In this document: in pieces, positions 1 through 44,558 of the stretch | Layout: each line of letters starts with the position of its first letter | How positions within the stretch are numbered: position 1 is the stretch's first letter | DNA from: a virus | DNA: 44,558 nucleotides | Strand: one strand, 5' to 3' | IMG/VR virus record: IMGVR_UViG_3300048016_000294 | Location: 1 to 44,558 of that record | Translations under genes and position numbers: made by a program | The notes under the pieces: generated by a model | The model's database searches: none | Told to the model about the DNA's origin: nothing | The model's input: only the letters and a program-made list of their open reading frames with translations

Positions 1-2916
1 CAAGTTCTGATAAGCTATCTCCGAACATATCACCCAGAGTATTTCAATAACCTTATTGAAACGGATGAAATGTTACCCTTAATAGAGTTGTTCGCATATG
101 TGGGGGAACTGTTTGCGTATAGGGTAGATGTAAACACACAAGAACACATATTGGGAAATGTTACCCGCAAGTCCTCAGCCCTGCAACTAGCAGCGATGAT
201 GGGGTACACGCCCTCTCGCCGGACCCCAGCAACTGGTCTGGTTAAAATAGATACCCTAACTACAACTGAATCAATTATCGACCAACAGGGTGTGGATTTA
301 AAAAATAAAGCTGTTAAATGGAACGATCAAACCAATTCAAATTGGCAGATACATTTTGAATTATTCCTCAAAAAAATTGAAATAAATAAGACAGGAATCA
401 TAAACGACTCGGATAAGCTGAATCTCGATGGTACGATAGTTGAGAAGTTCTCACTTAATGTTGCGCCAACGACGAATGGTGTGTACAGGTATACAGTCAA
501 CCTCGATAAGCTAAATTTACCGATGGAGCTCGTTCCGGTAAAATTAACTGAGAGCGCCATCGCTGAGTATCCAGCATCGGGGGATAGATCACTCGATATT
601 CTTAGACTCAATGACGGATTTGGAGTAGGGTCAAGAAACACTGGATACTTCTTTCTAACCAAGCAAGGGCACTTATCACCAACCCCCTTGTTCTTTGACG
701 GCGCGACAGTAAACCACACAGAGGCACTGCGGATCAACGGTATCAATGACACAGATGTCTGGCTCGCGGAATTGACCTCGAGTGGCGATTTCGTTCGCCA
801 TTGGACTCAAGTTGATAATATTGCATACAATAGCCCAACAAACGATCGCAATGTGTTTCAAGTTGAGACTCTTGAGGGTGATGGGATTCAATTGGTGTTT
901 GGAGATGGTAACTACTCTAATGTACCCACTGGCCATTTTACTCTCTGGACTCGTGCTAGTGAGGCTCTCACACAATCAATCCCCGTGTCGGCGATACAGA
1001 AGCGAGTGATGATACTTGAGTACCAAGACTTGTATGGTAACAAACAACGTTGTACCGTACAATTCTCTCTAACAACTCCAATTGAGAATCAATCTGAGTC
1101 TGAATCGATTAGAAAACTTCAGCGAGCAGTTCCTGGTGTGTACTATACTCAGGACAGGATGGTTAATGCTCAAGATCACGAGGGGTACCTACTCCAAGAT
1201 CCATCCATCGTAAAAATTAAGGCGGTCAATCGAAGCTTCACAGGTCAGTCGAAATATTCAGGCTGGAATGATGGTAGTGAAGTGTACGAAAATGTAAAAA
1301 TATTCAGCAATGATGGTGCATTCTACTTCAAGCCAACCATCAAACTAAAGGAAGTTCTCAATCCCAATAACTCAATCCCAACAATTGTGTTCGCCCTCAC
1401 ACATGTGGAGCCATTACTTGCTGCACCTGACCTCTGGTTGGGTATTGTGCAGAGAAATGCGGCGAATGTGCAGGTTAGGACGTACCTTACGATACCAGAG
1501 CGCTCTCAGCTTGTCAACGCTCTTGATTTGCTGACTAGTGGCGGTACAGTCGGCTTCAAGTGGGACATTATGACAAACACTTGGATAATCGGATTGAACC
1601 TGACTGTAACTCCTGATATTACAATCAATGTAATGACATCGACGCGGGGTTGGGTAATAACCTCATATACCGCCGCGACTATATTCTCCAGCGCAACAAC
1701 TAAGTTTTGGAACTATTCGCTGGGATCTCAATTAGATTATGATACCCTATTACCAACCGCCGATCGAATTACAATCCTGAAAGCTAACATCAACAAAACA
1801 AAAAATGGTGTGCTTACAGACGATGTTGTGTTTAAGGTCGCTGGCAACGTGGTCACATATTCTTCACTACCAAATCAAACTACCGTAGATCTATCAAAAG
1901 TAGAACTAATTGGTTCCGATTCGAATGGTGATGGGTTCCCAGAAGATCTTGCAGCTGAGTCACTACTAAACTCAATATACACCTTCGCCGTACCGCAGAA
2001 TACCGCTATTGATTTAACGCTACCCGACAAGTATCTGCGGGGATTTGGTGACATCAGTGCAGTGTATGGAAACTCTGCCTCGGTGATATGGGCAGAAGAT
2101 CCAACTGGGTTGTCTGGTCAATTGGCTAATGTGATCAAAATTGTCAACACAGGGCCCAACACTCAGATTACGGTAGTTGTACGCGACTTTGTATACTTGT
2201 CTCGTCCTAATACCAACTCAGATTTTGTCATTCAAGAGGATACGGATTCTGTCAGATTAAATTACGCTTATGACTTCGCTCATAACCTATACATTCGTTA
2301 CCCTGGACGAAAAGATTTGAACTTTTTATGGGAGCACTACACAGACTCGTTCAACCTGGTAGATCCGGTGCACACCAACGTCAATGATTTGTACATAATC
2401 ACCAAGCAGTACTACGTTGATACTCTGAACTGGCTCCAATCAGACGCTCCTCAGCCAGAAGTACCTAGTTACTTCCAACTCAAGACGTCGTATTCTGCCT
2501 ACCTGCAGAATGCGATGATGTCTGATGAGGTGATACTTCGCCCCGGTAAATTCAAAGTACTGTACGGCAAAAATGCTCCACCACAAAGCCGTGCAAAAAT
2601 TCAACTCGTTGTCAACAACCTATCAACATCTTCGGACATGGTTAAGACTGATGTGATATCACTCATTCGTCAATACTTCGACATTTCCAACATCGCATTT
2701 GGTGATCAATTGTTTTTCTCGAGCCTGGCAGCATATGTTCAGACTAACACCAAATATGACATTCGGTCGATGTTGTTAGTGCCGCTGTACCCAGAATTTC
2801 AATTTGGAGACTTGTACCAGGTGCAAAGTGCTGCTGATGAAATCTTAATTGCAGATGTGTCGGCAGCGGATATTCAAATAGTTGACACACTAACAGCTAC
2901 AAACCTCAGACAGTAA
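1..2916 (+). CDS. 6: Baseplate wedge protein, gp6-like (5' end outside window)
   Basis: The reading frame is open from base 1, so the true start lies upstream; 971 residues are visible before TAA at 2914. The visible N-terminus (LPLIELFAYVGELFAYRVD, from base 73) matches the conserved gp6/baseplate-J-type signature seen in T4 gp6 and its relatives, where a stretch of the form LIELLAYxxExLxYRxD precedes the wedge core. gp6 forms the iris-like ring of the baseplate inner wedge. T4 gp6 is 660 aa, so this protein is clearly longer and carries extra beta-rich sequence in its middle. The gene directly downstream is a giant gp7-like protein, matching the T4 order 6-7. A hairpin plus T-run follows the stop. 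Family assignment is by motif and gene order, not by a search. Confidence 0.8.
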   Translation, partial: QVLISYLRTYHPEYFNNLIETDEMLPLIELFAYVGELFAYRVDVNTQEHILGNVTRKSSALQLAAMMGYTPSRRTPATGLVKIDTLTTTESIIDQQGVDLKNKAVKWNDQTNSNWQIHFELFLKKIEINKTGIINDSDKLNLDGTIVEKFSLNVAPTTNGVYRYTVNLDKLNLPMELVPVKLTESAIAEYPASGDRSLDILRLNDGFGVGSRNTGYFFLTKQGHLSPTPLFFDGATVNHTEALRINGINDTDVWLAELTSSGDFVRHWTQVDNIAYNSPTNDRNVFQVETLEGDGIQLVFGDGNYSNVPTGHFTLWTRASEALTQSIPVSAIQKRVMILEYQDLYGNKQRCTVQFSLTTPIENQSESESIRKLQRAVPGVYYTQDRMVNAQDHEGYLLQDPSIVKIKAVNRSFTGQSKYSGWNDGSEVYENVKIFSNDGAFYFKPTIKLKEVLNPNNSIPTIVFALTHVEPLLAAPDLWLGIVQRNAANVQVRTYLTIPERSQLVNALDLLTSGGTVGFKWDIMTNTWIIGLNLTVTPDITINVMTSTRGWVITSYTAATIFSSATTKFWNYSLGSQLDYDTLLPTADRITILKANINKTKNGVLTDDVVFKVAGNVVTYSSLPNQTTVDLSKVELIGSDSNGDGFPEDLAAESLLNSIYTFAVPQNTAIDLTLPDKYLRGFGDISAVYGNSASVIWAEDPTGLSGQLANVIKIVNTGPNTQITVVVRDFVYLSRPNTNSDFVIQEDTDSVRLNYAYDFAHNLYIRYPGRKDLNFLWEHYTDSFNLVDPVHTNVNDLYIITKQYYVDTLNWLQSDAPQPEVPSYFQLKTSYSAYLQNAMMSDEVILRPGKFKVLYGKNAPPQSRAKIQLVVNNLSTSSDMVKTDVISLIRQYFDISNIAFGDQLFFSSLAAYVQTNTKYDIRSMLLVPLYPEFQFGDLYQVQSAADEILIADVSAADIQIVDTLTATNLRQ

Positions 2917-2938
2917 GGTTATCGGAATCATCACACTC

Positions 2939-2946
2939 TATAAATA
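2939..2946 (+). promoter_or_regulatory. Late promoter TATAAATA, fused to terminator hairpin
   Basis: Exact T4 late-promoter consensus TATAAATA, 92 nt upstream of the gp7-like start. Its last five bases are the beginning of the 5' arm of the terminator hairpin at 2942-2975. Initiation about 6-8 nt beyond the motif would fall at the end of the 5' arm or in the loop, so new transcripts would lack the full stem. Confidence 0.7.
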
Positions 2947-2977
2947 CTACACTCCTTGATCGTGGTGTAGTATTTTT
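2942..2977 (+). terminator. Rho-independent terminator after gp6-like gene
   Basis: Perfect 11-bp inverted repeat (2942-2952 with 2965-2975), 12-nt loop, and a run of five T at the 3' edge (2973-2977). It lies 25 nt after the gp6-like stop. Confidence 0.7.
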
Positions 2978-3037
2978 CCGTGCGTCCACTACGTATCTAG
3001 CCCTAGTACTCCGATACTCACTAAAGGTGCCTGAATA

Positions 3038-6000
3038 ATGTTTGAAGAATTTGGTAGCGACTATACACGCAAGAACCTGGATTTAGATTCGCTGCTCCCT
3101 GGTGTGAATCAGTCTGAAGTGTCTAGCAGCATGTTATCTACGGTATTTCAACGATGGCTCACCAAACCTGAAGTTACAAATGTTGCTGGTACGATCGGAT
3201 TTCCACTGACAAATGTATCTGAAGCTATCCTGGAAACTACAACAGGCCGCCAAGCCTACCAACTGTCGCCAGTATACTCAGTACAGTATGGAACAGAAGA
3301 AACGATCTTAAACTGGGCTGATATTCTACGCAAAGCTGCCCATACTGGCATTGACCCTACCAGATATCGTGAGTGGGGTAAGGTTAGTCAAATGAATTTT
3401 GCTCCACCTATCGCGCTGGATAAATTCATCCACTATAACGACTATTTCTGGGCAAATCCCGACAACGTCACTGAGAAACCGGATTACATCACAATTACAC
3501 GAGATGTGGCTGTGCCTAATGCTTGGAGTGCATCAAATAAGTGGTACACTCAAGCTCAGATTGAGTCTCCATTCTTGTATGGGTTGTCGACAAATCCCAC
3601 AGCATCGTGGACAGGAATTGCAAAACAAGCAGTTCTACCTATCATTGAGTTTGATGACATTGAGCTCAATGCCTGGTCGCAAGTACACAGGACCTGGAAT
3701 CACCGACAAACACTTTCGGATCAGTGGACGACATCGATTACAGATCCGACTGATCTACAAATTCAAGATCCGTTGTTTCCACTATTGTGGGAACTTGTTG
3801 ATGAGAGAGTATCACCATGTGTGCACCAACCACTACTACTGACTCCACACGCCTCACAACTCATCACTCAACCAACAACTCAAGTATACTGCCCAGCCTT
3901 TCTATTTGGACAGGATGCTATCATAGTTCATCATAATGGGAAGCGCGTATTCAACTATATCGAAGTTGAAACTCCTGGGTCCCAATATAGTACAGAAATT
4001 CAATTTCTGACCCCTGTTGTTGGTAGCGTGGAAATTTTCCACGGAGCTCAAACCGCGGCAGACGTTGGTAGGGAAGATGTGGTTACAAAAGTGCTATCAT
4101 CAGCGGCTGTATTCACAGACTTTGCTGGTATTGAAGTCTCGGGTACTATTAGAAAAAATCTAACTAAGTATCGATACACTGACCAGGTAAAGTCTGCACA
4201 CTCTCAACAACCCAGATTTAATTTGTACGATGTTGCTACGAGTGAGTTGCACTCAATTGGTACCATATGGGAATATGTTGGAGACCCCGATGCGGGGGTT
4301 ACACCTCAACTCAACAAACGCATTTGGGTATCAAATGGCCGTGAAGACTTCAAGTTTTCGACTGACCTCGCTACATCCACAAACGAGTTGTTGGCCTTCA
4401 AACACAGTTCGAACTTCAGCACAATCTGGAGAGGGCCACACCAATATGTGCCACGCTATGTGAATCAAGATAGGGTTGCTGATGGCGAACTGCCTGGAGT
4501 TTCTGTCCCGCCTGGGTCGGGGACTTGGGAACCATCACCACTGCTGGCAGCGAACCCTATGCGCGAAACTCGCCGAGTTGTTAGATATAGTGAGATTGCT
4601 CCCCATTTCAAGTCAATTAGCGAACATCAACCACCCACTGGTGGTGCTCCGACAGATTGGTCGCTCGGTGGAATCATTAAGATAGCGCACGGTGGAGAAA
4701 TTCATTGGATATCGTCAATGATTGCTAAGCACATTGCAATGCCTAATCTGATTAACTTCATTATTGATCAAACCTACGCACACACAGCATTCGTCGAGCA
4801 GCAGGCTACATTATTGTTGGCGGATCTAATTGCTACTGCGGAACATAACGCTGAAACGATTGCGGCTGTAATATACAGTTCGATTAAAACCGCTGCAGTG
4901 ACTAGCGGTACAAATGATTTAGTGTTCCAAGATTCGGCAACCTATAATGTGACCACGGGCGTGGGCTTCCCAAATTTGGTACCGTCGCTAGCTATGTATG
5001 GCATTGTACCACTCATTACTCCAACTCTGGTCGTAGACCCATCACTTGGGGTAATATCGCTAACCTCCCACACAGGATCCAAGCGTATCCTAGCAGTCAA
5101 CAAAGCCAGGCATGACTCGGTAGTATCTAGTGTAGTAGCGACAGGATCTGTTGTGACAGCAAATGTCCCACCACTTCCTATAGCTAGAAATGCTCTCTGG
5201 TTGAACACATCAACCAACCAACTAATGAGTTTGGTAGTCGACTACATCGCGACTTCAGCACCACAAGGCCTAATCCCAACTGGTAAGTTCTGGTTAGAAA
5301 CACCAACAAATGTACTGTACCAAATGACTAATTTGGGTTGGGTAATCGTACCTACCATTCGTGCGTGGCACACCCTCGACACTGCTGTCATACTAGCGCA
5401 AGTGCAGCTATTATTTGAGACAGACCTACACAAGCGAACCCTGGAGCGCAATCCACAACCACTTTCGTTACTGGATATTAACACACAGCACACAGCACTC
5501 GAAGCTAGTGGGTTGACCAAGGCATACCAAACCGCCTACAAGCGATTGGTACGCACCCGAAATCAGACTAATACACTAACTCGATCGTATGTTGCTACAA
5601 AGGCGTTTACGTGGTGGTACGGCAATACATTCACCCCCGCTATCAATGCACCTTACCCAACCATTCCCGTCGAGTGGGCAAATACTACATTGGAGATTTA
5701 CTCCAATCTATATGGAACCTCATATCCGCACCGCGAACCATGGTGCCTGCAAGGTTACATAAACGAACCCACCTGGTGGAAGGCTGAGTACTCTGACCAA
5801 TCTCGTTTTCGAGTGTGGACTCAGACAATGTGGGAAAATATTGCTCAAGGGATTGTCCCACCTGGATATCCACTGCCAGACGATGTTGCTATTTCAAGTG
5901 GAGTAGCAGGCGAAGTATTGGGTTGTGTCAGAACATCAGTTAATACAACTGACTATACAACTTCTGATGGAATTTTACCAGACGGTCTGCTTCCGCCTTA

Positions 6001-8077
6001 TTGGGTGCCTGTATCACTGACTGATCAGCAAGTAGACGGGCAGCAGTTATTGACAAATATATCTGCGATAGGATCCACCACTCCTCCATCAGTACTCCCA
6101 TATAGAGCAGGTAGCAACTCGGAGTTTATCTGGAGATGGTCTGACGACTTCGTCAGAGCTCGACTACAAACAGCACACGCAGCAGATCCTTTTGAATTCT
6201 ACAAATTGGTGGTCATGCAAGCTGACACTATTGTAGTTGGTGGGTTAACAATTAACACTAATACTCACAATGTCCACTCTCAACTAGACTCCCTACTTGG
6301 TGACAATCTCCACTCGGACAGATCACTAATGAGTCTTGTTGTACTCTTCAGCAGATACAACAATTTGTTGAGCGTCAACGACTCACCCCTACTTGCTTGG
6401 AAGTCTTGGACTACCAAGCTTGCTTATCAAACAGGCTCACTAATAGTTCCTCAGACTCTCCGAATATATGAAGAGTGTTCACCACTGACAAACTACAAAC
6501 TTGCACTCAAGCGCACCGAGAATGTAAAAACTATATCATTCTCAAATCTTATCGTGACACTCAATAAGGCAGGATCCCCACTCACGCTACCTGCAGGTAC
6601 TGGAGACGATTGGGAATATAAGATCGATACTTCTGAGTCCATTGTGGAAACCCGCCGCCGGTACGGAATGTTGAGACGCTCCGTGACATGGAAGCCTTCC
6701 CTACTCGCATTTCAATGTGTGGGTAGTGCACCTTGGATTACAGGAGAGGCAATTACTATAGTAATTGATGGAGTGTCTAGTGTATTATATGTGCGTAATA
6801 TGCCGCATATTACAACCTCTTCACACAGCTTTTTCCAACTATGTGATGACATCGACCAATCACTAATATCCCAAGGGACCACAGCGGTGTTTGGAATGAA
6901 CGAATTCGTTGCAGAAGCTAAATCTATAGAGTCCACATTTCACTCAGCTGTTGATAGTGTGAAGCGAGTTTGGGAGTATATTGTTCCGGATAGAAATGAA
7001 ATTATCCCATTTGAGTTTCCAGTTGTTGTTACAGGTATACAGAATCTAATCGACTTCATTCACTCATATGTGCGGTTCATGGAGGATGATGGTGTTGTGT
7101 TTGCTTATGGTGGAAACCCGACGTACGATCCTGATACTCAAGAATTAGTGGACTGGAATCAGCAAGTTAGACGAATGTTGAGTACCATATACAATTCATA
7201 TGGACTGTCAAATCGGAGATATGTACCCGAAGATTCGTACAATACCCGACTAGCGCTAGATATTCCGTATGTAGAACTCAATCCATTCCGTGATCGGATC
7301 TGGGTGAACACTCCTGAAGGTGTGATATGCAACATTTACAATACTCCATACACCACCGAACTACAATCCACAGCGGCAATATATGATGATATTGGCGATC
7401 CGATCACCTCTGATGTAGTTCCGCTGCGTACTGACAGAATCACTACATTCTTTTACGAAAATAAGAATCGTGTAGGCAATGCAGTACCAAATCAAAACAA
7501 GTTCCAACACATTGGATCAGGTAAAGTGTCTGTTGATTACTATGAACACGCGCTACTCTTCGATGCTCAGACTGCTGGTGGGCTCGTTATCTATGATCCA
7601 TTTTTAAATATTCAGAAACCTACAATGAGGTTGGAATTTCAACGCAGTTCTAGGCACTTCTATCGCCCAACTATGGGTGGATTTGTAGTAACCCCTAACA
7701 CTACTCTACCAAATCTGGAAACAACCGCCCAATACCAACGCCAGGATTGGAATGTTAATAATAGCAATGAGTTGATCCAGTCTACTACAGACGTTCGCAC
7801 AGGCATGGGTAAGCTTCCGCTCTCATATTTTCAGAATGTCCCAGTTACATCCAAGACTGAGTTTCAATTTTGGCAAAAGATGATCCGCCAAAAAGGTACC
7901 AAAGGTGTTGTGGATGTTTTCACTAAGCATACTCTGTATGACCAAAAAGAAGTAGATGAGTTTTGGGCATGGAAGTTAGGTACGTTCGGCGCCGTCCATC
8001 AGAGAGACCAAATAGCTTTCAACATCACTTCAGATGATTTATTGAATGATTTTTGCAACTTCAGGTTCAGTACGTGA
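3038..8077 (+). CDS. 7: Large baseplate wedge protein, gp7-like
   Basis: A 1679-residue protein in the gp7 position, directly after gp6-like. T4 gp7 is 1032 aa, so this copy is more than half again as long. The N-terminal part contains NFAPPIALDKFIHYNDYFW (around residues 123-141), a pattern I associate with the large baseplate or structural proteins of big myophages. The protein is rich in Trp, Tyr, Asn and Thr with no signal peptide or membrane segment, as expected for a baseplate component. The C-terminus reads DEFWAWKLGTFGA followed by a short tail. The gene has its own late promoter at 2939. The gp7 name rests on neighbours and size class; I do not see a diagnostic catalytic motif, and the safest label is large baseplate structural protein. 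Confidence 0.6.
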   Translation: MFEEFGSDYTRKNLDLDSLLPGVNQSEVSSSMLSTVFQRWLTKPEVTNVAGTIGFPLTNVSEAILETTTGRQAYQLSPVYSVQYGTEETILNWADILRKAAHTGIDPTRYREWGKVSQMNFAPPIALDKFIHYNDYFWANPDNVTEKPDYITITRDVAVPNAWSASNKWYTQAQIESPFLYGLSTNPTASWTGIAKQAVLPIIEFDDIELNAWSQVHRTWNHRQTLSDQWTTSITDPTDLQIQDPLFPLLWELVDERVSPCVHQPLLLTPHASQLITQPTTQVYCPAFLFGQDAIIVHHNGKRVFNYIEVETPGSQYSTEIQFLTPVVGSVEIFHGAQTAADVGREDVVTKVLSSAAVFTDFAGIEVSGTIRKNLTKYRYTDQVKSAHSQQPRFNLYDVATSELHSIGTIWEYVGDPDAGVTPQLNKRIWVSNGREDFKFSTDLATSTNELLAFKHSSNFSTIWRGPHQYVPRYVNQDRVADGELPGVSVPPGSGTWEPSPLLAANPMRETRRVVRYSEIAPHFKSISEHQPPTGGAPTDWSLGGIIKIAHGGEIHWISSMIAKHIAMPNLINFIIDQTYAHTAFVEQQATLLLADLIATAEHNAETIAAVIYSSIKTAAVTSGTNDLVFQDSATYNVTTGVGFPNLVPSLAMYGIVPLITPTLVVDPSLGVISLTSHTGSKRILAVNKARHDSVVSSVVATGSVVTANVPPLPIARNALWLNTSTNQLMSLVVDYIATSAPQGLIPTGKFWLETPTNVLYQMTNLGWVIVPTIRAWHTLDTAVILAQVQLLFETDLHKRTLERNPQPLSLLDINTQHTALEASGLTKAYQTAYKRLVRTRNQTNTLTRSYVATKAFTWWYGNTFTPAINAPYPTIPVEWANTTLEIYSNLYGTSYPHREPWCLQGYINEPTWWKAEYSDQSRFRVWTQTMWENIAQGIVPPGYPLPDDVAISSGVAGEVLGCVRTSVNTTDYTTSDGILPDGLLPPYWVPVSLTDQQVDGQQLLTNISAIGSTTPPSVLPYRAGSNSEFIWRWSDDFVRARLQTAHAADPFEFYKLVVMQADTIVVGGLTINTNTHNVHSQLDSLLGDNLHSDRSLMSLVVLFSRYNNLLSVNDSPLLAWKSWTTKLAYQTGSLIVPQTLRIYEECSPLTNYKLALKRTENVKTISFSNLIVTLNKAGSPLTLPAGTGDDWEYKIDTSESIVETRRRYGMLRRSVTWKPSLLAFQCVGSAPWITGEAITIVIDGVSSVLYVRNMPHITTSSHSFFQLCDDIDQSLISQGTTAVFGMNEFVAEAKSIESTFHSAVDSVKRVWEYIVPDRNEIIPFEFPVVVTGIQNLIDFIHSYVRFMEDDGVVFAYGGNPTYDPDTQELVDWNQQVRRMLSTIYNSYGLSNRRYVPEDSYNTRLALDIPYVELNPFRDRIWVNTPEGVICNIYNTPYTTELQSTAAIYDDIGDPITSDVVPLRTDRITTFFYENKNRVGNAVPNQNKFQHIGSGKVSVDYYEHALLFDAQTAGGLVIYDPFLNIQKPTMRLEFQRSSRHFYRPTMGGFVVTPNTTLPNLETTAQYQRQDWNVNNSNELIQSTTDVRTGMGKLPLSYFQNVPVTSKTEFQFWQKMIRQKGTKGVVDVFTKHTLYDQKEVDEFWAWKLGTFGAVHQRDQIAFNITSDDLLNDFCNFRFST

Positions 8078-8087
8078 TAATTTTGAT

Positions 8088-8093
8088 TAAATA
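8088..8093 (+). promoter_or_regulatory. Late promoter core TAAATA (GATTAAATAC)
   Basis: TAAATA in the 79-nt gap before the 845-aa structural gene that starts at 8157. No overlapping hairpin seen. Confidence 0.55.
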
Positions 8094-8156
8094 CACCCAA
8101 CATCAGAACCCACTACCGAACTCTGTCGCCAGTCTGACTGAGTAAACACCGACACT

Positions 8157-10694
8157 ATGGCTAAAAATCCTGGAATATCAAACCTCAATGAGGTTCGTGA
8201 ACAACTCGCAGAGCAATCACCGGCGCTAAGTGTGGTGTATTCGGAGATAGACACTGATTTCCCGGTGTCTGATATATTCAGTACCGATCAAGCTAGGTGG
8301 ATTGACTATCCAAATTACTCCAATAGAATCGACACTACTGTTGGTGTACAATTCGCTGCCGAAATCCTTCCACCCAATGTTTATGTGATCGATCGCAGTG
8401 ATAGCACTACTAATTTGACCACAATATCTTTCGCTTCCCGACTAGCTCATGGATTGCTCGGTGATCAAGTTGATGTCAAGTTGTTCATGTTTGATACTGT
8501 ATTACGAGACACTCAAGTTGTATCGTCAGATATCCAGCGGATATTCACATTTACTAGCAATGTTCCAATAAACACCATAAACACCCCATTTACATCCAAA
8601 CTGTATGTTGGGTCTACTGAGATTACAGGTTTCACGCTCAACGGACTGACGGTCACACTCGACGCCCCGGTAGCAATTGGTGTTGAATTGACGCTACTAC
8701 TAGCAGTGGACGCGAGACCTACAATAATACAGCTAAATGACCCGTCGGATTATGTGGTTATTAACAACGAACTAATTCACTGGACATATGACATCGCGAC
8801 CTGGGTACCGGCTTCTGGCATTGCGTTCGTTGTAATTCAACCAATGTTGCCGAGATATTCAAAATATGCTCCAATTCGAATCATAAACAACCACGATAAA
8901 TCTATCGTGAAGTCGCTCAACCGGTGGGATCCTAAATTCAACCTACATTCTCGTTCGATTAATCAAATTGATGTAACATCAGATACTGACCCAGCCATAT
9001 ATTCAGTCGACAAGTTAGCGACGAGCGACGGCTCTCCTGGCAATCAATGGACATCACACCAGCAAGGTACATACTGGTGGGCCACTAACACAAGGTTGTA
9101 CCGCCCCTATAATGATACTCACATCGCATCATTCGACCAAGCTACCTCAAGTTGGGGTCAGCTACACGAAGGTACTGAACTTGTGGTGTACCAATGGGTA
9201 GCATCAAACAAGCAGCCGTCTGCAATCAAAGATTCTACAGAACCATATAGTAGGATACTATCCAAAACGCGAAAGTATAATGATGTTGTGTTATGGGACG
9301 CAGGTACAACACAAACGGTATTCACGTCTCTGACACCAATATTGTTCACAACCGGTAAACTGGTGTCTGTATACGAACGGGTAGGAACTGCCGGAAATAA
9401 AGTACCCACGGGAATCACACTAGGGCTGCCGTATGTCATAACCGTACTAACCCCAACTACTTTCATACTGGAAACAGAAGCCGGGGATCCGGTGATTAGT
9501 TCGACGACCCCTGTTGGTGACTTTCGGATCGCAGATAGTGATTGGGACGCATATCCCAGCATTGTCGAACCACCAATTACGGAGAGATTTTACTGCTTCG
9601 ATAATTCAGTGTTCCCAAACACTTATGTGAATCCAAAGTTTTATTTTCAACACCCAACAATGATCCGCCGCCTACCTGACGACGACAACGTTATCGTCTG
9701 GGTTAATGGCCTCGAATCCCCTTACGTGCTTGATCAGGACGACCTATCTGTTACGATACTGAATGATGTTGGTGAGCCATCCACCGATCTTGGTCCACAA
9801 GACATAATCGATGTGCGGCTACTGGAACCAACACCAACAATACGAAAGACCACCACTGATCTAATTGACACCAATAATATGATCACGTACTACGTCAGGG
9901 ACTTCCCGTACTCGGAACGAGATGATGGTGTAACTACAACATACTACTTCTGGATTCGGAAGTATGATGTTATTCCAACGGGGAAAACTCTCACCACTAC
10001 TGATGTTGAACTCGACTTAGCTATGGGGGACAGTAGAGAGTTTTTCGTGCTACGCAACCCAAACCGCACGACTACAGGTGAGTTCGTGTATGATATTATT
10101 ACCACTAAGGGATTATTTGATCTGAATAGCCCTAAACCTCACGCATACTCCATTGCACTTGATTTGGATCCAAATATTCGTGCGCGGTATGAGTCTGATA
10201 CTAATCAGAAAGTTGCGCATGATCAGTGGGTACTATTCCGACCCAAACAAAAAAATAAGATACTACCAGCAATCTGGGCGCGAATAACTCAAACAATATC
10301 TGGTATAAACTCAGATGGTGAGATAGTACCGAGCTCAAGTAGAGCGACATACGACTTCTTGAACTCCACCCAAACTCAGTATGGGTCGGGGCACGATCAA
10401 GTGATGTTTAGTACAACAGAGGCTCGTGAGCTATTTTTAGATTATATGCGAACTGCAAGTCTTGTAACAGAAGACCGCTATACAATTCTCGAAATATTAG
10501 CAAGACCGTTAAATACCCCACATGATTACAATAGTGCATTGTTGATGATGTATCAGGCGTGCTTTCCAAGTACGATAAATGATCTAACATTTTTGATAAT
10601 TAATGTTGCAATGTATAAAGGGCACGAGCTTGTGGATTTAATGAAAACTAGTTACATATCACTAAATGCCTCACAGGAAGTTATCTTAGGGTAA
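8157..10694 (+). CDS. Virion structural protein, probable baseplate component
   Basis: An 845-residue protein starting at ATG 8157, 80 nt after the gp7-like stop and preceded by a TAAATA motif. Composition matches the previous gene (Thr, Asp, Tyr and Trp rich, beta-type segments, no transmembrane helix). It includes a segment around residues 500-530 (PTMIRRLPDDDNVIVWVNG) typical of beta-rich phage surface proteins. It does not look like T4 gp8, which is 334 aa. Position between gp7-like and the other tail genes argues for a baseplate or wedge-periphery role. The exact component is unknown, and it could be a second fragment of an expanded gp7/gp10 region. Confidence 0.5.
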   Translation: MAKNPGISNLNEVREQLAEQSPALSVVYSEIDTDFPVSDIFSTDQARWIDYPNYSNRIDTTVGVQFAAEILPPNVYVIDRSDSTTNLTTISFASRLAHGLLGDQVDVKLFMFDTVLRDTQVVSSDIQRIFTFTSNVPINTINTPFTSKLYVGSTEITGFTLNGLTVTLDAPVAIGVELTLLLAVDARPTIIQLNDPSDYVVINNELIHWTYDIATWVPASGIAFVVIQPMLPRYSKYAPIRIINNHDKSIVKSLNRWDPKFNLHSRSINQIDVTSDTDPAIYSVDKLATSDGSPGNQWTSHQQGTYWWATNTRLYRPYNDTHIASFDQATSSWGQLHEGTELVVYQWVASNKQPSAIKDSTEPYSRILSKTRKYNDVVLWDAGTTQTVFTSLTPILFTTGKLVSVYERVGTAGNKVPTGITLGLPYVITVLTPTTFILETEAGDPVISSTTPVGDFRIADSDWDAYPSIVEPPITERFYCFDNSVFPNTYVNPKFYFQHPTMIRRLPDDDNVIVWVNGLESPYVLDQDDLSVTILNDVGEPSTDLGPQDIIDVRLLEPTPTIRKTTTDLIDTNNMITYYVRDFPYSERDDGVTTTYYFWIRKYDVIPTGKTLTTTDVELDLAMGDSREFFVLRNPNRTTTGEFVYDIITTKGLFDLNSPKPHAYSIALDLDPNIRARYESDTNQKVAHDQWVLFRPKQKNKILPAIWARITQTISGINSDGEIVPSSSRATYDFLNSTQTQYGSGHDQVMFSTTEARELFLDYMRTASLVTEDRYTILEILARPLNTPHDYNSALLMMYQACFPSTINDLTFLIINVAMYKGHELVDLMKTSYISLNASQEVILG

Positions 10695-10701
10695 TCATCA
10701 G

Positions 10702-11553
10702 ATGAGCTCACTACTATTCTCCCCGTCGTGTCTTAGTCCTATTCAAGGGTTGGTCGACTTTACGCTAGACGCAAAGCCCTTCCATACCAAAATCTTATCA
10801 GCTGGAATTCAAATAAATTTCTCCGATGATTTGAATGTCGCTCCAGAGGAAGACTTCTTTTCGATTGTGCACCTCGGCTTCAATCTACATACAGATAATT
10901 GTGACCAACCCCCTGATTGTTGTGTCATGCAAGGCCTGGAGACGACCGTTCTTGAAGATTTGGGAATTGAGATGGATTCCCCAATATACTCAATTATCAC
11001 TGACCCCAGAGGCTTGGATATTAATCCCGAAACGAACGCACCGTATCGAAATCCACTATGGTACATCGGACTGAGTTCTGGGGGAGTTCCTGTGTTTTAC
11101 GACTTCCCGATGTGTGATGTTGAACCAACGATATCAACTACCATGCCTGGTTGTGAAATTGGATTTGAGGTATATCCATATGAAACTACTGGATACGAAT
11201 TTGGAGATCCGCTGTGTGAGGTTTATTGTGAACCTCAACCAGCATGTGAGACGGGGCTCGAGCGTGAGTTACTCGAATCAAACTTACTCGAGTCAGGGAC
11301 AATCGATTGCGAAGCCGTGTGTGGTTACCAACCAAGTATGCGGATTGGTCTAGAACTTGGGGAGCTAGAAGAATTTCCCATCGAGTATGCAGATCCGCTT
11401 CCAACTGAAATTTGGTCCAATAACTATCACGGCCCTTGCACGGTACCTTCTACATCACCTTGCCCTGACATCTCTCATACGACTGTATCAGCTGCAATGG
11501 TGGAGTTTTTCCAGGTTATTGAGGATGGTGTACTATTACTAGAGATTGGTTAA
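10702..11553 (+). CDS. Cys-rich virion structural protein
   Basis: 283 aa, ATG 10702 only 7 nt after the previous stop, so translated from the same message. The N-terminus holds VDFTLDAKPFHTKI (residues 18-31), a motif I have seen in myophage baseplate proteins. The second half is unusual: about a dozen Cys, many Glu, and three loose repeats in which a Cys/Pro stretch is followed by an Ile/Thr-Gly-Phe/Leu-Glu core (about residues 150-230). There is no signal peptide. Paired Cys could bind metal or cross-link, but the spacing matches no zinc finger that I recognise. Role inferred from operon position only. Confidence 0.5.
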   Translation: MSSLLFSPSCLSPIQGLVDFTLDAKPFHTKILSAGIQINFSDDLNVAPEEDFFSIVHLGFNLHTDNCDQPPDCCVMQGLETTVLEDLGIEMDSPIYSIITDPRGLDINPETNAPYRNPLWYIGLSSGGVPVFYDFPMCDVEPTISTTMPGCEIGFEVYPYETTGYEFGDPLCEVYCEPQPACETGLERELLESNLLESGTIDCEAVCGYQPSMRIGLELGELEEFPIEYADPLPTEIWSNNYHGPCTVPSTSPCPDISHTTVSAAMVEFFQVIEDGVLLLEIG

Positions 11554-11555
11554 AA

Positions 11556-12023
11556 ATGATACTCGAATCCACAATTCAACAAGTTCAGCAAGCTACGACA
11601 ACCATGCCAAGTGATCGCGATGAGCGATCGAAAGGCGTCAAGTTAGTTGGATCGGTTGAGTGTAGTGCAGTTCCACCTGGAATGCTATTCGCCGCTACTA
11701 CGGCGACCAAACAACGTGTACATCTCAGAGTGCTTGACACTATTGAACAACCTGATGGCGTGCAGGTGCAACTTGTAGATGGTGAGTCGATAAACATACA
11801 CCCGATCGACTCGAGGGGTGATAAAATACAACTTAATTGTACTTGTGAAGATTTTACATTTCGACTAGCACGAGCGAATTCGAGTGCAGGGGTTTTGTTT
11901 GGATCAATTAGCAAACCGTATATCAAGAAAACTAGTTCCCCTGCAAGCAACACATCCATTGGTATGTGTAAACACCTTATGAAATTAATTGCTACCCTCA
12001 CAGCAAGTGGTATAATCAAGTAG
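11556..12023 (+). CDS. SWIM-type zinc-finger protein
   Basis: 155 aa, starting 3 nt after the previous stop, so translationally linked. C95-T-C97 and C138-K-H140 reproduce the CxC...CxH layout of SWIM zinc fingers. The text around them (NCTCEDFTFRLARANSS and GMCKHLMKLIATL) has the usual aromatic and helical context. The 40 residues between the two halves are longer than in most SWIM domains and contain a K/P/S/T-rich stretch. SWIM domains bind DNA or protein in cells; in this tail operon the protein may be a zinc-stabilised structural or assembly factor. The N-terminal 90 residues are beta-rich and unrecognised. Confidence 0.6.
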   Translation: MILESTIQQVQQATTTMPSDRDERSKGVKLVGSVECSAVPPGMLFAATTATKQRVHLRVLDTIEQPDGVQVQLVDGESINIHPIDSRGDKIQLNCTCEDFTFRLARANSSAGVLFGSISKPYIKKTSSPASNTSIGMCKHLMKLIATLTASGIIK

Positions 12024-12063
12024 TGATTTTGTAGTGATCTAGTAGAACGCACGATCTTTTGGC

Positions 12064-12069
12064 TAAATA
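12064..12069 (+). promoter_or_regulatory. Late promoter core TAAATA (GGCTAAATAC)
   Basis: TAAATA 38 nt upstream of the ATG at 12102, in the 78-nt gap after the SWIM gene. Confidence 0.55.
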
Positions 12070-12101
12070 CACCACATCACTGAATATGTTGGTATTTGAA
12101 T

Positions 12102-13559
12102 ATGTTAGTTCCATTCCGTCAAGGTATTGTAAATTCTCAAAAACAAGGCTTAGTTCCTGGCTTTTTATCGGTCCAGGCTGGTAATATTACACTATTAGCT
12201 GACAACACTCCTTTGATAATGTGCTTTGCGCACGGCGCGAGTGATTATCTAATTTCCGTAGACTCAACCAAATTAAATGCTTGGACTGGATTCGGATCAT
12301 CAAGCTATCCAACAGGGGTATCTTACTGGTTATATATTGACGTCGATCCAGCTACTGGTTTGATAACATACGGCCAGGTCCCAACCGCCCAAACCAACGC
12401 ATCTAAAGCTCCTACAAACCCACTGCCTAACCAACACTGGTATGATATGAACAGTTCCAAGATGAAAGTTTGGACAGGCAATACATGGCAAGTTAGAATT
12501 CGACTTTTTGTTGCAGAGTTCACCAACTCCTCAACAATTTCATACATCCCGTATGGTACCCAAGTGGGTAAATCAACGAGCGTCAATGCAGGCCGCATCG
12601 CTTTTGACTCATATAGCAAGCCAATCAGAAAGAGTACGGGTGAATTTTTTACAACTGAAGACTCAATCTATGTAAATGGAATCGTATCTGCACCTAACTC
12701 TTATGAGACCCGCCGTCTTGCTGTTACCGCCCTGGAGCCAATTCCAGCGAGATCGATCGTGGCACTTGCACAGTTCGATAAAGTTGTTGTAGCTCGATAT
12801 GAAGATACTGGGACACGAGTACTAGGATTTGCAAACAATGCAATGGCTATTGGCCAGACAGAAGAAATTGTATTAAGTGGTGTGATTGAGAATACCGCAT
12901 GGAACTTCTCGACAGTGAATGATAATATATGGGTAGAGCTTGGCCAGCCGGTTGTAGTGAGTCCTTTTGCAGTTACGTCTGGTCGAGGAATTCAACAGCC
13001 AATCGGTAAGGTAATTGCACCACAAAAGATTCGTTTTAATCCTCCAAATTTCCACATACCTACCGTGGCTGGTACCCCAACCGCTGGACCGACAAATATA
13101 TGGATTACAACAATCGACACCAGTAATGCAGCAAACTTGCTGAGTTACGGTACCTATGACACACACAAGTTCACTGGAAATACAGTATCGAGTACTGCAA
13201 TATTACCACCATCAGCACCACATCGGATGAAGTTAACCCCCGGGTACTATACATTTACATTCAATGGTGCGCTCTCAGCAGATTTCATCGGCAATCCCCG
13301 AACTACCATCGCAGTTTCCAACGCTCCAACCGCGTGGCCACTACTGCCGGCCCAAGGATGGACATCTCAAAATACTGGTGGTGTATCGGACACGGAGACG
13401 GGTTTGACTGAAGTTGTTGAGTCGGTTACATACACAACGACCCTACTGGTGGTTGACGAAGTAGAGTTTGCGATTCAAAATACATTAAACCCAAATACGC
13501 TAGTTCGAACTTCAGTCACAGGAACGTTGATTATCGAGCAACTCAATGTAACCATTTAA
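12102..13559 (+). CDS. Virion surface or tail-fibre-like protein with one Trp-rich repeat
   Basis: 485 aa from ATG 12102; a TTG two codons earlier is possible but less likely. The N-terminus (MLVPFRQGIVNSQ) opens a beta-rich protein with no signal or membrane segment. Around residues 110-130 it has QHWYDMNSSKMKVWTGNTW, the same W-Y-D...W-x-G-x-x-W repeat that occurs about ten times in the 965-aa neck fusion at 41583. This suggests a shared surface module. The gene ends with a strong terminator. Likely exposed on the virion (fibre, baseplate decoration or head), but I cannot place it more exactly. Confidence 0.5.
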   Translation: MLVPFRQGIVNSQKQGLVPGFLSVQAGNITLLADNTPLIMCFAHGASDYLISVDSTKLNAWTGFGSSSYPTGVSYWLYIDVDPATGLITYGQVPTAQTNASKAPTNPLPNQHWYDMNSSKMKVWTGNTWQVRIRLFVAEFTNSSTISYIPYGTQVGKSTSVNAGRIAFDSYSKPIRKSTGEFFTTEDSIYVNGIVSAPNSYETRRLAVTALEPIPARSIVALAQFDKVVVARYEDTGTRVLGFANNAMAIGQTEEIVLSGVIENTAWNFSTVNDNIWVELGQPVVVSPFAVTSGRGIQQPIGKVIAPQKIRFNPPNFHIPTVAGTPTAGPTNIWITTIDTSNAANLLSYGTYDTHKFTGNTVSSTAILPPSAPHRMKLTPGYYTFTFNGALSADFIGNPRTTIAVSNAPTAWPLLPAQGWTSQNTGGVSDTETGLTEVVESVTYTTTLLVVDEVEFAIQNTLNPNTLVRTSVTGTLIIEQLNVTI

Positions 13560-13580
13560 CGATAGTAAATCAAATATCCG

Positions 13581-13619
13581 AAAAACTAGAGGAGTAAATA
13601 ACACACTCCTCTAGTTTTT
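13581..13619 (+). terminator. Strong bidirectional-type terminator hairpin
   Basis: Perfect 15-bp stem (13581-13595 with 13605-13619) with A5 at the 5' foot and T5 at the 3' foot, and a 9-nt loop. It sits between the 485-aa gene and the gp26-like gene and could work on either strand. Confidence 0.8.
13595..13600 (+). promoter_or_regulatory. TAAATA late-promoter core in terminator loop
   Basis: GAGTAAATAAC lies at the top of the 13581-13619 hairpin, 49 nt before the gp26-like ATG. Initiation would occur in the 3' arm, so the new transcript would not form the hairpin. Confidence 0.55.
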
Positions 13620-13648
13620 CGTTGTATAACAATACAATCCACATATAC

Positions 13649-14482
13649 ATGTCTATTAATCCACTATTAGAATCAACCTCATTTCGTCTGCCTGGTGAGA
13701 CTGTTAAGTTACCTAGCTTAGCTCTTTTCTACGATAATACTGTAGTTGACGATACTGTCCTTGTCGAGGGTGAAGTATACGTACAACCCATGACAACGTA
13801 TGAAGAGTTGTTGATGAAAACTCCTGAGTTGATCTACAGCGGTCAGGCCCTAACTCAAGTGTTTGGTAAGTGCATTCCTCAAATTAAGCAACCAATGCAA
13901 CTACTAGCTAAAGATGTTGACTTCTTGTTGATAGCACTCCGCAAAATTTCCCTCGGGTCTGTCGTAACAATCACACATACCCACACGTGCGATGATGCTC
14001 ATGAACATAACTACAACGTAGATGTGAGTAGCTTTATTAAGGACACTAATAATGTCGACCCATCGACAGTAACCACACTATTTGAAACTACCCTAGATAA
14101 TGGTCAAATTGTGAAACTTAAACCCTACACAATGGGTGCGGTGTTATCACTATCCCAAACAGCCGTTGCTCAGCAAGACAAATTAGAAGCAATGTCTGAA
14201 CTTGAGTTAGTAAATTACATGCGTGATAGCATACTGTTGAATATACTACCAGCAATTGTATCGGTTGGTGATGTTACGGATGAAAATCATATTCTGGAGT
14301 GGTTGAATAATCTACCGATGGCTTGGATCAAGCGACTCAACGCTACAATCGAGAACACTAACGCCTGGGGGGTAGATTTTACTACAGAGCAAGTTTGTAA
14401 AGATTGTGGTGAGTCCTTCACAACTATTGTCCCATTGAATCCACTAAGTTTTTTTACGGAACCCTCAGGTCTGGAGATGTAG
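13649..14482 (+). CDS. 26: Baseplate hub/tail assembly protein, gp26-like (zero-frame product)
   Basis: 277 aa from ATG 13649; an in-frame TTG at 13622 lies too near the terminator to be preferred. It fits the T4 gp26 baseplate family (T4_baseplate): an N-terminal FRLPGE segment, a middle region with GKCIPQIKQP and a KDVDFLLIALRKISLG helix, an HTHTC stretch, and near the C-terminus C-K-D-C-G followed by PLNPLSFF. gp26 acts in assembly of the baseplate hub. Its own Cys/His content suggests a small metal site (THTCDDAHEHN and CKDCG). The gene ends at TAG 14480, but a run of seven T just upstream lets ribosomes enter a second frame (see next entries). The putative tape-measure gene follows. Confidence 0.75.
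   Translation: MSINPLLESTSFRLPGETVKLPSLALFYDNTVVDDTVLVEGEVYVQPMTTYEELLMKTPELIYSGQALTQVFGKCIPQIKQPMQLLAKDVDFLLIALRKISLGSVVTITHTHTCDDAHEHNYNVDVSSFIKDTNNVDPSTVTTLFETTLDNGQIVKLKPYTMGAVLSLSQTAVAQQDKLEAMSELELVNYMRDSILLNILPAIVSVGDVTDENHILEWLNNLPMAWIKRLNATIENTNAWGVDFTTEQVCKDCGESFTTIVPLNPLSFFTEPSGLEM
14449..14455 (+). promoter_or_regulatory. Programmed -1 ribosomal frameshift site T TTT TTT
   Basis: In the zero frame the codons read AGT TTT TTT ACG, giving the slippery heptamer T TTT TTT. A -1 slip continues as TTT TTT TAC GGA into a frame open to 14685. That frame has no ATG or GTG start before the slip region and its first ATG lies deep inside the conserved part. Confidence 0.75.
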
Positions 14483-14685
14483 ACCGCATCCGAGAGCTGT
14501 TCGCGGCTCTTGAAGATGAAGCGCGAGGGTTAATCAAGACTGTTATAGATTTAGTGTACTTCATGCGTGGCGCAGTATCTTACGAGGAAATGATGCGCCG
14601 TTGCTTTGCTGAACGCCAACTAATTGGCGAATTTCTCAGTGAGCGCCTAACTACAGAGTCTAACAAAGAGTTCCAGGTCTATTAA
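14455..14685 (+). CDS. Frameshift-encoded C-terminal extension of gp26-like protein (gp51-like?)
   Basis: 76 codons read in the -1 frame after the T7 run, giving a predicted fusion of 345 aa when joined to 13649-14455. The extension starts YGTLRSGDVDRIREL and has a helical core (LIKTVIDLVYFMRGAVSYEEM) and a basic-acidic tail ending FQVY. The type of sequence resembles the small protein encoded after gp26 in other T4-like phages. No usable start codon is present ahead of its conserved part, so expression by frameshift is the simplest reading. Placement just before a long coiled-coil gene is the same layout as the lambda G/GT chaperone pair before the tape measure, which suggests a chaperone role. 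An alternative is an independent gene using a rare start such as ATT at 14434. Confidence 0.7.
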   Translation, partial: YGTLRSGDVDRIRELFAALEDEARGLIKTVIDLVYFMRGAVSYEEMMRRCFAERQLIGEFLSERLTTESNKEFQVY

Positions 14686-14706
14686 CCAGCAAAGCGCACC
14701 GGTTAC

Positions 14707-14712
14707 TAAATA
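14707..14712 (+). promoter_or_regulatory. Late promoter core TAAATA
   Basis: ACTAAATATAG, 58 nt before the tape-measure ATG, in the loop of a short 6-bp inverted repeat (14693-14698 with 14718-14723). Confidence 0.55.
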
Positions 14713-14769
14713 TAGAATGCGCTCGCTACTGCATTACATTAGTTAAACCGAGCTTATTTGATACAAACC

Positions 14770-17730
14770 ATGGCTACAACTCCGCAGAATCAATCAGGGA
14801 ATACATTATCAGCTGCTGATGTGAAGGAACTCACACGCGCCATGGCTAGACTGTCAACAATAATGACAGGCCAAATTAAGCCCTTAGCTAAGGCACTGGA
14901 CCTACTATCAGGACTTACGACAGATTCCGTAGGGGTTGGTCGACAGGTACTCAAATCGGACCGGGATACGAGAAAGGTTGACCAGAAGCTGATTGACTCT
15001 TTGGTTAACCTCACGGAGTCAAATGAACAAGACAAACGGAAATTAGCAGAAGCTGTTGCACTTGCCCAGCAGACTCTGCAGCAAGCTGCTGCTAATACCC
15101 GCACAGCCGCCGAGAGAGCTCTGAAAACAGCCGAAGCTGATTACCTCAAGTTCCACGATCAGATGAAGCAGGTGATGGAGCCGATCATCCAGTATACCGA
15201 CGATTCGAGTGAGCAGTTTGCAAAACAACTTGAATTAGAAAAACAGTCTGTAGAACTAAAAATCAAGGAATCTACCTCTCGTAAGGAACGAATATCGGCC
15301 GAGAAACAACTGTCGACGATTCAAGCTCAAATCGCCGAAAAAAATGAATCTGATGCTACGACTCGACTAACCGCCGCCAAGGCTGCATATGCAGCTCACA
15401 GTTCGTTGGCGAATCAAACAGCTCAAAAGCGAGCTCAACTTGAGTACGATACAGCAAAAGCAAATAGCGCTCGGGCAGCTAAACTAGCAGCACCCAATGG
15501 CGCTCTTGTCCCGGTATTCGAAACTCTGGCTAAGCGAGTAAAGGAATTTGTAGCTGGACTATCTCTTGCAAGTGCTGCAACGTCAGTATATGGTGATATG
15601 ATCACTCAGAGATCAACAGGCGGCACAAATTCGATAATCGGTGGGAATGATAACAACAGTAGCATATTAGGCAACTATGGGACGGCGGCTGTACAGGGTA
15701 TAAACACAAAGACGTTGATGGAGATCCGCCAATCGACACGCGCAGCTGAACTTAGTGCTGGATCCCAAGCAAAGTTTGACCAAGCACTATTCGGAAACTT
15801 GGCTGGATTATACGATATTACAGAGAGCCGGAATGAGGCGGCCCAGATCGGGGCAGGAATTCTATCCGCAACCCAAGAGGTGGGAATCTCAGCCCCCGTG
15901 GGCGGCAAGTTGCTTGGTGATCTGACAGAGCAGTTCGGCAAACTGAGTCGATTGACTGGCCTGAGTACCGTATCCATAGCCAAGATGACTGAAGGCATCA
16001 CAAAGGATTCAGATCAGCGAGAAATCATGTTGGGTATGGGCGAGAAGCAAAAGTCCATGTACCTACTAGAGCAGGTGCAGAGAATGGCTCAGTATAAACA
16101 AGCTGGTTATTCGATTGAGCAAGCTCAGGAACTAATACGACTGCAAGCTCAACAACACAATAAAAAAGCACTGTCTAAGTTCACAGACTACTACACTCAA
16201 CAGTTGCACGTGTCGCAAATAGAAAAAGGACTGCGAGATACTGGCAATGGGGACCGCGCGGTGAAGGTTGCCGCCGCCCAACAGCGAGACCGCGAGTTGG
16301 AAATGCGAGGACGAAACGTCCAAGCATCGTCTCCTGAAGGGCAGCAAATTATCAAGGAGCGTGCAGAACTCAAAGGCATCATTGGCGAACAAGCTAAATT
16401 CCTGATCAACTCTCAAACCACGGCAGGTGATACCGGTAAGAATGTAGCTGTGTTACAACAGTGGCAGGAATCATTGGATAAACTCAAAGGCACCGATGCA
16501 GCATATGGGATAGTAAATCAAGGTGCCAAAGACGTTGATCAAACAGCTGCAAAAGCAGCATCACCCAGTGGATCAGCAGTGACGAATGGAGTGACGACTT
16601 TAGTCGACCGAGTATCCAGCATATTAACAAATCCAATCTTACAAGGCGCTGGTGGTCTTGCGTATTTTACATCTACAATGTTTTTTCACGGTGTCGCGAT
16701 CAAATACATGATGATGAAAATGAGAACATCTGTAGGTAGTTTAGCAAAAGGTGCGCTGGATAGTGTGAAAGGTGGCGCTGGTAAAGTTGGTGAAATAGCT
16801 AAGAAAACAGGGAGCAAAATAGGCTCCGTAGCTAAAACAGCTTGGGATGCGACAAAAACGGGTGGTGGATATCTCGCAGATGTAGCCAAGTCAAGTGGGA
16901 GCAAAATAGGCTCCGCAACAAAAACAGGTGGTGGATATCTCGCAGATGTAGCCAAGTCAAGTGGGAGCAAAATAGGCTCCGCAGCTAAAACAGCTTGGGA
17001 TGCGACAAAAACGGGTGGTGGATATCTATTAAACGCCGCCAAAGTAGGAGGAAGTTCGCTAGTAGGGAATGCTGGAAAGATCGCATCCATTGGATCCAAA
17101 CTATCCCTAGCTGGAATAGCCTCATATATTGGTGGCGAGTTTTTGGACGACAGAGCGAAAGCTGAAACAGCAAAGGGAAATACCAAAACTGGCGCGGCCC
17201 TCGACACAGCAGGGTACGCTTTGCAGGGTGGAGCGCTTGGTGCGACAATAGGGTCGTTCGTACCAGTAGCTGGTACAGCAGTTGGTGCAGCAGTTGGTGC
17301 TGGTATGGGAGGGGCATATGGTCTATACCAAAATTGGACTAAGTCACCAACAAGCCCAAAGTTGGGTGATGTCCCTACTGATGTCCAACCGGGTAAGATA
17401 GCAACTCCGTCTCAATTGCCAATGAGCTCAGCATTAGCAGACAAGAAAGCTGACGCAATCTCCAGTTTAACATCTGCCGCAAAAACCCTACCTGGTGCTA
17501 ATGATGGAACATCAACTAGTACAAAAACCCCTGATGAGCTTAGTAGGGACCAAAGCCTTGTGGCCATAGAACAATTGACAGCGCGAGTGGTACAGTTACT
17601 AGAGTTGATGATTAATAAACCCGAATCTGAAAGTCAGACTAAGTTGACTAATGAGTATATGCGAAACGGGTCTAATCTTCGCATCGCCACAGCTATGTAC
17701 AGCCAACCAGTAATCAATGTTCCCTCATAG
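14770..17730 (+). CDS. Putative tail tape measure protein
   Basis: 986 aa from ATG 14770 (a TTG four codons upstream is less likely). The first 250 residues are Ala, Gln, Glu and Lys rich with heptad-like spacing, a long coiled coil. The middle carries further helices, then a hydrophobic patch near residues 630-655. Residues about 681-753 are an internal tandem repeat of a GSKIGS(V/A)AKTAWDATKTGGGYL-type unit, and residues about 817-852 are a Gly/Ala-rich hydrophobic segment able to cross a membrane. Long helical rods with a hydrophobic, membrane-active part and position right after frameshifting chaperone-type genes are the marks of tape measure proteins (T4 gp29, lambda H). T4 gp29 is 590 aa; this would imply a longer tail. 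An internal virion or pilot protein is the main alternative. Confidence 0.6.
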   Translation: MATTPQNQSGNTLSAADVKELTRAMARLSTIMTGQIKPLAKALDLLSGLTTDSVGVGRQVLKSDRDTRKVDQKLIDSLVNLTESNEQDKRKLAEAVALAQQTLQQAAANTRTAAERALKTAEADYLKFHDQMKQVMEPIIQYTDDSSEQFAKQLELEKQSVELKIKESTSRKERISAEKQLSTIQAQIAEKNESDATTRLTAAKAAYAAHSSLANQTAQKRAQLEYDTAKANSARAAKLAAPNGALVPVFETLAKRVKEFVAGLSLASAATSVYGDMITQRSTGGTNSIIGGNDNNSSILGNYGTAAVQGINTKTLMEIRQSTRAAELSAGSQAKFDQALFGNLAGLYDITESRNEAAQIGAGILSATQEVGISAPVGGKLLGDLTEQFGKLSRLTGLSTVSIAKMTEGITKDSDQREIMLGMGEKQKSMYLLEQVQRMAQYKQAGYSIEQAQELIRLQAQQHNKKALSKFTDYYTQQLHVSQIEKGLRDTGNGDRAVKVAAAQQRDRELEMRGRNVQASSPEGQQIIKERAELKGIIGEQAKFLINSQTTAGDTGKNVAVLQQWQESLDKLKGTDAAYGIVNQGAKDVDQTAAKAASPSGSAVTNGVTTLVDRVSSILTNPILQGAGGLAYFTSTMFFHGVAIKYMMMKMRTSVGSLAKGALDSVKGGAGKVGEIAKKTGSKIGSVAKTAWDATKTGGGYLADVAKSSGSKIGSATKTGGGYLADVAKSSGSKIGSAAKTAWDATKTGGGYLLNAAKVGGSSLVGNAGKIASIGSKLSLAGIASYIGGEFLDDRAKAETAKGNTKTGAALDTAGYALQGGALGATIGSFVPVAGTAVGAAVGAGMGGAYGLYQNWTKSPTSPKLGDVPTDVQPGKIATPSQLPMSSALADKKADAISSLTSAAKTLPGANDGTSTSTKTPDELSRDQSLVAIEQLTARVVQLLELMINKPESESQTKLTNEYMRNGSNLRIATAMYSQPVINVPS
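16810..17027 (+). repeat. Tandem repeat inside tape-measure-like gene
   Basis: Three near-identical units begin at 16810, 16897 and 16963 with GGGAGCAAAATAGGCTCC. The first unit is 87 bp, the second 66 bp because it lacks 21 bp encoding AWDATKT-like residues, and the third resembles the first up to GGATATCT. All length changes keep the frame. Confidence 0.85.
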
Positions 17731-17745
17731 TTTTTGCGCCCAACA

Positions 17746-17772
17746 ATAGTAGAGCTAAATAAGTTCTACTAT
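17746..17772 (+). promoter_or_regulatory. Late promoter TAAATA in hairpin loop, upstream of portal
   Basis: An 8-bp inverted repeat (17746-17753 with 17765-17772) encloses TAAATA at 17756-17761. The portal ATG lies 22 nt downstream. No T-run follows, so any termination would be weak. Confidence 0.55.
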
Positions 17773-17793
17773 CTCACGCACATCAATCCAAAT

Positions 17794-19317
17794 ATGAATG
17801 AAAACGCTAAGTTTTCGGGGTACTTCAAGTTAGTAAACATTGAACCGACTCCTACCCAACTCCAGGATAACATTACCTTCGATACAATGTCGACGAGTAC
17901 TGTCACAGGCTGGTACAACAACATTGTAACCGGATCAGGTAATCGCTTGAGTCGATATGCTGAGTATGATCTAATGGATTCAGATGTTGATGTGTCAAGA
18001 GCACTTGATATCATCGCAGAAGAGATGACCAATGAGAACGATGGCGAAACACTCTCAATAGAGCTGGAGACTGATGTTGTTGATGAAATTGGACAAGTCA
18101 CTCTGAATACTGCTCTGCGCCGTTGGTGTAAGATGATTGGGTTGGAGGCCAAACTATTTGACATTGCCAGGCATCTGATCAAGTATGGGGACGTTGTCTT
18201 TAACAAAGTTGATACCTTTTCCCCTTGGGAATATGTTCCCATCAAGAATGTATCAGGAGCATACGTCGATCAGAATAACGCAAGTCTCATAATTGGGCTC
18301 GTGGTAAATCAAAACTTTAAAAGCACAATACCAAAGACGCTGGGAGTAAACTCTAATACCCTGGAAATTACTCCCATGAGCAAATTGGTGAGATTTACTC
18401 TGAATAATGGAATGAGTGAATCAGCACCTTTTGGATTGTCGATCCTCAATTCAGTATATCGAGCATATCAACAAAAAAAGCTGATCGAAGACTCCATCAT
18501 CATCTACCGTGTTCAACGAGCTCCGGAGAAACGTGTGTTTTATATCGATGTTGGTAAAATGCCACCTCCAAGGCGTAAAGCGTACCTGGAGCAGGTTAAG
18601 TTGGAGATGCGTCAGAAGAAGATTCCGACAGTCAACAATTCTAGCGACTCAGGAATTGACAATATGTATGATCCTCAAGATATGATGGAAGATTTCTTCC
18701 TTGCGACATCAGGAGAGGGCGGAAGAGGAAGTAAGATTGAGGTACTGCCTGGCGGTGCGAATCTGGGTGAACTCTCAGACTTGAACCACTTCTCTGATAA
18801 ACTGGCTCAGGGCCTGAGAATTCCAGTCAGTTGGACCAGAGATGGTACGAATGGCCCTACAGTTACCAATGATGGTAAGGTTGGCGCTGCGTTCATCCAA
18901 GAAGCACGGTTCGCTAAGTTTACCGAACGATTGCAAACTGCACTCCAGATCACCATCGACGCAGAATTCAAAGCATTTGTTAAGAGTGTTGGAATTAAGA
19001 TCGACCCCCACTACTTCTCGGTTGTACTACCTAAACCTAGCAACTTTGACTCTTATCGTCAAGCTGAGAAGGATGCTGCTCTACTCAACTTGCTAAGCCA
19101 GACAAGTACTGTAGCAACCCTGTCCCCACGATTCGCAGCAAGGCGTTATCTGCAAATGACACAGAATGAAATAATTGAAAATGAGCGCATGTTGCGTGAA
19201 GAGCGTGGAATTGCGTTGGATGATCCACAACTCATTACAAAACTATACTCACCTGACTCAGTAGTAGCAGGCGATTCAGAAGCACCGGCGGACAGCATCG
19301 AATTAGATGCAGCATAA
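17794..19317 (+). CDS. 20: Portal vertex protein gp20
   Basis: 507 aa from ATG 17794; the longer frame from TTG 17734 would read through the promoter element and is rejected. The sequence has the gp20 hallmarks: LSRYAEYDLMDSDVDVSRALDIIAEE near the N-terminus, IIIYRVQRAPEKRVFYIDVG in the middle, then MMEDFFLATSGEGGRGSKIEVLPGGANLGELSD. T4 gp20 is 524 aa, so length fits. Twelve copies form the ring through which DNA enters and leaves, and the ring nucleates the prohead. It is followed by a small ORF and the prohead protease, the usual T4 order 20-67-68-21 with one small gene instead of two. The C-terminus is acidic. Confidence 0.93.
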   Translation: MNENAKFSGYFKLVNIEPTPTQLQDNITFDTMSTSTVTGWYNNIVTGSGNRLSRYAEYDLMDSDVDVSRALDIIAEEMTNENDGETLSIELETDVVDEIGQVTLNTALRRWCKMIGLEAKLFDIARHLIKYGDVVFNKVDTFSPWEYVPIKNVSGAYVDQNNASLIIGLVVNQNFKSTIPKTLGVNSNTLEITPMSKLVRFTLNNGMSESAPFGLSILNSVYRAYQQKKLIEDSIIIYRVQRAPEKRVFYIDVGKMPPPRRKAYLEQVKLEMRQKKIPTVNNSSDSGIDNMYDPQDMMEDFFLATSGEGGRGSKIEVLPGGANLGELSDLNHFSDKLAQGLRIPVSWTRDGTNGPTVTNDGKVGAAFIQEARFAKFTERLQTALQITIDAEFKAFVKSVGIKIDPHYFSVVLPKPSNFDSYRQAEKDAALLNLLSQTSTVATLSPRFAARRYLQMTQNEIIENERMLREERGIALDDPQLITKLYSPDSVVAGDSEAPADSIELDAA

Positions 19318-19349
19318 CTTTTTACACACCCACTAAGGATACTAATCAC

Positions 19350-19523
19350 ATGGATACTAATGTAAAACAACAATACTCTGATTTAATAGACACCATTGTT
19401 CGTCAAGGGGACCCCTCTGCTGCAATCGCAGCTGTTCTGGCCGCTCGGCTACCCGACGTTGTTCAAACTGTTGGAGTGACTATCGATCCGACGGCTCCTC
19501 GTGTAAACCTCAACCCAGCGTAG
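19350..19523 (+). CDS. Small head protein in the gp67/gp68 position
   Basis: 57 aa from ATG 19350, with TAAGGA ten bases upstream as a plausible ribosome site. It reads MDTNVKQQYSDLIDTIVRQG, then an Ala-rich helix and a Pro-ending tail (NLNPA). It lies between portal and protease, exactly where T4 places the prohead core proteins gp67 (80 aa) and gp68. The sequence is too short for me to claim homology. A TAAATA motif starts just after the stop. Confidence 0.6.
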   Translation: MDTNVKQQYSDLIDTIVRQGDPSAAIAAVLAARLPDVVQTVGVTIDPTAPRVNLNPA

Positions 19524-19540
19524 TAAATACCCCATACTAC
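19520..19540 (+). promoter_or_regulatory. Late promoter TAAATA at hairpin stem-loop junction, upstream of gene 21
   Basis: TAAATA at 19524-19529 lies across the 5' arm and loop of a 6-bp inverted repeat (19520-19525 with 19535-19540). The protease ATG is 20 nt further on. Confidence 0.5.
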
Positions 19541-19559
19541 ACATAAAGAGTTCACTAAA

Positions 19560-20198
19560 ATGCATACTACCTTCTTACGCGAGATTTACACTCCTGATCA
19601 AACACAATTCGTATCCGAATCCGTCCTGGACGCCAAGGGAGAGAAATTCTGGTACCTAGAAGGTATTGTGATGCAGTCTGAAATGAAAAACCGCAATGGT
19701 AGAAATTACCCAAGACAGGAAATCTCCAATGCAGTCGCAACTCTACAAGAATCAATCAACAACAAGCAGTGCTATGGTGAATTGGATCATCCACTAGATT
19801 CGCGGATCAGTGTTGAGTTAAAAAATGTTTCTCACATCTTCGAGAAACTAATGATGCGAGACAACGATGCGGTCGGCCGCATTAAAATCCTTGGCACTCC
19901 AATGGGTCAAATTGCTGCTGCAATTATTGAAGGCGGTGGACAACTTGGAGTATCCTCTCGAGGTACGGGTGATGTTGTTGAGGGTGGGAGCGTCCGCAAT
20001 TTTGTGGTCTCATGTTTAGACATCGTAGCAACACCAAGTGCTATGGGTGCTGTTCCCATGTCCATCAAGGAAGCACTCGAAGATTCGATCTCTGGTCGCC
20101 GTGTACAGACCCTAGCAGAAGCACTCCAAGAGGATAAATCTGCCCAGAAATACTTCAACACAGAAGTGCAAAAATTTCTGCGCTCGTTCTTAGGATAA
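19560..20198 (+). CDS. 21: Prohead core protease gp21
   Basis: 212 aa, the usual length for gp21 (T4 212 aa). The protein contains GELDHP (His77) and GVSSRG (130-135), the His and Ser motifs of the herpesvirus-assemblin-like phage prohead proteases, and DIVATPSA after them. It cuts scaffold, capsid N-termini and internal proteins after Glu in hydrophobic-x-Glu sites during maturation, and also removes its own ends. FVSES near residue 17-21 may be such a self site. The next three genes all start with peptides that look like substrates. It begins after a TAAATA motif and is followed by 7 nt before the next ATG. Confidence 0.93.
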   Translation: MHTTFLREIYTPDQTQFVSESVLDAKGEKFWYLEGIVMQSEMKNRNGRNYPRQEISNAVATLQESINNKQCYGELDHPLDSRISVELKNVSHIFEKLMMRDNDAVGRIKILGTPMGQIAAAIIEGGGQLGVSSRGTGDVVEGGSVRNFVVSCLDIVATPSAMGAVPMSIKEALEDSISGRRVQTLAEALQEDKSAQKYFNTEVQKFLRSFLG

Positions 20199-20205
20199 TG
20201 TCGCA

Positions 20206-20991
20206 ATGTCGACCCTGAAATTCTCAGAATACCTAGCAGAGTCGGCAGTCAACTCACTCCCATCCGTCACAATCCTCCCAGGTTCGCACGTGGACGCAGT
20301 TAAAAATGCCATGCCTGAATATGGTGACGCAGTTCGGTGTGCGAGCAATGGTGCAGTGTTATATCGTGCTGTTAAACTATCGATGAATCATTCGTATGCG
20401 GTCGATCCAAAAACTGGTACCAGAACATCGACAAATGAACACAATCACCACACCGTACTGATGTCGGATATTCTACCATCGTGGGCAAGCTATCCCAGGC
20501 GAGACAAATCTCTGTGCTGTACCAATAGTGAATATGTTGCGTTAAATTATGGCCGTCAAGTGTTTGTCACACTACCTCACAATGGCACAACTCTTGCTGT
20601 CGCACCGCTAGGGGACATGTGGGAATCTTTCTCCATTACAAACCTAGAGAATTTGGCGTGGGATATAATCGACGCGACCGCCAAAACTATATCAACCAGT
20701 TCATACAAAGCTGCTAGGTACCACGCTGAGTACCTTGAGACTCTAATCGACATAAGTTCTATCCTAGAAATTGTTGGAGTACGAGCTAATAAGGCTGAGC
20801 TCGCTGAGTGGTTGAGTACACACAACCTCATGGCAAAGTTTGACAAGTATCTCAACCCCGAAACTAATGGGTTCAAGTTGATTAGTATATCCGAGCTGCC
20901 GACTTTAACTAAGCGCTCTCACGAGATTTGGTTCTCATCACCAGCCATCCTCATTCCAGGTGATAATTTCACCGCACCAACAAACCAATGA
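20206..20991 (+). CDS. Capsid-targeted protein, ADP-ribosyltransferase-like (paralogue A)
   Basis: 261 aa. The N-terminus MSTLKFSEYLAE|SAV closely resembles the T4 capsid-targeting peptide of IPI-III (MKTYQEFIAE|A), with a gp21-type site after Glu12. The rest is related to the minus-strand protein at 37254: shared LPSWA-x-YP-(R/K)R, a Ser/Thr pair after it, NG...(V/A)xP...D-(M/L)-W. Three parts follow the R / S-T / E order of ADP-ribosyltransferases: Arg54 in LYRA, CTNSEYVALNYG at 105-116, Glu240 in SHEIWFS. T4 Alt, an injected ADP-ribosyltransferase, is packaged by the same kind of tag. Function is inferred; the family match should be tested. Its stop overlaps the next start (ATGA). Confidence 0.5.
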   Translation: MSTLKFSEYLAESAVNSLPSVTILPGSHVDAVKNAMPEYGDAVRCASNGAVLYRAVKLSMNHSYAVDPKTGTRTSTNEHNHHTVLMSDILPSWASYPRRDKSLCCTNSEYVALNYGRQVFVTLPHNGTTLAVAPLGDMWESFSITNLENLAWDIIDATAKTISTSSYKAARYHAEYLETLIDISSILEIVGVRANKAELAEWLSTHNLMAKFDKYLNPETNGFKLISISELPTLTKRSHEIWFSSPAILIPGDNFTAPTNQ

Positions 20992-21704
20992 AATTCTCAG
21001 ACTACCTATCCGAATCGATCAACGATACAGGAATATTTAAAGCAGTATTCTTTGCTGGTTCCCCGGGGGCTGGCAAGAGTTATGTATCCAAACAAATTAC
21101 ATCTGGTGGCGTAGCGCCCCGGTTAGTGAATACCGACAAAGCCTACGAACACCTGGTGCACACTGCAGGAGCACAGTTTTCTGGAACTGCTGATGAATAT
21201 GTCGATAAAGCAATGCAACTGACGCAGACGTCTCTCGTAAACTACATCAATGGTGTACTTCCGATCTACATTGACGGAACTAGTAATAGCCCCAGTTCAC
21301 TTTTTCAGCGGATGGGTATTCTAGAATCTTTTGGATATGATGTTGGAATGGTGTTTATTAATACCGATCTTGACGTTGCGTTAGATAGGGCAGCAAGTCG
21401 CGAAAGGTTTGTTCCACCTGATTTTATCAAGTCTGTCCATGCTAAAGTAAACAAGAACAAATCATTTTATGCATCTAAGTTTGGACGTAACTTCGTTGAG
21501 ATCACAAACAACGGTGAATTAACTGATGAAGTTATTTTGGGTGGATACAGAAAAATGAGTAGCTTCTTCAGCTCCCCAATACAATCACCCATTGGGCAAG
21601 ATTTAAAAGAACGCATGGTAGAGGACAGACAGCAATACCTAGCACCAAACTATTTTTCTATCGAACAGATCCAGAAAAAGGTATCAGTTTGGTATAATTC
21701 TTAG
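20988..21704 (+). CDS. Capsid-targeted P-loop kinase-like protein
   Basis: 238 aa, start codon overlapping the previous stop. MKFSDYLSE|SIND is a capsid-targeting-like peptide with a cut site after Glu9. After it comes a strand and a Walker A motif, AGSPGAGKS (23-31), then VNTDKAYEHL, and a DGT and (L)DVALDRAASRER region. That layout is like polynucleotide-kinase and zeta-toxin type kinases, which phosphorylate nucleotides, nucleic-acid ends or UDP-sugars. The substrate cannot be read from the sequence. If packaged, it would reach the host with the DNA. No membrane segment. Confidence 0.6.
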   Translation: MKFSDYLSESINDTGIFKAVFFAGSPGAGKSYVSKQITSGGVAPRLVNTDKAYEHLVHTAGAQFSGTADEYVDKAMQLTQTSLVNYINGVLPIYIDGTSNSPSSLFQRMGILESFGYDVGMVFINTDLDVALDRAASRERFVPPDFIKSVHAKVNKNKSFYASKFGRNFVEITNNGELTDEVILGGYRKMSSFFSSPIQSPIGQDLKERMVEDRQQYLAPNYFSIEQIQKKVSVWYNS

Positions 21705-21746
21705 TGTTATTCTAACCCAACAATTTAATGAAATGAGCGCGACAAA

Positions 21747-22242
21747 ATGAATTTTTTACTATCAATTCTGCCAGAATTTTTCGCAAGGTGACAGCAATAT
21801 ACCGTCAACTAATTTTGATGTATATCAATTAGATCCTGACTTAGAGTTGTCTGAAATAGGTCCCGTGCTGTTCACATCACACAATCTAGCTACAGCAACT
21901 ATGGAAATGAATCGAATTCACAAAGATCGTGGCATCGAGGTAGGTGTTCTACAGGATGGTGAATACTGGAGGCAGTATATTAAAAATGATGATGTTGCAG
22001 AAGCGACTGATTGGATAGGTTCGGCAAAAACTCACGCACCTGATCACCTCTTTAGTGACGGATCAATTTCCGAAATCGTGAAGTGGGCACTATCAGCACA
22101 TTCAGGTGATTCTAAGAGAGCACTAGCCTCATTGAGTTTCTTCTTGAATCGCAATAGTAATATATCATCAAGAATTGTTGCCAAAGTTGAGGCTGCCAAG
22201 GACATCATCAAGCGAGATGCTGAACTAGCTCAATTGAAGTAA
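21747..22242 (+). pseudogene. Capsid-targeted protein gene with apparent frameshift
   Basis: ATG 21747 encodes MNFLLSILPEF, a capsid-targeting-like leader, and stops at TGA 21789. The +1 frame continues as SQGDSNIPSTNFDVYQLD and stays open to 22242. The join falls in a run of five T (21777-21781); removing one T gives a continuous 164-aa protein. The second frame opens only after a stop at 21748 and has no ATG or GTG before its conserved part, so the two parts almost surely belong together. The main body is charged and helical toward the C-terminus. It may be a real mutation, a sequencing error in the homopolymer, or less likely a programmed shift. If translated alone, the downstream part would need TTG 21847. 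Confidence 0.6.
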
Positions 22243-22249
22243 CCATCTC

Positions 22250-24904
22250 TCAAAATACCATCGGCATATCATCATAGTCATCAGTACTATCGGTAATCTC
22301 ATCATCTAACTCACCAACTTCATACAGTGTTTGAAATGCGTCTGGGTCATAAGACGACATCTGTTTGAGCACTCTACATATCAACAACCAGGTACTGATA
22401 CAGTCATCAGTACTCCCTGTCTGTGCAGCATAACTACCCTTCGTCTGTATGTACGTTTTAATTTCGCGGATAATATCAGCGCTCTTCATACCCAACTTAC
22501 CAGCTTCTGTCATTTCCTTAAAAACCTTACAGGCTTGGAGTTTGGTACGAGCATTTGTATTCATACCTATTTGTCGTCCATCATCACTAACGATCGAGAC
22601 ATTCTCAGGCAACTTCTCATCAGTTTCGAATAGCGTTATGATACCCTCACCGACCCCATTGTTCTCGACTGTAAAATGCACCTCCCAACCTGCATCGTCC
22701 GCCTTTTTCCAGATGTACCGTAGTATTTTGTATATGTCGCCTGTTGCGCTGATATTGGAGCGAAACTCCATCATCTGCTCAAGAGTTGGATACTCAACTA
22801 CTGTCACTACTGTATAGTCCCCACCCAAACCCTTACTTGGGTCACAAGTAACAATACACTGCTTGTTATACTCCTTCGTTGGTGGAGGATTGTTGTATTG
22901 TTCAGCGTAGCTATAGTTGTTAAGATTTGTATCACGATTAATAGGAAGGGCACGCGCTTGGTAATCTTTTTCGAAATTCTTCCAAATTTTGATTCCGTGA
23001 TTTGTATCGATGGGTTCCATTGATTTCAGCGTCTGTGCAAAAATACTGGAGATCAGGAGTGGTTCAGATGATAAAAAACGGCACTCAAACTCCTGTTGCC
23101 ACACCAACAAGCCATTCTTGGATATTTCACGCTCTTTAAACGCTTCGTCGCGCCCTGGTACTTGATTCCACTCAATGGCATGCGACACAAACCCATTTGT
23201 GCCAGCCTCGGCACCTCGCCACAGTGTAGCAAACAGATCTGCATCACCGTTTGGTGTAGATGTGATGAATAGCTTACCACCAGTCGCCAGAGTAGGTGAA
23301 ATCGAAGCCCACATCAACTCCTGAACTCTAGGTGGCACGAACCCAACCTCATCCAGATATAGGATCGAAAAAGAACCACCTCGACCAGTCGTCTCGCTAG
23401 TAGCATCACTTTCAATTCGACATCCATTATCAAACTTCAAACTCAGTGCATTCCACCCATCATCCTTAACCCCTGGCTTCAACCACATTGGCAGGTGCTC
23501 GTACATGTACTTGATACGAGTAATCATGGCTCGTGAGTTTTTGTGCTTATTACTCGCGATTAGTACAGTCTTGTCCTTGCGGAAAATAGAGAACCAAAAC
23601 AAATATGCGCAACTGCTCTCAGAATTGTGTGTGAGTATTAACTCAGTCCCAGCACAAAATAGATGATCATGAGCAGCAACAGAAATACACTTAGACTGGA
23701 AGTTTGTTCCTAGCTCTGTTATACCAACTATTGTCCTACTGTTGGAATACCTAGCATGAGGGGCACTAATTCGCTGGCGGCGCAACTTGTGTGGAATCCT
23801 GAACGCATCAAATTGATCTCGTGTGATAATAAAGGATAGTCTGGTGCTGTTTGTCTGCTCGAATTCCTTAGTACTGACCTTAATGCCCAAACTTTCTATT
23901 AGTTGTTTGACGTCTGATATTAGAGTTGTGTTTTTTCTGGTTAACTGAATTGCTAGTTCAGAACCAGTGGAATTGATAAACCCATCTGTGTCCATTAATC
24001 CTTGTAGTAGCGCAATCCTATCAGAAATATGTGCCTGCTTATAACTATCTGGAATACATTTGCTTTTTACGCTCCCTGGCTTTGCCTCCTGGCGTACACC
24101 CAACAAACCAAGCTTTTGGTAGAAGCTTGAGTTTTGTATCAAGTATGATCGGCAGTTTTTACCAATTTGAACTGATGATGGTACGACTTTAAATATGAAA
24201 CCTTGATTTTGAAAGTGATTCGTGTGTTCGTCGTGGCACGTAAAGTATGCGTTTCTGGAGTGACCATCTCCTAACCACGCTCCCAATAGATAAGGCTCGA
24301 TCAACAAATCTGATTTTGAGAATTCGATTGGTTTGACTGTAGGTATGTAATATGCGTACTCGGTATACCCGTTCGACCTCAGCTTACACCAGTTACTATC
24401 TAGCAACTCCTTGGTGGTGAGAGTGCATTTTTTATGCTTTAGGAATCGATTATATGCAGTCCACTTGTGGGTTTCACTAGCGCGTATGACACTACCATCG
24501 TTAAATCTAACTTCATACATATTAGGCTCAGTGAATGTGGGAGATTCGCCAATTACTAGAGTAGGTTTACCATCACTGCCATACACGTAATCGCCAGGGT
24601 GGACATCGCCCATCCGCTTAAAGCCACTTGGTGTGAGTATTGGAGTTTCGATACACAAGTCCTTACCAGATTGCCGCGACCACTTAACAATCACATCCTT
24701 GTTGGTGTGATATTCATCAACAAGCTCTTTTTGGTAGTCGTACATCACGAATAGAGTCTGACCTCTCACGGGGTGACTGACATACACGTAATTTTCAATA
24801 AAGTACAGCGGGTCATTGAAGCACTTAGTGTATTCGATTACCTGAGCCTCAGTCAGGTCTGAAGCCTCGCCTGCTTTTTTAATTAGTGGATTTTTTGTAG
24901 CCAA
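22250..24904 (-). CDS. 17: Large terminase gp17, interrupted by an intein
   Basis: 884 aa including a 346-aa intein (residues 82-427); the spliced enzyme would be 538 aa (T4 gp17 is 610). The start is TTG 24904, supported by AAAGGGG six bases upstream and no ATG nearby. ATPase parts: SRQSGK (76-81) joined after splicing to Ser428 to make a regular GKS P-loop; Walker B ILYLDE (514-519); ITSTPNG coupling motif (547-553). Nuclease parts: Asp688 in TCDPS, Glu747 in FTVENNG, Asp833/834 in STDDC. gp17 pumps DNA into the prohead and cuts it at headful. The gene is on the minus strand in the middle of + strand head genes, tail to tail with the broken gene at 21747. Confidence 0.93.
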   Translation of the reverse strand: MATKNPLIKKAGEASDLTEAQVIEYTKCFNDPLYFIENYVYVSHPVRGQTLFVMYDYQKELVDEYHTNKDVIVKWSRQSGKDLCIETPILTPSGFKRMGDVHPGDYVYGSDGKPTLVIGESPTFTEPNMYEVRFNDGSVIRASETHKWTAYNRFLKHKKCTLTTKELLDSNWCKLRSNGYTEYAYYIPTVKPIEFSKSDLLIEPYLLGAWLGDGHSRNAYFTCHDEHTNHFQNQGFIFKVVPSSVQIGKNCRSYLIQNSSFYQKLGLLGVRQEAKPGSVKSKCIPDSYKQAHISDRIALLQGLMDTDGFINSTGSELAIQLTRKNTTLISDVKQLIESLGIKVSTKEFEQTNSTRLSFIITRDQFDAFRIPHKLRRQRISAPHARYSNSRTIVGITELGTNFQSKCISVAAHDHLFCAGTELILTHNSESSCAYLFWFSIFRKDKTVLIASNKHKNSRAMITRIKYMYEHLPMWLKPGVKDDGWNALSLKFDNGCRIESDATSETTGRGGSFSILYLDEVGFVPPRVQELMWASISPTLATGGKLFITSTPNGDADLFATLWRGAEAGTNGFVSHAIEWNQVPGRDEAFKEREISKNGLLVWQQEFECRFLSSEPLLISSIFAQTLKSMEPIDTNHGIKIWKNFEKDYQARALPINRDTNLNNYSYAEQYNNPPPTKEYNKQCIVTCDPSKGLGGDYTVVTVVEYPTLEQMMEFRSNISATGDIYKILRYIWKKADDAGWEVHFTVENNGVGEGIITLFETDEKLPENVSIVSDDGRQIGMNTNARTKLQACKVFKEMTEAGKLGMKSADIIREIKTYIQTKGSYAAQTGSTDDCISTWLLICRVLKQMSSYDPDAFQTLYEVGELDDEITDSTDDYDDMPMVF
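23624..24661 (-). other. LAGLIDADG intein in terminase P-loop, probable class 3
   Basis: Residues 82-427 of the terminase. It begins DLCIETPILTPSGF, which aligns with intein block A such that Asp82 takes position 1. It has block B ETHKW (144-148), two LAGLIDADG helices (LLGAWLGDG 206-214 and LLQGLMDTDG 299-308), block F SKCISV (404-409) and block G LTHN (424-427) before Ser428. Trp148, Cys406 and Thr425 make the WCT set of class 3 inteins, which lack a nucleophile at position 1. Placing the start at Asp82 restores GK|S; starting at Cys84 would leave a GKDLS P-loop. Confidence 0.8.
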
Positions 24905-24910
24905 CAGCCA

Positions 24911-24917
24911 CCCCTTT
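24911..24917 (-). promoter_or_regulatory. Ribosome site for the TTG start of gene 17
   Basis: Minus-strand AAAGGGG six bases before TTG 24904. It decides the start because no ATG exists before residue 54. Confidence 0.6.
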
Positions 24918-24922
24918 GAGTG

Positions 24923-24941
24923 TAAATAGTACTATTATTTA
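24923..24941. promoter_or_regulatory. Divergent late promoters, palindromic TAAATA pair
   Basis: TAAATA on + (24923-24928) faces the homing-endonuclease gene at 24977; TAAATA on minus (24941-24936) faces the terminase gene. The pair forms a near palindrome around TAGTACTATT. Confidence 0.6.
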
Positions 24942-24976
24942 CGACCCACATTTTCCGTGTATTCTCACCACATTCA

Positions 24977-26398
24977 ATGGCAACACTAACACACGAAACA
25001 TTTTTAGATAATACTAGACAACTCCACGACGGCACACAGCCCACTGATGCCATCACTGTATTACTACACTTAACAATTGTGGGTGCAACCCATGAGCCAA
25101 TCAATCAAACACCTGCAGAGCACATTCATGGAAACCAGGGCTGTCCTCGGTGGGCAACTGTATCAAAGTCTAAGAAATCTCAGACGAAGTGGACACTAGA
25201 TACCTTCTTAAAAAAAGCACACACAACTCATGGTAACAAGTATGAGTATTCTACAGTTAAGTGGACGGAGTCCGACAGCTCAAAAACACGCGTTACAATC
25301 AACTGTCCAGTTCATGGAGAATTCACACAAACGGCAGCAAATCACGTCGGCGGAAACGGTTGTCCAAGGTGTTCGGTAACAGGCGCGCTGTCCAGCGCGG
25401 ATTTTATTGAAAGCACCACTCGTGTGCATGGTGATGTGTATGACTATACCCGAGTACTACACGAATGGACACTAACTACAAAGACAGACTCTAAGGTGAT
25501 GATCACTTGTAGAACCCACGGAGATTTCTACCAAAAAATTGCCAACCACATCCACCTCAAGAATGGTTGTCCGAAGTGTGCCAAAACTTCTCGAACCACT
25601 CAACAGGGGTTTCTCACAAAAGCTCGCACGATACACGGTGACCGATATGATTACTCTAGTGTCGAGTGGTCGGAACAAACTAACGTTAACAGTAAAATTA
25701 CAATCACTTGCATGATGCACGGACTATTCACACAAAACATCCGTAACCACATTGTCGGTAAGAATGGGTGCCCGACTTGTGCAGGTAAGACCAAACTAAC
25801 AAGTCAAGTATTTGTTACCAGAGCTCGTGAGATACATGGCACCAAGTATGATTATTCACGTGTAGTCATCGGTGAAGAGTTCTTCATGAATAATACAAAA
25901 CTCATTATCGGTTGTGAGAAGCACGGTGATTTCACCCAAACCGCAGCCAAACATATAAATGCTAGGACTGGGTGTCCTGGGTGCAAAGCTAGTAAAGGTG
26001 AGGCTGCAGTTCAGATGTGGTTAGATGCTCATAGCATCGCGTACACACCTCAGAAAATGTTCGATGGTTGCATCAACACTCTCACTGGGCGTAAGCTAAA
26101 GTATGACTTTTATGTACCTGAACACAATACGTGTATTGAATTCCACGGCCAACAGCACTATCAAGCAATATTGATTGGCAATAATGACCAGGTTAACTGG
26201 ACACAACAACAGCACACGCGTGCTCAAGTTGTATTTGAAGAACAACGCCACCGAGATCGAGTGAAGGTGCAATATTGTGTTGATAATGACATCAAGATGT
26301 TGGTAATTGCATATACTGAAATCAAACAAGTTGATGTGTTGTTGACTAATTTTTTCTGTTTGGGTTTAGATGTGTCGTTAAAATCTGGAGTTCATTAA
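24977..26398 (+). CDS. Free-standing Vsr/PD-(D/E)XK-type homing endonuclease with zinc repeats
   Basis: 473 aa. It holds five units of about 60 residues of the form HG-x-x-YDYS...ITC-x-x-HG-x-F-x-Q...NH...GCPxC (DUF723-like zinc repeats). The first unit is degenerate and has lost most Cys. The C-terminal third has KYDFYVPEHNTCIEFHGQQHY followed by basic H-x-x-R helices and IKMLVIAYTE, the pattern of the Vsr-like homing endonuclease family (EDxHD/I-Bth0305I type). The zinc repeats probably bind DNA. The gene lies divergent from the intein-bearing terminase, and such enzymes cut conserved phage genes that lack the element. It is probably mobile, inserted between gp17 and gp19 genes. Confidence 0.75.
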   Translation: MATLTHETFLDNTRQLHDGTQPTDAITVLLHLTIVGATHEPINQTPAEHIHGNQGCPRWATVSKSKKSQTKWTLDTFLKKAHTTHGNKYEYSTVKWTESDSSKTRVTINCPVHGEFTQTAANHVGGNGCPRCSVTGALSSADFIESTTRVHGDVYDYTRVLHEWTLTTKTDSKVMITCRTHGDFYQKIANHIHLKNGCPKCAKTSRTTQQGFLTKARTIHGDRYDYSSVEWSEQTNVNSKITITCMMHGLFTQNIRNHIVGKNGCPTCAGKTKLTSQVFVTRAREIHGTKYDYSRVVIGEEFFMNNTKLIIGCEKHGDFTQTAAKHINARTGCPGCKASKGEAAVQMWLDAHSIAYTPQKMFDGCINTLTGRKLKYDFYVPEHNTCIEFHGQQHYQAILIGNNDQVNWTQQQHTRAQVVFEEQRHRDRVKVQYCVDNDIKMLVIAYTEIKQVDVLLTNFFCLGLDVSLKSGVH

Positions 26399-26493
26399 GT
26401 ATGTTATATTAGCACCAACTACACATTTGATGGGTAGTTCAGAATTGCAATTGCTTGGTCAGGTCTCGTGGTCTCATAAAGCACATCTCCATA

Positions 26494-26515
26494 ACACCAC
26501 AGAACTCTGTGGTGT
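26494..26515. other. Intergenic hairpin of unknown role
   Basis: 10-bp perfect inverted repeat (26494-26503 with 26506-26515) in the 180-nt gap before the tail tube gene. There is no T-run on either side. Confidence 0.5.
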
Positions 26516-26547
26516 AAACGAGTATGTACATATCTAGAGTTGAATGT

Positions 26548-26555
26548 TATAAATA
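26548..26555 (+). promoter_or_regulatory. Late promoter TATAAATA for tail tube
   Basis: Exact consensus 23 nt before the tail tube ATG; CAGGAGA ribosome site lies between. Confidence 0.75.
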
Positions 26556-26578
26556 GGGGAATACACAGGAGAAAAACA

Positions 26579-27166
26579 ATGGCTCGACTTTTAGATGTTG
26601 GTGGTGTACCCGAATTAGGTACAGCTTTCTTGCAGCCCAAACAGCAAAACAAATGGAGAATCCAATTTTTTGGAATTGGAGAACTGCCGACAAGCCAAAA
26701 CTTATCGTTGCAGTGCAAAAAAGTCGATCGTCCTGATTTGACTTTTGATAGTCACACATTGCATAGATACAACTCTCGTGCTAACTATCTCGGCAAACAT
26801 AAGTTTGGTGACCTTCAAGCAACATTCGATGATGACATCGGATCTAGCGCAAGTCGTGTTATCCAAGCTCAGTTGCAACGTCAACAACACTTGATTGGTG
26901 CAGAAGGTCCATACTTGGCTGCTTCTCAAGAAGGCTCGATGTACAAGTTTGCGACTGTACTAGATTTGTTGAATGGCAATGATGTCGTGTTAGAAACATG
27001 GACATACGAAGGTTGCCAAATAACATCATACAAGACCAGTGGACTTGACTATGCTAACAGTGATGGTTTGACTATTGATTTGACAATCCAAATCGATCAC
27101 GCATTCCAGACATTTGCTGATAACATTAAGCCTGGTGTGATGTTAGGTGGCGTTGGCCCTTACTAA
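26579..27166 (+). CDS. 19: Tail tube protein gp19
   Basis: 195 aa from ATG 26579, with CAGGAGA seven bases ahead and an exact TATAAATA promoter. T4 gp19 is 163 aa. Features of the family: an N-terminal part ending in NKWRIQFFGIGELP, then CKKVDRPDLTF and GDLQATFDDDIGSSASRVIQAQL, WTYEGCQITSY-x-x-SGLDYA, and a TIDLTIQIDHA strand. Hexameric rings stack to make the inner tail tube. Codon choice is smoother than in neighbours (fewer rare-looking codons), as expected for a highly made protein. A standard terminator follows immediately. The tail sheath gene (18) is not next to it in this window. Confidence 0.85.
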   Translation: MARLLDVGGVPELGTAFLQPKQQNKWRIQFFGIGELPTSQNLSLQCKKVDRPDLTFDSHTLHRYNSRANYLGKHKFGDLQATFDDDIGSSASRVIQAQLQRQQHLIGAEGPYLAASQEGSMYKFATVLDLLNGNDVVLETWTYEGCQITSYKTSGLDYANSDGLTIDLTIQIDHAFQTFADNIKPGVMLGGVGPY

Positions 27167-27180
27167 TTCTCAGTAATGTA

Positions 27181-27207
27181 AAAATCTGCCTTCGGGCAGA
27201 TTTTTTT
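27181..27207 (+). terminator. Rho-independent terminator after tail tube gene
   Basis: 10-bp stem AAAATCTGCC/GGCAGATTTT with TTCG tetraloop and a T7 tract. Confidence 0.9.
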
Positions 27208-27322
27208 GCACTTTCAGTCGATCAATTTGCGAAATGTTATTGTAAATGACGCGAGTAGTACCCAAAATGGAACTGATTGATACTGTTAATGTGACTCACC
27301 GCCCGTTTTTGGTCCTGCTCAA

Positions 27323-27330
27323 TATAAATA
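27323..27330 (+). promoter_or_regulatory. Late promoter TATAAATA
   Basis: Exact consensus 30 nt before ATG 27361. Confidence 0.7.
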
Positions 27331-27360
27331 ACGCATACACACAACAAATAATATTGCATC

Positions 27361-27810
27361 ATGAACGAACAACAACTCCGCCTGGCCAGAATGGCCGGCA
27401 TTACACTAAAAGAATCTGACTACTCTGAAGAGCCTGAGATGTCACCTGAGCAAGTTGATGGTGAACTTGAACAAACTCCAGCTGAGCGACTAGCCGCAGC
27501 CCTCGCGAGTATTCCAGATGTAGACAGCATTGAAGGTTGTGAAGGTGAGATTGAAGCCCTTATTACAGCCGCAGAAGCACTCAGTGCAGCATGTGCTCCT
27601 GTCGATCAAGAGCAGGAACAAGAATCTGATGAGTTAACAGAGGGCGCATCATCGTCGTACATGTTCTCCAAAAAATCGAAAGAACTCTTTGATATCGACG
27701 AAGATACGTACATTGAGGTGAAAGCAGAATCTCCAATTCAAGCTGTAATCAAAGCGAAAGAGCTATTCAAGAAAGATGGGTATACTGGTAAAATTCACCT
27801 GGTTAGCTAA
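27361..27810 (+). CDS. Hypothetical acidic protein, possible prohead component
   Basis: 149 aa. It opens MNEQQLRLARMAGITLKESD, a short basic helix then a possible gp21-type site (TLKE|S). The next 90 residues are strongly acidic (many Glu in SEEPEMSPEQ and similar) and the last 45 are a basic folded-looking domain (YIEVKAESPIQAVIKAKELF). Acidic low-complexity sequence is common in core and scaffold proteins. It has its own TATAAATA promoter and lies next to gp4. Function unknown. Confidence 0.55.
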   Translation: MNEQQLRLARMAGITLKESDYSEEPEMSPEQVDGELEQTPAERLAAALASIPDVDSIEGCEGEIEALITAAEALSAACAPVDQEQEQESDELTEGASSSYMFSKKSKELFDIDEDTYIEVKAESPIQAVIKAKELFKKDGYTGKIHLVS

Positions 27811-27829
27811 TACTAACAGCATCCACAAC

Positions 27830-27857
27830 TAAATAACCCCACACACAATGTGGGGTT
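27830..27857 (+). promoter_or_regulatory. Late promoter TAAATA fused to hairpin, upstream of gene 4
   Basis: TAAATA at 27830-27835 runs directly into a 9-bp perfect stem (27835-27843 with 27849-27857), followed by TTCCTTTT. The ATG at 27848 is in the hairpin, so new transcripts would begin inside or just before the gene. Confidence 0.6.
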
Positions 27858-28309
27858 TCCTTTTGGCTTCAAAATATCACCAAGGTCGCTACCGACCTCT
27901 CAATCCCAGTAAATTCGAAGGTGATCTGAACAACATTATCTTCCGAAGTTCGTGGGAGTTACGGTGCCTACAGTTCTTTGACAATAATCCTGGCATCACC
28001 AAGGTGCTATCTGAAGAAATTAAAATCCCATACTGGAATCCAGTAAAGAACAAACCTGCGAACTATTATCCTGATTTCTATATAGAGATCACCGACTCAA
28101 CAGGGGCTCTTCAACGAAGGTTGCTTGAGATCAAACCTAAAAGTCAAGTAAATGAGCAGAAGAAAGAAAGCACTTACGCGCAGCTCACCCGTGCTGTCAA
28201 TTACGCTAAGTGGCAATCCGCCCAGAAGTGGTGTGACGAGAGAGGGATTCGATTTCAGATAATAACTGAAGATCAAATATTCGGTGCACCTGTCAAAAAA
28301 GCTAAATAA
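27848..28309 (+). CDS. 4: Head completion protein gp4
   Basis: 153 aa from ATG 27848; T4 gp4 is 150 aa. The N-terminal part YHQGRYRPLNPSKFEGD and IIFRSSWELRCLQFFD match the family, followed by an endonuclease-like core with YPDFYIEI...LLEIKPK (a D...E-x-K arrangement at about residues 78-98). It finishes the filled head before tail joining. The start is uncertain: ATG 27848 lies in a hairpin loop/stem, and TTG 27863 would give MASKYHQGRY, closer to relatives. The stop overlaps a TAAATA motif. Confidence 0.85.
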   Translation: MWGFLLASKYHQGRYRPLNPSKFEGDLNNIIFRSSWELRCLQFFDNNPGITKVLSEEIKIPYWNPVKNKPANYYPDFYIEITDSTGALQRRLLEIKPKSQVNEQKKESTYAQLTRAVNYAKWQSAQKWCDERGIRFQIITEDQIFGAPVKKAK

Positions 28310-28317
28310 GCTAAATA
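28303..28317 (+). promoter_or_regulatory. Tandem late promoter cores (two TAAATA)
   Basis: A 9-nt direct repeat AGCTAAATA gives TAAATA at 28303-28308 (overlapping the gene 4 stop) and 28312-28317. ATG 28339 follows. Confidence 0.6.
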
Positions 28318-28338
28318 AGCTACAATCTTAGAAACCTC

Positions 28339-28809
28339 ATGTCACTCTTAACACAAATCCTCCGAGAAATGGCTACTACCAACGAGTCTGCCGCATACGC
28401 CAAACAATTGGTTCGTGGTGAAAAATATGGCCCAGGCATTCTCAACAAATTAGATCGCTGGTTTATGGATGCAATGTTCACTAAACACAAAGACAGGTTT
28501 ATTCCTACTGATGCGGCACTCAAGCAGTTAAAGCAAGCTGGTTTTAGTGATGATCAGATCTCGATAATCAGGGATGCAGCTATTTCAGCTAGTTATGTTG
28601 CTTTGGATAGGATGATAGCAAAATATCCAGAAAGAGTACCTACTAAGTATGTTTCTCGTACGAATTCCACAGCATTCCAACTCGGTGATTTGTATCTCAA
28701 TGTGTCTGAGGAACTGCATGATGAATATTTGGAGCTGATGCAGAAGTTATTCGACTCAAAGCTAGACAAGCAGGCTGCTCACTTAGATATCACACCTATT
28801 GAGAAATGA
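28339..28809 (+). CDS. Capsid-targeted hypothetical protein
   Basis: 156 aa. MSLLTQILRE|MATTNES matches the hydrophobic-x-Glu leader found on several other genes here. The remainder is helical (FSDDQISIIRDAAISASYVALDRMIAKYPER) and shows no motif I recognise. If gp21 cuts after Glu10 the mature protein would be 146 aa and packaged in the head. It is first in a run of unknown genes driven by the tandem promoter at 28303. Confidence 0.55.
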   Translation: MSLLTQILREMATTNESAAYAKQLVRGEKYGPGILNKLDRWFMDAMFTKHKDRFIPTDAALKQLKQAGFSDDQISIIRDAAISASYVALDRMIAKYPERVPTKYVSRTNSTAFQLGDLYLNVSEELHDEYLELMQKLFDSKLDKQAAHLDITPIEK

Positions 28810-28840
28810 TTGCATTAATTTAATTAACTACCAACACATA

Positions 28841-29458
28841 ATGTATCTCTTCCAAACTACACTACACGAATACGCACAAAGCTTGAGTGAGTCTACCATA
28901 GACCACGGACCAACAACCGGTGGGTACTGGTCTAATCTTAGATGGGTAAAGCACCGATCGGGTGTGGGAATGCCAGAAGTAACTTTATTTGGTGGGCCAG
29001 AAGGAGATACAACTGGCCATGCCTACAGAGCAGTGTTTATTAAGTATACAGACGGTCTAGATCCTAATATTCAGTTCTCGCGAACTGGCGTTCATAATCC
29101 CGATCGTGGTTCCTCGACCGTGAGATTCGGAACAAACACCAAAGATTTTACCTCACCAACAGAAATCAACCCATACCTACAATCCATCGGTCTGCCAGAA
29201 CTATCCACATCTGACTTAAATTATATTACTAAGGATGCAGACAGATATCACATCCCTGTGCAGTACGAGCACAGTACCCGCGGAACGACGGTAGCATTTC
29301 CCAAAGAATTCTTTGCCTCAATTAAAGCTGACTCGAATGATGCTCAATCGTTCGTATTTGCTGCAACCCGCGCAATGAAGAAAAAACTTGACTTCATCCC
29401 TTCTCGCCCGAGCCCCATTATATCAACCGCCTTAACAAAACTGTTTAACGATATGTAA
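28841..29458 (+). CDS. Capsid-targeted hypothetical protein
   Basis: 205 aa from ATG 28841; the longer frame from TTG 28799 would overlap the previous gene. MYLFQTTLHE|YAQSLSES is a leader of the same type, and a second Glu site follows at LSE|S. The body is Gly/Thr-rich with a HG-type centre (HYRAVFIKYTDG-like strands) and a basic helix near the end (AATRAMKKKLDF). No family recognised. Probably delivered in the head with its neighbours. Confidence 0.55.
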   Translation: MYLFQTTLHEYAQSLSESTIDHGPTTGGYWSNLRWVKHRSGVGMPEVTLFGGPEGDTTGHAYRAVFIKYTDGLDPNIQFSRTGVHNPDRGSSTVRFGTNTKDFTSPTEINPYLQSIGLPELSTSDLNYITKDADRYHIPVQYEHSTRGTTVAFPKEFFASIKADSNDAQSFVFAATRAMKKKLDFIPSRPSPIISTALTKLFNDM

Positions 29459-29507
29459 CACACACGCGAGAGTGATACTAACTGCCTGTGTGGTGTGTGA
29501 AATGAAG

Positions 29508-29513
29508 TAAATA
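29508..29513 (+). promoter_or_regulatory. Late promoter core TAAATA
   Basis: AAGTAAATACAG, 25 nt before ATG 29538. Confidence 0.5.
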
Positions 29514-29537
29514 CAGAACTTCTTGATGGCACATACA

Positions 29538-29933
29538 ATGGCAGCACTATTCTCCACAATCATATCCAATATTACACCACTCGAGGAATCCGATTCCTCA
29601 AATACATTGAGTCAACTGTGTGACAGATTTTCGGATTCGCGACAAAGCGTGGTTGATGCTCGGACAACAACCTTCAAAGTATTCACCCCTGCCTCAACAC
29701 TTGCTGTCGCAAACTCATACACTCACGAAGAATTTTCCGCTCTGATAACCAAAGATTTTGTACCAATCATTAATCAGAATATAACCTCTGCATATCAGTC
29801 ACACACTATCAGCAAATTCAAAAACATATACGCTACGGTTGCCTTGAATCCTCAGACCGATTGGGAAACTGCTCGTAGTGTATTACAGAGCTTATATACT
29901 ACGTGGTGTAGTGGGTTACAGCCTGCACAATAA
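29538..29933 (+). CDS. Small hypothetical protein
   Basis: 131 aa from ATG 29538; an in-frame ATG at 29526 would leave almost no leader after the promoter at 29508. It begins MAALFSTIISNITPLEE|SDSS, a weaker version of the capsid-targeting leader. The rest is Ser/Thr-rich with a Trp-containing C-terminal helix (WETARSVLQSLYTTWC). No function recognised. Confidence 0.5.
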   Translation: MAALFSTIISNITPLEESDSSNTLSQLCDRFSDSRQSVVDARTTTFKVFTPASTLAVANSYTHEEFSALITKDFVPIINQNITSAYQSHTISKFKNIYATVALNPQTDWETARSVLQSLYTTWCSGLQPAQ

Positions 29934-29971
29934 GTACATCTAACTTTACTAACTATCAAAGTCCATAACAA

Positions 29972-31909
29972 ATGAGCAAACTATTAAACATCCTCACAGA
30001 GATCGATCACAGAGTATTTCGTGTTGGGTCTGAACTCCACATTTCGGGTGGTGAAATTGGCATCATGGTCAATCAAACACCCGACAACTTTGAAAAAGCG
30101 GGTGAGCCATTTTCTCGCTCTACTGCAAAGATTGTGTACAAAGTAACGCACTCCAAAGACCGTTCACGAATCGGCACACTTCAGGTGCAATATGAGTCGA
30201 GAATCTATCTAAAAGAGTCAACGACATCCGCCTACAGAGATCTATTCTCTGAGCTTGATGATGAAATTCGTCTAAGGGGGTATCGATTAGAAAAGTCAGG
30301 ATATCCTGTCACACAATCTCACTATACTTGGTGGGTTGAAGAGTTTTTCCGAAATTCGTCTGTCGTACCAGTTAGCATGGTACCGCAGATGATTCGACAG
30401 TTCGTGGGAGAATATCCTCTGTCGATGTATACCACGGATGTGGTTGAGAACGCTAATCCTTCCGTGCACGTGGGAAACGAGGAAAGTGATTTGTTCACAA
30501 AAGTGTACGCTCGAGTTTGGGATGGCAAATATCAGGCACTCAATCAATACCGCTCAGCAGTGACTGATGCGATCAATCGTGCATCAGGGTACGGCGGAGA
30601 TTTAGACATGGCTGAATTGGTTGATTTATACATCAAGCAATACCCATTTGTAGTTGCTGAAGCACGCAGTGAGAATACGCGATCGCTGACATCACTAATC
30701 GCTCAAGCTCAAGATAGTATAATCGACATTATTCCACGCCCATCTGTATCGAGTGATATCAAGCAGGCGCTGAGATCTACACTAGGTAAACTGGATGCAG
30801 CATTTGCGCTCGCATCTCGGATAACGGAAGATGATATGAGTAGTGACGGTGATGAGTATATCGACGAAGATGATGAAGTTGTTGCAGAGCCTACTGAACA
30901 GTCTACCTCACATCCACTACGTGACTTGGCTCAACGTGGAGAACCAGCGCTGAATCTAGATTGGCTCAGCAACTTTGACATCAAGGAAGTTAAAACAGCA
31001 ATCGATGAGATCGTCAGCTTTCTAGCTTCGTGTGATGATGATACTCAGATAGAGTTGTTGCGTAACGACATCCGCATACTCGACAATCTCGCCACTGCAC
31101 TCAAGTCGAAAGAATCGGTTGATCAACACTGGGAAATTGCGACTCAACAAGGTTCGTGTGAACATTTGCATCCTGAATTTGTGAGCAAAATGAATTCAGC
31201 CCTGAACGCAAATCTCATTCATGAAGCTCACGATAAAAAGAAAGCTGTTACTTTTAGTGATCACAAAGAATGGACAGATGCGGCAACTACTCGTGAGATG
31301 AACATTAAACCAGGCAAGGGTGGATTTGAGGGTGCGTATTGCGGCACCTCGGGTAAACTGATGGGCATGTGGAAAAACAACAAGGGTTGGATTGCCCCCG
31401 TCGTAAAAGAAAGTGTACGCAGTATCGATGAAACCACCAAAGTAAATTCAATAACCCACAAAGAAGGAATTTTAGATCGCTATAGAATTAATGTTGGTGG
31501 TGTGGATTCACATCAACTCAACCAAATTATCGATAAAAGCAACCACGAGGATTCGTGGGCAATTAAGGGTAAGGGTAATAGATACGCTGAAGAAGATGGT
31601 AGTGAATCTGTTGGATTTAAAGAAGCTAGGTATAGGTCAATCGCATCTCGTGTGTTGAACGATTACTTCAAACGTCAGAAATCCGCTCCCCAATCTAAAA
31701 ATGAAGGTACTGATACCTCAGCATATCCCCCAATTGGTGATGATAAAGGCGTCGTAATCAAGGCTGGTGATGATATCGTCTGGAGCGAACGAGGATACAA
31801 ACAAACAGGAACCGTCATCGCTGATCCAAAGTATACTGGTGGGCTGAAAGTTGGTGGGCGATCGTTAAAAAACATTTACGATAGCTCCAAAACACTTAAA
31901 GTTGTGTGA
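29972..31909 (+). CDS. Large capsid-targeted hypothetical protein
   Basis: 645 aa. MSKLLNILTE|IDHR is another hydrophobic-x-Glu leader. Parts seen in order: an N-terminal mixed domain to about residue 130, a helical region to 290, an acidic linker (DGDEYIDEDDEVVAEPTEQ, about 291-309), a second helical region, a basic part (HDKKKAVTFSDHKEW) and a C-terminal beta-type domain (VIKAGDDIVWSERGYKQTGTV) that looks like a small SH3/KOW barrel. The size and several domains recall a packaged effector such as T4 Alt (682 aa), but I see no R / S-T / E set here. Function unknown. Its stop overlaps the next start region. Confidence 0.6.
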   Translation: MSKLLNILTEIDHRVFRVGSELHISGGEIGIMVNQTPDNFEKAGEPFSRSTAKIVYKVTHSKDRSRIGTLQVQYESRIYLKESTTSAYRDLFSELDDEIRLRGYRLEKSGYPVTQSHYTWWVEEFFRNSSVVPVSMVPQMIRQFVGEYPLSMYTTDVVENANPSVHVGNEESDLFTKVYARVWDGKYQALNQYRSAVTDAINRASGYGGDLDMAELVDLYIKQYPFVVAEARSENTRSLTSLIAQAQDSIIDIIPRPSVSSDIKQALRSTLGKLDAAFALASRITEDDMSSDGDEYIDEDDEVVAEPTEQSTSHPLRDLAQRGEPALNLDWLSNFDIKEVKTAIDEIVSFLASCDDDTQIELLRNDIRILDNLATALKSKESVDQHWEIATQQGSCEHLHPEFVSKMNSALNANLIHEAHDKKKAVTFSDHKEWTDAATTREMNIKPGKGGFEGAYCGTSGKLMGMWKNNKGWIAPVVKESVRSIDETTKVNSITHKEGILDRYRINVGGVDSHQLNQIIDKSNHEDSWAIKGKGNRYAEEDGSESVGFKEARYRSIASRVLNDYFKRQKSAPQSKNEGTDTSAYPPIGDDKGVVIKAGDDIVWSERGYKQTGTVIADPKYTGGLKVGGRSLKNIYDSSKTLKVV

Positions 31910-31914
31910 TCGAT

Positions 31915-32331
31915 ATGAATATATCCCACCCACTAGAGAATGTGTTTGACTTGGACTCGGGCACAACTCTTGCCACGCAACCCTCAGTACAACTTCCAGT
32001 TGTTCCAGTAGCTCCAGCTGCTAACTACGATGAGAAGGATAAGTCTATTGAGGAGCAGTTGCAAGAGGTGCAACACCAAGCAATGGAGTTAGCAGTAGCA
32101 ATGAAGCTCAACATTGAGTATGCTGAGCCGCGCTCGCAAGCTCGACTGGGTGAGGTGTCTATCCAAGCACTCAATACAGCTCTCGATGCAATTAAGCAAA
32201 AGGCTGACATCAAGAAGCACAAGGACAAGATGGGTACTACTGGTGGGCTAGATTCCTTCAGTAATACTGTAAACAATACAATGATTGTTGATAGAGCAGC
32301 GCTCCTTGATAGATTGCTGGCTAATCAATAA
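31915..32331 (+). CDS. 16: Small terminase subunit, gp16-like
   Basis: 138 aa from ATG 31915, six bases past the previous stop; a GTG at 31906 would overlap it. An N-terminal acidic/Pro part (NVFDLDSGTTLA, then PVVPVAPAANYDEKDKS) leads to a long helical hairpin (EEQLQEVQHQAMELAVAM and LNTALDAIKQKADIKKHKDKMG) and an end part NNTMIVDRAALLDRLL. T4 gp16 (164 aa) has the same plan, including a KLHKDMK helix end and a TVFMGSPTELMDEI-type tail. gp16 rings recognise DNA and regulate gp17. Unlike T4 it is not next to gene 17. Confidence 0.7.
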   Translation: MNISHPLENVFDLDSGTTLATQPSVQLPVVPVAPAANYDEKDKSIEEQLQEVQHQAMELAVAMKLNIEYAEPRSQARLGEVSIQALNTALDAIKQKADIKKHKDKMGTTGGLDSFSNTVNNTMIVDRAALLDRLLANQ

Positions 32332-32344
32332 TATAGGATATGTT

Positions 32345-32710
32345 ATGAAATTTTCTGAATATATGATACAAGAAGGTGTTTTTGATTTTCTGAGAAAATC
32401 AAAACAACCAACAAACGTTCCACTAACATCAGTAGATATTGCTCTGATACAAACGGCGATTCCTGGTCATCACATTAGCACAGATTGTGGTGATTTGTTG
32501 GACAGACCAGTACTCAATGTATACATCCATAGATCGCGGAAGAACAAACTAATCAATGGTTTACCTGCTGATTTAGCATTTCGAAAAGATTCGGCAGGAA
32601 TATATCACGTTGGAATTAGTTACTATCCAAACGGGCACACAATTCCACTAACCCACGATGATAAAGCTTTCACCTCAGCCAAACAATTGCAGGATTTGTT
32701 GGGGTTGTGA
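32345..32710 (+). CDS. Capsid-targeted hypothetical protein
   Basis: 121 aa from ATG 32345, with AGGAT nearby upstream; the longer TTG frame overlaps the gp16-like gene. MKFSEYMIQE|GVFD is the closest match here to the T4 internal-protein leader. The body after residue 25 looks like one small alpha/beta domain (VYIHRSRKNKLINGLP and YHVGISYYPNG). No family recognised. Confidence 0.6.
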   Translation: MKFSEYMIQEGVFDFLRKSKQPTNVPLTSVDIALIQTAIPGHHISTDCGDLLDRPVLNVYIHRSRKNKLINGLPADLAFRKDSAGIYHVGISYYPNGHTIPLTHDDKAFTSAKQLQDLLGL

Positions 32711-32745
32711 TGATTAGCACCCCAATCGCCACTTTTCCTGCCAAC

Positions 32746-32769
32746 ACTATAAATAATACTAAATATAGT
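32746..32769 (+). promoter_or_regulatory. Tandem late promoters for scaffold-capsid operon
   Basis: TATAAATA (32748-32755) and TAAATA (32760-32765) lie within a 6-bp inverted repeat (32746-32751 with 32764-32769). The scaffold ATG is at 32796. Confidence 0.7.
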
Positions 32770-32795
32770 CGTTAACCATATACAAAGGATAAATT

Positions 32796-33734
32796 ATGTC
32801 TGTAGAAGTACTAAAGAGTTTGTTTGAAAGCGAACTTCTCACTGACGATACTAAGGTATCAATTAAAGAAGCATTTGAGCAAGTAATTACTGAAGCTAAA
32901 GAAACTGCTTACGTGGAAGTAACACAAGAGTTAACAGAAAAGTTTGCTAAAGAATATGTTGCTGATCGCGATACGCTAATCGAATCAGTGGACCAATTAG
33001 TAACTGCCGCATTGACTAAGCACATCACTGAACACAAAGCGGATCTGGAATCCTTCCGTGATTTGGAAGCAGAATCAGCAACACGCTTGGTTGAAGCAAA
33101 GGAAGAACTTGCTGTCACTGTGAAGGAAGACTTCAAAGCATTGATTGAAAAATTGGATTCATTCCTTGATATTGCGATCACAGAAGAGTTTGAAGAGATC
33201 AAGGCTGATTTGGTTGAATCTCAACGCAACGCACTCGGTGCTAAGTTGTTCGAAGGTTTCCGCTCTGAATTTGAACAATTCTATGTCCAACAGACTGGCA
33301 TCGCCGGCCAATTGGAAAAACTAACATCTGCACTCCAAGAGTCACAAGCAGAAAATGCAGCACTGAAGAAGTCTCTGAATGAGTCTCAGCGTGCAGCAAA
33401 AATGTCAACAATTTTATCATCACTTGGCGGAAAGCCAAAACAAGTGATGGAAACTATTCTCGCAACTGTCGCTACAGACAAATTGCAGGAAACATACGAT
33501 CGATACATCGACCGTGTAATCACAGAGGGCGCAGCATCTGCTCGTTCACTGGTGGGAAGCGAAGAAACAGAAAAGGAAACTCAAGTACTGTCTGAATCTA
33601 AGGTAGATCCCCGTAAGCTGGAACTGAAATCTGGTGATACTCAACGCAGTACCAAGCGTATTGTTAATGAGTCTATCTCAGGTCTATCAGACGAAGAAAA
33701 ACGTCGCTTGCTCGCAAGCGCGGGTCTAATTTAA
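32796..33734 (+). CDS. 22: Prohead scaffold protein gp22
   Basis: 312 aa, nearly all acidic or basic helix, starting MSVEVLKSLFESELLTDD. T4 gp22 is 269 aa. Long coiled-coil stretches (AEESATRLVEAKEELA-like, and LQESQAENAALKKSLNESQ), low aromatic content and placement directly before the major capsid gene are the usual traits of gp22. It forms the prohead core and is chopped to small peptides by gp21; several hydrophobic-x-Glu sites are present (for example FESE, LVES). AAGGAT precedes the start. The C-terminal segment LSDEEKRRLLASAGLI is of the kind conserved among relatives. Confidence 0.88.
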   Translation: MSVEVLKSLFESELLTDDTKVSIKEAFEQVITEAKETAYVEVTQELTEKFAKEYVADRDTLIESVDQLVTAALTKHITEHKADLESFRDLEAESATRLVEAKEELAVTVKEDFKALIEKLDSFLDIAITEEFEEIKADLVESQRNALGAKLFEGFRSEFEQFYVQQTGIAGQLEKLTSALQESQAENAALKKSLNESQRAAKMSTILSSLGGKPKQVMETILATVATDKLQETYDRYIDRVITEGAASARSLVGSEETEKETQVLSESKVDPRKLELKSGDTQRSTKRIVNESISGLSDEEKRRLLASAGLI

Positions 33735-33756
33735 TATTCAGAAAGGAAAATTGACC

Positions 33757-35070
33757 ATGAATTTACTAGAAAACTGGAGCGAAGCCAAGTCCACCCTCCT
33801 GACCGGTTTGACCGGCGATACACGCTCAGCAGTTGCGCAACTGTTGGAAAACCAAAAACAAAGCATGACTGAGTCTGCTTCGGGCGGTTCTACACAAGCA
33901 TCTGACATTGCTGGCTTCCGCAACATCCTGTTGCCAATGGTTCGCCGTGTGATCCCAGGTACAATTGCAACCCAATTGGTTGGTGTTCAAGCGATGAAGG
34001 CCCCTGTGTCTGTTGTGTATAGCATGCGCTACAAGTACAACGAAACAGTCGGCGCTCCAAGCACTGTTAATGCAGGCGATGAAATGTTCGGCAATGCTGA
34101 GCCAATCCGCCGCTACTACTCTGGTGATACTGACGCATCTTCTGTTGCACCAGGTGCATCAGGCTTTGGCGCCGTAAATGAGGCAAACATCAGCGGTGCT
34201 CCTACAGGTAGCGCATTCGGTGCAAACACTGGCTTCTCAAGCTTGGATGGTTGTACTACAGGTGGTTCTGGTGGTCGTATCGAAGGTTCTGGTGGCCGTA
34301 AGGTTTCATTGGAAGTCGTGTCTCAAGCCATCGAAGCAAAATCACGCCGCTTGCAAACGAGCTGGACTATCGAAGCAATGCAAGATATGAACAGCCAACA
34401 CGGTATGAACATCGAGACTGAGATGACTGCTGGTATGTCTGCAGAAATTATCTCTGAAATCGACAATGAAGTGATTAGTGATCTGTTGGCACTTGCTGGC
34501 ACAACCGCAACATGGAACGGCGCACTTGCTGCTTCTCCATACACACCAACATTTGCCGGCGATCGCTTTGCAGCTCTTGGTACAATCATCAACGCAGTTG
34601 CAAACGAGATTGGTCGTAAGACACGTCGCGGTACTGGTAACTTTATCGTTGTGTCACCAATGATTTTGTCAGTGTTGCAAAGCGCTTCTAAGTCGGTGTT
34701 CGCACCTGCTGTCGAAGGTTCATTCAAGGGCCCTAACAACACTATGTTGGCAGGTACATTGAATGGTTCTATCAAAGTATACACATACTTGTGGAACCAA
34801 GCATCTTCTACAACTTTCGGTGGATCTGGTGATGATGAGATCTTGGTCGGTTTCAAAGGTGGCGAGGGTCAACAAGACGCTGGTTACTTCTACTGCCCAT
34901 ACATTCCATTGATGAGCACTGGTGTGGTTATGAACCCTGTTACATACCAACCATCTATGTCTTTGCTGACACGTTACGCAAAAGCAACGTTCACCAGCAC
35001 AGCAACATCTCTTGGTAATTCAAGCGACTACTACGGCAAGATTGTAGTGAATGGTTTGAACTTCGCATAA
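33757..35070 (+). CDS. 23: Major capsid protein gp23
   Basis: 437 aa from ATG 33757, with GAAAGGAAA ahead. The N-terminal 39 residues contain a delta-type helix ending QSMTE|SASG, a likely gp21 cut after Glu39. Then come the gp23 landmarks: FRNILLPMVRRVIPGTIATQLVGVQ, MKAPVSVVYSMRYKY, RRLQTSWTIEAMQDM, and near the end YCPYIPLMSTGVVMNPVTYQPSM followed by LTRYAK. T4 gp23 is 521 aa, so this copy is smaller and lacks part of the insertion domain. It forms the capsid hexamers. Smooth codon use and a strong terminator fit very high expression. Confidence 0.95.
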   Translation: MNLLENWSEAKSTLLTGLTGDTRSAVAQLLENQKQSMTESASGGSTQASDIAGFRNILLPMVRRVIPGTIATQLVGVQAMKAPVSVVYSMRYKYNETVGAPSTVNAGDEMFGNAEPIRRYYSGDTDASSVAPGASGFGAVNEANISGAPTGSAFGANTGFSSLDGCTTGGSGGRIEGSGGRKVSLEVVSQAIEAKSRRLQTSWTIEAMQDMNSQHGMNIETEMTAGMSAEIISEIDNEVISDLLALAGTTATWNGALAASPYTPTFAGDRFAALGTIINAVANEIGRKTRRGTGNFIVVSPMILSVLQSASKSVFAPAVEGSFKGPNNTMLAGTLNGSIKVYTYLWNQASSTTFGGSGDDEILVGFKGGEGQQDAGYFYCPYIPLMSTGVVMNPVTYQPSMSLLTRYAKATFTSTATSLGNSSDYYGKIVVNGLNFA

Positions 35071-35083
35071 TCCATAATGCACC

Positions 35084-35115
35084 AAAAAGCCCGCATTGAA
35101 TGCGGGCTTTTTTTT
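35084..35115 (+). terminator. Rho-independent terminator after major capsid gene
   Basis: 12-bp stem (35084-35095 with 35101-35112), 5-nt loop, T-run to 35115; the strongest terminator in the window. Confidence 0.92.
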
Positions 35116-35169
35116 ACCATGAGGAAAGTCTGTAGATTAGTAGGACATTGAGATCGTAGTGACCACCAT

Positions 35170-35177
35170 CATAAATA
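35170..35177 (+). promoter_or_regulatory. Late promoter-like CATAAATA
   Basis: One-base variant of the late consensus, 48 nt before ATG 35225. Confidence 0.5.
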
Positions 35178-35224
35178 TACCATAATCTCACATACAAACC
35201 CACAAAGCTGCCATCCAACTTATC

Positions 35225-36880
35225 ATGCAACCTACGCCCCCAACCCCATACGCTACATCTCTGTTAGAGAAGAACCAGATTCAACTGTTAGAGCCATTTA
35301 AGGGAGCCAAAGCACACCATCAAATGAAATGTGTCGTGTGCAATCACGTGTGGTCTGCGACACCGCTATCCAAGAGACAGGCATTTAAGAAGAATGGAGT
35401 CTCGGGGTGCCCTAACTGCCACAACCAACGGAGACTAGCCGCAGTCCACAGTGTGCAAACACCAATATTGGATATGTGGGCAAGGGAAGGGTTAGAAGTG
35501 CTTAGTCCTTTCACAGGTCTTAGGCAAACAACCCACAAGTTGTGGTTCTATAACAACAAGTGTGGCCATAAGTTTGAAACTTACCCAGGAAATTTGATAA
35601 ACCTGAACTCAGTATGCATTGTCTGTGGTATACACGACCGCACTTCGGGTGTGACAGCGTGGTCGAAAACTAATTCAACCAAGTGGAGAGAGACAGCACC
35701 CGCATGGCGATCGTACAAAGCAATGGTATCTGCACTGACCGAAGAGACGTACCGAAATTTCAAACACATCATAAACCCCAACAACCTGCCACGTGGCAGG
35801 GCGGGCGTCCAGGGTGCATATCACTTAGACCACTTTGTCCCCACGAGATACTGCTTCGACAATAACATCCCCCCAGAAGTGTGTGCTGATGCGTCGAATT
35901 TGCAGATGTTGGGGTGGAGAGAAAATGTAGGATCTCGCCACAATATTAAAGGTGTGATTCCCCCACTATTTTTCAAATATATTTCAGCAAATTCGAAAAT
36001 TGAATACTTCGCTGATGTCCTACAGGGCATTTTCCCGACAGGACAAAAGTTTATCAGGGTGGGAGAAGTTGTAGTGACATTTTTTGACCCCTTATCAAAC
36101 CGCGCGTTGGTTGTACTATCAATTCAAGACAAAAGATCTAATCGGCGCAATGCATTAGTAACTTCAAGAGCACTAGCAGACGCAGGTGTTAAGTATACGA
36201 TACTATTTGAGGATGAATTTAACAACATCAATCTACTATCTGCAAAGTTAAAGCACTACACTCAATTAGGAACTCCCAACAGGATTCATGCTAGACAGTG
36301 TACGATTCGAGAGTGTCCTCCTGCTGAGAAAAAGCAATTGTTAGATAGTAACCACATACAGGGGAATGATACGTGTTCAATATCACTGGGAGCATACTTT
36401 GAAACTACGTTGGTTGCGGTAATGACATTCTCCGCTCCGCGGGTCGCTCTTGGGCAAAAGAATAAATCACTATCCGACAAGCAAGGTGTGTGGGAATTAA
36501 GTAGATTCTGTACTGATGTTAAGTACCGTATCCCTGGAATTGCATCCAAGTTACTGACCCACTTCAAGCGAACCCAACCGGATTGGCGGCGGATATACAG
36601 CTTTGCTGATAAGAGGTGGAGTGTGGGTAACATGTATACCATACTTGGATTCAAACTAACAGTAGACAATCCACCATCTTATTTCTACGTAGTTGACGGT
36701 GTTCGTAAGCACAGGTGGAACTATCGTAAGGACAATCTCAAAAAGATCCTTCCTCAGTTCGACCCCAAACTAACGGAGTATGCTAATATGGAATTGCATG
36801 GGTTCTGGAGAGTCTGGGATTGTGGGACATTAAAATTTGAAGTGAACCGAGCTGACCTAAGCTGTGACTCACCTGTGTAG
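35225..36880 (+). CDS. Free-standing HNH homing endonuclease
   Basis: 551 aa. N-terminal zinc-type pairs (C36/C39, C62/C65, C131/C134) lead to an HNH-like core: HLDH at 200-203, then N225 and N234 in a short beta-beta-alpha stretch. The C-terminal half has a region with SFADKRWSVGNMYTILGF and PSYFYVVDG, followed by basic RKHRWNYRKDNLKK; I know this unit from other phage homing endonucleases, where it resembles an acetyltransferase fold. It sits alone between the capsid terminator and the GroES-like gene. Probably a mobile element targeting a neighbouring capsid-region sequence. Confidence 0.72.
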   Translation: MQPTPPTPYATSLLEKNQIQLLEPFKGAKAHHQMKCVVCNHVWSATPLSKRQAFKKNGVSGCPNCHNQRRLAAVHSVQTPILDMWAREGLEVLSPFTGLRQTTHKLWFYNNKCGHKFETYPGNLINLNSVCIVCGIHDRTSGVTAWSKTNSTKWRETAPAWRSYKAMVSALTEETYRNFKHIINPNNLPRGRAGVQGAYHLDHFVPTRYCFDNNIPPEVCADASNLQMLGWRENVGSRHNIKGVIPPLFFKYISANSKIEYFADVLQGIFPTGQKFIRVGEVVVTFFDPLSNRALVVLSIQDKRSNRRNALVTSRALADAGVKYTILFEDEFNNINLLSAKLKHYTQLGTPNRIHARQCTIRECPPAEKKQLLDSNHIQGNDTCSISLGAYFETTLVAVMTFSAPRVALGQKNKSLSDKQGVWELSRFCTDVKYRIPGIASKLLTHFKRTQPDWRRIYSFADKRWSVGNMYTILGFKLTVDNPPSYFYVVDGVRKHRWNYRKDNLKKILPQFDPKLTEYANMELHGFWRVWDCGTLKFEVNRADLSCDSPV

Positions 36881-36942
36881 CAACCAGAGCAATAAACCGC
36901 ATAGAATAATTTATCAGACAATTCTGACAACAAGGAGATTTT

Positions 36943-37257
36943 ATGAATTTACAACCACTCCACGATTTCGTGGTGATTAAAAAACAGGCACAGGTAACTG
37001 AGACAGCATCGGGTATTGTGTTGGTATCCAAAGCTGAGAGTGATACAGAAGTCGGGACAGTAGTGGCTGTCGGCCCAGGTACCTTCATTGGCGATAGATT
37101 TGATCCAATGGTATTATCAGTCGGGAATAGAGTGATGTTCAACCGCAAAAGTGGTCAGGAAATCGAGCACGAAAAAACAAAATATCTATTCTTGAAGCAA
37201 CGTGATATTATGGGTGTTGTGCAACCACCTGTATCACGTGACGCAGGTCAACCTTAA
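36943..37257 (+). CDS. GroES-type co-chaperonin
   Basis: 104 aa, near the length of cellular GroES (97 aa). MNLQPLHDFVVIKK, then TASGIVL (21-27, the mobile loop whose IVL contacts GroEL), VGTVVAVGPGTF, VGNRVMFNRKSGQEI, and LFLKQRDIMGVV follow the GroES pattern end to end. AAGGAG lies nine bases before the ATG. In T4 the co-chaperonin gp31 is needed for folding gp23, and gp31 is only distantly GroES-like; here the sequence is a plain GroES. The nearby gp23 gene fits such a role. Its stop overlaps tail to tail with the next minus-strand gene. Confidence 0.9.
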   Translation: MNLQPLHDFVVIKKQAQVTETASGIVLVSKAESDTEVGTVVAVGPGTFIGDRFDPMVLSVGNRVMFNRKSGQEIEHEKTKYLFLKQRDIMGVVQPPVSRDAGQP

Positions 37258-37991
37258 AGAGCTGCTCGAAGTCGGTCCCACATACTGGGCGAAATCATAA
37301 CACACTTACCAGATACCCAGACTTCACGATCTTGTGTCATGAGTGCTCTTGGTAGTGTGGCTGTAGTGTACTTTTTTAATTGAAGTGATTCGGGTGAGTA
37401 TAGGTTCCCAACCCACCACTTAACATCCGATGTGGTCTGGAGTTGAGTGTGGAGCTGCTGGTTCAAAAAGCTCAAATCACTGTCTGATAACTTGTCGAGA
37501 TCTGAGTACTCCTCACAACCCACCTTCTTGAACACTGAATTCAAATCATCAACCATGTAATTCCGGGTAAAGCTACGTACAGGTGTAGCCCATAAGTCGT
37601 GGTATGGACATACCCCAATCTGAACTCCATTGAAGGGGATTAGAATCCACACATCTCGGAAGTTGCCAAAGGCACTTGCTGTACCTCGATTGGTAGATCC
37701 AATAAAGCTTCTAGAACGCTTTGGCCAACCAGCCCAACTAGGGATTGCATCAAATACAGATGTATAGAAGTTTGTGGTGTTTTTAGATTTTCTTACAGTT
37801 TCACTGGGGTCCACGTATAAAAAGCCTGCTTCTGACGTCAACTGCTTATCCCCTCTGTAGATTGGGGTGTTACTTGTCAACATCCACAGCGCATCGGAAC
37901 AGTGTGCTCTTAACATTTCTACAGCACTAGTATCATCTTGAGTAGTATACTTGGGTGCTGTCTCGAATAAAATTTTTGTGAAAAGATTCAT
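37254..37991 (-). CDS. Capsid-targeted protein, ADP-ribosyltransferase-like (paralogue B)
   Basis: 245 aa. MNLFTKILFE|TAPK is a capsid-targeting-like leader. It shares with the protein at 20206 a set of blocks in the same order: IYRGDK (Arg46), VDPSETVRKS, NTTNFYTSVFDAIPSWAGWPKRSRS (66-95), GSTNRGTASAFG (98-109), PFNGVQIGVCP and HDLW, and a late REVWVSG (Glu223). This R / S-T / E order is that of ADP-ribosyltransferases. The match is better than in paralogue A. It is on the opposite strand, overlapping the GroES stop by 4 bp, and is driven by a minus TAAATA at 38029-38024. Function is inferred. Confidence 0.55.
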   Translation of the reverse strand: MNLFTKILFETAPKYTTQDDTSAVEMLRAHCSDALWMLTSNTPIYRGDKQLTSEAGFLYVDPSETVRKSKNTTNFYTSVFDAIPSWAGWPKRSRSFIGSTNRGTASAFGNFRDVWILIPFNGVQIGVCPYHDLWATPVRSFTRNYMVDDLNSVFKKVGCEEYSDLDKLSDSDLSFLNQQLHTQLQTTSDVKWWVGNLYSPESLQLKKYTTATLPRALMTQDREVWVSGKCVMISPSMWDRLRAAL

Positions 37992-38023
37992 GTGTAGCTG
38001 GCAGGGCCCGATTGGCGATCAGC

Positions 38024-38029
38024 TATTTA
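38024..38029 (-). promoter_or_regulatory. Late promoter core TAAATA (GGATAAATAGC)
   Basis: Minus-strand motif 32 nt before the ATG at 37991. Confidence 0.6.
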
Positions 38030-38066
38030 TCCAACAATATAATCTATGTCAGTGGGATTCACGCAA

Positions 38067-39053
38067 TCATCGGGAATTCGTCAGCTTTCTATTGTTGTAT
38101 GTTGGTATGTCGAATTCCTGTTCAATTACCTTTCTCAAGTAGGTCCTGCTGGCAGGTAAATCAATAGACTCTGCTATTTGTTTCCATCTGAACTCAGGAT
38201 TTGCTGTAACCACTGCTCTAATCTTATCCAAGTATTGGTCGTCGGATATCCCAGTCCACCTTCCATTCTTTTCTTTCGGTCGAGAGGCTTTTGATGGATC
38301 TTTGACCTTGCGCCCTGTGTTTACGTGGACCAGCTCACCAGTAACTAATCGCTCATCTGTCTTTAGTACTTGGAAACTGTTGCCGTCCTTATCCTTGACA
38401 TTTATCCTACCTTTAGCCAAGTGACAAAAGCCCGAAGGCAATTCGTCGCACCGGTTGTGTTGTCTGATCTCACCAGTTTCAATATTTCTAATGGACACAG
38501 TACTTTTCCACATAGGTTGTAGCTCCCCTGATGTTATCCTAATATCATCGACTGGAACTTGGTAGTAACTTCCCGTAGAATCCCTAACTACTGCTCTCCC
38601 TATGCTAGATACATTGGGTCGCCCTCTCCTTTTACTCGGCCCGTACTTTGCTCCTCTATTAAATGGAATATAACTACCAGCTACATACAGAGGGTGATCT
38701 ATGGGCACAGGTCCGATGTAAATTCCAGTCACTGCACACCTGACGTTTACCGTAGTGTTGATGTATACTCCAGAACCAGATTGCTTATTCAACCAATTGA
38801 GTCTACCAGCGGCTCTTAGTCGCTTCAGTACTCTCGATTCCCACTCTCTGCACTTGTTACCATCACTGAAAACTTTTCGGATTTTGACCACATCTGGCTC
38901 GCCGTATTTCAATCGACAATCCTTCACTACTTTAGATGATGTGAAGTATGTAACCCATAGATTATCTGGATTTGCATTTTTTCCGTATTGGCATCCGTAG
39001 TACCATCGATCTAATGTTGACCAACCAATCAAATAGGTGTATGATGTGCGCAT
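38067..39053 (-). CDS. GIY-YIG-type homing endonuclease
   Basis: 328 aa. The N-terminal domain has YLIG (7-10) and YYG (18-20), the two halves of the GIY-YIG motif, then LWVTYFTSSKVVKD, and Glu72 in CREWESRVLKR as the likely metal ligand. The middle is basic with repeated small beta units (VRCAVTGIYIGPVP, VSIRNIETGEIRQHNRCDELP) of the NUMOD type that help bind DNA. The end looks like a helix-turn-helix (FRWKQIAESIDLPASRTYLRKVIEQEF). It lies between genes of different strands. Probably mobile. Confidence 0.72.
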   Translation of the reverse strand: MRTSYTYLIGWSTLDRWYYGCQYGKNANPDNLWVTYFTSSKVVKDCRLKYGEPDVVKIRKVFSDGNKCREWESRVLKRLRAAGRLNWLNKQSGSGVYINTTVNVRCAVTGIYIGPVPIDHPLYVAGSYIPFNRGAKYGPSKRRGRPNVSSIGRAVVRDSTGSYYQVPVDDIRITSGELQPMWKSTVSIRNIETGEIRQHNRCDELPSGFCHLAKGRINVKDKDGNSFQVLKTDERLVTGELVHVNTGRKVKDPSKASRPKEKNGRWTGISDDQYLDKIRAVVTANPEFRWKQIAESIDLPASRTYLRKVIEQEFDIPTYNNRKLTNSR

Positions 39054-39078
39054 GTTGTCCCTTAGTGTTGCAATTTTT

Positions 39079-39084
39079 TATTTA
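39079..39084 (-). promoter_or_regulatory. Late promoter core TAAATA (AGATAAATAAA)
   Basis: Minus-strand motif 25 nt before the ATG of the GIY-YIG gene at 39053. Confidence 0.5.
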
Positions 39085-39109
39085 TCTTGCAGAGTATCGA
39101 GAAATCAAA

Positions 39110-39529
39110 ATGACCCGAGTTAACTTAATAGATCCGACGCTACTAATGGATTGCCATTTATTTTCGGAATTCAGGGAATTGAAGATGGTACCCAAATCCC
39201 TAATCAGAAGTCTCCGAGCGTTTGGAGTAGAGCGAGTGTTGGAACGCATGCCTCCCCGGTTCACATTAAACACTGGCCACGTTTCGTGGTTTTATAACAA
39301 GGGGCTTTACTTAGCTAACAGGTATGAGAGAATTAAGCGTGAGCTGGATGTTAGGGGCGTCAATTACAACAAAGAGTCACAGTTCGACAGCGATACATTC
39401 ATTAATGCTGGACTGTACCTAGACTGGACACCAGATCAGCGGGATATCGATATTGTTACCGAACGAATAGATTCTCGAATCTCAGAAAAGCCCCATTGGT
39501 ATCGCTACCGTGGGGTCAATCTTTGTTGA
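39110..39529 (+). CDS. denV: Endonuclease V, pyrimidine-dimer DNA glycosylase (DenV)
   Basis: 139 aa (T4 DenV 138 aa). The ATG at 39110 gives MTRVNLIDP, so Thr2 supplies the N-terminal catalytic amine once Met is removed; a longer frame would destroy this. Arg3, His16, Arg22 and Glu23 all fall on the T4 positions, and HVSWFYNKGLYL, F-x-x-D and WYRYRG match other conserved parts. The enzyme flips out and cleaves cyclobutane dimers, then cuts the abasic site. It is the only + strand gene in this segment, its 3' end overlaps the minus-strand gene by 14 bp, and no TAAATA precedes it, so it may be expressed earlier than its neighbours. Confidence 0.95.
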   Translation: MTRVNLIDPTLLMDCHLFSEFRELKMVPKSLIRSLRAFGVERVLERMPPRFTLNTGHVSWFYNKGLYLANRYERIKRELDVRGVNYNKESQFDSDTFINAGLYLDWTPDQRDIDIVTERIDSRISEKPHWYRYRGVNLC

Positions 39530-39755
39530 GTTCTTCATAGTACTCTGGCAAAACAGGGTGTTGCTCACCTGTATCTTCAATCGGTCCCCAGAATTGGATT
39601 GGACAGTATGAGTGTTTGAGTCGAACTTTTGCTGGCATAAAGCAACCACACTGGTTGCACATATTCATCGCACTCATGTTGATACAACGCTTGCATGTGT
39701 CGAAGCGCTGATCTGCTTGTTGTTGTGTAGCAATGTAACTACTCACCCACTTCAT
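39516..39755 (-). CDS. Small zinc-ribbon protein
   Basis: 79 aa from ATG 39755 (a GTG one codon earlier is possible). The stop of the previous gene overlaps this start as TGATG, suggesting coupled translation. C-x-x-C (FDTCKRC) and C-x-x-C-x-C (MCNQCGCFM) followed by a further Cys and a Trp-containing tail make a small zinc-ribbon of a type common among T4-like phages. Function not known. It could regulate or stabilise a complex. Confidence 0.6.
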   Translation of the reverse strand: MKWVSSYIATQQQADQRFDTCKRCINMSAMNMCNQCGCFMPAKVRLKHSYCPIQFWGPIEDTGEQHPVLPEYYEELNKD

Positions 39756-40036
39756 CACAGTACTTCCAAGGTAATAGGATAGTTGCGAAAATACAACATA
39801 GAATTTCTTAGTGAGAATTCACTGTTTGGGAGCTCGGATTGGATAATGGATAACTCAGGCTGCGTCATAACAATTTCAGCAGGTTGGGTGTGATAGTTTG
39901 TGTAAAACACATCAAAAGCCCTCAGTATCCCATTAGCTGCATTACCCGCTTCTATTGGATAGTTTGTGGATCTTAACTTCACTCCCCCTCCCTTATTGCC
40001 GCAGCACGCAGCCTTGGTTGCAAAAATAAATTTCAT
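39755..40036 (-). CDS. Hypothetical protein
   Basis: 93 aa, minus strand, translationally coupled to the zinc-ribbon gene below it. MKFIFATKAACCGNKGGGVKL has two neighbouring Cys and a Gly/Lys-rich loop; the rest has beta-like segments with no recognised motif. It begins 28 nt after the minus-strand TAAATA at 40069-40064. Confidence 0.5.
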   Translation of the reverse strand: MKFIFATKAACCGNKGGGVKLRSTNYPIEAGNAANGILRAFDVFYTNYHTQPAEIVMTQPELSIIQSELPNSEFSLRNSMLYFRNYPITLEVL

Positions 40037-40063
40037 GTAATAATTATGTATTGTGTTGTGAGG

Positions 40064-40098
40064 TATTTACCAGGATAGAGCCAGTGCCTATCCTGGTA
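40064..40098 (-). promoter_or_regulatory. Hairpin plus late promoter TAAATA between phoH and the 93-aa gene
   Basis: An 11-bp perfect stem (40068-40078 with 40088-40098) follows phoH on the minus strand. TAAATA at 40069-40064 begins at its outer edge. No T-run, so termination is less certain. Confidence 0.55.
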
Positions 40099-40109
40099 AT
40101 GGGATAGTA

Positions 40110-40904
40110 TTAGAAACCTTCGCTTGCAATAATCCAATCCTTTACGAATCCACTTCGCACAATATCATCGTGAGTAAATTTGATGATATCGAAACTGGAA
40201 ACATGGCGGGCCGTACTAATAGCATAATCAAATCCACTGACTTCAGTACCCTTCTTCGAGTGTAAGTCGTCCTGCCGTGAATCACCAACGAGCATGATCC
40301 TAGAGTTCTTACCCAATCGTGTACACACACTATCAATTTCATGTTGAGTCATACTCTGAATTTCATCAACCAAGATGATGCAGTTATCAAAAGTAACTCC
40401 ACGAATGTAACTTGTTGTAACAAACTCAATCACACCAGCGTCAACCATGTCCTCAAAAGTAGAAGCCCGCTTGAATAGCTTACTGAAAATCTCTTTATAA
40501 GGTGCTTGGTAAATCTCCTCCTTCTCTTCACGAGATCCTGGTAAAAAACCACTCGATCTAGTAGGAACAGCACTTCGAATAATGATCAATCTCTTTTGGT
40601 CCGTTTCGGGGTTGAGTACATCATTGATTGCCAAATAGCATCCGACGTAACTTTTTCCCGTACCAGCACTACCGGTTAGTGCTAAGTGAGAATCACTACG
40701 CTGGTACCAGCATTGAAATACCTCACGTTGAGTATCCGTTAGTGGAGTGACATCAACACAATCTTTTTCTGTCCATGTTTTCCTCTTGCGTGCAGCATTG
40801 AGCTGAGCATCCGTCTCGACAGTGATGAACCGTTCGCGCTTGGTTGAAGAAGCGCTTGCAGTAGACCTGCGTGAAGGTTGAGTAGAACTGAGTTTTCGTG
40901 CCAT
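40110..40904 (-). CDS. phoH: PhoH-like ATPase
   Basis: 264 aa. Basic N-terminal tail of 50 residues, then a PhoH/RecA-like core: LTDTQREVFQCW, Walker A GSAGTGKS (78-85), IIIRSAVPTRSSGFLPG, TSYIRGVTF, Walker B IILVDE (176-181), and a sensor region MLVGDSRQDD. Phage PhoH proteins are widespread in T4-like and marine phages; the role is not settled (possibly RNA or phosphate related). AAAGGAT is the ribosome site. No minus-strand TAAATA precedes it, so it may be transcribed earlier than the structural genes. Confidence 0.88.
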   Translation of the reverse strand: MARKLSSTQPSRRSTASASSTKRERFITVETDAQLNAARKRKTWTEKDCVDVTPLTDTQREVFQCWYQRSDSHLALTGSAGTGKSYVGCYLAINDVLNPETDQKRLIIIRSAVPTRSSGFLPGSREEKEEIYQAPYKEIFSKLFKRASTFEDMVDAGVIEFVTTSYIRGVTFDNCIILVDEIQSMTQHEIDSVCTRLGKNSRIMLVGDSRQDDLHSKKGTEVSGFDYAISTARHVSSFDIIKFTHDDIVRSGFVKDWIIASEGF

Positions 40905-40925
40905 TTTGATCCTTTGTAGAGTTAA

Positions 40926-40977
40926 TGTGAGGCAGTATAAATAGAAGCACGGACCAGTGCGCTTCTATCACCTCACA
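40926..40977. other. Long interrupted hairpin with TATAAATA on + strand
   Basis: Outer 7-bp (40926-40932 with 40971-40977) and inner 8-bp (40941-40948 with 40961-40968) stems between the genes at 40904 and 40984. TATAAATA at 40936-40943 points to the + strand, where only an antisense region follows. On the minus strand the hairpin ends in TTTATAC and could terminate the 165-aa gene. Confidence 0.5.
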
Positions 40978-40983
40978 CTACAC

Positions 40984-41481
40984 CTACAGAGTCAAGTTTG
41001 GCACTGCTATCTGTGTAACTTTATCAATCTCTTGAGCATCTTTCTTTATTTCAGCACCCTTTTCAGTAACCAAGGTTTGTAATTTTTTATCCAATTTTGT
41101 CACCTGTACTATTAGCTCTTGTTGTTTCTCTGCTGGCAATTTAGTAAAGTTGGTGAATAGAGTCGTCAGTATTGACAACTGAGATGGTGATTTTTTGGAA
41201 ATATTCAACAGTTCAGAAGTAACCGCAGGATCGCTTCCGAGCTTACTAATCATCGTGACTACATCAGCATCACTTAGCTTGAGAGTTGCTCGAAATTTTT
41301 CATTCGATACAATCGACAGAGCTGTCACAATACCTGCCATTTGATTTAATACATTCGGCTTAATTAATGCCATTTTCTGCGGACTCTTGACTGTCGCTAT
41401 GAGAGTGCTCAGGTAGTTGCTATACGATTCAACTAGAGAAGCTTGTGCAATGAGGGCTTGAGTGATGTCTATTAAGCGCAT
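40984..41481 (-). CDS. Hypothetical helical protein
   Basis: 165 aa from the ATG at 41481; the longer open frame reaches into the divergent promoter and the next gene, so it is rejected. It starts MRLIDITQALIAQASLVE, a hydrophobic helix with a distant likeness to the capsid leaders. The rest is helical with few aromatics and a Lys-rich C-terminal helix (KLDKKLQTLVTEKGAEIKKDAQE). Possibly a coiled-coil assembly factor; function unknown. Confidence 0.55.
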   Translation of the reverse strand: MRLIDITQALIAQASLVESYSNYLSTLIATVKSPQKMALIKPNVLNQMAGIVTALSIVSNEKFRATLKLSDADVVTMISKLGSDPAVTSELLNISKKSPSQLSILTTLFTNFTKLPAEKQQELIVQVTKLDKKLQTLVTEKGAEIKKDAQEIDKVTQIAVPNLTL

Positions 41482-41536
41482 ATGTGTGTAAGTGTAATAT
41501 CCGGCGTTATGGATGTGGAGCACTGCCCATTCTTGG

Positions 41537-41558
41537 TATTTATGATGTGCGATAAATA
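41537..41558. promoter_or_regulatory. Divergent late promoters, inverted TAAATA pair
   Basis: TAAATA on minus (41542-41537) faces the 165-aa gene at 41481; TAAATA on + (41553-41558) faces ATG 41583. The two motifs form an inverted repeat around GATGTGCG. Confidence 0.6.
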
Positions 41559-41582
41559 GATCATAATAAGAAACCCCTTCAT

Positions 41583-44480
41583 ATGGCCGTATCATTCTTC
41601 GACACACCCAACGCAATTCGAGTTGAGGGTAACTCTCAGACACTAACATTTACTCGAACATCTGATACCACAGGCACTGTGTGTTGGGCTCCGACTCCGC
41701 CAACTCCACGAACTGGCTGTGGCACACCAACGGGACACTACGCTGGCGGCACCCTTGTAGTCAGCACTACCCCCATATCTCAACAACACAAACCTAAGGA
41801 TGGGACGTGCTGCTACACAGGAGATGCCAACATATCCGACACACTGTTTGCTGGAGATCGTATCGGCGTTGCTAAAGTTGTATGGAGTAGCAACACAGAC
41901 AATACAACAGGCTGTGTGACGGTCACAGGGTTGGACTCATCCTGTACTGCTTACTATTTTGGATTCTTTGCTATTGACAACATATGCCAATATAACCAGT
42001 CTGGCATATACAGCTATTCTGCATCATCCCCACCAGTGCCTGAAATCAAGTGCACTTCAGGGTATCAGTGTATCCAAACATCAGGAGTAACACCATCAGC
42101 CCAGTTACCAATTCCACTCCCGACAACAAACACATTTAGTGTCAAGATGAAGGTTGATGATAAGCCCATCGATTTGATGATTAGAGGGTCTGTCTTAACA
42201 ACTTATCAATCACTGCTCGATGAACTCAATAATAGTTGGAAACGAGTAGCAGTCAATCAATTTGAGCAGGCACAGTTTCCATACTACGGTCAATTCTCGC
42301 TAGTAGCCAATAACTGGACTCAATGGGACGGCTCGCGTGCTGGTGTAGTCAAACCTGTAAGTTCCAGTAGCGATCCTACTACACCCGGCACCGGCGACCT
42401 TTGGTTTGACCTAAACACCAATCAACTGAAAGAGTGGTCTGGTAGCTCATGGATATTACCACCTCCTACCAATCCTGTAATCTCATATGCTAGTGATCCT
42501 ACTATCGCGCAGTGTGATGAATATTGGTTTGATGGTACCACAGCTCGCATATTCGATGGAGTCGTGTGGAAGGATGTAACTTCGTATATAAGCGCGGTAG
42601 ATCCAGCAAGTGTACCAAATTTGACTTGTACTAACATCTGGCGTCAACCGACCACTGGGTTGTTCCAGAGGTGGAATGATATTTCACACAGTTGGGTTAC
42701 TACCAACGTACTAACATCCCCTCTAGATCCATTGGCACTGAACGCCGGAACATTGTGGTACGATCCGATGACGATGGTTACCTCGAGTTGGAACGGCCTA
42801 TCTTGGGTTAATGTGGGAGCAACCATCAGTGTGACTGCTCCAGTAAATCCAACCCCTGATCAATATTGGGTAAATCCACTCACGCGAGTGGTACAGCAAT
42901 ATAACGTACTCACATCAACTTGGGCAATCCTAGCAGCACTGGTGTATCACAAGAGCCCAACAACTCCTACTGTTGGTGAGATTTGGTACAATTCTGCTAC
43001 CACAAGAATATATGAATGGGACGGTGGGGCTTGGGTTGAATTCACTGCTGGTTTATTCAATCAACTACAAGATCCTGCAGCACGACCTGAATTGCAGCAA
43101 GGAGCACTCTGGTACAACTCGACACTCGGACTATGGTTCACTTTGGTTGGGTCAACTCCATCATGTAGTTGGGTGGGGGTAAGTGTTATCCAAAGTTTAA
43201 TTCGCCCAAGCACTCTAACGTCAGGATACTGGTTCAACACTACTACTCGGTTATGGTATCGCCGTAACGGCGCGGTGTGGACTGCTGTATTCCCTACCAC
43301 AGCAATTGTTGATCCGACTACCCCACTATTAGGATCTACCTGGTATGACGGAGTCACACTCTGGCAGTGGGACGCCACATCTAACTGGGTAGCTATTCCG
43401 TTCTCGATAACTCCTGTTAATCTGCCAGTAGGAACTCGGTGGCTAAACACCACAACAGGAGCACTGACGATCTGGTCCGGTACGGAGTGGCAGGCGGTTA
43501 CTCCACCGTTCATCGCAGCTTGGAATGACATCAACAATATCAACGTCGTATCGACACTGTGTGGCGAGCCTTCGATGGTAGAATTCATCAGTTCTTCACT
43601 GCTATTCACTGATCTAGGATTTACAACAGGTACACCTATTTTGGGGCTTGATGGGTATAGTGGTCGCCCACTTACAGAAGAGATCGGCGTTGGTACGGAC
43701 GGTAGTGCCGACGAGCGCCGTAAGGTAATCCATAATTTATACACAAGACTTGGCGCTCCAATCACGAATGTAGAGCTGTCGCGAGATCAGATGGACCTTG
43801 CTGTACAAAAGGGATTGGACTATATTCGACGCGACTCTGGTGCAGGTAACGCACGTGCGTACTTTTTTCTTGACCTCAAAGCAGGACAACAAAAATACAT
43901 CCTAACAAGCCGGGCCGTTGGCTTCAACACAATTGTTGATGTCCTCAACATATATCGAACACGTGGGAGCCTTGCAGCAGTATCTTCTCCGACAGAAGAG
44001 GGTGGTGATTTGTATGGACAACAAATGATTCAGTCTTTGTATTCAGCAGGAACATTTGACTTGCTCTCGTACCACCTGATGTCTGCTTACCAGTCACTAG
44101 TTAATAAACTATTCGTGCGTGAATTTCAATTCCAATGGACGGAACGCAGCCGGTCTCTATCAATTATGCGGTCAATAGGGTACGCTGAGCGGATCCTGAT
44201 AGATGCAGTTATCGAACGAACAGAACAAGACCTCCTTACAGATCGCATGACTAAAAATTGGATTGAGGACTGGGCGCTGAGTGAGGCGATGATAATGTTG
44301 GGTAATATGCGTGGTAAATTTAGTTCATTGGCCGGCGCCGGCGGGAGTATTACACTCAATGCCGAATCATTGAAATCAGAAGCAGTAGCAATGCAAACAG
44401 CGCTCATCCAAGAATTGGAAGACTTTGTTGCGTCTGATATTGAGACTTGGGGTATCGGTGCAAGTATAACAAAGGGATAA
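41583..44480 (+). CDS. 13: Neck protein gp13-like fused to FN3-like and Trp-rich repeat domains
   Basis: 965 aa (T4 gp13 309 aa). About residues 1-150: a Cys-containing FN3-like beta domain with TGTVCWAPTPPTP and CVTVTGLDSSCTAYYFGFFAID. About 260-650: roughly ten repeats of the form G-x-L-W-Y-D...T...L...W-x-G-x-x-W-V (for example GDLWFDLNTNQLKEWSGSSW and GEIWYNSATTRIYEWDGGAW). About 710-965: HNLYTRLGAPITNVELSRDQMDLAVQKGLDYIRRDS and a helical end, the pattern of gp13 neck proteins in T4-like phages. The first two parts may be surface-exposed at the neck like whiskers or adhesins. Start ATG 41583 fits the promoter at 41553. Confidence 0.65.
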   Translation: MAVSFFDTPNAIRVEGNSQTLTFTRTSDTTGTVCWAPTPPTPRTGCGTPTGHYAGGTLVVSTTPISQQHKPKDGTCCYTGDANISDTLFAGDRIGVAKVVWSSNTDNTTGCVTVTGLDSSCTAYYFGFFAIDNICQYNQSGIYSYSASSPPVPEIKCTSGYQCIQTSGVTPSAQLPIPLPTTNTFSVKMKVDDKPIDLMIRGSVLTTYQSLLDELNNSWKRVAVNQFEQAQFPYYGQFSLVANNWTQWDGSRAGVVKPVSSSSDPTTPGTGDLWFDLNTNQLKEWSGSSWILPPPTNPVISYASDPTIAQCDEYWFDGTTARIFDGVVWKDVTSYISAVDPASVPNLTCTNIWRQPTTGLFQRWNDISHSWVTTNVLTSPLDPLALNAGTLWYDPMTMVTSSWNGLSWVNVGATISVTAPVNPTPDQYWVNPLTRVVQQYNVLTSTWAILAALVYHKSPTTPTVGEIWYNSATTRIYEWDGGAWVEFTAGLFNQLQDPAARPELQQGALWYNSTLGLWFTLVGSTPSCSWVGVSVIQSLIRPSTLTSGYWFNTTTRLWYRRNGAVWTAVFPTTAIVDPTTPLLGSTWYDGVTLWQWDATSNWVAIPFSITPVNLPVGTRWLNTTTGALTIWSGTEWQAVTPPFIAAWNDINNINVVSTLCGEPSMVEFISSSLLFTDLGFTTGTPILGLDGYSGRPLTEEIGVGTDGSADERRKVIHNLYTRLGAPITNVELSRDQMDLAVQKGLDYIRRDSGAGNARAYFFLDLKAGQQKYILTSRAVGFNTIVDVLNIYRTRGSLAAVSSPTEEGGDLYGQQMIQSLYSAGTFDLLSYHLMSAYQSLVNKLFVREFQFQWTERSRSLSIMRSIGYAERILIDAVIERTEQDLLTDRMTKNWIEDWALSEAMIMLGNMRGKFSSLAGAGGSITLNAESLKSEAVAMQTALIQELEDFVASDIETWGIGASITKG

Positions 44481-44486
44481 GTGATC

Positions 44487-44558
44487 ATGAGTATATTTTT
44501 AGACCCCTCTGTTGAGAAGACCGCTGCGTATACACAGACTGTCACCAACCACACCTCG
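44487..44558 (+). CDS. Start of next neck/tail gene (3' end outside window)
   Basis: ATG 44487, seven bases after the previous stop, opens MSIFLDPSVEKTAAYTQTVT, and the frame stays open to the window edge (24 codons). By order it could be gp14, but the visible part is too short to tell. Confidence 0.5.
   Translation, partial: MSIFLDPSVEKTAAYTQTVTNHTS

What the first reader, a model, noticed from the sequence alone, without database searches (positions are those of the whole stretch)
20206..37991. A dispersed cohort of proteins with capsid-targeting leaders: probable injected effectors
At least eight proteins start with a short peptide of the form M-(K)-x-F/L-x-x-hydrophobic-L/M/I-x-E: 20206, 20988, 21747 (broken), 28339, 28841, 29972, 32345 and minus-strand 37254. 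MKFSEYMIQE and MKFSDYLSE resemble the T4 leader MKTYQEFIAE, which sends internal proteins and Alt into the prohead and is cut after Glu by gp21. The bodies after the leader are unrelated to each other apart from two, and the genes interleave with the gp21, gp22 and gp23 genes. Inference: an enlarged set of head-packaged, DNA-co-injected proteins with several unknown functions.
Basis: partly seen in the sequence, partly recalled or inferred. Interest (0 to 1): 0.85.

Follow-up and report, generated by a model that had tools for sequence, protein, structure and literature searches.

The report
Phage proteins tagged for head packaging
A T4-like phage carries at least seven intact genes (plus one broken one) for mostly unrelated proteins that share a short removable tag like the one T4 uses to load proteins into its head and deliver them with its DNA; the same tag sits on a kinase family and a large unnamed enzyme-like family in many uncultured and giant phages, although no virion of this phage has been examined.

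Summary
Seven intact genes and one broken gene start with a 9-12-residue leader ending hydrophobic-x-Glu, the gp21 cleavage rule. A motif fixed beforehand from T4 mutant data matches 5 of 34 window genes against 2 of 202 internal methionines (P=0.0008); the other leaders are weaker matches.

Four lines support head targeting. (1) Kinase family of 20988: across 68 distinct homologues the leader varies in length and sequence, but Glu sits four residues before a conserved Asp in 67, with L/I/M at P3 in all. (2) Leaders move between genes: in a relative, orthologues of 28339 and 28841 carry near-identical leader DNA (94-97%), then unrelated bodies. (3) Leaders resemble those of the same phage more than those of the same body family (P=0.0005). 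(4) Sister phages carry MKTFKQFITE or MITFKQFLSE on the same bodies, nearly the T4 sequence MKTYQEFIAE.

Agrobacterium phage Atu_ph07 has ten tandem tagged paralogues of 20206/37254 inside a published cluster of virion proteins, but I could not read its per-gene table. Packaging and cleavage are likely; injection is inferred from T4; functions are open. The 20206/37254 family may be ADP-ribosyltransferases, but fold searches did not confirm it. New variant of the T4 internal-protein system.

The parts
19560..20198 (+). gp21-type prohead protease (Peptidase_S77), the enzyme expected to cut the leaders; own N-terminus MHTTFLRE
   Evidence: PF03420 E=6.6e-25
20206..20991 (+). YRG-family protein (phrog_12810 N-terminal half; possible ADP-ribosyltransferase) with leader MSTLKFSEYLAE|S at 20206-20241
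   Evidence: phrog_12810 E=4e-24; alignment with 17 relatives, R54 and S102 nearly invariant, E240 invariant
20988..21704 (+). P-loop kinase (Zeta_toxin superfamily; phrog_12810 C-terminal half) with leader MKFSDYLSE|S at 20988-21014
   Evidence: PF06414 E=5e-8; leader Glu kept in 67/68 distinct homologues
21747..22242 (+). broken member: leader MNFLLSILPE at 21747-21776, stop soon after, body continues in another frame; same lesion in several contigs, intact relatives in L006/L007
27361..27810 (+). second leader type MNEQQLRLARMAGITLKE|S (27361-27414), acidic 149-aa protein; not in the finding
   Evidence: two adjacent genes in G002 share this leader type
28339..28809 (+). 156-aa protein of unknown function, leader MSLLTQILRE|M at 28339-28368
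28841..29458 (+). 205-aa protein of unknown function, leader MYLFQTTLHE|Y at 28841-28870; orthologue in L019 carries the 28339-type leader
29972..31909 (+). 645-aa protein of unknown function, leader MSKLLNILTE|I at 29972-30001
32345..32710 (+). 121-aa protein of unknown function, leader MKFSEYMIQE|G at 32345-32374
32796..33734 (+). gp22-type scaffold/core protein (expected docking partner of the leaders), N-terminus MSVEVLKSLFE|S
   Evidence: position between gp16 and gp23, acidic coiled sequence; family assignment from own knowledge of T4 gp22
33751..35070 (+). gp23 major capsid protein; processing site SMTE|SASGG with Glu codon at 33871-33873
   Evidence: [LIMV]-x-E in the homologous place in relatives
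37254..37991 (-). second YRG-family protein, leader MNLFTKILFE|T at 37962-37991; AlphaFold model pLDDT 85.6, residues 1-14 below 50
   Evidence: phrog_12810 E=2e-26

Best explanation
The leaders are capsid-targeting sequences of the T4 internal-protein type. Made late, each tagged protein docks through its short amphipathic leader on the gp22 scaffold core of the prohead; gp21 then cuts after hydrophobic-x-Glu, releasing the mature body inside the head, where it is trapped with the DNA and delivered to the next cell. The tag is a portable module: leaders are exchanged between neighbouring genes and match other leaders of the same phage, so new bodies can be recruited. Bodies include a P-loop kinase and an amplified YRG enzyme-like family, most likely acting on the host at the start of infection. 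Shown by sequence: leader, cleavage-rule conservation, exchange, gp21 in the same genome. Inferred: packaging, cleavage, injection, function.
For: Pre-set T4 motif enriched. Leader Glu in 67/68 and P3 L/I/M in 68/68 distinct kinase homologues with leaders of variable length; 8/8 further homologues in metagenome-assembled genomes; 45/47 listed YRG-family leaders end [LIVMF]-x-E, both exceptions having Asp. gp23 of the clade has the same rule at its processing site. L019 neighbours: 94-97% leader DNA identity, then 39% and 32% (background 39%). For 28841, M1, L8 and E10 survive replacement of the leader. Leaders follow phage, not body, permutation P=0.0005. G008-G010 and relatives carry MKTFKQFITE/MITFKQFLSE on YRG-family and kinase genes scattered among head and tail genes; T4 IPIII is MKTYQEFIAE and its first 10 residues suffice (PMC9026906). 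gp21 found in the window and in 9 of 10 relatives tested, including Atu_ph07. Atu_ph07 array gp53-gp62 lies in CDS 31-76, where MS found 29 virion proteins, only 2 predicted structural (PMC6102473; numbering). Leader low-confidence (disordered) in the 37254 model. A distant kinase homologue in a phage with no detectable S77 protease (Streptomyces phage Gilson) has no leader.
Against: No virion data for this phage; the per-gene Atu_ph07 table was not readable. The motif alone has false hits (T4 ligase). The conserved Glu before the kinase could partly be structural, since it also sits inside the fused Atu_ph07 protein. Atu_ph07 leaders (M[KR]WxQLxE) and those of 28841 and 32345 fit the T4 residue 4/7 pattern poorly. 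The gp21 search was negative in G002, G009, G010, G018 and G019, which are contig fragments. G004, with 73% gp23 identity, has no strict-motif gene.
Confidence: 0.8

Rival explanations
1. The leaders do target proteins to the prohead and are cut, but the bodies are head-assembly or core components (like gp67/gp68 or IPIII's proposed assembly role) and act inside the head, not in the host.
For: T4 core proteins are also gp21 substrates and gp22 here has a similar N-terminus (PMC9026906). Several bodies are small and helical or acidic (27361, 28339).
Against: One body is a nucleotide-binding kinase; another family is amplified to about ten copies in one phage and not detected in T4, HTVC008M, Melnitz and several gp23 relatives; patchy, amplified, enzyme-like genes fit host-directed roles better.
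Confidence: 0.12
2. The N-terminal similarity is an ordinary amphipathic start shared by chance or by N-terminal composition bias.
For: The loose form of the motif occurs at about 10% of internal methionines and in some structural genes.
Against: Pre-set strict motif P=8e-4; position-specific conservation over 68 homologues; leader-limited DNA identity between neighbours.
Confidence: 0.03
3. The conserved L-x-E-G/S before the kinase is part of the kinase fold, and the YRG-family leaders are unrelated signals.
For: The element is kept even in the fused Atu_ph07 protein (EVTE|GVND).
Against: The same rule ends leaders of YRG-family, 28339, 28841 and 29972 bodies; the leader upstream of P3 is free to vary in length; leaders correlate within phages across bodies; the homologue in a phage without detected S77 has no such element.
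Confidence: 0.05

Closest known systems
T4 internal proteins IPI, IPII, IPIII and their capsid-targeting sequence
   Same: Short N-terminal leader ending hydrophobic-x-Glu, unrelated bodies behind it, gp21 and gp22 in the genome; leader in sister phages nearly identical to MKTYQEFIAE.
   Different: Different bodies; genes scattered among the structural genes; at least seven intact tagged genes in 44.6 kb; packaging not shown here.
T4 Alt
   Same: A head-packaged, injected, gp21-processed enzyme (PMC9026906, PMC10468400); the YRG family may be ADP-ribosyltransferases with YRG / S-x-x-C-T-T / EVW residues.
   Different: No sequence link to Alt and no fold match to any solved structure; many paralogues instead of one.
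phrog_12810 / Atu_ph07 gp53-gp62
   Same: Direct homologues of 20206, 37254 and 20988 by profile, each with its own leader.
   Different: In Atu_ph07 one copy is fused to the kinase (778 aa); in the window they are separate, overlapping genes with two leaders.
Zeta_toxin / polynucleotide kinase / L-seryl-tRNA(Sec) kinase superfamily
   Same: 20988 matches PF06414, phrog_505 and L-seryl-tRNA(Sec) kinase structures.
   Different: Only superfamily-level; substrate unknown; carries a gp21-type leader.
phiKZ / SPN3US processed ejection proteins
   Same: Head proteins cut after Glu by an S77-related protease, some ejected (PMC9026906).
   Different: Different phage group, S/A-x-E rule in phiKZ; shared bodies not tested.

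Membership tests
T4-type capsid-targeting-sequence (CTS) proteins | N-terminal leader of about 10 residues or more ending L/I-x-Glu | tested here: met
   P3 is L or I in all eight window leaders; leaders are 9-12 residues here
T4-type capsid-targeting-sequence (CTS) proteins | Hydrophobic/aromatic residues at T4 positions 4 and 7 (targeting) | tested here: inconclusive
   Met in five window genes and in G008-G010 leaders; not cleanly in 28841, 32345 or Atu_ph07
T4-type capsid-targeting-sequence (CTS) proteins | gp21-type protease in the same genome | tested here: met
   PF03420 in the window and in Atu_ph07, HTVC008M, Melnitz and others
T4-type capsid-targeting-sequence (CTS) proteins | Unrelated bodies behind interchangeable leaders | tested here: met
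   Leader-only DNA identity in L019; within-phage leader similarity
T4-type capsid-targeting-sequence (CTS) proteins | Protein present in virion, cut after Glu, injected | not testable with these tools
   Only cluster-level MS for Atu_ph07 (PMC6102473)
ADP-ribosyltransferase | R - S/T - E catalytic residues in conserved motifs | tested here: inconclusive
   Nearly invariant YRG Arg and Ser and invariant C-terminal Glu in A2; invariant R and E in A10
ADP-ribosyltransferase | ART fold or profile match | tested here: not met
   No Pfam, no PDB sequence and no PDB fold match for two confident models; hhalign to a T4 YRG-containing protein probability 11%
Zeta_toxin / P-loop kinase superfamily | Pfam match above curated cut-off with Walker A | tested here: met
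   PF06414 33 bits against 22.3; GSPGAGKS

The most novel reading that the evidence does not exclude
A portable head-packaging tag supports a large, rapidly reshuffled arsenal across uncultured T4-like and giant phages: an amplified enzyme family (about ten tagged paralogues in one genome) and a partner kinase are loaded together, and in Atu_ph07 are made as one polyprotein that the prohead protease separates at an internal V-T-E site, so that both enzymes are delivered at entry.
Probability: 0.35. Interest if true: 0.78.

Novelty: new variant of a known kind. Interest (0 to 1): 0.62.

Why it matters
T4 internal proteins are a known anti-defence layer, and new ones have been found in T-even phages by their leader (PMC12373910). 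Recognising the same tag far outside T-evens gives a simple sequence rule for predicting virion-delivered proteins in uncultured and giant phages, and supplies named families (a kinase family with more than 500 viral loci and the phrog_12810 family) to test. Leader exchange between neighbouring genes shows how a phage could recruit new cargo quickly.

Tried and rejected
Fold searches to prove that the YRG family are ADP-ribosyltransferases: both models confident, no PDB match, so the label is kept as a possibility only. hhalign to T4 Alt and a T4 YRG-containing protein: no support. Whole-family alignments were too diverse for a degenerate-pattern scan. tblastn of 28339, 28841, 29972 and 32345 in 50,697 phage records: no match, so their functions stay open. 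The strict motif over all Atu_ph07 ORFs is weakly informative (19/808 against 34/2491, P=0.04) because its leaders are shorter. Late-promoter scan (TATAAATA) found few sites and none specific to the tagged genes. One motif hit at 70 was rejected as an internal start of a truncated gene.

Full report
What was checked. The window is a 44,558-base fragment of an uncultured T4-superfamily myovirus. It holds gp20, gp21 (Peptidase_S77, E=6.6e-25), gp17, gp19, gp4, gp16, gp22 and gp23 (gp17, gp19 and gp22 by sequence inspection and position).

Beyond chance. To avoid fitting the motif to this window I took it from published T4 genetics: in IPIII (MKTYQEFIAE) residues 4 and 7 direct targeting and residues 8 and 10 direct processing, and gp21 cuts after L/I-x-Glu (PMC9026906). 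The motif hydrophobic-x-x-hydrophobic-[LIVM]-x-E near the start hits 5 of 34 window genes against 2 of 202 internal methionines (Fisher P=8e-4). The same search over T4 gives 9 of 252, including two MKTYQEFIAE genes and gp24, but also DNA ligase (the T4 gp24 and ligase names are from my own knowledge of those sequences). So the motif enriches for head-targeted proteins but does not prove them.

The kinase family is the clearest case. 20988 encodes a Zeta_toxin-superfamily kinase. Eight relatives in metagenome-assembled genomes show the same. A distant relative in Streptomyces phage Gilson, where no S77 protease was detected, begins almost at the P-loop with no leader. That is one control, and the absence of the protease there rests on a profile search.

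Leaders are modular. In L019, whose gp23 is 87% identical, the adjacent orthologues of 28841 and 28339 both begin MSILKQVLQEMV. Their first 33-36 bases are 94-97% identical and the next two blocks of 36 are 39% and 32% identical, the background level. The 28339 body is about 95% identical between window and L019 up to residue 123 while its leader has diverged, and for 28841 the residues M1, L8 and E10 survive replacement of the leader. Over 56 leaders, similarity is higher between different bodies in one phage (mean 0.97) than between the same body family in different phages (0.53; label permutation P=0.0005). The leaders were collected by hand from earlier calls, and the permutation ignores relatedness among phages. 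The pattern is what targeting to each phage's own scaffold core predicts.

Sister phages show nearly the T4 sequence itself. Contigs G008, G009 and G010 carry about twenty YRG-family and kinase genes, most with leaders such as MKTFKQFITE, MITFKQFLSE and MITFKEYMMTE, dispersed among terminase, sheath, portal, gp4 and baseplate genes (neighbour names by sequence inspection). One further unrelated 150-aa protein in G010 has MITFKEFLAE.

The YRG family. 20206 and 37254 match the N-terminal part of phrog_12810, and 20988 the following part. Atu_ph07 has eleven copies with leader M[KR]WxQLxE or a close variant, ten of them in tandem; one (778 aa) is fused to the kinase, with EVTE|GVNDKHIFKA at the junction. 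The paper on Atu_ph07 reports 131 virion proteins by mass spectrometry, 29 of them in CDS 31-76 with only two predicted structural (PMC6102473). Counting CDS from the record places the array at gp53-gp62, inside that cluster. Which of these were detected individually is in a supplement I could not read. Conserved Arg (YRG), Ser and C-terminal Glu recall ADP-ribosyltransferases, and T4 Alt is a packaged, injected ADP-ribosyltransferase (PMC10468400). But Pfam, PDB sequence search and fold searches with two confident models (pLDDT 85.6 and 88.0) found no such match, so the enzyme class is open. In the 37254 model residues 1-14 are below pLDDT 50, as expected for a removable leader.

Scope. The 95% relative G001 has two more tagged genes just beyond the window's right end, a third YRG-family copy (MKLATILAE|A) and a 272-aa protein (MVSLFTHALFE|G). 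The more distant G004 (gp23 73%) has no strict-motif gene, so the cohort is lineage-specific. 27361 and two adjacent genes of G002 share a second, longer leader type.

Comparison with what is known. Internal proteins of T-even phages are described as diverse proteins sharing only the targeting sequence, and some inhibit type IV restriction enzymes (PMC3012670; PMC12373910). This finding is the same principle in other T4-superfamily lineages with different bodies. Packaging, cleavage and injection remain to be shown in virions.

Noticed in passing
window 22250-24904 (-): The large terminase gene appears to carry an intein within its ATP-binding motif: the terminase sequence is interrupted at RQSGKD|LCIETPILTPSGF and resumes after LILTHN|S; relatives L007 and L017 read RQAGKSEVSCAYLFWF without an insert.
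   Followed up: partly
window 24977-26398, 35225-36880, 38067-39053 (-): Three proteins with HNH/zinc-repeat or homing-endonuclease-like sequence lie among the structural genes; 38067 matches phrog_12434 (HNH endonuclease).
   Followed up: partly
window 40110-40904 (-) and 36943-37257: A PhoH-like gene and a GroES-like gene lie near the capsid gene; phoH near the capsid gene is described for freshwater Far-T4 phages (PMC4360716), so this phage may belong to that group.
   Followed up: partly
G002 (L147 region, contig 24428-24971): Two adjacent short genes share the leader MNNQRLAELAGIxxTE followed by different bodies, resembling window 27361.
   Followed up: no
Atu_ph07 49504-50592 (L105:505-1593, -): Gene next to the YRG array begins MRLFQLLE and has a weak acetyltransferase (GNAT) match, possibly another tagged enzyme.
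   Followed up: partly
L165 (kinase), L169 and L170 (YRG family): A few leaders end in Asp instead of Glu; in T4 IPIII Asp at this place allows packaging but blocks cutting (PMC9026906).
   Followed up: no

Follow-up and report, generated by a model that had tools for sequence, protein, structure and literature searches.

The question raised by this locus is which element interrupts the Walker A motif of a large terminase gene, and at which residue it begins, the apparent first residue being neither Cys nor Ser. The gene lies in a virus record of 44,558 bases, possibly a fragment, that was analysed over its whole length (hereafter the window). The precursor encoded by this gene (Table 1) matches phrog_36964 (terminase) in a PHROG search (E=1.4e-110, aa 8-862) as well as Pfam Terminase_6N, and its TTG start aligns with Met1 of the XacN1 homologue. 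As judged from the PHROG match and the alignment, the ATPase and the C-terminal region of a T4 gp17-like terminase are both kept across the spliced exteins. The genes around it encode a T4-like portal, a head maturation protease, a tail tube and gp23 capsid proteins, which indicates that the window derives from a T4-like myovirus. Three IMG/VR contigs share the terminase frame and its insert; at the DNA level one of them is identical to the window and the other two are 97-98% identical to it. Neither tRNA genes nor, at the Rfam gathering threshold, structured RNAs including group I introns were found in the window, and a search with NCBIfam gave weak matches alone, all under the cut-off. Our analysis indicates that the insert is almost certainly a full-length intein of class 3 that carries a LAGLIDADG homing endonuclease and sits in the Walker A motif between Lys81 and Ser428.

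Table 1. Features of the terminase gene and its insert (window positions; a slash within a motif marks a junction, here and in the text)
Feature	Coordinates	Strand	Remarks
Large terminase (T4 gp17-like) precursor ORF	22250..24904	-	884 aa, TTG start
N-extein	24662-24904	-	aa 1-81 of the precursor
N-extein side of Walker A, KWSRQSGK	24662..24685	-	empty homologues read GK followed by S or T here
Class 3 intein	23624..24661	-	346 aa, Asp82-Asn427 of the precursor
Block A, DLCIET	24644..24661	-	Asp82 = position 1, Cys84 = 3, Thr87 = 6
Block B, SETHKW	24461..24478	-	His146 and Trp148 (W of WCT); columns invariant; aligned to class 3 DnaB inteins
LAGLIDADG motifs, WLGDG (Asp213) and MDTDG (Asp307)	23981..24277	-	Pfam matches; both intact
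Block F, KCISV	23678..23692	-	Cys406 = C of WCT, predicted branch-point nucleophile; invariant; aligned to class 3 DnaB inteins of the PDB
Block G, LTHN/S	23621..23635	-	Thr425 (T of WCT), His426, Asn427; Ser428 = +1, first C-extein residue
C-extein	22250-23623	-	aa 428-884 and stop of the precursor

The assignment to class 3 relies on comparison with inteins of solved structure. When the intein was searched singly against the PDB with phmmer, class 3 DnaB inteins came out on top (6bs8, E=9e-14), the next intein being a WCT-engineered gp41-1 (E=0.002). A profile built from seven terminase inteins likewise placed 6rix (E=5e-33), 6riy and 6bs8 first, with E-values from 5e-33 to 1e-30, and the alignment to 6rix puts the W, C and T columns in register. 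The gp41-1 inteins scored far lower with this profile (44.7 bits for the WCT-engineered 6riz, 35.6 for the native class 1 intein 6qaz). Since the class 3 DnaB inteins rank first, far ahead of the next intein, the WCT match is not a chance one. Trp148 stands two residues past the block B His146, Cys406 at position 4 of block F, and Thr425 at position 5 of block G, followed by His426-Asn427/Ser428. An alignment of 26 inteins, two of which (from the window and contig L003) have nearly the same sequence, shows no variation at the W, C, T, H and N residues, nor at the G and K before the junction. In a capped scan of IMG/VR that used a block B pattern in which the Trp was fixed, junctions could be parsed automatically for 69 inteins from the best 80 matches, the resulting counts holding for this sample only. 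WCT was present in 65 of the 69, a count biased upward because the pattern fixed the block B Trp, and the GK/S or GK/T site in 45. Residue 1 was Ala in 47 of them, Pro in 11, Met in 3, Gln in 2, Gly in 2, and Glu, Cys, Lys and Leu in one each; Asp was absent from these 69.

The position of the N-terminal junction decides how this Asp is to be read. The insert spans 1038 nt, i.e. 346 codons, in frame within the ORF, and joining Lys81 to Ser428 gives SRQSGK/SESSCAY, a regular P-loop. Intein-free terminase homologues, classified by script from the sequence directly upstream of their C-extein match, read GK followed by Ser or Thr in all cases (94/94) and never carry residues in between (0/94). The nearest have exteins 38-43% identical to ours and include XacN1 (ARQTGK/TETSCAF) and L038 (ARQSGK/TETTCAY); no empty allele with exteins above about 43% identity was found. 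As the empty homologues have no extra residues after GK, the Asp-Leu pair is assigned to the intein, whose first residue is then Asp82. Counting from Asp82 also brings the block A Thr to position 6, as in the relatives. Position 1 is thus occupied by a residue other than the Cys or Ser nucleophile of class 1 inteins, on both the empty-site comparison and the alignment of 26 inteins. A class 1 intein starting at Cys84, the third residue of the insert and a potential nucleophile, would leave Asp-Leu in the mature P-loop (GKDLS) and so disrupt the Walker A motif. It would also move the conserved Thr87 to position 4, and further class 3 inteins that do not begin with Cys have one at position 3 as well (QLCLET in L137, PLCIDT in L143). 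With the empty homologues and the motif spacing both against it, Cys84 as residue 1 appears ruled out, and we consider this reading hardly conceivable. The initial annotation had delimited the intein at 23624-24661 and named K81, D82, C84, W148, C406, T425 and S428, all of which proved correct, and H426 and N427 are in place as well. Its reading of Asp rather than Cys or Ser at position 1, of Trp148/Cys406/Thr425 as the WCT set, of an insertion exactly at GK/S and of a LAGLIDADG nuclease inside the intein also stands. Empty terminases with an extra DL after GK, which it had named as contrary evidence, are excluded among the 94 homologues.

That the class 3 intein starting at Asp82 has decayed, with poor splicing or cleavage and an impaired terminase, is another reading to consider, Asp1 being rare and a class 3 intein pseudogene (Arsp-FB24) having been reported. 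The comparison with L003, 98% identical in DNA over this region, bears on the same point. Eight base differences fall in the intein and two in the exteins. Of the codons changed, 5 are nonsynonymous and 2 synonymous in the former, versus one of each in the latter. This preponderance of mostly nonsynonymous changes in the intein hints at looser constraint. However, none of them touches a splicing or LAGLIDADG residue, all of these residues are intact in the window, and the C-extein is identical or almost so in relatives, as expected for a working terminase. Moreover, a class 3 terminase intein starting with Asp (DLGHNT) is present in mycobacteriophage Optimus, whose gp7 is reported to be identical to gp6 of BAKA (PMC3706429). 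For the TerL1-b intein of BAKA, rapid splicing in a reporter and cleavage of a terminase gene that lacks the intein have been reported (PMC5050341). Asp1 is therefore compatible with activity, and we judge decay highly improbable. The rare Asp1 together with Cys at position 3 could in principle modify the step at the N-junction or make splicing conditional, for example through redox control, so that the intein would gate phage DNA packaging. This is quite unlikely in our opinion; no evidence for regulated splicing was found in this analysis.

For a working class 3 intein starting at Asp82, we can predict the following steps. Cys406, within a Cys-His146-Thr425 catalytic site, would attack the Lys81-Asp82 bond to give a branched thioester, and the N-extein would then be transferred to Ser428. 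Cyclisation of Asn427 would release the intein, and an acyl shift would produce the native SRQSGKS P-loop. We infer such splicing and branch chemistry for the present copy, as well as DNA cutting: its nuclease would cleave intein-free terminase genes at the Lys/Ser codon pair, and recombination would spread the element. The unspliced ATPase would be inactive until excision, as 346 residues of chain separate the Lys of Walker A from its Ser. What is established about Walker A motifs makes an active unspliced ATPase unlikely, and packaging should thus require splicing. The nuclease itself is recognised by Pfam (LAGLIDADG_3, E=4e-8; Hom_end, E=1e-6), and the acidic residues are retained in both of its motifs. 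The intein was modelled with AlphaFold2 together with eight extein residues per side (mean pLDDT 87.4, pTM 0.88), and the model was compared with known structures using Foldseek. The top match was PI-SceI (E=4e-19); class 3 DnaB inteins matched the part that splices, at E-values of about 2e-7 to 7e-7. According to this model and the Pfam matches, the insert consists of a Hint splicing domain into which a LAGLIDADG nuclease with two motifs is set.

The distribution of the intein is patchy. On a quick tree of the C-exteins of 41 terminases, in which many forks are open, the presence of an intein changes at least six times, three of these changes being forced by starred branches. The window falls in a starred set of 13 in which 11 terminases are empty and L177 is the sole other carrier. 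Such a spread fits horizontal movement, gain and loss being indistinguishable on this tree, and is consistent with active homing through cutting of the intein-free allele. The tree of the inteins themselves contained no starred set including that of the window. In a local phage collection, 713 named records match the window intein, 519 of them over at least 80% of its length; among them are inteins from helicases, exonucleases and further proteins, and some of the matches may not be of class 3.

Class 3 inteins with WCT and LAGLIDADG motifs occupy the same GK/S or GK/T site in the terminases of RaK2, JNE01, fENko-Kae01, ECD7 (Krischvirus), Synechococcus B23 and Alishewanella Slicko01, and an intein plus LAGLIDADG was noted for the RaK2 and K64-1 terminases (PMC5259590). 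The novelty implied by the initial annotation was overstated. These six inteins are nevertheless just 30-36% identical to that of the window, have Ala at residue 1 and Thr at +1 instead of Asp and Ser, and their exteins stand on other branches of the tree. The mycobacteriophage TerL1-b intein (BAKA gp6, Optimus gp7) resembles ours in being a class 3 intein with Asp1, WCT and LAGLIDADG in the P-loop, but it is inserted one residue later (GKG/D...HN/S) and is about 30% identical. The mycobacterial DnaB class 3 mini-inteins (6rix, 6riy, 6bs8), the best PDB matches by sequence, share the Hint fold and WCT, whereas their host protein is a replicative helicase and their solved chains of 139-146 aa have no match in the nuclease region. 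A survey counted 1701 class 3 inteins, 82.5% with LAGLIDADG motifs (PMC7891396). The element is thus of a common, already described kind. It represents a divergent class 3 intein of full length, with which its relatives, the near-identical contigs aside, share no more than about 41% identity. Its Asp1 is uncommon, and the site is one already known as a hot spot of terminase inteins. This fits the published view of phages as a reservoir of class 3 inteins and will not surprise the specialist.

In this protein family, apparent split inteins are found at the same point of insertion too, the gene being in two ORFs, unlike that of the window. In Agrobacterium phage Atu_ph07 (L010; MF403008.1, 79548-81739), one ORF reads GRQLGK/SVHKST... 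up to a stop and the other ...ILSHN/TTVAAAY, which looks like a natural split intein. The terminase genes of L053 (2020-7338) and L055 (5132-7338) are fractured at this P-loop site as well (GK/SLQANT... and GK/CISSHV...), with C-parts that end in SHN/T, and in L053 an endonuclease-like ORF separates the two halves. Residue 1 being Ser or Cys, these three are class 1-like. L125 (324-4241) has a terminase with a P-loop class 3 intein and, at Walker B, an apparent second, fractured intein (SLIY/CLDGDT... up to a stop, and ...HSHQ/CDEFAFV) with an HNH-like ORF between its halves.

Beside the intein, the 44.5-kb window holds three free-standing homing-endonuclease candidates. The ORF at 24977-26398 (+), with DUF723/treble-clef repeats and a match to phrog_559, lies directly upstream of the terminase gene, in divergent orientation. 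A related ORF adjoins the intein-bearing terminase of L177 (3026-3772), and none was detected at the tested empty-terminase loci, some of which have short flanks. At 35225-36880 (+), directly after the gp23 capsid gene, lies an ORF for a protein that resembles HNH homing endonucleases and has a Mom-like domain at its C-terminus. The third candidate, at 38067-39053 (-), is related to phrog_12434 and phrog_314.
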